DNA of 64,000 nucleotides from contig NC_092035.1 in assembly GCF_042242105.1 (NCBI RefSeq), positions 6,220,977 to 6,284,976 of the forward strand, written 5' to 3'. The position numbers and the translations under genes were made by a program. Below are positions 1-64,000 of this stretch, piece by piece. Source of the DNA: Pempheris klunzingeri. Its lineage: Eukaryota; Chordata; Actinopteri; Acropomatiformes; Pempheridae. The number at the start of each line of letters is the position of its first letter. Positions within the stretch are counted from its first letter, which is position 1. Below the pieces are notes generated by a model, which worked only from the letters and a program-made list of their open reading frames with translations, had not been told where the DNA came from and did no database searches.

Positions 1-1595
1 TTTATGTTGCCTCGGATATCTCCCATTGCATCCCCTCTAAGAGTGTGTTCTCAGCTTACTGGGTTTGAAGTTTTACCTCGCTTTTTTTATTTGAGAATTT
101 TGCTGCCAAACTCTGAGCCAAAGCGCCATCTGCTAAGACAAAACTTAAAGTAGTGTTGGTGCCAAATGTGCCGGTGCTCCGACACGCTGAAACGCCGCAC
201 GCTCTCTCTTTGCTCTGCTTCCCGTGCAATAAATAACTCCAACACAATGGTGGAGCTCCACGCGAGAGCCATTTCAGTGCCGTTTGGTTTGTTTGGTGAT
301 GAGCTTTTAATTAGCCTTTGAGCGGCCTGGACTGACGCCTGCTCGTGTAGCCAGAAACAAATGTTTTCAGTGACGGTTTGAACACAGAATCAGAGAGAAA
401 CAGGGTGCGTCTGCTGCTCTCCTGAGACGGGTTTATTTCGAGATGACACAAAAAAGTTTTGAGGATGCCACAGTGACGCTTTTTTGCATTTTTTTTCAGT
501 CCAGGTTTTATTCCAAAATGTTTCAGAGAATCTTTGCCACATGATGTTGGTGCAGGTTTTTTCTTCAAGTTATTTGTACAGATTACATTTTTACTTTTTT
601 GTAAAGAAAAGTGGTTAAAAACTTTATGAATATGCTACAACAGTTTAACTTCTCATGACATCCAACATTTCTAAAAGTCAATAGCGCCAATATTAAAAAA
701 TACTCCATAAAAATGACCAATAACATATTTTTCTTTACATTTTACAAAAAATACAAACAAAACTGCGGAGAAAGACTGAAAAAAGAATAACACACACGTA
801 AATAAAAACAGATAACAGATAATCAAAATACCTACATAAATTAGAAAATTGTAAATAAACAAGAAGCAATTGAACAAACAAAAAAGGGAGAATATTGCTG
901 ATTAACATGGGAGGAACATTATGGAGATGCATATCTAACTAATAAACACATTCAAATGACAAAGTACTTCAAAGATTTGCAAAAAACACACAAACGCCAC
1001 ATGAACCACGCGGATGTACCTTGAATTCAGTTGTAAGCTTTCAAAATCAGTGATGCATTTACTCTCTGGTTGTACTTTAGACACTGAGTTTCATTTTTCC
1101 ATTTTAACCAGATGTAATACGCTGTTAACTGTGAACACACTTGACTGAAGGTGAATTTAAAGCATTGGAGTGAAAATCTGATTTGCAACAGTGACACTTT
1201 TCTCTTTGAATCTGAAAGAAAGAAATCCAGTGCATTTCAATGCATTTTTGTTTCCTATGATGACATTTCTTTTCTCTGATGTGAGAAGGAAAAGCTCTTC
1301 ACTTTGCACGTCAACCTGCTCGCCGTTATGCAACTGCTCCAGGAGCTCCTCTGAAAGGGAAAACCGATCTTCTCATCTTAAGAGGAAGTGCTTACATAAT
1401 TTGATTTTCAAGGTTTTATACAGGAATAGCTCGTATGCAAAATTGATGAATATATAAGGTCTGGACTAATGATGATGACAGAAGACAGGAGGCTTTAAAG
1501 AGTAACTCAATACCAGTGTACTAGCACATCCTGCACCTCTGCATCACTGTGTGTGTGGAGTTCATCCATCTCTGTGATTGGTTCCTGGTCTGCAG
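1..1595 (+). other. pkp4 intron at window edge
   Basis: This stretch lies upstream of the first visible pkp4 exon and is read as intron. Short open frames occur on both strands, but none matches armadillo-protein sequence or has paired splice sites. The sequence is AT-rich with no repeat that I recognise. The pkp4 promoter and N-terminal exons must lie before the window. Confidence 0.6.
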
Positions 1596-4500
1596 GTGTG
1601 TCACCTGGGGGGGATCCAGCACCTGGTGGACCAGCTGGATCACAAGGTGGCCGAGGTTCAGAAGGGTGCCTGCGGGGCCCTGAGGAACCTGGTGTACGGC
1701 AAGGCCACCGACAACAACAAGGTGGCACTGAGGAACTGTGGTGGTGTGCCCGCCCTGCTGCGCCTCCTCAGGAAAACAACCGACAACGAAGTCCGCGAGC
1801 TCGTCACTGGTTTGTTCACGCTCAGTACTCTCTCCAAAATGCACTTTGGGTTTCTTTGCAAATAACAAATGTGTGTTGAATGGATTCCCGTCCTCATCAA
1901 ACATTTGGAAAGGTGATTTTTAAATTGTTTACATGCTTGTTTGCTGGCGGGCAATGTTGCTACTTTACTGGCACAGAATAGCTTTAATTGTCCTCGGAGG
2001 GCCAGTAAATACAGAAAATACAGTTTATTAGAGGACAGTTGATGACAAAACACACAAAAAGCCGAAAAGATTAACAAAGAAAATGTTTTTAAAATAAAGA
2101 AAACAAAAATTAAAAAAAACTTGAAAGCACTTTAACATTTATAGATGGCATCTGGACAAATACACACAGCTTTGGATCATTTTCTCTTGTGTTAACTACA
2201 AATATCCTAAACTGTACCTGGATGCTGTCAAACTGAAACGTGACTCCTCGTCAAAAGTAATAACCCAAAACAAAAAATCCAGCAGGTCACATGAAAACTG
2301 GGAAAAGTTGTCAGCTCTGGTCCGTCTCTTTAATCCTAAAGGGGTAAATTCAGGCTGAAAGCAGCATCCACACTGTTTCCAAATGCAAAACAAGACACGC
2401 TGATATCCGGCTGTGATGTGTGTGGGCGTCTGCCTGCTTGCGAGGTTCATTGGCCACCCGGCTGGCCGGCTTGCTGGCTGAGCATCGGCCCGTGTCGCCG
2501 CCTGACTGGCTGGCAGTGTATTAATCTGTGTATCGGCTGTTCTGTGGGAGGTGAGAGCGGCAGCGGCTTAAACACTCAGCGCGCAGTGTTGACAGAACAG
2601 ATCTCGGCACAGTCCTCGGGACAGATGCTAAGATAATGTGCTTTGGAAACAGGATGCCACCGACAGCTCTGCAGCCACACCGCACATACTGTTTAATACC
2701 AGGAGATATGAAGCTGCTAGACGCCTCAGTTTCTTAGGAAAAACACAGAGGAGAGTCTTCACTTTGTTGTAAAGCTTTGGGAAAGTTTCCATTTTTCCAG
2801 CTCAGGCCAGGATTTTGTGTATTAACACTTTACTTCACACTTTGGTGGACTCATGTGGCTGCAGTATGTCCATTTTCTTTCTTTAAACGCCACCTCTCTG
2901 CTGATGTACCTCTCCTTTCCACTTTGGGATTTAAAGGGACGACATGTATCTTGCACCTTGCAGGGTGGAGCGCGGCTCTGGATTAAATCACACCCACACT
3001 AAAAATATTTGCCAGTGTCGGGTGCCTTTGAAGCTCCTGTGAAATTTTGTGTTATCAGTTTTTTGTCTTTTGAGGTATGTTTTGTCCTCATTGTCAAACC
3101 TTTGGGGTTTATTATTATCATCATTATACCATAAACTATTTTATATATATCTCAAAATATTTTGGCCACTATGAGACTGTTTTCTTATTTTCTGATCACT
3201 AAAAGCATAATTACCTTCTGCTTTACTGTTTTACATTTGGACTTTTCTTTACTCTGCACCCACAGGAGTCCTGTGGAACCTCTCCTCATGCGACGCAGTG
3301 AAGATGACCATCATCCGCGACGCTCTGAGCACGCTGACCAACACGGTCGTCATCCCCCACTCGGGCTGGAGCAGCGTCTCGCACCGCGACGAGCACAAAG
3401 TCAAGTTTCAGTCCTCCATGCTGCTGCGGAACACCACCGGCTGTCTGAGGTGAGGAACTGAGCACACGCTCAGTGGGTTGGAGTAAAGTCATAGTTTTGT
3501 CGATTTCTTTTACTTAAGTCCTGCGATGATAAAACAATCCTCCTTTTAAATGAAAAATGGAAAAATAACATTTTGGAAAATAAGTATTGATGCAACCATT
3601 ATTCTAGATACTTATGAATGTTAATCAGAATGTTTGCTGCTGATGTTTCTGTGTATTCATCAGCACACAGTCCGTCCCCGGGACTGTTAAAACTGCCCCA
3701 AAACCACACGGATCCATTCTCATTTCTTAATGAAAATAGATTTAACAAAGTGCCTCGCCTCCTAAGCCTGTTCAGTCACCAGGCGTGCCGTTACTTCATT
3801 AAATCGATTCCGGGTTTGAAATGCGAGGAGGACTGTTGGATTTATTGGTCGTGTGCGCTGCTTTTTTTTTCTGTCTGCTTTTCATTTTAATGATTCTGTA
3901 AAACCACAGCTCATAATCACAGTCACATAATCGTCAAAGCAGGGCTCTGTAATGGAGATTTTATGCAGGCATGAAAGCCTTAAGCATGTGTTTGACCACA
4001 TTAGCCTATGACAGCAGAGTGATATCTGTGTGTCTTCAAAGTCAAAAGCCCATGATGAAGGTTTAGATTTATTATCTGCAGTAGAATAGTGTGCAGAGCG
4101 TTTGCTTTTCACTAGTGTAAATACTCTGTTTTAACATTTCTAGTCTGATGATAATGGCCTTGTGAGATTGAAACAGGTCTGCATTTGAATAATATGTCCA
4201 ACTAAATATAGGCTTTAACATAATTTCTCTCCTTGTTCTACTTAAGAGTGCCTGAGGAGCACTTTCTTTTTTCTGTGATCACAGTTTTCCATCTTAAAGA
4301 GCATCTTAATGTTCCCCGAGCTGCATGTGGTAAACATGTGAACCAAACATATCTAACATTAGTAAGTCCAGCTTTCTCCTGAAGAAGCGCTCCCTCTCTG
4401 AGTAATCCCAGGTGGGGAATATCCTACAGCCCCAGAAAATCTTAAGCATGTCTGATGAACATTTGGGTCGTCCCACATGAGCTCAGAGACAGGAAGGGCA

Positions 4501-5531
4501 ATTAAATAGGCAGGCAGGAGGCGATGAGGCTTCAAAATGACAGCGTGAAACTTGGAGTTGGTGAAACTCACATGAGACATGAGGGCCAAATTGGACACGC
4601 TGTCATCGAGTGGGCGCTTCATGGCGTGTCCATATCATATCAGAGTTCCTGTAATTACTAGTTTCGGACTTGAAAATAGCAATCGTGTCGACGAAGTGAC
4701 GGGATTTCCTGAAAGCGCTGATGCATCTGACGTGATGGCATGTAGTGAATACAGAAGTAACACAAATGTGCATCAGAAAAGGTTTGTGATCCAGAGGTAT
4801 GTTGTCCATTTACAGTGTTTTTAACGCTCAGGAATCTTTCCCATCTCTGCCGTCCGTCAGTCTGTATGTGCTGGCAGAGGCGTAACCCCACCTGAGACCT
4901 GATTAAACTTTACTGAGCACACAGGCAGACTCGGGTAGTGTGGATGGAATATTTCTCTCTGTTGAAGGTCAGTTTTTGGACTCCATCTCCTCCAAATCGA
5001 ATGAATTCAGCCTGCTGAGTGGAGACTTCCCAGTCCAAATGCTACAAACCGGTCTGATTGGCCGGGTGCCAGTCATTCTTTATTGTCAGGAGCCAATCAG
5101 GACCAAGTACAGGTGTGTTTCCTGAGAAACTAACTTGCAACAAAAATGGTAATAACTTACAATGGTAATACTTTAACTGCTCAGACCAAGTCATTTTTAA
5201 CGGCTTCATTAACTATCTTTGATCCAGACTGCACGCAAACCGATGGTGATTCATCGCAGCTTTAAGTGTCGCTGTGCTGCAGGGAATCTGAACTCAGAAG
5301 CCTCCAGCGTTTCTCTGCATTCACACCGAGGCTGTAGATTGATGCTATAGAAATGCATTGTGGGAGTTATGTGCTGTTGTGCAGTCTTCTCATGTCAGCT
5401 CTCCATTAGCAGCAGCTGAAGGTTCCTATTGGAGGATCAGCTGCCTCCTTTACTGTATCTGGGCAGGTTTTAAGCCACCCTGTGGGGGAATCCGCGCACT
5501 GCACCTCAGCCTGAATTAATGTGTGGCTTTA

Positions 5532-5590
<59 letters not shown>

Positions 5591-7436
5591 AACCTGAGCT
5601 CAGCAGGGGAGGAGGCGAGGAGTCAGCTGCGTTGCTGTGAAGGTCTGGTCGACTCGCTGCTGCACGTCCTTAAAGCCTGCGTCAACACCTCCGACTACGA
5701 CAGCAAGGTGCTGCAAAAAACACACACATACAAACCTGTTTTTGTCCCAGTGTATTCCCTGAAGACTTGACCTTATCCCTGACACGGCCAAAACAAATTC
5801 CTAACCCTAAAATGTAATAATGAAACATGTGGGGACCAACAAAAGGGAGGTGAGTCCTAACGATGTGAACGGATGATTATCCCTCAGTGTTTCCAGAGTG
5901 ATACACATTTACTTCTGCTTTATTTTATTATTACTAATACAGACATAAAGAGATCTCTATGGCACAGACCATGTGGTTTACCTTTGTGTCTCCATTACAT
6001 GGTCTGTAAGGTCAATTAGTTGTCAACTATTTTGATAATCGATTAATTAATTTGAGATGTTTTTTAAGAAGTTCCTCTGATTTCAGCTCCTCAATTATGA
6101 ATGTTTTCTAGTTTATTTTCTCCTCTGTGACAATAAGCTGAATATTTTTGGGTTGTGGACAAATTAAGACATTTGGAGGCGTTACCTCTTTGGGAAACAC
6201 TATTTTTTACCATCTCCTGACATTTTATAGATCCAACAATAACATATATATCTAGATGAATAGAGGACATAATCAACAGATTAATCAAAAGTGAAATTAG
6301 TAGTTAGTTGCCGTCCTGGTAAGAAGTCCTGTCCCAGTCTGACACCACAGAAACAGTGTTTCTGATGCCAACTAGCTAACTGGTATTATTCTCTCTCCCA
6401 TCCTCAGATCGTGGAGAACAGCGTCTGCACCCTGAGGAACCTCTCGTACCGGCTGGAGGTAGAGATGCCCTCCTCTCGTCTCCTGGGCAACCAGGAGCTG
6501 GACACCCTGCTGGGCTTCTCCTCCCCGGCCAAGGAGCTGGACTACCTCTGCTGGGGCAAGAGGAGGCGCGGCAGGAAGAGGGGCGGCTGGCCCGACGACA
6601 AGGTACGAACACAGAGTAAATGCAGTTTAATGCATTTCCTGAAAAGTGACGATAATTGAGTTTTCTTTAGGAACAGCTTGATTTGAATTCCTAATTACAC
6701 CACCAGAAATGTTTTTGTCTGATTTGAAAGCTGGATAAATGTGTTTCCTCATTAAACCAGCTCAGATTCTCAGACTGCTTTGAAAACAGCACCGCCTGCT
6801 TCCGTTTCCCAGCCAAACATGGAGAACATGGTTTCAGTCTCTTTAATTATACCGTCTGACTCCTCAGATTTGTTCCCAGATCTAAGACGATTTTTTTTTT
6901 TTTTCGGGTTAGTTGAGCCACATTTCAGTATCTTATAACATGTTTGTTTTTTTAATGGAAGCAGGTAGGCAAGCAGTACAGTTAATTTCATTGATGAAAG
7001 TCCAAATAAAAGCATTTTAAAGCTTTAAACTTTTAAATTGGCTTATTATTGGTGCCAGAAGTTGCTTGGTACAGATACAGAATATACTTTTTTGCTCCTC
7101 TTTCATATTGATGTTTTAAGTGGATTTGGATGCAAAGATTAAAAGGATGATACCTGAATGTATTTATATTGTGCATGTTGATGTGTGTCTTTGGCGCAGT
7201 GGGATGGCATTGGGCCCATCCCAGGTTTCTCCCAGCCTCTGAGGGGGGCGGAGCTGCTGTGGCACCCGACGGTGGTGAAGCCATACCTTAACCTGCTGGC
7301 CGAGAGCTCCAACCCGGCCACGCTGGAGGGCGCCGCCGGCTCGCTGCAAAACCTCTCTGCTGGAAACTGGAAGGTTGGACTCCTCTGTTTTTTAAAGTAG
7401 AGAAGAAATATTAGCAACAGGGCAAAATGTCAATCC

Positions 7437-7473
<37 letters not shown>

Positions 7474-10400
7474 AGTTCTCAGCCTACATCCGAGCTGCGG
7501 TGCGGAAGGAGAAAGGTCTGCCCATCCTGGTGGAGCTGCTGAGGATGGACAACGACCGGGTTGTCTGCTCTGTCGCCACCGCCCTCCGCAACATGGCACT
7601 GGACAGCCGCAACAAGGAGCTGATAGGTCCAAACACACAACTGTGAAAAGATCATCTTCACACTTCAGTCAGAAACATCAACAGCTTGTTCGCATTAAGT
7701 TTTTCTGTCACTTCAGTGTGACTCAAGACTTTCAGTCCAGTCAGGCTCACTTTGAAAGAGTGATAAAACATCGCCCCCTCGTGGGCAGCATTTGTGTTGA
7801 AGGACGTTATTTCCTGTCTGCAGACTCATTATGGAGCCGAGGAAATCCAGACAATGCAGGCACCCAGAATCCCCACCTGGATTAAGAGACAGTTGGGTCA
7901 ACAAAATTCTGTGATTTCAGTTTCTTAAATGATGATGAAATAATTTTTTGGTTTCCTTCTTAGTTGCAGTCCTGACAGCCATAAGTGGTCATTTATTAAG
8001 ATCATATACTGAACCCTAAAACAGAGGAAGAAGAGAGGCTACATCATATGTCAGACCCACTTTATCATAGAAAAAACAAAACCCCTCAGGCACAATAAAG
8101 CACGAACATTAAAATCTTATTAAAGAGCGTGCAGTGATCTGGAGGAAGCACTTTGACATGAAAATGGATTAAAGTGTCTGTGCAGAGTTCAGATATTCCT
8201 GTCGGTCTCATAACTCATAACTGATGCCTCTTCCTGTAGGAAAGTACGCCATGCGGGACCTGGTGAACCGGCTGCCCGGCGGCAGCCCGTCGGTGCTGTC
8301 AGACGACACGGTGGCATCGGTCTGCTGCACGCTGCACGAGGTCACCAGCCGCAACATGGAGAACGCCAAAGCTTTAGCTGACAGCGGAGGCATCGAGAAG
8401 CTGGTGGACATCAGCAAAGGACGAGGGAAAGGGTACGAAACAGCTGTTACTGTTTTAGAGATAATTTAGAATTTATTTTTCTTTAATACTAATGTAGGAT
8501 TCATTTTTCAGTGACAGAAACCCTGTTATAAGATGTGAGACATTGTTTCCCGTGTTCATGTGTCGCAGGTACTCGATGAAGGTTGTGAAGGCAGCAGCTC
8601 AGGTGCTGAACACACTGTGGCAGTACAGAGAGCTGAGGAGCCTCTACAAACAGGTGGGCGCCAGCAGACAGACTCAGAAAGCAACAAAGAAGCCATTAAC
8701 TTCAAACTGCATTTATTATGTAGTTTAGTAGGTAAAAAAAACATTTCCAGGCCGTAGAGCAGCATTTAGTTATCTGTTAATCAATAGACTCATCATGTTT
8801 CCATGGTAACAGTAGAGACTGACCAGTGGCACCATGTAAAAGAAGGCTGCAGTAATGTGTTGGTGATATATACAGCAGTGAGGACACTGTCAGTCATTTT
8901 CATCTGTCCGGGGAAACGATCCTGAGCCTGACTGATGCGTGTGCCTGAGCCCTGCTGCATTACACTGACATTTTATGCTATTTTTACACTCTTAGATGGA
9001 TTTTATCTGTAAAATGTCCTTATAAATTCTTCCAGAGGACAAACATTTTCTCCTGGGGTGAATAGAGCTGAGTCCCTCTTAAGACCTAGACAGCTTTGAA
9101 GGTTTGAGACATCTATGTGAAGTCTGAATATCAGTTAAATCTGAGCCAGAATCAAATTATTTCATTGTGAAACTGCCCCCTGATTTCTACTAGAGTAATT
9201 CCTCAGATACTTATAATATAACTTGTTCAATCAGTGACAAACCAGCCCATAACGACCTGTTGTATTTTTATTGTAGAGATGCTTAAACACTTGTAAATGA
9301 TCTTATAATCACGATGTGAACTTTATGTATGCAGGACGGCTGGAACTACACTCACTTTGTCACTCCAGTCTCCACTCTGGAGCGAGACCGCTACCTTTCA
9401 CAGCCGACCCTGCCCACCAGCCCACTGCAGATGTCCCCCGTCATCCAATCAGGTGAGTGAGGTCAATCTGACGGCTGTATTATGTTTCCCCTTATTAAAC
9501 AAGAAGGGAAATCCTATAAAGAAGGAAAGTGCACATGTGAAGTTTGATGTTTTCATGTGTTTCTTTCCTCAGGTGGTAGTGCAACATCCTCGCCAGCGAT
9601 GCTCGGGATAAGAAGACATAGTTCAAACTATCAGAGAGCGCAGTCATCTATGCAACTTGACACGTATTATGGAGACAACAGTTTACACAAACCGCAGTTC
9701 ACAGGTGGGGAGTGAACTCGTGTTTCTTAAATGATGGGAAACCACCAGATTAACGCCAAATTATGACTGTGTGTCTGTTTTCTTCTGTCTTTGTTGGTGA
9801 ATTTTCCTCTTCAGGGTCTGAGAAGAAAACCCCATATTTCATTGGGACATATTCTTCCCAGTCAGGAGATGATTTGAGAAGGTCCCAGGTAAGAAATATT
9901 TAAAATGTAGCCACAGTTATGGCAATAAAGTCTTCTTCTTCTGCTAGAAGTGGCAATATCATCATCAGAGAAGACAGCAGGCTGAGATTCATTAATCGAT
10001 TGACTGAAAAGTAATCAACACTTTGAATAAGCATTTAATGGTTTAATATATTTATGCACAATCAAATATAAATTTAAAATGTTAACATATAAAATAGAGA
10101 TATTTACAATACAGACTATTATAGAAAATATAATAAGTGTATTTAATAATTTCACAAAAATGCCCAAACTTCCAGCTTTTTAAATGTCAATATTTGCTGG
10201 TTTCCTTCATCGTCCATGATAGCAAACTAAATATTGGGGTGTTTTTGGACAAGCAGGAGATATCATGAAAACTCTGTAACTGCTGAGTTAATAAGAGTTA
10301 GAAGTGGAATTACAAGTGACAAGTAACATCAATGCATGGCTTCACTGTATAATAAACCACATCGTTGTTCCTCTGCCAGCACACAGAGCCATTTTACGAC

Positions 10401-10637
10401 GAACCTGACAGGAAGAACTACAACAGCTACAGAATGTACCTGTCGTCCCCCCAAGACTACAGAGAGGAGCAGTACGAGGACGACCCCGTCCACCTGACCC
10501 CGTCCTCCCCTGACGGCTACGCCAGCCAGTCGCTCCGGTTCAAAGCCAACACCAACTACGTGGACTTCTACTCCACCACACGCAGGCCTTCAAACAGGGC
10601 GAACAAGTTCACGGGCTCCCCCGACTCCTGGGTGTAG
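1596..10637 (+). CDS. pkp4: plakophilin-4 / delta-catenin family armadillo protein, C-terminal part
   Basis: Twelve exons, all in phase: 1596-1809, 3266-3449, 5590-5707, 6408-6602, 7200-7373, 7476-7626, 8240-8432, 8569-8653, 9335-9452, 9573-9704, 9815-9888 and 10380-10637. Together they encode 631 residues of the armadillo domain and the tail; the N-terminal half is off the window. Visible family signatures are [100 protein letters not shown] and [19 protein letters not shown]. The protein ends SPDSWV, a class PDZ ligand shared by PKP4 (p0071) and CTNND2. Members of this group are known to link cadherin tails at junctions and to bind Erbin-type PDZ proteins. I prefer pkp4 because human PKP4 and KIF5C share chromosome 2; ctnnd2 remains possible. 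Two of the 3' splice sites sit on GT repeats (see findings). Confidence 0.8.
5534..5587 (+). repeat. (GT)n microsatellite at a pkp4 3' splice site
   Basis: About 27 uninterrupted GT units run directly into the acceptor AG of the pkp4 exon that starts at 5590. No pyrimidine tract separates the repeat from the exon. Confidence 0.95.
7440..7471 (+). repeat. (TG)n microsatellite at a pkp4 3' splice site
   Basis: About 16 TG units end four bases before the exon that starts at 7476. Only TCCAG separates repeat and exon. This is the second pkp4 acceptor in the window built on a TG run. Confidence 0.95.
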
Positions 10638-11388
10638 AGGCGCAGTGGACACCGTGTATGCCGAGATTCGCCGTTTTGGCCGTCTGTTTCCGTGGGTGTT
10701 TGTGTGTGGGAAGTGCACGTGGGTGAGCGCTGTGTGAAAGGTCGAGGATGCATGTGAATGTGTGTGCATCTGTGTTGAAACTCTACTGAAAGAGCAGGGC
10801 TTGGTTTGCTCCATGCAGCTTTTGGCTAAGTGGGACTATGTGCACAATAATGTAGATAATGTTTGCAATCAATCATCCGATCGTGAAGTTTAAAGCTGAA
10901 ATGATCCATAATTTTGCTGACATTTTACAGACCAAACTATAAATAGATCAACTGAGGGGGAAAAAGCAGCTGCCCACAGAAGATCTGCATCATGGGCGTA
11001 TCACTGGCGTCCTCTTACTCTCTACTTGTCAAAATGAAGTCCTGAGCTGTTTGGCCAACTATGAATATTAATATTATTAAGTAGAGATGTTTCACTGTCT
11101 TTACCAGCCCCTCACATTTCTTTGCATTTGTTTTCTGCAAGAAAAGACTTTGGAAGCTTCCACTTAAGCTATGATGATCAATCTTTTAATCATGTCGTAC
11201 CTGGACTCATGACCTTAGCGGCTCTTTAGGTGTAGGCCTGCGAGATTAGAAGTGTCTTAAAGAATCTTTAGAAATCCCACAATATGTCGCCATAAAGAAG
11301 ACTTCCCATTAAGCCTGCTTTGCTTTTTTTACTCTGAACCAAACTGGAACCAAACGAGCGTCCAGCGTAGGCCCCTCCTGCAGGTTAA

Positions 11389-11552
11389 CCCTTTTTACAC
11401 AGACATCGAATCGGCTCTATTACTACCTCCACTGCCGGCTTTAAGGTGGAACAACAATAACCCTCTGTATTCTGTCTTCGCTCGTTTTACACAGGTGGCG
11501 AAGCAGAATAGCGGTGCAATACTCCCGCCTTGAAAAGGCAGTGTAAAAGGGG
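11389..11552. mobile_element. Small non-autonomous DNA element (MITE-like)
   Basis: About 164 bp bounded by inverted ends: it starts CCTTTTTACAC and ends GTGTAAAAGGGG. There is no coding capacity. The length and ends fit a MITE inserted in the pkp4 3' region. I could not confirm a target-site duplication. Confidence 0.5.
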
Positions 11553-12328
11553 CCAGGTAAAGGTTAGTTGCCTCTGACTTAACATTTCAAGGTTAAAAGC
11601 CTCAAACATTTTTCTATTAATGTGACATTTCAGCATAGAAAATGTGAGAATACAGGACATTAAAACATGTCCAACTTTATCTGCATTATTCTGAGTTTAC
11701 AGCACAAAGATGGGCTTAGTCAAAAGGGGCTGTCTGGACAAACCCAGCCCTCACCTTGTTGTTCCTCCGAGTGTTTATTAAGGTCAACTGATTTCATTTT
11801 TCTCTGCAGTAAAAGTGTTGCAGTGTGTTGGCTTTATAACATATATATCGTTCGCCAGCATCATGAAGAACGCGAGAGAAAGCCGAGGACCCTGTGAGAA
11901 GACCACACCTGGGACAGAATACTATTTATCGGGATGAATCGCATTGGCACAGTAGATAAAACCACTATGCTCTGACAGATGCTGAATATTCCTCGGCCCA
12001 GGTTTGGAGAAGAGAAACGTACCGATGAGTGTGAACATTTAGAGACTCTGTTGGCCCAAAGTGCAGTATATCATAAAGTATGTGAAATATGTGACAAAAA
12101 CATGTGAAAATCTATTTGTACAGATACAATGGTTTAACTGTTACATTGTTGTACTCAGTATGTAGAACTTTATATATGTGATTGTGTGAAAAAGATTTTT
12201 CTATTATTTATTGATTATTTTTATTTATATTACTCGTGACCTGACCAAAACACCCCATCTGTCTGTTCTGTCCAAAACTGATGATGATGATAATGTGCAA
12301 TGTTACAGAGGGAAATATATGTATAGGG

Positions 12329-12334
12329 ATTAAA
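12329..12334 (+). terminator. Candidate pkp4 poly(A) signal
   Basis: ATTAAA hexamer 1.7 kb after the pkp4 stop. It is a common variant signal, but nothing else here proves that it is used. Confidence 0.35.
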
Positions 12335-14149
12335 GACTATATCCTGACAAGATATCTGAAAGCTCATCTTATTTCTGACAAAAGAATTATAGAGTGAAAG
12401 TTAAATATCTTTTATTAGCTTTAATTGCATCAGTTGTAGGTATATTCAGAGACATGACGCCACAGCCAAAAGAAACAAGAACTAAAAAACATTTTGCAAA
12501 CTCAAAATGTACATTATGATGAGGTAAATGCACGGTGTATACAAATAATCCCCAGTTTGTCCTCCCTGAGCATGCCTTTAACACAAGCTCTGTCCATGCA
12601 GTTACATTCGTTTATCCGCCATGTGCCGCTCGCTCCAAACAGCCCCGATCAACGACGCTCGTTGCTCTCGGTAACTGAAAGCATCTTCTTGCATTGACAA
12701 AGAAAACATCCGCTGAGAATAATATCGTCCATTCAAAAACATGCTAAAGTGGCAGCAGGAGGGAAAGCAGCACAGACATGTAATATATCTTTAATTAGAG
12801 GGGAAAAGGAGTTATTCTGTTTTCAGTATAAATTAAGTTTGAAGTTGTTAAGATGCTGAATGAAGGTAAGTCTGTTGTTCTGGTGGTTTGGGTGTTTCTA
12901 AAGGCACACGGTGTGGCAGAGTAAAAAGCAGACTTTTCAAGGATTGTTTGGATTCAATTATTTTTAATTCTTATTGATTTTTAGGGCTTTTTATTCATCT
13001 GTCATACTCTGTTTTTAAGGTCTCTGATTGGCTGATCAGGAGCTCTGCAGAGAGTTTAGAAAACTGTCCCTCTTCGACGATAACAGACCTGCCGTACTGT
13101 TGGAAGCCTCAGAAGCGCCTGATTGTCTGGTCAGTGTTCCTGCAGGACCTCAGTACGACACTCAAATCTTAGAACTGGGACAGTATTTGTTTTCTTGTCA
13201 TTTTCTTCAGACTCAATTCCATATATGCATTTAGAGGTGTAATGAATGGAGTCAGAAATGTGTAATTAGGATGGTTTTGGCTTTCTGAAGCACATTCATG
13301 TTTTTGATGATTGTCACCTGTTGGGAGACGATAGAGGTAAAGAAAAACTAACAACCTTCACCTTTAATGAGGTGAGAAACACAAAAAAAACATTTAAAGG
13401 AATAGTTTGACATTTTTAGAAATGTACTTATTTGCTTTTTGCTGAGTTATGTGACAAAAAATCTGCCCTCTAGTTAAAACAGCAAGTTTCACTGTCTGAC
13501 AGTAGATATGTTGCAGACTTCTGACTAAGCATGTCTCCCCAAATGTCAGACTATTTGTTTAAATTAATGAATGCTGGTTTAAGATTAAATTATTCTACAT
13601 TTCGGGCTCCTCAAGCTTTGGAAAGCTATACAAACTTGGCAATCATAAGTAACATAGTAAGTCGCCTGCAAAACTTCAGAGCAGGTGACCTTGATTTTCT
13701 CATTTCTCATCCTTCAGAGAGAAAATCAGGGCCTCATTTATAAATGTTGTGCTTTGATCTTTTGCATAATTCTGAATACAAATGATGTGTAATCAGGAAA
13801 ATCACAGAAAATTGGTTTTGACTTTTAGGATATAAAGCACAACATTTGATAAGTGAGGCTTCTGAAATCCACATTCAGCAAATAAAATCTGTTTACATCT
13901 CATGTCATTATATACACTACGGATGTGGTGTTGCCTCTCTGAGCAGTGACAGTCTGTCGTGATGGCCTCCCATTGGTGCTCCAACAGGAGGGGCGGGTCT
14001 CGTGGATCCAGGTGGGCATGCGTTGAGTTGTTAATGGTCTGTCTGCAGGAGGAAACAAAGCTTTGGATTAACTGTCATATGTCATAAATGTACCTTTCCA
14101 TAAATTCAGACTTCGCTTGGACTCACAGGTTTAACTTGCCGTTGTGGTT
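12335..14149. other. pkp4-kif5c convergent intergenic region
   Basis: No coding exon is supported. The right part is expected to hold the kif5c 3' UTR; an AATAAA on the minus strand at 12990-12995 is one candidate signal. A dispersed fish repeat lies at about 13395-13530. The remainder is AT-rich and unremarkable. Confidence 0.5.
13395..13530 (+). repeat. Dispersed teleost repeat fragment
   Basis: The sequence starts AAAGGAATAGTTTGACATTT and continues with TTATTTGC and TTGCTGAG. I recognise this as the head of a short interspersed element common in fish genomes. It is diverged, and the 3' limit is approximate. Confidence 0.45.
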
Positions 14150-25705
<11,556 letters not shown>

Positions 25706-26300
25706 GTCTGCTGCTGCTGCTGCTGCGGACAAATAAACAAACAACAGGCTGCAAAACAGGCGTTTCAGGCAGTGAGGTTCGGGGACCTCCAGCGGGGCCT
25801 TGATGATTATCCCTGCGTCCCAGGCCGAGTGAGAGTTCAGAATAGACTGAAAACAAACACTGGGGTCATTATCGGCGACAAAAGCGTTCCCCAGAGGCTC
25901 AAAGTCCGGTTTCTGGGTTCCTCCCTGCGGGAAACTTTGGGAGCTCCTCGGTTTATCCGATGCGCAACGCGTCCTTCATCCAAGCCGAGCACCTGCGGCT
26001 TCCCTGGGCTGCGCCATGGCCGAACCGGATCCCCCGCAGCGCTGCGTCCCGGTGAGGAGCTCGGACGTCGGTGTGCAGGTCTCCGTGTGCACCGACAACC
26101 GTGTGCGTTAGCGGCGGGGGCAGGCTGGGGGGGTGCTGGCCGCTCTGCAGAGGGAGGACAGCCCGGAGAGGATGCGCAGACACATCCGCATCGTCCTCAC
26201 AGGCAACAAGGGCGCGCTCCCGCCAGGCACGATGCCTCAGCGCGCGCCCTCGCCCTGCATCAGCACCGTCACCGAGCTACTCCTGTGCACGCGCACACAA
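25706..26300 (-). promoter_or_regulatory. GC/CpG-rich kif5c 5' region
   Basis: The region just upstream of the kif5c start codon is rich in G, C and CpG, in contrast to the AT-rich introns. This fits a CpG-island promoter and 5' UTR. A run of GCT/CAG triplets (25707-25726) precedes the start. No TATA box is evident. A 316-codon plus-strand frame (25391-26341) crosses it but is explained by base composition. Confidence 0.5.
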
Positions 26301-26442
26301 AACCTGCATTAATTCCTTATGAAAGCATAAAAATCTGCTGATTTACTCACATTTATTATATTAAACTGCGCTTCAGACGTTTATATTCTGCTTCTGACAG
26401 CAAGATTCAGATTATAGATTCAGATTATTGATGCTAAACAGA

Positions 26443-27032
26443 ATTTAAGCTGCAAGCAGCGTTGGAGGGCCCTCGCACCTTTGTGCATGTCGGGCTGTGC
26501 GGTGGCTTCGTCCTGTTGCCGGACGCCGACCCTTCCATGCAGCTCAGAGTTTTCATGTATTTTGGACAGTGCATCAAGGAGTTACATGTCACTTCCTGTG
26601 TCCCCTATGTGGCGCTAGAGAACAGCCACTAATTGCATCCTATATTTCAGCATATGAAGTGTTGACTACACTGTGAAAATTTCATGCAAATCAAAGGATG
26701 ATTGGCACAAATGTCTTACTTCCTGTTGCCACCAGGTGGCGCAATGACTGTGGTCACTAATTGTCATGTAGTCTTCAGACCGGAAGTCTTACTAATCATG
26801 ACAAGTTTGTATAATGTACACTGAAGATACAACAATTTCCTGTTTCATGGGGAACACAGCGTTGCCACGGTGACAGCGTTTGGCAGAACCTCAGAAGCTT
26901 CATAACTTTGTATCATCCAAGTCTTGGGAACGTTTGGACTGAATTTGCCGCTTAGTCAAAATTGGCATGTGGATGTCTTCAGAGGCGGACAGTCATCAAA
27001 CAGTATAAATGTGGTGAAGATAGGACCTTGTT
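26443..27032 (+). repeat. Dispersed teleost repeat (non-LTR/MITE-like, family unnamed)
   Basis: Begins TTAAGCTGCAAGCAGCGTTG and runs through GGGCCCTCGCAC, several ACTTCCTG and GGCGC blocks, and a segment reading TTTGGCAGAACCTC. I recognise the start as a very common fish repeat. A diverged copy of its right portion lies in inverted orientation at 55262-55400, just outside the other end of the palindrome. No coding capacity. Confidence 0.6.
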
Positions 27033-27220
27033 GAGTGGAGTTTTCACTACGGACCAACATGGTTCAACTCAGGGACAAACACATTTACATCCTGCTCTGT
27101 GAGCCAGGGCGGGATCAGCGGCGGCTCTGCGCGTGCGCGATTCATGAGCAGCGTGCACGCGGAGTGGCTCTCCTCGGTCCTCTCTGCGGCTGCGCGAGAC
27201 CTTTGGGAGGGGGAGGGGCT
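27033..27220. other. GC-rich spacer before the palindrome
   Basis: A short CpG-rich stretch (about 27100-27215) lies between the dispersed repeat and the left end of the palindrome. It has no match at the right end and no gene that I can support. Confidence 0.4.
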
Positions 27221-28424
27221 AACGGTCACACCTGCTGCTAGTTAAGGAAATTAGGAAAGTCGCCTGATTGGCAGCACAGGAAATGATGTCAGCACACTTC
27301 CGCAGCAGCAGATGACTTAAGAGCCTGAGCGGATCGTTGGCACGTTTTTTGCTGCTCGTTTTTCTGCTTCAAAAACATGTTTGGAGGAGGAGAAGAAAAC
27401 TACCAGAGGAAAACATCATGAAGACGCTGAGTTGGGTTTGGTTAATGCGGTCAGTCTGAGGCTGAATGGCCGAATACAAACACAAAGAGAACAAACACAT
27501 GATGGTAACAAGCTAGCTAATTAGCCACTTAGCTAACGCTAGCTAACCATGCTAACAGCCGCTACATTCGGACCTGAGAACGTATTTTCGTACCTCCTCG
27601 TGTGTAAACGTGTGTTGGTATGACAACGTTCCTTGAATCTTTGAAAGCTAATTGTATTGAAATGTCAGTAATCACCGTTAATGTCAAAATATTTTATTTG
27701 CCGTCTCAAATAGTTACTGAAGTTTAACAGCAAGTTTCAAAATGTATTTCAACAAAGTAAATGTAAAGAGACTGAGAGAAAAGTCATCAGTGCAAATATC
27801 CACTCTTTTATTTCCTACATCAGATGTGTGCAGCCTTGTTCAACATGAAGGTGATACAGCTGTAACTTCTGATCACTTATTGATTGATTCTTTTTCCTTT
27901 CATGCTTCAGGTGGGCTGGTGTTCACTGCTGAGGAGCAGAGGAAGAGTCTTCCTGCCAGTATGTGTTGGGAAAGAAGCACAATGGTTAGTAACTTTAATT
28001 AAAACTTAAATCATTGATTTCTACTATTTGATATATTATAAATTATTGTTGGAGCTAGCTTGTGATTCTATGACCTGATTAACATCTTTCACTTTTAAAG
28101 TGTCTGGAGGTTCATTTGTGTTTCTTTTATTTCAGATGGTTTTCCCAAACGAAGATAAAAACCCCTGAAGATCTTCTAAATACGACAGCGCAAGATGGTC
28201 TATCTCCACCAGTGTTTCCCAAAGTTGGAGTAAGATTTTATGCAGCCATTTTGCTCATTATGCACTTCATTTGGAAAAAATTAAAATGTTTCAAACTCAA
28301 ACAATGTTTCTTTTGGCTTTGTATTTTCTACTTGCTTCTAAAGTGGCTTTATGTTTACACATACAATTTCACATTACACTCAATCCAGTACCAGTAAAAC
28401 ACAGGATTCTGCTCCAAAATAAAA

Positions 28425-28545
28425 TGGGGCCAGCTGTGGCTCATCCTTCCATCAGGAGGTCGGGGTTCCAGCTCCATGGGTCAGTGTGTGAATGAGGTCA
28501 TAGAAAGGTGCTATACAAATGCTGACCATAGGTGGATCCACAGCT
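28425..28545 (+). mobile_element. tRNA-derived SINE fragment
   Basis: Contains AGCTGTGGCTCAT, GGGGTTCCAGCTCC and the tail GGTGCTATACAAATGCTGACC, which resemble the head and tail of a widespread fish tRNA SINE. Related fragments sit at the mirrored positions near 53558-53700 and in the inner copy near 43795-43890. Confidence 0.45.
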
Positions 28546-28856
28546 TTGCCTTTTCAGTGTAGTTAAACCAAGGCAAAAAAAAAAAAAAAAAAAAAAAATC
28601 ACAAAATAGAAAACAGGAAACAAGATTTAGACTTTTTTTTTTTTTTATTTAATTAAAATACAAGACACAGTGAAGGTGCTGCTTGGCTCACTGGACATCC
28701 AGCAGGAACATGGAGGCAGATCCTGTCAGAGGAAGACTGAAGAGGAGCTGCTGGTCTACTTTTACCTCAAAGTAGTTTCTGACAATTAACTAGTAACTCT
28801 TGCAGCAGCAAAAAAAGTAAACACAACAACTTGCACTTAATTTTACATGTCTTTAT

Positions 28857-29067
28857 TTAGAAATCAGTGCTGTTTGGATCCACGGTTGATTCAGGTTCTC
28901 CTGGTGCATCCTGGGAACACACAAAAAAACAAGTTTTTTCTTTTGCTGATGCATGAAGATGCTGCAGAGGAGTAATGTTGAATGCATTAATACTTACTAC
29001 AGTCTGCTACTTTTCCACAGGACCTTCCGTTTGGATCCACAGCTGATTCAGGTTCTCCTGCTGCATC
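28857..29067 (-). pseudogene. Duplicated terminal exon pair of unknown gene, left copy
   Basis: Minus-strand exon 28998-29067 (70 nt, donor GTAAGT, acceptor CTTCCAG) is followed by exon 28857-28910, whose TAA stop overlaps the AATAAA at 28852-28857. The two exons are near-duplicates; frames read DAAGEPESAVDPN and DAPGEPESTVDPN. I do not recognise the protein. Other copies are at 43266-43482 and 53070-53276. Confidence 0.4.
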
Positions 29068-31092
29068 CTGGAAGACACAAAAACAGCATTACTTTGATCA
29101 AAGAGTGACCAGAGAGAAGGTTAAACTTGTTCTCTTCATTTTAAATAAAATTTAACGTGACAACATCCTGTGTTCAGATTTACTGATTCCTCATCTCTTC
29201 CCACCAGACACCTGGATACTTTTAGATTCTCCCTTTACAAACTAGCACCAATAGAGAATTATTTACTGCAAGAATTTACAAATCTTCAATGTTTGTGCTC
29301 CAATTCCAACATTTAGTGCCATTAACATTAACTGTTAGTGTGTTTTCTACCTGGAAACAAGTAGTTCAGGAAGAAATCAGTTTGATGTGGGAGAAAATAA
29401 AAGCTCACATTTCCTGTCTAAACACATTTATGTGATGTTCTAGGTAAAGTTGAGCGTTTTTACCACAAGCTGTTCCTGTCACAGGTTCTTCAGCCCAGAC
29501 TCAGGACACGCCACCTGCAACGGAAGAGATTTTCACAATAAAACTACAGCTCTTTACCAAAGTAAAAAGGAAATAAGACATTATAGATGAAGTTCACCTG
29601 CAAACACAGACGAAATGTGATGAAGCTGCACCTGATCTCAGCCACAATAAACCACCAATTTGATGCTTAGCTTTTGGTCTTTAAACTAATTTAATCCTTT
29701 CCAAACAGGCCACATGCTAATGCTACATGCTAACACTAGCCAGCATGTTAGCCACTGATTGGCCACAAGGTGAAACTGATCAGTGATTATTGACCCTGCA
29801 GTCCAGTCATTAGCAGCAAACTCACTGCAGATGCTCACCAATTAAACAGGACTATAATGAACGTGACACTGAGCCTGAGCTTTAACTCTCCTGCAGCTGC
29901 TGAGTTACAGAAAACAGCTGAGAGGCCTGATGAGGAACTTCAAGATGTTCTAGTGCAAACACAGAACATTACAAACAGGTTCATCGGCCACAATGAAACC
30001 ACCAATATAGAAAAATGTATCAGCTGTGCACCTTAGCATGGTTAGCTAATTAGCTAGCTACTGAACACCCATTTGTTTGCATACCAAAACCAACTCCGTG
30101 ATGTTTTCTTCCTCTGGACCTCCGAAGGACTTCATGAAGCACAAAACGAGCCCAAGCAAAGCGTCCGGGTGTTTGCAGCAGAAGGAGAAGAGCCGACTGG
30201 CGCCGGGTGAGTCAAACCTTCAGACTTTTATAGTGATGGACACACCATGCGGCAAATCACGTGGGAGGACACATTAGGATCATACCATTATGTAGTAGGG
30301 GAGACGCTCTGAAGACAGGAAGTGAGGTGGTACAGTCCAGGTACAGAGGACATAGTGATGGCTGATCGAGGCTTTGTTGAAGTTCGACACTTAATTGAAA
30401 AATGGTTAATTACTCGAGGCTTCAATGACACCGCGCTCCAGTAGGACATCTAGTGGTCAATAAGATGAAGTGCACTGGAGACGTGTCATTTCTTGGTTCA
30501 TGGACTGTTTGGGCTTTGATTCTCCATCCTCATTCCTGTTCACTACACTACATGGCTGTATGGTTTCAAGCTGACACAATGAAATAGAAAATAAGCATGA
30601 ACTCATGTTGTTGTCTTGTTTGACACGTCTGGTTGCAGGAATGAATGAATGAATGTCTTGTCACTGCAACGGGTTTAATGAAATTGAAAAGTAGTGGGCT
30701 GTAGCTGTATACCTGACATCAAGTCTGAATAGCCCATAGCTGAAAAGATGTAGAATAGTGGGCGTTCAGTAGGCTAGCTGGCAAATGTGATCTCATTTCA
30801 AATGTTTAATTAGTTTCAGTAAAGTGGGGGTGCTTGTGTAACTGTTTCTGAGTTTTCCTGAAGAGAGAGTCCTCGTCTGCTGCCCCCTTTGTGCCAGTAA
30901 ACTCCAACATCACAAATCTGCTCCCCCCTGCAGGAGAACTGCAGCACCCAGCTGTGCAGGGACAAGTGGCTCCGACCGCCGGGGTCAAAGTCACTCTGTT
31001 TCACCGGCAAATACAGCAAGAGGTGAAGAGAGTCGGAGGAGTTTCCCCTGAGCTGCTGACCACGCAAGATGGAGATGGTGACACGTATGTAC

Positions 31093-31652
31093 AGGTAGGT
31101 GCATCTCAAAACATTCAATTCAAAAAGTGAAACTCATATACTATACAAGAGCAAAGTCAACGCAGCCGTCTACCAGCACATTTTAGAGCATTTCATGCTT
31201 CCATCGGCTGACCAGCTCGACGGAGATGCCGAGTTCCTCTTGCAGCAGGACTTGGCACCTGCCCACACTGCCAAAACTACCAAAACCTGGTTTATTGAGC
31301 ACGGCATTACTGTGATCGATTGGCCAGCAAACTCCCCCGACCTGAACCCCATAGAGAATCTATGGGGTGAGAGAATAGAGACCCCAGACCCAACAATGCA
31401 GACGAGCTGAAGGCCGCTCTCAAAGCAACCTGGGCTTTTTTTCAGTCGGTTTTATGTAATATTCTAATCCTGACTTTGGGGTTTTCATGAGCTGTAAGCC
31501 ACAATCATCACAATTACAACAAATAATAATAAAAATAATATTTCATTTTGTGTGGAATGAATCTATATAGTATATGAGTTTCACTTTTTGAATTGAATTA
31601 CAGAAATGAATGAACTTTTTCACGATATTCAAATTTTTTGAGATGCACCTGT
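31093..31652 (+). mobile_element. Tc1/mariner remnant, left arm
   Basis: Bounded by GGTGCATCTCAAAA and TTGAGATGCACCTGTA with AAAAAGTGAAACTCATATA inner repeats, the ends of a common fish Tc1 family. Inside, the frame at 31170-31410 encodes the C-terminal transposase motif LLQQDLAPAHTAKTT...NSPDLNPIENLWG with the last Asp and Glu of the DDE triad. The N-terminal two thirds and the extreme C terminus are missing, so it is a non-autonomous deletion derivative. Mirrored at 50433-50989. Confidence 0.85.
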
Positions 31653-31654
31653 AT

Positions 31655-32410
31655 TAGAACAGAATAGATTAGAATAGAATGTCTTTATCGTCGTTTATAG
31701 AGGTACAATGAAATTGAAAGTGCAATCCACTTTAAGTGCCATAAAAAAGTATAAAGTATATAAAAGAAGTACCCTGAATGACAATAATATCTAAAAAAGC
31801 ACAAAGTGCAGAGTATAAAACAAATAAAAAACATCTTCATATAAATAACATCCAGCAGCATCACACTTCTATTTAATGTCCGGCAGTGTTTAGTACAATT
31901 ATGGCTCTTGGCTAGAAGCTGTTTTTAATCTGTTCGTACTTCAGTGTCCGAAAACGTCTACCAGAGGGCAAAAGTTGGAACAGTGAAAAGCCGGGGTGGG
32001 TCGCATCCCAGCCGATCTTCCGCGCCTTCCTCGGACAGCGGGAGCTGTAGACTTCCTCCAGGGAAGGTAGAGGGCAGCCGGTGATCTTCTGGGCCATGGC
32101 GATGACCCGTTGGAGCGCCTTCCTGTTTGCTGCCGGCAGCTGGAAAACCACACGCAGATGCAGTACGACGGGATGCTTTCTATGGAGCATCGGTGAAAAG
32201 ACACCAGCAGTTTGTGGGAGAGATGGTTGTTCCTGAGAATCCTCAGAAAATAGAGTCTCCGCTGTACCTTTTTAATGACGGCTCTGGTGTTGGCGCTCCA
32301 GGTCAAGTCATCCTCAATGTGCACGCCCAAGAACCGGTGGCTGGAGACCCTCGGCACACAATCCCCACCAATCAATCAATCAATAGGGGCTGAATGTCTG
32401 TTTTCCTCCT
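31655..32410 (-). mobile_element. L2-type LINE 3' fragment, left arm
   Basis: Minus-strand frames encode the reverse transcriptase C terminus (HRFLGVHIEDDLTWS, RRLYFLRILR) but shift frame afterwards; CPLPSLEEVYSSRC and LLPSGRRFRTLKY lie in another frame. The 3' end is TGCACTTTCAATTTCATTGTAC followed by a short TCTAT-type tail. It is 5' truncated and inactive. Mirrored at about 49675-50432. Confidence 0.75.
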
Positions 32411-32879
32411 CCTGAAATCTAAGACGAGCAGTGGACAAAGTCGCCAGTTTAAACCAGTCATTCCTGGCAGGGTATTAAAGACTGAACACTAGTTAGCAAG
32501 CAAAGAGGTTGAAATGGGCAACTAAAAGTGGCTGACGTAGTCCAACACCGAAACAGCTCACAGTCATGGATAAACAGTCTGAAGTCATTTGCATGTGGAT
32601 GTAATCTAACTGTGTCGTTTCTTCTCAAACTGCCAGATTTGTCCACAGAGCCGTGGCTCAGGGCAGACGGGCTCTGGCTCGTGCGCTCGCTGCCCTCTGG
32701 GGCCGCTCTCCTTTGCAAGTGTGTGCTGAGAAAGGCCACTACCTCAGTCTGCAGGTGAGGGTCCACTGTGAGAGCTTCATCACAAGTCTGGAGGCGACAC
32801 CGGAGTTAGTTTGAGCCTAGAGCTTAGAGAAAAGGAGGGTCAGTGGTCACTCCCAGTGCTGCTTGCCCCTGACTGTCCC

Positions 32880-33130
32880 ATCATAGACTTGGTGTATGAC
32901 AATGAACAATTTTTGTCCGTTTTTATAATTCAGGAGCACAAAGTGTTGTGGTAACAGCACCTGTGGCACAAGGAGCTCCATTATACCTCCTATAATAAAT
33001 CTGTAGGGAGTAAAATCCAAAGTGGAAACTAAAGAGATAATATAAAGAGAGAACAGATGAAAAGACAAAACAGTGAAAAAGAGAACACGAGTGGAGGAAC
33101 AGTGATAAATAGTGCAAGGCCAACTACAGG
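32880..33130. other. Connector sequence without gene
   Basis: Lies between the second nfkbiz-like exon and the LINE. Open frames here are short and unconvincing on both strands. The mirrored sequence is about 48960-49210. Confidence 0.4.
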
Positions 33131-34899
33131 AGGAAAATGGAAGATCATCTTCAGCGGAGCAACACGAGGGAGGTCTGGAGAGGTCTCAAATCCATGTCAG
33201 GGCAGGAGATAAGCAGTAGGAGAGACCCTGAACCTGGAGACAGAGACTGGGCCAACAAGCTAAATCTGTTTTTCAACAGATTTGATAATGGGCCCACCCC
33301 TCCCCCTCCCTCCCCCTCCCCAGCCTGAGCACAGACCAGCCAACCCCCAGCTCCTCACCACCACCATCTCCGGGGCCCTCACCCTCCCCCTCACTTCCAC
33401 AACCACCTCTGGTCCTCTCACCTCCACCCCCCCACCCCCCACCACCCCATCTCCGCCCCCTGGTGAGCCCACACATGGATCCCCTGCAGTTTGCATATCA
33501 GCCTGGAATTGGGGTGGATGACGCTGTCATCTACCTGCTGCAGAGATCCCTGTCTCACCTGGAGGGCAGTGGAAGCACTGTGAGGATCACTTTCTTTGAT
33601 TTCTCCAGTGCCTTCAACACAATCCTACCTCCACTGCTCAGGGTGAAGATGGAGAGAGCGGGAGTCAGTGACCAGCTGGCTGCATGGGTCACTGACTACC
33701 TCACGGACAGACCCCAGTATGTGAGACTGCAGGACAGTGTGTCTGATGTGGTGGTTTGCAGCACAGGGGCCCCCCAGGGAACGGTACTGTCACCTTTCCT
33801 CTTCACCCTGTACACATCAGACTTCAGGTACGCTACAGACAGTTGTCACCTCCAGAAGTTCTCTGATGACACTGCCATCGTGGGGTGTGTGTCAGAGGGG
33901 AACGACTGTGAATACAGGACGGTCATCACGGACTTTGTCGACTGGTGTGGACGAAACAACCTCCTAGTCAACGCCAGCAAGACGAAAGAGATGGTGGTCG
34001 ACTTCCACAAGAAACCCTCCATCACTGCACCAGTGAGCATCCAGGGACTTGGCATCGAGAGAGTGAGGACATACAAGTACCTGGGTGTTCACCTTAACAA
34101 TAAACTGGACTGGACAGACAACACTGACTCTCTCTACAAGAGGGGTCAGAGTCGACTATACCTGCTGAGGAGGCTAGGATCCTTTGGAGTGAGCAGACCA
34201 CTCCTGAGGACCTTCTTCGAGACTGTGGTGGCATCTGTGGTCTCATATGCAGTGGTGTGTTGGGGAGGGGGGTGCTCTGAGCGGGACAAGAACAGGCTCA
34301 ACAGACTAATTAAGAGAGCCGGCTCGGTGTGTGGCTGCCCCCTGGACCCCATAGAGGTGGTGGGAGAGAGGAGGACCTTGTCCAAACTGTCCTTCATCTT
34401 GGACAACACCTCCCACCCTCTGCATCAGACTGTGGGGGCCTTAAGCAGCTCCTTCAGTCACAGACTGATACACCCCAGGTGTAAGAAGGAGCGCTTCCGC
34501 AGGTCCTTCATCCCGACTGCAGTCAGACTGTACAATGCTGCATTATAGTCTGCTGCACCAACCACCACCACCACCTGTGCACTTTACTATAACATAAACT
34601 GTACAATAATTCTCACCCCACTTCACTTCACCCTGTTGTTGTTTGTCTCTGTAATTACATTTCTTTGTGTACATAGGTTTTTACCACTGTATATATTATA
34701 TTATATTCTGCTATTTAATTTTTCTAATTCTATTATATTCTGCTATTTAATTTTTCTAATTCTATTATATTCTGCTATTTAATTTTTCTAATTCTTAACT
34801 GTGTGCTTTTATTTTTCTATCTGTCCCTTTGAGCTGCTGTAACAGCAAAGTTTCCCCACTGAGGGATCAATAAATAAATATCTATCTATCTATCTATAG
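33130..34899 (+). mobile_element. CR1/L2/Rex-like LINE with truncated RT, left arm
   Basis: A 5'-truncated LINE. An upstream frame contains MEDHLQRSNTREVWRGLKSM, then a proline-rich stretch. The main frame (33463-34548, 361 codons) covers reverse transcriptase FFDFSSAFNTI, GAPQGTVLSPFLFTLY, the FSDD catalytic motif and YKYLGVHLNNKLDW, up to a natural stop. Compared with the right-arm copy, about 345 bp are missing near 33445, removing the N-terminal RT blocks (KATGPDGI region). The 3' end carries a 32-bp tandem repeat (three copies) and a (TATC)n tail. Clade assignment is uncertain. Confidence 0.85.
34686..34898 (+). repeat. 32-bp tandem repeat and (TATC)n at LINE 3' end
   Basis: The unit ATTATATTCTGCTATTTAAT... 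is repeated three times at about 34700-34797, and the element ends in CTATCTATCTAT at 34880-34898. The right arm carries only two units (about 46982-47045), so this is a length difference between arms. Confidence 0.8.
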
Positions 34900-35029
34900 T
34901 TCCTCCTACAGGACACAAGGGGGCGCTGTGTCTTCAAAAATGCAAAACACGTGAAGCCAAACTTGTACCTGCTCCGTGGGATGAACTCGGCTGAGGGTCC
35001 GCGGTAGAGCGGGTCGTCCCCCCCCCTCA

Positions 35030-35100
35030 TGTAAAAGCGCTTTGAGTAGTTGAAGTAACTAGAAAGGCGCGAGACAAATACAGACCATTTACCATTTAAC
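35030..35100 (+). mobile_element. SINE tail fragment
   Basis: AAAGCGCTTTGAGTAGTTGAAG followed by AAGGCGCGAGACAAATACAGACCATTTACC is the typical tail of a fish tRNA-derived SINE (more often GCGCTATATAAATACAGTCC). The mirrored copy is at about 46690-46775. Confidence 0.5.
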
Positions 35101-35797
35101 TCCCTGAAATAAATGTGTTCCATTTTGCTGTGGATGATTAACACCCGTAGTTTCTACATCGACTGAGCTGCTGCTAAACTTTCCTGCTGCTAAACTTTCC
35201 TGCTGCGACGGTGCTCGTGTTGAGGAAATGACGTCAGGAGCAGGTGACGTTGAACCTGAGCGGATCGTTGGAGTGTTTTTCTGCTCGAAAAAGATGTTTG
35301 GAGGACGAAAGGAAAGGTGGAGAAGGACTCGAGGAAAACACCACGAAGACGCGGAGCTGGCTTTGGTTAATGAGGTCAGTCTGAGGCTGAGTGGCCGCAC
35401 GGACAGACACATACACAACACACAGCTAGCTATTTAGCTAACGCTAGCTAACCATGCTAACAGCTGCCACATTTTACTGCTTTCTGAGGCGGATAAACAA
35501 ATCAGCCAGCGGCCAAGTTCACCAGACTGATGACTAAATGTAGCTTATTATGAGAAGGAACGTGTTTTATTTTCACACCGTTACTATCAGAGGAAATCAG
35601 CACCGCCTATTGATTAGCTTCGCTACAGTGACAGACAATCAACACCAGGAAAGAAAAGCCAGCAACAGACACTAAACACTAAACTCACTATGATTTCAAG
35701 TTTGTAACTCGGTGGATGATGTTCATTTAAATAACCAAGCTGCTTGCGGTTAAATAGCAGCAGTGTTTCTAGTTTTGGCTACAACTGTCCAGTCTGG

Positions 35798-36303
35798 CTG
35801 TTATAAGATAAGATATTCCTTTATTTATCCCACAATGGGGAAATTTCAAGTCAGCAGCAGTTCTGATTCACACATACAAGATACAGTTCACACATACAAA
35901 GAAAGGGAATAAAAAATATAAAATATATATATGTTTACATGTACAGTATATACAAACAATAATGTATGGTGAAAGAATGATAGAATGAGGTGAGATGGAA
36001 AGGCTATTGCACATGGGGAAAATATAAAATATATAAATATATATGAAATATTGCACTTGTTCCTTTTTCTTGGTCTTTGGTCTACTGGGAGCAGATTTGG
36101 TTGTAAAGTCTGATGGCAGCAGGGAGGAAGGACCTGCGATGCCTTTCTTTGGAGCATCGTGGGTGACGAAGCCTGTCACTGATGGAGCTTTCCAGGGCTC
36201 TTACAGTCTCATGTAGGGGGTGGGAGACATTGTCCATGATTGATGACAGCTTCGCTACCATCCTCCTGTCACCCACCACCTCCACAGGATCGAGGCTGCA
36301 GCC
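35798..36303 (-). mobile_element. LINE 3' end, left arm
   Basis: Reverse complement of 45518-46020. It includes the RT C terminus (VVGDRRMVAKLSSIMDNVSHP ... RSFLPAAIRLYN) and the 3' UTR ending AAATAAAGGAATATCTTATC. It is cut at 36303 where the palindrome arm ends. Confidence 0.8.
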
Positions 36304-36484
36304 TGGTCAGGAAGGTCCACCAGCATCTCTACTTCCTCAGGAAGCTGCGGCGCACCGGACTGGGGAGCTCAGTCCTGAGGAGCTTCTACCAACGTGAGGT
36401 GGAGAGCATCCTCTGCACCAGCATCCCTGTGTGGCACGACAGGGAGGCTCTGCAGAGAGTGGTGAAGGCTGCACAGAGTTTGTC
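36303..36484 (+). mobile_element. Second LINE fragment at arm junction
   Basis: Encodes VRKVHQHLYFLRKLRRTG and SSVLRSFYQREVESILC, a different LINE RT fragment in the opposite orientation to the one ending at 36303. It has no counterpart on the right side, so it marks a rearrangement breakpoint. Confidence 0.65.
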
Positions 36485-36690
36485 CAAATCCTCCTCACTT
36501 TTTATTCATCGGCATCCTGCAGTTCTCCACTGTCCAGCGCTTGTATAAAATGTAATTGCTGTACGATTTTCTCCCCCTTGCAGATGCACGGACTGAAGCG
36601 ACAACACGTTTGAAGAAGAGGAGCGTTCTGCAGCCACTGAGGGAACATGTGCTCTGTGCTGAAGCTCTCAGGTAGGAGATTTGTTCTCAG
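36484..36690. repeat. Inner inverted repeat, left copy
   Basis: Matches the reverse complement of about 44446-44660 (shared GAGCGTTCTGCAGCCACTGAG, TTTATTCATCGGCATCCTGC). It is the outermost block of the inner palindrome. The function of the underlying sequence is unknown. Confidence 0.75.
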
Positions 36691-37429
36691 TGTTACCAGC
36701 AGCTCTGTTAAATGCAGATGGAACATTGAAAACACGCAGGATATTTTCAACGTATTGATTTCTTGCTTAAGAAAAAGACTTAGTGGCTCAAATGGTTGTG
36801 TAGTTTATTTCCTGAGTGCGGTTGCTGCCTGGACCCTCTCCCCATCAGCTGTGTTGTGTGTTTTAAAGCTGAAAAGCCGTCAGTGGAGCAGCGCCATGGT
36901 TCACGCCTTGGAGAGCAGCAGCAGCAGCAGCAGCAGCCCCCGGTTGGATGTCCATAGTACCCCGACACCTCGAGCACATTCCCATGAGAGTGGATGAGGA
37001 GAGCACCGTGTCCTCCAGCTGGAGTTTCAATGTGAAACTGATGACGTGCAGAACAAGGTGGGGCCCACAGGGAGCTATTTTAGCATCTTGTTCATTGTTT
37101 ATTTCTACTAATACTGACTTGATATATATATAGTTAGTTATTGTTGGAGCTCGTTTGTGATCCCATTACCTGATTAAGATCAATTACTTTGTTATTTAAG
37201 CGTTTAAGCGTTTCCAAACCATCCTCCTCATCAGCTGTTTTCTTGCTGAGCTGTTCCTCAGGCTGGAGCTTGTACTTGTTCTTTTAAACCTGTTTCTTGT
37301 TCTCACTGCTCAGTCCTGACAAGAAACAGTCAACAGTCAGGATTTAATCTCTTCACCTCAGACTTTTAGCCTGAACTACATGCCTGTCCCAGCTTAAGTC
37401 TTTTACCAGGGGAGGTGGTAACATGCATA

Positions 37430-37935
37430 GTCTGATCACTCTAACTCCTCAGGTAGTTTGCTCTGGTTACGTGACATTTTAAAAGTCAGCTGATGATTGA
37501 AAAGCTGCTCTTGTGAAAACTCCTGTTCTTCATCTGGTTGTGGGTTCAATATCTCATCTGTTGTGGATTGTTGAAAGCTGTCGCCTGTGGGATGGATTCT
37601 GTCTCCATCATCAGTAAGAAGAGCAGATTTGCTTCTGGTAGCAGATGATAAGAGGCACATTAGAACATGCACAATACTAATGTACAATACTAATACAATA
37701 CTCTAATACTTTGATCTACCTGCGGGTTTCAGGTCTTAAATGTTGCCTCTTATCATCCGCTATCAAAAGCAAATGATGATGGAGACAGAATCCATCCCAC
37801 AGGCGACGGCTTTCAACAATTCACTAACAGATGAAATATTGAACCCACAACCAGATGAAGACCAGGAGTTTTCACAACTGATGTCTAGAAGTCTGAGATG
37901 AAATCCTGACTGTTTCTTTCCACACGTTTCTTGTC
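37430..37935. repeat. Local tail-to-tail inverted repeat
   Basis: The segment 37745-37890 is repeated in reverse complement at about 37500-37640 (shared GATGGAGACAGAATCCATCC, TTGAACCCACAACCAGATGA). Both read a frame with TDEILNPQPDE. The protein is not recognised. Flanking TTTCTTGTCAGGACTGAG and its complement extend the mirror outwards. Confidence 0.75.
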
Positions 37936-37994
37936 AGGACTGAGCGGTGAGAACAAGTACCAAGAAGTGAGGAACAGCTCAGGAGCACAGTCAC

Positions 37995-38075
37995 ATGACT
38001 TCACCTGTAGCTCAGTGAGATCAGGTGCTGACTCAGCACCCTAAGGAGAAAGGTCTGAACCCCGGCTGGGACATC
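37995..38075 (+). mobile_element. Possible tRNA-derived SINE head
   Basis: CTGTAGCTCAGTGAGATC resembles an A box, and AGGTCTGAACCCCGGCTG a degenerate B box 50 bp later. The spacing suits a tRNA-derived SINE, not a working tRNA: the acceptor stem is not evident. Confidence 0.3.
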
Positions 38076-38123
38076 GTCCCTCCTTTCCCGCCAGTACGTG
38101 TTGGGAAAGAAGCACAATTGTTA

Positions 38124-38533
38124 TGGCGCTTTTCTATTACACAGTTTTAGCTCGACTAGGTTTGGTTGGTTTTCCATTACACCAGCGTACCACCTCAAAG
38201 TGGGCGGGGTCGTCATAGCAAGGCGCCTCCGGCCACCAACTCCGGTGGTGTAATTTGTATGCAGCACAAACACAACTAAGGACATTGAGTGTTTGGTTTG
38301 CGTGTAGCCGTTTACCTCGTTCCCAGAAATAATAAAAACGCCCGGTCTGTTTCCAGCGTTTTAAAAATGGCGGGTTTGATTCTTGTGAACGAGTCGCTCT
38401 CATGACTCATCCAGTGGCGTCACTCACTGGCTGTTGACGTCACATTTTGGGCTCGACTCAGCTCGCTTGGAACCGAGTAGGTCCTAAAATAGTACCTGGT
38501 ACCAGATACTGTCTAGTGGAAAAGTGCCATTCG
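38124..38533. mobile_element. hAT-like MITE
   Basis: About 410 bp with imperfect terminal inverted repeats: starts TGGCGCTTTTCTATTACACAG, ends CTGTCTAGTGGAAAAGTGCCA. The interior has AGCTCGACT, GGGCGGGGTCGTCATAG and GGTACCAGATACTG, typical of an abundant fish non-autonomous hAT-like family. No transposase. It lies in the palindrome centre only. Confidence 0.75.
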
Positions 38534-38997
38534 TAATTAGTGTGAATGCTGCAACACAGCTAACTCTTGTTGTCCGATTTATTTATTCTTCTTCCTCGCA
38601 GGTGTCGCAGCACAAATCTCCATGAAAAGAGCTGCATGTGAGCAGAGTGACAGCAGATGAGCAGCAGCTCATTAGTGACGTTTGAGCCACCAGACCAGCA
38701 GCAGCAGCAGCATTTACACTGCAATTTCTTCAGGAATTGCAATTTTTCTAGTTAATTAGTAGAGTTTGACTGTAGTGATGTGCAGAACAAAGTGCTGCGT
38801 ACAGGTGAGCTATTTTTCAGTCTTTGTACGATTTGATATATTTATAATATATAAATTAAAAATATAAAGTATTGTTGGAGCTAACTTGTGATTCCATGAC
38901 CTGATTAACATCTTTCACCTCTAAAGTGTTGTGCCCTCTTTATTTCAGCTGGTTTTCCCAAATGAAGATGTCAAATACAACCTGAGCACTTCTTCTA

Positions 38998-39081
38998 GTG
39001 CGACAGGGCTCGTGGTGCGGTGGGATAAGTCGCTGCCATACAAGGCACTGAAGAATCAGAGGTGCCAGGTTCGATCTAGTG
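38998..39081 (+). mobile_element. tRNA-derived sequence, inner left copy
   Basis: GTGGTGCGGTGGGATAAG (A box) and AGGTGCCAGGTTCGATCT (B box) spaced as in a tRNA. It pairs with the inverted copy at 44194-44283. The downstream tail is unlike a tRNA gene, so a SINE head is likely. Confidence 0.45.
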
Positions 39082-41069
39082 TTTTCTACCTGCTTACAGT
39101 CCTAAAGTGAGTTTTTCTAGGGTTCACAAATGATCAATTAAACTGAATCCATGCCCAGTAAAACACAGGATTCTGCTCCAAAATTGGGTCAGTGTGAATG
39201 AGGAGGTCATGTAAAAGGCTCTGACCAGAGGTGGATTCACAGCAGTTAAGCTGATGCAAAATCACTCACAATATCAAAGACATAGGAAACAATATTAAGA
39301 CAAAACCTCTTTTTATTTAAGAAAAGTGAAGGTGCTGCTTGGCTCACTGGACATCCAGCAGGACCATGGAGGCAGATCCTGAGAGACAGAAGAAGACAAT
39401 GATTAAGACCAATACAAACATGTCAGAGGAGCTGCTGCTCTACTTTTACCTCAAATCAGTTTGTCTATTAACTCTTTCCATAAAGAGCAGCAGCATAAAA
39501 GTAACAAAACACAACTTGCACTTCATTTTATGTAGAAATCAGTGCTAAACTGAGGCTCTCATACAAACAGTTCTGTTTGGATCCACAGCTGATTCAGGTT
39601 CTCCTGCTGCATCCTGGGAAAACACAAAAACAGCACAAGTTTTATCAAAGAGTGACCAGACAGAAGGTTAAACTTGTGATCTGTTCATTTGGAAATTGTT
39701 CTTCATTTTAAATAAAGTTTGACGTGACAACATCCTGTGTTCATATTTACTGATTCCTCATCTCTTCCCAGCAGACACCTGGATACTTTTAGATTCTCCC
39801 TTTACAAACAAGCACCAAGAGAGAGAATTATCTACTGCAAGAATTCACAAATCTTCAATGTTTATTGGCTCCAATTCCAACATTTAGTGACATTAACATT
39901 ATAGAACTGTTTTCTACCTGGAAATCATCATTAGAAAAGTGGAATAAGTAGTTCAGGAAGAAATCAGTTTGAAAACGATTGGTTTGCTTTGTGATGAGAA
40001 AATAAAAGCTCACATTTCCTGTCTAAACACATTCATCTGATATTCTAGGTAAAGTTGAGTTTTTACCACAAGCTGTTCCTGTCGCAGGTTCTTCAGCCCA
40101 GACTCAGGACACACCACCTGCAACGGAAGAGAGTTACAATAAAACTACAGCTCTTTACCCAAGTAAAAAGGAACTAAATGACATTATAGATGAAGTTCAC
40201 CTGCAAAAAGACTAAATGTGACAATTAAGTTTGTGATTTCTCACTTCAAAGCTGCTGGTTGTGGTTCCCCTGATCTCAGCCACAATAAACCACTGATTTA
40301 TTAATATAAACAGGCTACATGCTAATGCTACATGCTAACACTAGCCAGCATGTTAGCCACTGATTAGCCACAAGGTGAAACTGATCAGTGATTATTGACC
40401 CTGCAGTCCAGTCATTAGCAGCAAACTCACCGCAGACACTCTTACTAATTAAACAGGACTTTAAATTAACGTGACACTGAGTCTGAGCTTTAACTCTCCT
40501 GCTGCTGCAGAGTGTCTGTGTTCACTGGTCTTCTTTCTCCCTCTGAAGCAGCTGCAGGATCCATGAGGAACTTCTGGAGGTTCTAGTGCAAACACAGAAC
40601 ATCAGAACCATCAGCCACAATGAAACCACCAACATACCCAAAAATCACAGAGAAACTGTTGTGCCCTTATTAGCATATATATATATTACCATATATCCTC
40701 CTCAAGCAGCAGTAAAATGTAGCAGTAACATGCTAGCTAGCATTAGCTAATTAGCTAACAACTGACTACTGATTTGTTTGTGATTGTTCGGTCATTCAGC
40801 CTCAGACTGACCTCATTAACCAAAGCCAACTCCGCGTCTCCATGCTGTTTTCCTCCTCTGGTCCTCCAAAGACTTTATGAAGCAAAGTGTCTGATTCTTT
40901 GTAGCTGAAAGAGAAGAGCCGAATGGCGTCGGGAGAGCCACATCTTCAGACTTTTATTGTGATGGGCCACCATGCGGCCAATCACATGCGAGAACAGACT
41001 AGGATCATACCATTATGTGAAAGTAGGAAGGGAGACACTCAGAAGACAGGAAGTGAGGTGGTACAGTCC

Positions 41070-41240
41070 AGGTACAGAGCCACAGAGAGACGGATTTAAA
41101 TACATAACACTTGACTTTGAGTTCAAGAAATGAGCGAAAACCGTAAAAGAAGCAGCATCAGAGAGGGAAGCTTGAAATAGTCTGTACCTCCACACAGCTC
41201 GTCCCATTTAACTCACCCGTCGCGGTGCTCTTTAGCCTGC
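41070..41240. other. Centre of the palindrome
   Basis: About 170 bp between the inner ends of the two halves. It has no match elsewhere in the window and no gene. The outer-arm mirror axis computes to about 41050. Confidence 0.5.
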
Positions 41241-41274
41241 TAACATCATCCTGTCGTACTGCATTCGCGTGTGG

Positions 41275-41432
41275 TGCTTGAATTACTGCATCAATGCGGC
41301 GTGGCATGGAGGCCATCAGTCTGTGGCACTGCTGAGGTGTTATGGAAGCCCAGGTTGCTTTGAGAGCGGCCTTCAGCTCGTCTGCATTGTTGGGTCTGGG
41401 GTCTCTATTCTCTCACCCCATAGATTCTCTCT
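41275..41432 (-). mobile_element. Tc1 3' transposase fragment, central copy
   Basis: On the minus strand this reads the transposase C terminus (ITPQQCHRLMASMPRR then DAVI). That region is absent from both arm copies, which end earlier. It is joined at a CTCT microhomology to the nfkbiz-like exon, with deletion of about 330 bp relative to 50731-51057. A 30-bp LINE scrap precedes it. Confidence 0.7.
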
Positions 41433-41607
41433 TCACCTCTTGCTGTATTTGCCGGTGAAACAGAGTGACTTTGACCCCGGCGGTCGGAGCCACTTGTCCC
41501 TGCACAGCTGGGTGCTGCAGTTCTCCTGCAGGGGGGAGCAGATTTGTGGTGTTGGAGTTTACTGGCACAAAGGGGGCAGCAGACGAGGACTCTCTCTTCA
41601 GGAAAAC
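41433..41607 (-). pseudogene. nfkbiz-like: nfkbiz-like exon a, central copy (truncated)
   Basis: Minus-strand copy of the first exon-like block, nearly identical to 51060-51231. It lacks the last 60 or so bases, so the EVKRVGGV...DGDT end and the splice donor are gone. No partner exon b is found next to it. It is a broken fragment. Confidence 0.65.
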
Positions 41608-43265
41608 TCAGAAACAGTTACACAAGCACCCCCACTTTACTGAAACTAATTAAACATTTGAAATGAGATCACATTTGCCAGCTAGCCTACTGAACGCCCA
41701 CTATTCTACATCTTTTCAGCTATGGGCTATTCAGACTTGATGTCAGGTATACAGCTACAGCCCACTACTTTTCTATTTCATTAAACCCGTTGCAGTGACA
41801 AGACATTCATTCATTCATTCATTCCTGCAACCAGACGTGTCAAACAAGACAACAACATGAGTTCATGCTTATTTTCTATTTCATTGTGTCAGCTTGAAAC
41901 CATACAGCCATGTAGTGTAGTGAACAGGAATGAGGATGGAGAATCAAAGCCCAAACAGTCCATGAACCAAGAAATGACACGTCTCCAGTGCACTTCATCT
42001 TATTGACCACTAGATGTCCTACTGGAGCGCGGTGTCATTGAAGCCTCGAGTAATTAACCATTTTTCAATTAAGTGTCGAACTTCAACAAAGCCTCGATCA
42101 GCCATCACTATGTCCTCTGTACCTGGACTGTACCACCTCACTTCCTGTCTTCAGAGCGTCTCCCCTACTACATAATGGTATGATCCTAATGTGTCCTCCC
42201 ACGTGATTTGCCGCATGGTGTGTCCATCACTATAAAAGTCTGAAGGTTTGACTCACCCGGCGCCAGTCGGCTCTTCTCCTTCTGCTGCAAACACCCGGAC
42301 GCTTTGCTTGGGCTCGTTTTGTGCTTCATGCAGTCCTTCGGAGGTCCAGAGGAAGAAAACATCACGGAGTTGGTTTTGGTATGCAAACAAATGGGTGTTC
42401 AGTAGCTAGCTAATTAGCTAACCATGCTAAGGTGCACAGCTGATACATTTTTCTATATTGGTGGTTTCATTGTGGCCGATGAACCTGTTTGAGAACCAAA
42501 GTACCAGATTACTGTTGTAATAAACACTGATGGTTCTAATGTTCTGTGTTTGCACTAGAACATCTAGAAGTTCCTCATCAGGCCTCTCAGCTGTTTTCTG
42601 TAACTCAGCAGCTGCAGCAGCAGGAGAGTTAAAGCTCAGGCTCAGTGTCCCGTTCATTATAGTCCTGTTTAATTGGTGAGCATCTGCAGTGAGTTTGCTG
42701 CTAATGACTGGACTGCAGGGTCAATAATCACTGATCAGTTTCACCTTGTGGCTAATCGGTGGCTAACATGCTGGCTAGTGTTAGCATGTAGCATTAGCAT
42801 GTGGGCTGTTTGGAACGGGATTAAATTAGTTTAAAGACCAAAAGCTAAGCATCAAATTGGTGGTTTATTGTGGCTGAGATCAGGTGCAGCTTCATCACAT
42901 TTCGCCTGTGTTTGCAGGTGAACTTCATCTATAATGTCTTATTTCCTTTTTACTTTGGTAAAGAGCTGTAGTTTTATTGTGAAAACCTCTTCCGTTGCAT
43001 GTGGTGTGTCCTGAGTCTGGGCTGAAGAACCTGTGACAGGAACAGCTTGTGGTAAAAACGCTCAACTTTACCTAGAACATCACATAAATGTGTTTAGACA
43101 GGAAATGTGAGCTTTGCTAGTTTGTAAAGGGAGAATCTAAAAGTATCCAGGTGTCTGGTGGGAAGAGATGAGGAATCAGTAAATATGAACACAGGATGTT
43201 GTAACGTTAAACTTTATTTGATCAAAGAGTGACCATTTTAAAGTAATGCTGTTTGTGTCTTCCAG

Positions 43266-43482
43266 GATGCAGCAGGAGAACCTGAATCAGCCGTGGATCC
43301 AAACAGAAGGTCCTGTGGAAAAGTAGCAGACTGTAGTAAGTATTAATGCATTCAACATGACTCCTCTGCAGCATCTTCATGTATCAGCAAAAGAGAACTT
43401 ATATTTTTTTTTTGTGTTCCCAGGATGCACCAGGAGAACCTGAATCAACCGTGGATCCAAACAGCACTGATTTCTAAATAAA
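43266..43482 (+). pseudogene. Duplicated terminal exon pair of unknown gene, central copy
   Basis: Exon 43266-43335 (acceptor CTTCCAG, donor GTAAGT) and exon 43424-43477 with stop TAA and AATAAA at 43477-43482. The exons are tandem near-duplicates around GAGAACCTGAATCA.CCGTGG. Protein not recognised; possibly only repeat sequence with fortuitous splice sites. Confidence 0.4.
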
Positions 43483-43727
43483 GACATGTAAAATGAAGTG
43501 CAAGTTGTTGTGTTTACTTTTATGCTGCTGCAAGTTACTAGTTAATTGTCAGAAACTGGTTTGAGGTGAAAGTAGACCAGCAGCTCCTCTTCAGTCTTCC
43601 TCTGACAGGATCTGCCTCCATGTTCCTGCTGGATGTCCAGTGAGCCAAGCAGCACCTTCACTGTGTCTTGTATTTTAAATAAAAGGTTTTGACTAAATCT
43701 TGTTTCCTATGTCTTTTCTATTGGGAG

Positions 43728-43772
<45 letters not shown>

Positions 43773-44193
43773 CTTGGTTTAACTACACTGAAAAGGCAAA
43801 GCTGTGGATCCACCTATGGTCAGCATTTGTATAGCACCTTTCCATGACCTCCTGCCTGAGGAATGACCCACAGCTGGCCCCATTTTATTTTGGAGCAGAA
43901 TCCTGAATCAATCCAGAATATTTTACTGGTCCTGGATTGCATGTAATTTGAAAGTGCTAATTTTTGAACCCAGCAATGGTGAGTTTAAGGGTAAATAAAA
44001 TGCCAATTAGGAAGCAGGTAGAAAAATACCTGGTTGGAGCCTGAAAGTATTTTTTTTCTTATAAATGTAAAAAGTGCATAATGAGCAAAATGGCTGCTTT
44101 TTTTTTTTTAATGTGCTTTTTCAATAAAATGAGCTGCATACCTGACTTCACCTTGGGGAAATAAATCAGCCCTCGCAAAACACCTTCTTTAGC

Positions 44194-44283
44194 ACTATTG
44201 CCACACACCGGGATTGAACCCAGCACCTCTGATCTTCAGTGCCTCTTCTGACTGCGACTTAACCCACTGCGCCACAGACACCT
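44194..44283 (-). mobile_element. tRNA-derived sequence, inner right copy
   Basis: On the minus strand: TGTGGCGCAGTGGGTTAAGT (good A box) and GTGCTGGGTTCAATCCC (good B box), about 75 nt in total. This is the better preserved of the two inner copies. It looks like a SINE head or tRNA pseudogene; no matching acceptor stem is seen. Confidence 0.5.
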
Positions 44284-44445
44284 GTCACACTAGAAGATCA
44301 CGGGGCGATTTTGTCATCTTCGTTTGGGAAAACCATCTCAAAAAAAGCACAACATTTTAAAAGTGAAAGATGCTAATCGCATCATGGAATCACAAACTAG
44401 CTCCAACAAGAATTTATATTTCTAATTTCTAGATTATAAACCTAC

Positions 44446-44660
44446 CTGAGAGCTTCAGCACAGAGCACATGTTCCCTCAGTGGCTGCAGAACGCTCCTCT
44501 TCTTCAAACGTGCTGTCGCTTCAGTCCGCACATCTGCAAGTGGGAGAAAATGGTACAACAATTACACTTCATACAAGTGGTGTTTACAGTCAGCAGCAGC
44601 GCTGGAAAGTGGAGAACTGCAGGATGCCGATGAATAAAAAGTGAGGAGGATTTGGACGAA
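44446..44660. repeat. Inner inverted repeat, right copy
   Basis: Reverse complement of 36484-36690. It is followed by unit sequence shared with 54130-54440, which the left side has lost or had replaced by LINE sequence. Confidence 0.75.
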
Positions 44661-45034
44661 CCTGAAGACTCTTCCTCTGCTCCTCAGCAGTGAACACCAG
44701 CTCACCTGAAGCATGAAAGGAAAAAGAATCAATCAATAAGTGATCAGAAGTTACAGCTGTATCACCTTCATGTTGAACAAGGCTGCACACATTTGATGTA
44801 GGAAATAAAAAAGTGGATATTTGCACTGATGACTTTTCTCTCATTTCATTCTCTTTACATTTACATTGCTGAGATACATTTTGAAACTTGCTGTTAAACT
44901 TCAGTAACTAAATATTTGGACATTAATGGTGATCACTGACATTTGAATGCAATGTGCTTAAGGAAGCACTGAGTGATCTATTTCTGATCCTAAAGGTGAT
45001 CATCATCAGAAATCTGCCTACAATTACAGAAATA

Positions 45035-46020
45035 ATAATAATTCTCTGACGACTCAGCCATCGTCGGTCTCATCAACAACAGAGACGAGGGGGAGTACAG
45101 AGAGCTGAACAAAAACTTTGTGGACTGGTGCCAGCAGAACTGCCTCCGGATTAATGCCGGAAAAACCAAAGAGCTGGTAGTGGACTTTCGTCGGCACAAA
45201 GACCCTCCCTCTCCGGTGAACATCCAGGGAACGGACATAGAGATTGTGGACTCTTACAAGTACCTGGGTGTTCACCTCAACAAGAAGCTGGACTGGACTG
45301 TTAATACTCAGGCACTCTTCAAGAAAGGCCAAAGCAGACTCCACCTGCTGCGTAGACTGAGGTCTTTCGGAGTGGCGGAGGGCCTCCTGAGGACTTTCTA
45401 TGACTCTGTGGTGGCATCAGCCATCTTCTACGGTGTGGTCTGCTGGAGCAGCAGCATCACGGCAGCAGAGAAGAAGAGACTGAACAAACTGGTGGACAAA
45501 GCCAGCTCTGTCCTGGGCTGCAGCCTCGATCCTGTGGAGGTGGTGGGTGACAGGAGGATGGTAGCGAAGCTGTCATCAATCATGGACAATGTCTCCCACC
45601 CCCTACATGAGACTGTAAGAGCCCTGGAAAGCTCCATCAGTGACAGGCTTCGTCACCCACGATGCTCCAAAGAAAGGCATCGCAGGTCCTTCCTCCCTGC
45701 TGCCATCAGACTTTACAACCAAATCTGCTCCCAGTAAACCAAAGACCAAGAAAATAGTAACAAGTGCAATATTTCATATATATTTATATATTTTATATTT
45801 TCCCCATGTGCAATAGCCTTTCTATCTCACCTCATTCTATCATTCTTTCACCATACATTATTGTTTGTATATACTGTACATGTAAACATATATATATTTT
45901 ATATTTTTTATTCCCTTTCTTTGTATGTGTGAACTGTATCTTGTATGTGTGAATCAGAACTGCTGCTGACTTGAAATTTCCCCATTGTGGGATAAATAAA
46001 GGAATATCTTATCTTATAAC
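45035..46020 (+). mobile_element. CR1/L2/Rex-like LINE 3' fragment
   Basis: A 5'-truncated LINE. The 205-codon frame 45120-45737 carries the late RT region VDWCQQNCLRINAGKTKELVV, YKYLGVHLNKKLDW and a conserved C terminus; DDSAIVGL just upstream holds the catalytic Asp pair. The 3' UTR ends with GGGATAAATAAAGGAATATC. Only its second half (from 45518) is mirrored in the left arm. Confidence 0.85.
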
Positions 46021-46689
46021 AGCCAGACTGGACAGTTGTAGCCAAAACTAGAAACACTGCTGCTATTTAACCGCAAGCAGCTTGGTTATTTAAATGAACA
46101 TCATCCACCGAGTTACAAACTTGAAATCATAGTGAGTTTAGTGTTTAGTGTCTGTTGCTGGCTTTTCTTTCCTGGTGTTGATTGTCTGTCACTGTAGCGA
46201 AGCTAATCAATAGGCGGTGCTGATTTCCTCTGATAGTAACGGTGTGAAAATAAAACACGTTCCTTCTCATAATAAGCTACATTTAGTCATCAGTCTGGTG
46301 AACTTGGCCGCTGGCTGATTTGTTTATCCGCCTCAGAAAGCAGTAAAATGTGGCAGCTGTTAGCATGGTTAGCTAGCGTTAGCTAAATAGCTAGCTGTGT
46401 GTTGTGTATGTGTCTGTCCGTGCGGCCACTCAGCCTCAGACTGACCTCATTAACCAAAGCCAGCTCCGCGTCTTCGTGGTGTTTTCCTCGAGTCCTTCTC
46501 CACCTTTCCTTTCGTCCTCCAAACATCTTTTTCGAGCAGAAAAACACTCCAACGATCCGCTCAGGTTCAACGTCACCTGCTCCTGACGTCATTTCCTCAA
46601 CACGAGCACCGTCGCAGCAGGAAAGTTTAGCAGCAGCTCAGTCGATGTAGAAACTACGGGTGTTAATCATCCACAGCAAAATGGAACAC

Positions 46690-46775
46690 ATTTATTTCAG
46701 GGAGTTAAATGGTAAATGGTCTGTATTTGTCTCGCGCCTTTCTAGTTACTTCAACTACTCAAAGCGCTTTTACAT
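46690..46775 (-). mobile_element. SINE tail fragment, right arm
   Basis: Mirror of 35030-35100: GGTAAATGGTCTGTATTTGTC then CTCAAAGCGCTTTTACATG on the plus strand. Confidence 0.5.
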
Positions 46776-46908
46776 GAGGGGGGGGGACGACCCGCTCTAC
46801 CGCGGACCCTCAGCCGAGTTCATCCCACGGAGCAGGTACAAGTTTGGCTTCACGTGTTTTGCATTTTTGAAGACACAGCGCCCCCTTGTGTCCTGTAGGA
46901 GGAACTAT

Positions 46909-48955
46909 AGATAGATAGATAGATATTTATTTATTGATCCCTCAGTGGGGAAACTTTGCTGTTACAGCAGCTCAAAGGGACAGAAAAATTAAATAGCAGA
47001 ATATAATAGAATTAGAAAAATTAAATAGCAGAATATAATATAATATATACAGTGGTAAAAACCTATGTACACAAAGAAATGTAATTACAGAGACAAACAA
47101 CAACAGGGTGAAGTGAAGTGGGGTGAGAATTATTGTACAGTTTATGTTATAGTAAAGTGCACAGGTGGTGGTGGTGGTTGGTGCAGCAGACTATAATGCA
47201 GCATTGTACAGTCTGACTGCAGTCGGGATGAAGGACCTGCGGAAGCGCTCCTTCTTACACCTGGGGTGTATCAGTCTGTGACTGAAGGAGCTGCTTAAGG
47301 CCCCCACAGTCTGATGCAGAGGGTGGGAGGTGTTGTCCAAGATGGAGGACAGTTTGGACAAGGTCCTCCTCTCTCCCACCACCTCTATGGGGTCCAGGGG
47401 GCAGCCACAGACCGAGCCGGCTCTCTTAATTAGTCTGTTGAGCCTGTTCTTGTCCCGCTCAGAGCACCCCCCTCCCCAACACACCACTGCATATGAGACC
47501 ACAGATGCCACCACAGTCTCGAAGAAGGTCCTCAGGAGTGGTCTGCTCACTCCAAAGGATCCTAGCCTCCTCAGCAGGTATAGTCGACTCTGACCCCTCT
47601 TGTAGAGAGAGTCAGTGTTGTCTGTCCAGTCCAGTTTATTGTTAAGGTGAACACCCAGGTACTTGTATGTCCTCACTCTCTCGATGCCAAGTCCCTGGAT
47701 GCTCACTGGTGCAGTGATGGAGGGTTTCTTGTGGAAGTCGACCACCATCTCTTTCGTCTTGCTGGCGTTGACTAGGAGGTTGTTTCGTCCACACCAGCCG
47801 ACAAAGTCCGTGATGACCGTCCTGTATTCACAGTCATTCCCCTCTGACACACACCCCACGGTGGCAGTGTCATCAGAGAACTTCTGGAGGTGACAACTGT
47901 CCGTAGCGTACCTGAAGTCTGATGTGTACAGGGTGAAGAGGAAAGGTGACAGTACCGTTCCCTGGGGGGCCCCTGTGCTGCAAACCACCACATCAGACAC
48001 ACTGTCCTGCAGTCTCACATACTGGGGTCTGTCCGTGAGGTAGTCAGTGACCCATGCAGCCAGCTGGTCACTGACTCCCGCTCTCTCCATCTTCACCCTG
48101 AGCAGTGGAGGTAGGATTGTGTTGAAGGCACTGGAGAAATCAAAGAAAGTGATCCTCACAGTGCTTCCACTGCCCTCCAGGTGAGACAGGGATCTCTGCA
48201 GCAGGTAGATGACAGCGTCATCCACCCCAATTCCAGGCTGATATGCAAACTGCAGGGGATCCATGTGTGGGCTCACCAGGGGGCGGAGATGGGTTAGGAC
48301 GATCCTCTCAAGTGCCTTCATCAGGTGAGAGGTTAAGGCCACGGGTCTGAAGTGGTTGGGCTCCTTGGGGCGCGAGGTCTTAGGAACTGGAACCACACAA
48401 GAAGTCTTCCACACGGCAGGAACTTTTTCCAGACTCAGGCTCAGGTTGAAGATGTAGCAGACCACCTGACAGAGCTGGTCTGCACAGTCCCTGAGGAGTC
48501 TGGAGCTGATGCCATCAGGGCCCGTGGCTTTCCTGGCTTTGATCTTCTTCAGTTGACTTCTCACCTGATCAACAGTTGGTGTGAAGAGAGGAGGGGGAGA
48601 AGGGGGAGGGGGAGGGGAGGGGGAGAGCTGCCAATGAGGTGGTGGGGGGTGGGGGGGTGGAGGTGAGAGGACCAGAGGTGGTTGTGGAAGTGAGGGGGAG
48701 GGTGAGGGCCCCAGAGATGGTGGTGGTGAGGAGCTGGGGGTAGGCTGGTCTGTGCTCAGGCTGGGGAGGGAGGGGGAGGGAGGGGGAGGGGGTGGGCCCA
48801 TTATCAAATCTGTTGAAAAACAGATTTAGCTTGTTGGCCCAGTCTCTGTCTCCAGGTTCAGGGTCTCTCCTACTGCTTATCTCCTGCCCTGACATGGATT
48901 TGAGACCTCTCCAGACCTCCCTCGTGTTGCTCCGCTGAAGATGATCTTCCATTTT
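46909..48955 (-). mobile_element. CR1/L2/Rex-like LINE with long RT frame, right arm
   Basis: Minus-strand LINE with an uninterrupted 538-codon frame (47191-48807). It contains a proline-rich lead, then RT blocks ARKATGPDGISSRLLRDC, FRPVALTSHLMKALE, FFDFSSAFNTI, APQGTVLSPFLF, FSDD and YKYLGVHLNNKLDW, ending at a natural stop. A second frame (48569-48952) gives the segment before it (MEDHLQRSNTREVWRG). The endonuclease and ORF1 are missing, so the copy is 5' truncated. The 3' end has two units of the 32-bp repeat and (GATA)n. It is the fuller of the two mirrored copies. Confidence 0.88.
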
Positions 48956-49674
48956 CCTCCTGTAGTTGGCCTTGCACTATTTATCACTGTTCCTCCACTC
49001 GTGTTCTCTTTTTCACTGTTTTGTCTTTTCATCTGTTCTCTCTTTATATTATCTCTTTACTTTCCACTTTGGATTTTACTCCCTACAGATTTATTATAGG
49101 AGGTCTAATGGAGCTCCTTGTGCCACAGGTGCTGTTACCACAACACTTTGTGCTCCTGAATTATAAAAACGGACAAAAATTGGTCATTGTCATACACCAA
49201 GTCTATGATGGGACAGTCAGGGGCAAGCAGCACTGGGAGTGACCACTGACCCTCCTTTTCTCTAAGCTCTAGGCTCAAACTAACTCCGGTGTCGCCTCCA
49301 GACTTGTGATGAAGCTCTCACAGTGGACCCTCACCTGCAGACTGAGGTAGTGGCCTTTCTCAGCACACACACACAAAGGAGAGCGGCCCCAGAGGGCAGC
49401 GAGCGCACGAGCCAGAGCCCGTCTGCCCTGAGCCACGGCTCTGTGGACAAATCTGGCAGTTTGAGAAGAAAGGACACAGTTAGATTACATCCACATGCAA
49501 ATGACTTCAGACTGTTTATCCATGACTGTGAGCTGTTTCGGTGTTGGACTACGTCAGCCACTTTTAGTTGCCCATTTCAACCTCTTTGCTTGCTAACTAG
49601 TGTTCAGTCTTTAATACCCTGCCAGGAATGACTGGTTTAAACTGGCGACTTTGTCCACTGCTCGTCTTAGATTT

Positions 49675-50432
49675 CAGGAGGAGGAAAACAGACATTCAGC
49701 CCCTGTTGATTGGTGGGGATTGTGTGCCGAGGGTCTCCAGCCACCGGTTCTTGGGCGTGCACATTGAGGATGACTTGACCTGGAGCGCCAACACCAGAGC
49801 CGTCATTAAAAAGGTACAGCGGAGACTCTATTTTCTGAGGATTCTCAGGAACAACCATCTCTCCCACAAACTGCTGGTGTCTTTTTACCGATGCTCCATA
49901 GAAAGCATCCCGTCGTACTGCATCTGCGTGTGGTTTTCCAGCTGCCGGCAGCAAACAGGAAGGCGCTCCAACGGGTCATCGCCATGGCCCAGAAGATCAC
50001 CGGCTGCCCTCTACCTTCCCTGGAGGAAGTCTACAGCTCCCGCTGTCCGAGGAAGGCGCGGAAGATCGGCTGGGATGCGACCCACCCCGGCTTTTCACTG
50101 TTCCAACTTTTGCCCTCTGGTAGACGTTTTCGGACACTGAAGTACGAACAGATTAAAAACAGCTTCTAGCCAAGAGCCATAATTGTACTAAACACTGCCG
50201 GACATTAAATAGAAGTGTGATGCTGCTGGATGTTATTTATATGAAGATGTTTTTTATTTGTTTTATACTCTGCACTTTGTGCTTTTTTAGATATTATTGT
50301 CATTCAGGGTACTTCTTTTATATACTTTATACTTTTTTATGGCACTTAAAGTGGATTGCACTTTCAATTTCATTGTACCTCTATAAACGACGATAAAGAC
50401 ATTCTATTCTAATCTATTCTGTTCTGTTCTAA
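49675..50432 (+). mobile_element. L2-type LINE 3' fragment, right arm
   Basis: Mirror of 31655-32410. The frame 49628-50140 carries RRKTDIQPLLIGGDCVPRVS and HRFLGVHIEDDLTW before shifting frame; the final part continues in the frame at 49891-50169. Confidence 0.75.
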
Positions 50433-50989
50433 TACAGGTGCATCTAAAAAAATTAGAATATCGTGAAAAAGTTCATTCATTTCTGTAATTCAATTCAAAA
50501 AGTGAAACTCATATACTATATAGATTCATTCCACACAAAATGAAATATTATTTTTATTATTATTTGTTGTAATTGTGATGATTGTGGCTTACAGCTCATG
50601 AAAACCCCAAAGTCAGGATTAGAATATTACATAAAACCGACTGAAAAAAAGCCCAGGTTGCTTTGAGAGCGGCCTTCAGCTCGTCTGCATTGTTGGGTCT
50701 GGGGTCTCTATTCTCTCACCCCATAGATTCTCTATGGGGTTCAGGTCGGGGGAGTTTGCTGGCCAATCGATCACAGTAATGCCGTGCTCAATAAACCAGG
50801 TTTTGGTAGTTTTGGCAGTGTGGGCAGGTGCCAAGTCCTGCTGCAAAAGAAACTCGGCATCTCCGTCAACCTGGTCAGCCGATGGAAGCATGAAGTGCTC
50901 TAAAATGTGCTGGTAGACGGCTGCGTTGACTTTGCTCTTGTATAGTATATGAGTTTCACTTTTTGAATTGAATGTTTTGAGATGCACCT
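50433..50989 (-). mobile_element. Tc1/mariner remnant, right arm
   Basis: Mirror of 31093-31652, with the same internal deletions. The minus-strand frame 50676-50987 holds LLQQDLAPAHTAKTT and NSPDLNPIENLWG. Confidence 0.85.
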
Positions 50990-53069
50990 ACCTGTACATA
51001 CGTGTCACCATCTCCATCTTGCGTGGTCAGCAGCTCAGGGGAAACTCCTCCGACTCTCTTCACCTCTTGCTGTATTTGCCGGTGAAACAGAGTGACTTTG
51101 ACCCCGGCGGTCGGAGCCACTTGTCCCTGCACAGCTGGGTGCTGCAGTTCTCCTGCAGGGGGGAGCAGATTTGTGGTGTTGGAGTTTACTGGCACAAAGG
51201 GGGCAGCAGACGAGGACTCTCTCTTCAGGAAAACTCAGAAACAGTTACACAAGCACCCCCACTTTACTGAAACTAATTAAACATTTGAAATGAGATCACA
51301 TTTGCCAGCTAGCCTACTGAACGCCCACTATTCAACATCTTTTCAGCTATGGGCTATTCAGACTTGATGTCAGGTATACAGCTACAGCCCACTACTTTTC
51401 AATTTCATTAAACCCGTTGCAGTGACAAGACATTCATTCATTCATTCCTGCAACCAGACGTGTCAAACAAGACAACAACATGAGTTCATGCTTATTTTCT
51501 ATTTCATTGTGTCAGCTTGAAACCATACAGCCATGTAGTGTAGTGAACAGGAATGAGGATGGAGAATCAAAGCCCAAACAGTCCATGAACCAAGAAATGA
51601 CACGTCTCCAGTGCACTTCATCTTATTGACCACTAGATGTCCTACTGGAGCGCGGTGTCATTGAAGCCTCGAGTAATTAACCATTTTTCAATTAAGTGTC
51701 GAACTTCAACAAAGCCTCGATCAGCCATCACTATGTCCTCTGTACCTGGACTGTACCACCTCACTTCCTGTCTTCAGAGCGTCTCCCCTACTACATAATG
51801 GTATGATCCTAATGTGTCCTCCCACGTGATTTGCCGCATGGTGTGTCCATCACTATAAAAGTCTGAAGGTTTGACTCACCCGGCGCCAGTCGGCTCTTCT
51901 CCTTCTGCTGCAAACACCGGGACGCTTTGCTTGGGCTCGTTTTGTGCTTCATGTAGTCCTTCGGAGGTCCAGAGGAAGAAAACATCGCAGAGTTGGTTTT
52001 GGTATGCAAACAAATGGGTGTTCAGTAGCTAGCTAATTAGCTAACCATGCTAAGGTGCACAGCTGATACATTTTTCTATATTGGTGGTTTCATTGTGGCC
52101 GATGAACCTGTTTGAGAACCAAAGTACCAGATTACTGTTGTAATAAACACTGATGGTTCTAATGTTCTGTGTTTGCACTAGAACATCTAGAAGTTCCTCA
52201 TCAGGCCTCTCAGCTGTTTTCTGTAACTCAGCAGCTGCAGCAGCAGGAGAGTTAAAGCTCAGGCTCAGTGTCCCGTTCATTATAGTCCTGTTTAATTGGT
52301 GAGCATCTGCAGTGAGTTTGCTGCTAATGACTGGACTGCAGGGTCAATAATCACTGATCAGTTTCACCTTGTGGCTAATCAGTGGCTAACATGCTGGCTA
52401 GTGTTAGCATGTAGCATTAGCATGTGGCCTGTTTGGAACGGGATTAAATTAGTTTAAAGACCAAAAGCTAAGCATCAAATTGGTGGTTTATTGTGGCTGA
52501 GATCAGGTGCAGCTTCATCACATTTCGTCTGTGTTTGCAGGTGAACTTCATCTATGTCATTTATTTCCTTTTTACTTTGGTAAAGAGCTGTAGTTTTATT
52601 GTGAAAATCTCTTCCGTTGCAGGTGGCGTGTCCTGAGTCTGGGCTGAAGAACCTGTGACAGGAACAGCTTGTGGTAAAAACGCTCAACTTTACCTAGAAC
52701 ATCACAAATGTGTTTAGACAGGAAATGTGAGCTTTTATTTTCTCCCACATCAAACTGATTTCTTCCTGAACTACTTGTTTCCAGGTAGAAAACACACTAA
52801 CAGTTAATGTTAATGGCACTAAATGTTGGACTTGGAGCACAAACATTGAAGAATTGTAAGTTCTTGCAGTAGATAATTCTCTCTATTGGTGCTAGTTTGT
52901 AAAGGTAGAATCTAAAAGTATCCAGGTGTCTGGTGGGAAGAGATGAGGAATCAGTAAATATGAACACAGGATGTTGTCACGTTAAACTTTATTTAAAATG
53001 AAGAGAACAAGTTTAACCTTCTGTCTGGTCACTCTTTGATCAAAGTAATGGTGTTTTTGTGTCTTCCAG

Positions 53070-53276
53070 GATGCAGCAGGAGAACCTGAATCAGCCGTGG
53101 ATCCAAACAGAAGGTCCTGTGGAAAAGTAGCAGACTGTAGTAAGTATTAATGCATTCAACATTACTCCTCTGCAGCATCTTCATGTATCAGCAAAAGAAA
53201 AAACTTTTTTTTTTTGTGTTTTCCCAGGAGAACCTGAATCAACCGTGGATCCAAACAGCACTGATTTCTAAATAAA
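53070..53276 (+). pseudogene. Duplicated terminal exon pair of unknown gene, right copy
   Basis: Exon 53070-53139 (70 nt, donor GTAAGT) and terminal exon from 53228, ending in TAA with AATAAA at 53271-53276. The second exon lacks nine or so bases (GATGCACCA) present in the other two copies. Confidence 0.4.
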
Positions 53277-53557
53277 GACATGTAAAATGAAGTGCAAGTT
53301 GTTGTGTTTACTTTTTTGCTGCTGCAAGAGTTACTAGCCAATTGTCAGAAACTGGTTTGAGGTGAAAGTAGACCAGCAGCTCCTCTTCAGTCTTCCTCTG
53401 ACAGGATCTGCCTCCATTTTCCTGCTGGATGTCCAGTGAGCCAAGCAGCACCTTCACTGTGTCTTGTATTTTAAATAAAAAAAAAAAAAAAAAAAAACTT
53501 TAAATCTTGTTTCCTATTTTGTGATTTTTTTTTTTTTTTGCCTTGGTTTAACTACAC

Positions 53558-53700
53558 TGAAAAGGCAAAGCTGTGGATCCACCTATGGTCAGCATTTGTA
53601 TAGCACCTTTCCATGACCTCATTCACACACTGACCCATGGAGCTGGAACCCCGACCTCCTGATGGAAGGCTGAGCCACAGCTGGCCCCATTTTATTTTGG
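53558..53700 (-). mobile_element. tRNA-derived SINE fragment, right arm
   Basis: Mirror of 28425-28545; read on the plus strand it starts ATGGTCAGCATTTGTATAGC. T-rich and A-rich runs (53475-53541) precede it. Confidence 0.45.
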
Positions 53701-55077
53701 AGCAGAATCCTGTGTTTTACTGGTGCTGGATTGAGTGTAATGTGAAATTGTATGTGTAAACATAAGACCACTTTAAAAGCAAGTAGAAAATACAAAGCCA
53801 AAAGAAACATTGTTTGAGTTTGAAACATTTTAATTTTTTCCAAATGAAGTGCATAATAATGAGCAAAATGGCTGCATAAAATCTTACTCCAACTTTGGGA
53901 AACACTGGAGATAGAAGATCTTCAGGGGTTTTTATCTTCGTTTGGGAAAACCATCTGAAATAAAAGAAACACAAATGAACCTCCAGACACTTTAAAAGTG
54001 AAAGATGTTAATCAGGTCATAGAATCACAAGCTAGCTCCAACAATAATTTATAATATATCAAATAGTAGAAATCAATGATTTAAGTTTTTTAATTAAAGT
54101 TACTAACCATTGTGCTTCTTTCCCAACACATACTGGCAGGAAGACTCTTCCTCGGCTCCTCAGCAGTGAACACCAGCCCACCTGAAGCATGAAAGGAAAA
54201 AGAATCAATCAATAAGTGATCAGAAGTTACAGCTGTATCACCTTCATGTTGAACAAGGCTGCACACATCTGATGTAGGAAATAAAAAAGTGGATATTTGC
54301 ACTCATGACTTTTCTCTCATTCTCTTTACATTTACTTTGTTGAAATACATTTTGAAACTTGCTGTTAAACTTCAGTAACTATTTGAGACGGCAAATAAAA
54401 TATTTTGACATTAACGGTGATTACTGACATTTCAATACAATTAGCTTTCAAGGATTCAAGGAACGTTGTCATACCAACACACGTTTACACACGAGGAGGT
54501 ATGAAAATACGTTCTCAGGTCCGAATGTAGCGGCTGTTAGCATGGTTAGCTAGCGTTAGCTAAGTGGCTAATTAGCTAGCTTGTTACCACCATGTGTTTG
54601 TTCTCTTCGTGTTTGTATTCGGCCATTCAGCCTCAGACTAACCGCATTAACCAAACCCAACTCAGCGTCTTCATGATGTTTTCCTCTGGTAGTCTTCCAG
54701 CTTTCTTCTCCTCCTCTAAACATGTTTTTGAAGCAGAAAAACGAGCTGCAAAAAACGTACCAACGATCCGCTCAGGCTCTTAAGTCATCTGCTGCTGCGG
54801 AAGTGTGCTGACATCATTTCCTGTGCTGCCAATCTGGCGACTTTCCTAATTTCCTTAACTAGCAGCAGGTGTGACCGTTGGGTTCAGGTGTTTTGCATTT
54901 TTGAGTACACAGCGCCACCTTGTGTCCTGTAGGAGTAACTGTTTATCAATGTTCCTCCAGAACTGTTTTTTTTCATTTATCATACTTTTATACATCTTTA
55001 CTTTTCATGAGCCATTCAGTGATATGTGTTAGCACTGTTCATGTGGGATAAATAAAAACAGTGTGAAGAGTGTGTAC

Positions 55078-55152
55078 CTGCCTGTTGTGCTCTTTTCTGC
55101 AAGCACATGAGCCAGAGCCCGTCTGCCCTGAGCCACGGCTCTGTGGAGAAAT
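55078..55152 (-). pseudogene. nfkbiz-like: Separate nfkbiz-like ankyrin exon outside the palindrome
   Basis: On the minus strand, after acceptor GTCAG, this reads FLHRAVAQGRRALAHVLAEK and a few more residues before a possible donor GTACAC. It aligns with the start of exon b of the palindrome copies and with DGDTFLHIAVAQGRRAL of human IkappaB-zeta. The residues HVLAEK (human YVLARK) occur where the palindrome copies already show the deletion junction. It has no exon a beside it. A diverged, broken copy. Confidence 0.6.
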
Positions 55153-55261
55153 CTGACACTTTGAGAAGAAATGACACAGTTGAGCAATTTTGAACTTCAC
55201 TCATTGGCAGTGATACGTTCTCTTCTCTCAGTGTCCATCCCAGCAGGTTAGTTACAGCCAC

Positions 55262-55400
55262 TTCAAATTCAGTCCAAACATTCCCAGGATATGGATGATG
55301 CTAATTTATGAAGCTCTTGAGGTTCTGCCAAACGTTGTCATTGTGGTAACGCCGTGTTTGCCGTGAAACAGGACATTGATGTATCTTCAGTGTACATTAT
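55262..55400 (-). repeat. Dispersed teleost repeat, inverted relative to 26443-27032
   Basis: On the minus strand it shares TGTACACTGAAGATACA, TTTGGCAGAACCTC and TTTGGACTGAATTTG with the copy left of the palindrome, at roughly 80% identity by eye. Confidence 0.6.
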
Positions 55401-55898
55401 CCCATCTGATCTGATTCACATTGTTAGGATATGTTGTATATTACAGCTACATCCATTATTTACACCATCAATAAAATGACAATGTAAGCTTGATGTTGAT
55501 ATCTCCAAGAATAATAACACTCAGTACAAATATATATGTGGTGCATGCATAATGATGGAACTACTTTTTACTTGTGTGCGGCACATTAATACCATATGTC
55601 TTGAGTAACACTTTATAATGTAACTTTTTTGTCTCAATCAATAAATGCAGCAAGTTTTCTTTGATTCTTTTCTTTCGAGTGCTGCATTTACACCACACAC
55701 AAAATAGACATATTACATGGCGAATGCAAACAATAATATCTCCTTACAGCAAGCAACACCTTGAATAACAGCCATAGACTGTAACAACCACAGTATCTGT
55801 GTACTATGAATGAGCTGTCAGTGATGATACAAAGTTGGTTTTATCAGGATTCATTCACAAAAAAGGCTTAAAACATTGCAGGCTGCAGTTCTAACTGC

Positions 55899-58458
55899 TC
55901 AGACAGTTTCGGGGGTACTTAAGGGAGCTTGTGTTTTCTCTATGACCTTCGCAGCAATGGTCTTCACAGCAATCAGAGCTTCATTGCAGGCTTTGGAAAT
56001 GTGAGATGGTGGTAGGAGGAAGCCATACTGCCCGCGGTCCTGGAGCTCAAATGTGAAGGAGTATTTGATGCCAAGGTTGTACGCCCAGTCATCAGAACCA
56101 CCAGGAGCCAAGTCTGGAGTGCAGACAGACAGGCTTTGTGAGTGTCACTCATTTTAAAAAGAAATACTTGAACAAGAAGTCATACTTACATATTGTCTTT
56201 GCTCCTGCACCATATTTGTAGGTGTTCCTGTAATATCTTTTGATTTTCTGGGCAGCTTCTTGGACCATCTCAAGCTTTGAAAAACAGAAAAAGAACAATT
56301 AAGGGTCTCGAATGACAGGCTATGATGAGTTGAGTGGAAAATGTGGTGTACTGCAACAATCATCCTGTAGAATAAAGTCTCCAGATACTCTGGAGCTGAT
56401 TGCTTGAATGGGGAAGCGCTTAACTCGAGTGTCTGATTGATCAGTCAGTGACCGAAACACTCACCAGGTCTTTGTGGTTCTCTGCTTCCTCTAAGGAGCA
56501 GGAGAACGGGAAGAGCAGCATCTGAGAGTAGGAGTGGATGCTGAGGTAGAGCTGGACTGAGTCCTTGTGACTGCGCAGGAAGTTGGCCACGGCCCCGGAT
56601 TCTGGTTCCGACTCAGGGAAAGCACCGCAGTAGATCTCAGTGCAGGGCTCATTTGAGGCCCCTTGGGCTGGAAGAAACAGTTTTACTCCAGCTTATAGAT
56701 GATACTGATCATATCATATCATATCTGGTCAGTTAATACACAGATTCATCAGGAAGGAATCAAAAGGGGACAAAAATCAGAGTGACTACAGTCCTGTCTT
56801 AGACGATAAAAGCTATCAGGAGGGGACTGTGATGTGAGAGGAAGACTTACTGCAAAAGTTGGCATCAAAGTTTCTGTTGAGGTCGACGCCGATGCAGTTG
56901 CTGCTCTTGGCGACAGAACGGTTCTTCCTCCACATCCTATTCTGAGGCAAAAAAAAAAAAAAAAAAATCAGGAACAGATCAGAAATCCAGTTTAGATTGC
57001 TTCCTTCATAGCTGTTCGGCATTCTTACTGTCGTCCAAGTGTACTGGTATCCATCAGGGTTCATAACAGGCAGGACGTAGACATCCATGTTGTCCAGGAT
57101 GTTTGTAATTTCGTGGTTTTGCGTGTAAAATGACAAAGACTGGGGGAGAAAAGGGAGACACCGACTTTATCGTTAGACCACAGTGAATCTGAGCAAACAA
57201 AAAATGTGAACACAGACATTTCCACCCAACTGATACTCGATTAAATGTACTCACGTATTGTACAAACCATAAGCAGAAAGCAGGAGAGATCCACTCTCTG
57301 GCATGGATCCCACAGTCGATCCACATTGCTTTCTTATTCGGCCTGTTGTTGAGAGACAGCTGAGAAAGGTGGATATCATAGACTGCAGTTAGAGAAAAAT
57401 TCTTTTACATAATCAACAAGCATCTTTATCACCACTGCAGCTTATTAGGCGATGGAGGAGTGCACCTTCAGAACGTAGAGTGGTCGCTTCTCATACGAGG
57501 AGCCAATGAGGATGAGTTTGACCGTGCTGGGGTTGTCCTGCTGGGTCCTGTTTATCCAATAATAGATCTACAATGGAGACCGTGCGTTTGAGTGTTCATT
57601 GTATCATGAGCATTAAGTACAGTACAGTAGGTTAAGATAAAAAGCTAACATCCTCCAGGCTGTGATATCTCTCGTAGAAAGATGAGCTGCTTCGAGGGTC
57701 AGTGGAGTCGTTCCTCGTCTGCATTTCAATCAGCTCGTTAGTGTTGGCCAGCATCACCCTAAAATAAAGTCAAAATACAATATGATAGAATGCTTTGTAA
57801 GTAATATATGTGTGTTTCCGGACAAGCAGCATACTCATATGTTATGGCGTGCTTCTGCAGAAGATCCTTGACAGTGTCTGAGCTGTTTGCAGGAACAAAC
57901 AGGTGGACCTGAGTTTCTTCTTTGATGTGATGATGTGAAACAGGCTGCCACAAAGCTGTCTGGGAGAAAATAAGTCACATAATGACTTGGAAATTTAGCA
58001 CAATTTACTGGTACCAAAGTAGCTGATTCCTACCTCATATTGAGTGGACACATTTTTCAAGATGTCCACTTGTTGTTGTGTTTTCGGGGTGATTGATAGA
58101 ACTTGATCTCTGAGTAAAAAGAAAACAAGACATTAAGTAAAATAGACTGTCCTCCATTAACTCTGCTGTGTTAATAAGTTCTATATTATTGGCAGTTTTT
58201 ACATTATTAATAAATTCATCAGATGACAGAGTTCACATGTGTGTTCAGGTACCAACAGCATACATGCTCTAAAGGTATGTGCTTGCACAAGTGTGTCATA
58301 ACATGTTTTCTATGTGGAAAGCCGCCATTTCCCATAAACAAATAAATACATTCCCTTGAAAATGTTACTAAATCAACTCACTGTGTCTCTAAGCAGCGTC
58401 CCGTCTGCAGGATGGTGTCCAGATTCATTAAAACAAACAAAATCAAGAGGGTCCTCAT
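55899..58458 (-). CDS. cpb2: Carboxypeptidase B2 (TAFI, plasma carboxypeptidase U)
   Basis: Eleven exons, all phases close, 432 aa (human 423): 58382-58458, 58034-58109, 57835-57959, 57650-57758, 57466-57567, 57255-57359, 57029-57139, 56851-56941, 56465-56667, 56190-56274, 55899-56113. It has a hydrophobic signal peptide, then a propeptide with YETALWQPV (human CPB2 has YEIVLWQPV). The likely activation site is Arg115 in DPR-SSSS. The M14 zinc ligands are H182, E185 (GIHAREW) and H310 (SIHSYSQ); N257-R258 bind substrate; Tyr362 and Glu384 are the usual catalytic pair. Asp369 in GGSDDW sets preference for C-terminal Lys/Arg. TAFI is a liver-made plasma zymogen that removes C-terminal lysines from fibrin and slows fibrinolysis. 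Several N-x-S/T sites are present. cpb1 is less likely because of the propeptide match. Confidence 0.9.
56947..56967. repeat. Poly(A) run in cpb2 intron
   Basis: About 20 consecutive A on the plus strand (T on the coding strand), a few bases upstream of the exon 8 acceptor. It serves as a homopolymeric pyrimidine tract for that splice site. Confidence 0.85.
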
Positions 58459-58841
58459 GATGTCAAGGATCCGGGCTGGAAATGACAGAGGTTTGTTTAA
58501 AACATGGGGATAGGGAGGCAATATTGATTAAAACGGTGTTTGTTTAGAAGTTAAACATTACATTTTTGTAAGACTAGGGCATAGATCAGCCTCCGTGGCT
58601 GAGAGAGAGAAGTTAAGTAGTACGCTGGGGCTATTTTTCCAGCTATTTCAGTCAAAATATTTGTCTGATTCACACTAAATGTCCAGATTATTGCAAACTT
58701 TGCATTGTGACTGGTGATTGAAGCTGGAGATGCCGGTGCAGTTATACATCCCCTCCTGTAGGGGGCGCTGGATAAAAGCACCGTTTAAACACAGAGGAGG
58801 AAACTTGAGAGGTGATGTGTTGTTGAATTTCACTTGGCAAG
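58459..58841. promoter_or_regulatory. cpb2-alg11 divergent promoter region
   Basis: Only 383 bp separate the two start codons, which point away from each other. The region must hold 5' UTR and promoter elements of both a secreted plasma protein gene and a housekeeping glycosylation gene, unless a non-coding first exon of either lies elsewhere. No clear TATA box is seen for alg11. A CCTGTAGGGGGCGCTGG motif lies at about 58755-58771. Confidence 0.55.
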
Positions 58842-61607
58842 ATGTCGGGCCACGACCAACTGGTCCTCTGTTTGTGTGAATTAACAAGGTAGGATTCATT
58901 AGGGCTTTAAACAAAACGCTAAATGTCAGTTTTGAAAGCGTGGCCTGCTTGTTTCATATCACTGTATATTAGCTGCTGCTCTGCTTGTAGCCTTAAACAG
59001 CCACAACGTTACTACTGTTGCTGATATTTCAGGTTATTTGGATAGCAAACGTTAAGCTAAGCTGTCTGGCTGTTGTCTCCAGATAAATACATTGTTCATG
59101 TGTTTCCTGTTTCTTTAACGATGCTATTATTAATGCTATGGAGGTCAAACTTCTTATTAAATGATCCACATGTACGCAGCACTTCCTTACAAGTTCGTCT
59201 CACAGTTCAGTCCGTAGTGTGTAATGTACGTGTATAACTGTATATTATATTATACGTGTATTATTAACTGTGGTTAAGCAGCACTTTGTTACACTACATG
59301 TTAAGCTGTGATGCTTTAAGTCTTTTTTTTAAACATGCACGATGAGGTCACTGTTTTTTCAGCATAAGAGTCTTCCTAAGCACATGTTGTTATATATTAT
59401 TGTTAGTAGTAGTGGTATTATTTGTATTATTATTATTATTATATAATACAGCTCCTCACTCTGAGTGTACATGTTGTTATATGTTATTGTTGGTGGTAGT
59501 AGTATTATTAGTATTATATAATACATCTCACTCTGAGTTTACATGTTGTTATATGTTATTATTAGTCGTAGTGGTATTATTTGTATCATTATTATTATTA
59601 TCATTATTATTACTTTCGTGTTTGAAGTTTATTCTTATTCTTTTGGAGCTGTGTGTAACAAAAAAACAATTTCCCCCTGGGGATTATTAAAGTAATTCTG
59701 ATTTAATATACATTTCTGCCTTAAAAGCTCTCCAACATTTATTTTGAAAAGCGCTTACCTGTCAACGTGCTGTCACCCATAATTCCCAGCGTTGCGTCTG
59801 TGTTTCAGGTTGCTGTGGAAGTTGCTGCTGCCGCTGCTGTTTCTGTGTGTGCTGCTGGTGGCGGTCCTGGTCCTGCTGGTGCTGGCAGTGCGTCTCTGGC
59901 TCCAGAGCAGCAGGAACGCTCGGCGGGCGAGGGACGGCCGCCCCACGGTGGCCTTCTTCCACCCCTACTGCAATGCTGGTGGTGGAGGGGAGAGGGTGCT
60001 CTGGTGTGCCATCAGGGCACTACAGAACAGGTGAGGGTTTGAATTGATTCTGATGGGTTTGCAAATATAAAGAGTAGAACTATATGGAAGAGAAATAGTG
60101 TATATAGAGGGGATGTATACCTCCTGTTAGTGTGAGATCTAACATACCCTTCATCTGAGCAGGTACGCAGACATCAACTTTGTGGTTTACACTGGGGACC
60201 TGGGTGTGACGGGCCAGCAGATTCTGGATGGGGCCCGGCGTCGTTTCAACATCGTGCTCCCCCGTCCGATTCAGTTTGTGTTCCTGAGGCACCGGCTGCT
60301 CGTGGAGCCAGGCCTGTTTCCTCACTTCACCCTGCTGGGACAGAGCGTGGGCTCCATCTTCCTGGGATGGGAGGCGCTGACGGAGTTCGTCCCCGACCTT
60401 TACGTCGATTCCATGGGCTACGCCTTCACTCTGCCCCTGTTTCGCTACTTGGGGGGCTGCAGCGTGGGGAGTTACGTTCACTACCCGACCATCAGCACTG
60501 ACATGCTGTCTGTAGTGAGAGAGAGGAACCCCAGGTGTGTCTCAACACATCATCCAGAGTGTGTCTCTAATGTTATATGTGCTGTTTTCTTCATTTTTCA
60601 AGTTAAAGAGAGAATACTGTCAAAAAGGCCTTATTGAATTGCAACACCTGCTGCTTGCTGTGTTGTCATAGGTTCAACAATCCAGACTACGTATCCAACA
60701 GTCTATTCCTGAGTGCCTTCAAGATGGTCTACTACTGCCTGTTCGCCCTGCTCTACGGCTTGGCCGGCTCCTGCAGCGACCTCATCATGGTCAACTCATC
60801 CTGGACCCTCGATCATATCCTGTCACTGTGGCGCGCTCCCAACCGCACCAGCGTGGTCTACCCACCCTGCGACGTCAGCGCATTCCTGGACATCCCGCTG
60901 GAGGACGACGGGGACAGGAAGCGCCACTCGATTGTTTCTATTGGGCAGTTCAGGCCGGAGAAAGACCACCGGCTGCAGATCAGAGCGTTCAAGAAGGTGC
61001 TGGACAGGAGGAGGGAGGGGGCGGGGGGCAGGGAGGCACTGAGGCTGGTTCTGATCGGTGGATGCAGGAACCAGGAAGACGAGGACAGGGTGCTCATGTT
61101 GAGGGGAATGTGCCAGGAGCTGGGTGTGGCCGACCGGGTGGAGTTTAAACTGAACGTATCCTTTGAGGAGCTGAAGAGAGAGATGGGGGAAGCCACCATT
61201 GGACTGCATACCATGTGGAACGAACACTTTGGAATAGGTAACAACTCAACCTGAGGTTACGTTTAGATTCTCATAATAAAAATAGACTTTCTTGAATGTT
61301 AATGTCTTCTGTTTCTCCTGTAGGCGTCGTGGAGTGTATGGCAGCAGGGAAGGTCATTCTGGCGCACAAGTCCGGCGGCCCCAAGCTGGACATCGTGGTA
61401 CCTTTTGAGGGAGGCCAGACAGGCTTCCTGGCCGACGACGAGGACGGTTACGCCGAGGCGATGGAGAGGATCCTCGCTCTGCCGCCCGCCAGCCGGCTGC
61501 AGATCAGACGCAACGCACGTCAGTCCGTGGCTCGCTTCTCAGACCAGGAGTTTGAGGCGTGCTTCCTTGCTGCTATGGAGCCTCTGATGGGAACAATAGA
61601 ACGATGA
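58842..61607 (+). CDS. alg11: ALG11 GDP-Man:Man3GlcNAc2-PP-dolichol alpha-1,2-mannosyltransferase
   Basis: Five exons, 496 aa (human 492): 58842-58888, 59809-60030, 60163-60534, 60672-61237, 61324-61607. The start ATG in exon 1 gives a short cytoplasmic/lumenal lead, then a leucine-rich membrane anchor (about residues 21-47). Glycosyltransferase family 4 signatures follow: [18 protein letters not shown] (65-82), [64 protein letters not shown] and the EX7E pair in [15 protein letters not shown] (E398 and E406). ALG11 adds the fourth and fifth mannoses to the dolichol-linked oligosaccharide on the cytosolic face of the ER. Exon 4 is rich in charged residues near EGAGGRE, a fish-type loop. Intron 1 carries a minisatellite. 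Confidence 0.95.
59383..59610 (+). repeat. AT-rich minisatellite in alg11 intron 1
   Basis: About three imperfect copies of a unit of 65-80 bp beginning ACATGTTGTTATATGTTATT, continuing with GTAGTAGTATTATT and ending in CTCACTCTGAGT. A 96-codon frame through it is only the repeat. Confidence 0.8.
59630..59705 (+). mobile_element. LINE 3'-end scrap
   Basis: AATTTCCCCCTGGGGATTATTAAAGTAATTCTGATT resembles the 3' terminus of fish CR1/L2/Rex-like LINEs (compare AATTTCCCCATTGTGGGATAAA at 45980). It is too short to classify. Confidence 0.45.
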
Positions 61608-62097
61608 GAAGAGGACTCGCGCTTTGTGTGTGCGCGCTTGTGTGTACAGTTAACTCGAGCACCTTTACTTTGATGCACTTGGGGCTGCATTCGCACCACA
61701 GGACTGGTCAAATCTGATTCTAACTGATGGCAAGATGACTCACGTGCTCACATGTCCCTTATTATCTAATATTACATTTGCCTCGTATGTTTAGATTGAA
61801 TCCAGCGGCTGAAAACTGTAGATGTGTTAGTGGTTTTTGTAAATATTCCATGAAATGACAGTTCAAGCTTTTATTGTGTTTTTACAGGATGCATTCCTTT
61901 GTTAATATTCAAGTGATTAAAAAGATGTGTATATAATATGGAAGGAATGGCTGAAAGGGGGGGAAATGAGTAGAATAATGTGCTGGAAAACATAACGGGA
62001 CTAAAGATGCTGAACAGAAACCTATTTATTGTTTACAAGAACTAGAATTCTCTACCTGCCCAAACTGTGAAGTATTTTTGATATTGATGATGAATGT

Positions 62098-62103
62098 AAT
62101 AAA
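62098..62103 (+). terminator. Candidate alg11 poly(A) signal
   Basis: AATAAA about 490 bp after the alg11 stop codon, in AT-rich sequence. Confidence 0.5.
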
Positions 62104-62516
62104 GATATAATGGGAGTAAGGAGCTGTTGCAGTGGTGTACAATACTTCCAAGTAAACTAATGCACTGTAAAAAAGAGATCATCAGAGCTGGGACAAAGAC
62201 CACCTTTGCTTCGTGGAAGAGCATTTCTCCGAATGTTATTGCTGCACCAAAGTCAGCTTCCATAAACTGCTACATTCTGTTGAAAAAAAAAATAGAGAAA
62301 TGTTATCGGAGTAAAAGTCCAAAACCCAAAGATATAAAATGTAAACCTGCTCATTTAATCCAGTGCGTCATCCTGGGATCAATAGTGCTGAACAAAGGTT
62401 AACCGCTATTGCATGGAGGAAGCTGGACAGGCAGCAGAGGAGGGTGTTTTTTTTCTTTTTAGGGGTTATGGAGGGTAAGAGGCGGTGCGTGGGGGTGTCA
62501 GGACGAAAGGTGGATG

Positions 62517-62524
62517 TATTTAAG
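62517..62524 (+). promoter_or_regulatory. TATA-like box of spp2
   Basis: TATTTAAG lies 47 bp before the spp2 start codon. With initiation about 25-30 bp downstream, the 5' UTR would be about 20 bp. Inference from position only. Confidence 0.4.
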
Positions 62525-62570
62525 GAGGCAGAGGAAGGACTGGGGCACTTTGGTTTTGGTGCTAGTCAAT

Positions 62571-64000
62571 ATGAGGTCATACGTGCTCCTCTTGGCCCTG
62601 CTGCTGTGTCTGGGATGCACAGGTGAGTGCTTCTCTGCACTGTTCGCAAGTAGATACAGTAACCGTCCCCGGCTTTCCTCACATCTTTCTCCTCGCAGGA
62701 GTCCCACTGTTCAACTCTGAGCTGGAGGCTATGGCAAACAGGGGGCTTGAAGCATCTCTGGCACAGGTCAACTCGGTGTATGCCGCCAGCCATCTGTACC
62801 GGGTGACTCGAGGCTCTGTCACAAGGGTGAGTCCGTCTGCACACACTCCATAAACATAAACAGCACTGCGTCTTATTTGTGGATTATGACATATATAACC
62901 TGCACCAGGTTATTCCTGTGGGCCTGAACACCGTTGACCTGATGATGATATTTGGCATCAAAGAAACGGAGTGTGCAAAGTCCTCCGGAAGAGACTCCCA
63001 GACGTGTGCCTTCAGACCTGGCTTCTTTGTGGTGAGACATTTAATGTCATCGGGGATGAAAAAATAACCAGAATCAAATCTTCTGATGGTTTGTTTGGTT
63101 CTCTGTATGCAATCATACAGAGAATATAAAAGCAAAAAGAAAAAAACTGAGGAAATTGTATGTAAAATAGTGTAATAATCCTGTAATCTCATCTCCAAAA
63201 GAATTCCCTCACTGAGGACAAATAAAATAACTTGCTGACTTGTAGACTGCTGTACTGTACAGTCAGTTCTGGGGAGGACATATGCTGACAGAACGATGCA
63301 GCCCACTGTTTGCATTGGCATGAATTTACTAGGACAGAGTGTGTCTGCTCTGCCATGATGCCACAGGGCAGCGACCTGCGATCATAACACAACTAAAACA
63401 GCTGGAACAAATCCTTCTTTATATATTTATGTTACTCACAACCCCCCCTCCTCCTCCCTTCAGCCATCTTTCTCCTGCTCCAGTCGGGTTCGCATGTCGG
63501 CCGCCTCCACCCAGGTGGTGTCTCTCAGATGCGGCAACGACGGGAGCTCCAGCTCAGAGTCCAGTGAGGAGGTGAGGACGCGGGGGGGGAATGGTGGGGG
63601 CAGAATGACAGTGCTGTCATTATTTGTTGTTTTCTAATTTCCCAAGCTCATTTTCTGTTATGGGTCACTGTAAAAAAAAAAAAAAAAAAGAAGCTAGCTT
63701 TCATAGGCTGAATAAAAATGTAAAATTAGATCATTTCAAGTTCAGCAAGAATATAATGAATGTCCTGAAGTATGAAGTGCATGTGAATGATGCAAAGACT
63801 TTGATTCCACAGATGTTTTCAACAGGGAGACACCAGTTCAATATCCCGTACAGAGGTAAACACATAACTAGTGATGGTCCATACAGTACAGTCAGTGACA
63901 CTTTGAATAAAAATGATGCTAAAAATGATAATTACCACCAATGATCTCTTTCAAAACAGCCCCAGCTCATTCTGCACCTCCTCCTCCTCCTCCACCTCCT
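62571..64000 (+). CDS. spp2: Secreted phosphoprotein 24 (SPP2), partial
   Basis: Six exons visible: 62571-62622, 62699-62826, 62909-63031, 63464-63571, 63813-63855, and 63960 to the window edge. They encode 164 residues; the 3' end is off the window. The protein has a signal peptide (MRSYVLLLALLLCLGCTG), then a cystatin-like domain with VPLFNSELEAMA, ASLAQVNS, ETECAKSSGRDSQTCAF and two more cysteines (SFSCSS, LRCGND). This spacing matches the two disulfides of mammalian SPP24. An acidic serine cluster SSSSESSEE (about 128-137) is the expected Fam20C-type phosphorylation patch. SPP24 is made by liver and bone, binds BMP2/TGF-beta and travels with fetuin in plasma. The last visible exon reads HSA followed by at least eight prolines, not expected from mammalian SPP24. 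Confidence 0.82.

Follow-up and report, generated by a model that had tools for sequence, protein, structure and literature searches.

The 27.7-kb nested palindrome between kif5c and cpb2 is, in our assessment, quite likely one copy of an interspersed segmental duplication (a "duplicon") of transposon fragments that is restricted to one chromosome, spread by duplication, and was shuffled among its copies. The window, meaning the whole 64,000-nucleotide stretch analyzed, is C24:6220977-6284976; C24 is 14.9 Mb long, in an assembly of 646 Mb and 439 contigs. We refer to the palindrome as P2, to its left and right outer arms as P2L and P2R, and to a second complete copy as P3. The literature searched, with partial coverage, held no account of this structure.

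Structure of the palindrome

Self-BLAST of the window returned inverted arms and an older inner pair, in agreement with the nested palindrome of the initial annotation and its coordinates. Its placement between kif5c and cpb2 also held, with a kif5-type kinesin exon and a cpb2 exon both supported. Genome DNA searches, with 40 candidates scored in each, gave no second copy of 22000-26433 beside kif5c or of 55402-60600 beside cpb2, except for an internal dispersed repeat in the latter. No tRNA was found in the window, and Rfam gave nothing there at gathering score. The parts of P2 are as follows.

26442..27113, + strand: left outer extension, among the copies examined common to P2L and P3R only
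27221..36303, + strand: P2L, left outer arm, inverted match to 45516-54879
36293..36304, no strand: left-arm inner junction, 12-mer AGGCTGCAGCCT, its own reverse complement, single occurrence in the window
36474..36676, + strand: old inner palindrome, outer edge, matching 44441-44664 in inverted orientation at 86%
38841..41079, + strand: M, about 80% identical to arm coordinates 28037-30348, of which it is an older inner copy
41346..44964, - strand: C, inner inverted copy, mosaic, 96.8-99.3% to the arms at 41427-43115 and 80-95% beyond
45516..54879, - strand: P2R, right outer arm, cut back at 54879 relative to six copies that reach the equivalent of 27114

Self-BLAST resolved the arms into four inverted matches.

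27221-29977/52154-54879: 95.2%, gaps counted
29972-33450/48634-52114: 98.8%
33446-34757/46982-48293: 99.5%
34759-36303/45516-47044: 97.9%, 8 mismatches and 24 gap bases

The arms had been put at about 9 kb with 1 to 2% substitution, and we found that 96 of 8934 aligned columns differ (1.07%). Identity is uneven, at 93.6 to 97.1% over 28574-29321 and 98 to 100% in most 250-column windows. Position 27221, taken previously as the outer edge, is not the usual one: arm homology begins at 27114 in six other copies, and P2 and P3 share sequence to 26442. The left extension includes a dispersed repeat, 26442-27042 (40 of 1629 candidates scored), and the P2/P3 homology stops where this repeat does. The reported deletion of about 345 bp between the arms was located at 33445 in the left arm. 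What had been read as an 18-bp duplication near 35180 is actually a 16-bp unit, present in 2.4 copies at 35168-35206. Since P2R alone of the four P2/P3 arms is without the extra unit, this difference looks like a loss in P2R.

The 9.2-kb center does contain an older inverted pair, with M and C matching piecewise at about 74 to 93% on opposite strands. Together they are two further copies of arm coordinates about 28.0 to 31.0 kb. Identity changes sharply within C, which suggests that part of C has been overwritten by arm sequence. At AGGCTGCAGCCT, opposite-strand LINE-like fragments meet, and P3 has the identical inner junction; the palindromic 12-mer might simply be an ordinary LINE motif. The spacer segment 37511-37877 is its own inverted repeat at about 78% by self-BLAST, a small hairpin-like element.

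Transposon and gene content

The following coding-like features were identified in P2.

30852..31127, + strand: exon-like frame with weak IkB-zeta likeness (E=0.013), in the left and right arms and partly in C
31092..31651, + strand: internally deleted Tc1/mariner-like element, ends set by eye, with terminal inverted repeats and a DDE_3 fragment
33289..34545, + strand: left-arm non-LTR retrotransposon frame, 419 aa, containing the 345-bp deletion at 33445/33446
45042..45734, + strand: second LINE-like fragment across the right-arm inner end, with a 71% DNA match to the arm LINE
47194..48825, - strand: right-arm copy of the arm LINE, 544-aa frame, RVT_1 E=2.6e-26
near 50435-50994: mirror copy of the Tc1/mariner-like element in the right arm

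The arm LINE by itself was also found on many other contigs in the genome DNA search. When 20 distinct frames of the window (19 inside the palindrome) were scanned with Pfam, only RVT_1, DDE_3, and ALKBH8_N reached the curated cut-off, and the ALKBH8_N matches sit in LINE-like frames. The 97-aa frame at 52053-52343 and other arm frames had no significant Pfam match, and no intact gene was recognized in the arms by Pfam scans of open reading frames. The palindrome has no evident coding function, and its likely effect is to serve as a substrate for rearrangement.

Related copies along C24

DNA searches placed arm-, M-, and C-like pieces at seven sites on C24, between 6.148 and 8.108 Mb. Complete sequence was compared for P2 and P3; P1 and P4 to P7 were reconstructed from matched pieces, and "partial" describes them as those pieces show them.

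P1: C24 6.148-6.161 Mb
P2: window 26442-54879, within C24:6220977-6284976
P3: C24 6.554-6.582 Mb, complete inverted copy
P4: C24 7.160-7.175 Mb
P5: C24 7.392-7.407 Mb
P6: C24 7.532-7.551 Mb
P7: C24 8.089-8.108 Mb

Full arm matches were all on C24 among the matches listed. With further arm copies found elsewhere on C24, we gave up the view that the outer arms arose as a one-off event at this locus. Window 26442-54879 matches C24:6582495-6554064 (P3) in inverted orientation about 0.3 Mb away. The two settings are unrelated: P2 lies between kif5c and cpb2, and P3 is flanked by beta/gamma-crystallin exons (Pfam Crystall, 2.6e-29 and 3.5e-34). Between P2 and P3, 60 of 9163 positions differ in the center (0.65%), 84 of 8903 in the corresponding left arms, and 90 of 8785 in the right arms. 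The 345-bp deletion of P2L is also in the corresponding P3 arm, so the asymmetry between the arms is older than the copying. Each palindrome also has indels of its own, with 550 bp missing from P2 and 539 bp from P3.

P2 and P3 show the features of segmental duplications: blocks longer than 1 kb, more than 90% identity, separate locations, and unique flanks on each; at the other C24 sites, this pattern is seen through the matched pieces. The arm is common to nine copies and the flank types vary, as for a core duplicon.

Test of arm-to-arm conversion

An alternative is that the palindrome formed locally and that gene conversion between its arms, of the kind seen on mammalian Y chromosomes, maintains their likeness. 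The initial annotation had put low divergence down to recent formation or continuing conversion of this kind, and had proposed sister species for deciding whether arms are more alike within than between. We made the comparison on paralogous palindromes instead of sister species, and mates were no closer than other arm pairs. All six distances among the four P2/P3 arms fall between 0.93 and 1.12%: 1.07% (P2) and 0.93% (P3) for mates, 0.94% and 1.10% for corresponding arms, and 1.06% and 1.12% for crosses. The P3 mates have the smallest of the six, but barely. Over 29350-36303 alone, the six distances are 0.57 to 0.71%.

Individual sites gave a mixed picture. Mates are united by 11 of the 25 informative sites in the four-arm test, the largest class and a point for conversion, but 9 sites unite corresponding P2/P3 arms and 5 unite crosses. 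Because 7 of the 11 mate-uniting sites lie within 28286-28974, a local arm-to-arm event there is possible. Among two-against-two indels of at least 3 bp, 7 of 9 unite corresponding arms (27152, 27195, 28182, 29890, 33297, 33451, which is the 345-bp one, and 34699) and 2 unite mates (28269 and 28793). Those at 27152, 27195, and 28182 are unreliable, being non-arm sequence or part of a larger gap, and without them the count is 4 to 2.

The outer 5.4 kb could be compared across nine arm copies. Mates differ by 1.40% (P2) and 1.26% (P3), in the middle of the range of the other 34 pairs (mean, 1.28%; range, 0.66 to 1.64%), with 19 of the 34 below the P2 mates and 13 below the P3 mates. The smallest distances are 0.66% for P6-P7, which have the same flank type, and 0.69% for P3L-P1, which have different ones. 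Pairwise conflict among the 80 informative sites is 50%. Neighboring sites conflict less than distant ones (0.456 versus 0.504 when shuffled; P = 0.0025; PHI-type permutation with 2,000 shuffles), which indicates exchange among all copies, in a test of one alignment of the outer 5.4 kb to which misalignment in the indel-rich 27.4 to 29.3 kb could add conflict. Four of the 80 sites (27419, 28286, 28974, and 32341) are exclusive to P2L and P2R, so occasional arm-to-arm conversion may have occurred.

Taken together, we regard arm-to-arm conversion as a rather unlikely main cause of the likeness. Recent formation, the other part of the earlier proposal, is reasonable for arms that diverge by about 1%. 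A vertebrate palindrome can then reach about 99% arm identity with no preferential conversion between its arms, since these are members of a larger family exchanging sequence along the chromosome.

Outer flanks and boule-like gene copies

The outer flanks of the arms are of at least three types, which are at odds with the grouping of the arms. P3L, P5, P6, and P7 have about 4 to 6.5 kb of flank in common at about 99%, P2R and P1 have common sequence near 54968-55135, and the flank of P4 differs in the part seen. Because the P3L flank resembles those of P5 to P7 and the P2R flank that of P1, P2R and P3L may not correspond strictly.

The flank shared by P3L, P5, P6, and P7 contains boule-like single-RRM exons, which therefore adjoin four of the nine arm copies and are absent from the window.

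C24:6550607-6551037: boule-like copy
C24:7410963-7411393: boule-like copy
C24:7555093-7555523: boule-like copy
C24:8084901-8085331: boule-like copy

The joined exon peptide matched RRM_1 in Pfam (2.4e-16), and NCBIfam returned nothing for one of the exons. In a PDB search, DAZL matched residues 2-72 at 9e-15, with 57.4 bits for its one RRM. The multi-RRM chains of PABP and nucleolin outrank DAZL by whole-chain E value, although the top score of any one PABP domain is 27.6 bits. We take the gene to be boule rather than dazl from C-terminal motifs that match those of BOLL. In genome searches, which diverged boule or dazl genes could escape, the exons occurred as a set at four sites, each on C24, with no other close copy reported in the assembly. 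The best weaker match elsewhere is on C267 (44% identity, E=3.6e-7), and such weaker RRM matches may be other RRM genes.

All four copies have the same in-frame TGA in the exon read as encoding the start of the RRM. As judged from this shared stop, they are probably pseudogenes copied after inactivation; use of another start or exon is possible. P6 also has a partial second boule-like copy. Beside P7, the initial 1364 bases of the boule-flank query recur three more times in series, at C24:8072145-8080813.

Mobile element or assembly artifact as alternatives

The differing flanks also bear on whether the palindrome is carried by a very large mobile element, of fold-back or composite type, that moves as a unit. 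This would suit the unrelated contexts of P2 and P3 and the coincidence of their left homology end with a dispersed-repeat end at 26442. However, an element of this kind has fixed ends, and here the left extension is in P2 and P3 alone, the other outer ends differ among copies, and four copies carry the additional shared flank. No intact transposase was seen, and the confinement of the listed full arm matches to C24 also argues against mobility. Weakened by the differing outer ends, a giant mobile element seems highly improbable.

An assembly artifact, by read folding or false haplotype duplication, would fit copies about 99% alike but is most improbable of all, given the 9.2-kb center of different sequence, the independent indels, two complete copies that differ in flanks and each have indels of their own, and no N in the 209,811 letters of locus sequence, some of which overlap. 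The earlier argument from independent indels against simple read folding is strengthened by P3, a second complete copy with different flanks, the same deletion, and the same inner junction; the deletion common to P2L and its P3 counterpart makes folding very unlikely. The structure is read from the assembly, in which near-identical copies may be misplaced or collapsed.

Proposed order of events

For the chromosome-restricted duplication that we favor, two complete and several partial copies make the order of events readable. An old inverted M-C pair has the R arm joined to C; the complete palindrome, with the L arm at the M side, is present twice (P2 and P3); five other C24 sites have M/C-plus-arm parts; and the arm copies fall into conflicting groupings. 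We infer that R was copied in inverted orientation and attached on the M side via a strand or template switch, for which the switch point would be a short self-complementary sequence within LINE-like fragments. An inverted duplication of the palindrome to a site about 0.3 Mb away would have followed, with ectopic gene conversion or unequal exchange afterwards shuffling the copies.

Comparison with known systems

A close parallel may be drawn with LCR16a/NPIP of primates, interspersed segmental duplications with a core duplicon (PMC7419210). Both have near-identical blocks among unique genes, a common core (here the arm), and differing flanks. Unlike LCR16a/NPIP as presented there, the core here consists of transposon remnants and contains nested inverted repeats, and no maintained open reading frame was recognized.

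The initial annotation had likened P2 to vertebrate ampliconic palindromes. Its architecture bears this out, with long inverted arms above about 97% identity (1.07% divergence); Pfam scans of open reading frames recognized no intact gene in the arms. With the Y palindromes P8/VCY (PMC6790999) and the human DAZ cluster on the Y (PMC3017096), the likenesses are long inverted arms of about 99% identity, the gain of palindromes and their duplication nearby, and, for DAZ, a DAZ-family gene adjoining some arm copies. Unlike those palindromes as portrayed there, the paralogous copies here show no preference for likeness within a palindrome, and the boule-like copies next to some arms have one stop codon in common. 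The presence of these copies raises the question of sex linkage of C24. A reading of C24 as a young sex chromosome or a sex-linked region of this fish, with palindromes and boule amplified together in parallel to the primate-Y DAZ palindromes, strikes us as unlikely.

Other occurrences of inner and exon-like segments

Across eight copies from C10, C14, C19, and C24, the best-conserved part of the inner segment (29601-30100) has no common reading frame. Inner-segment matches listed on C5, C10, C14, and C19 are on one strand only. At C24:2.65-3.80 Mb, a hand count among the matches listed gave at least seven older pairs of inner-segment copies in inverted arrangement, in six of which the opposite-strand matches are 3 bases apart. 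A frame related to the exon-like one at 30852-31127 lies at C24:8121700-8122098 and matches the same IkB-zeta chain weakly (E=0.005); Pfam gave nothing for either frame. Among the matches listed, the 30852-31127 frame has 44 matching pieces, one on C4 and the rest on C24.
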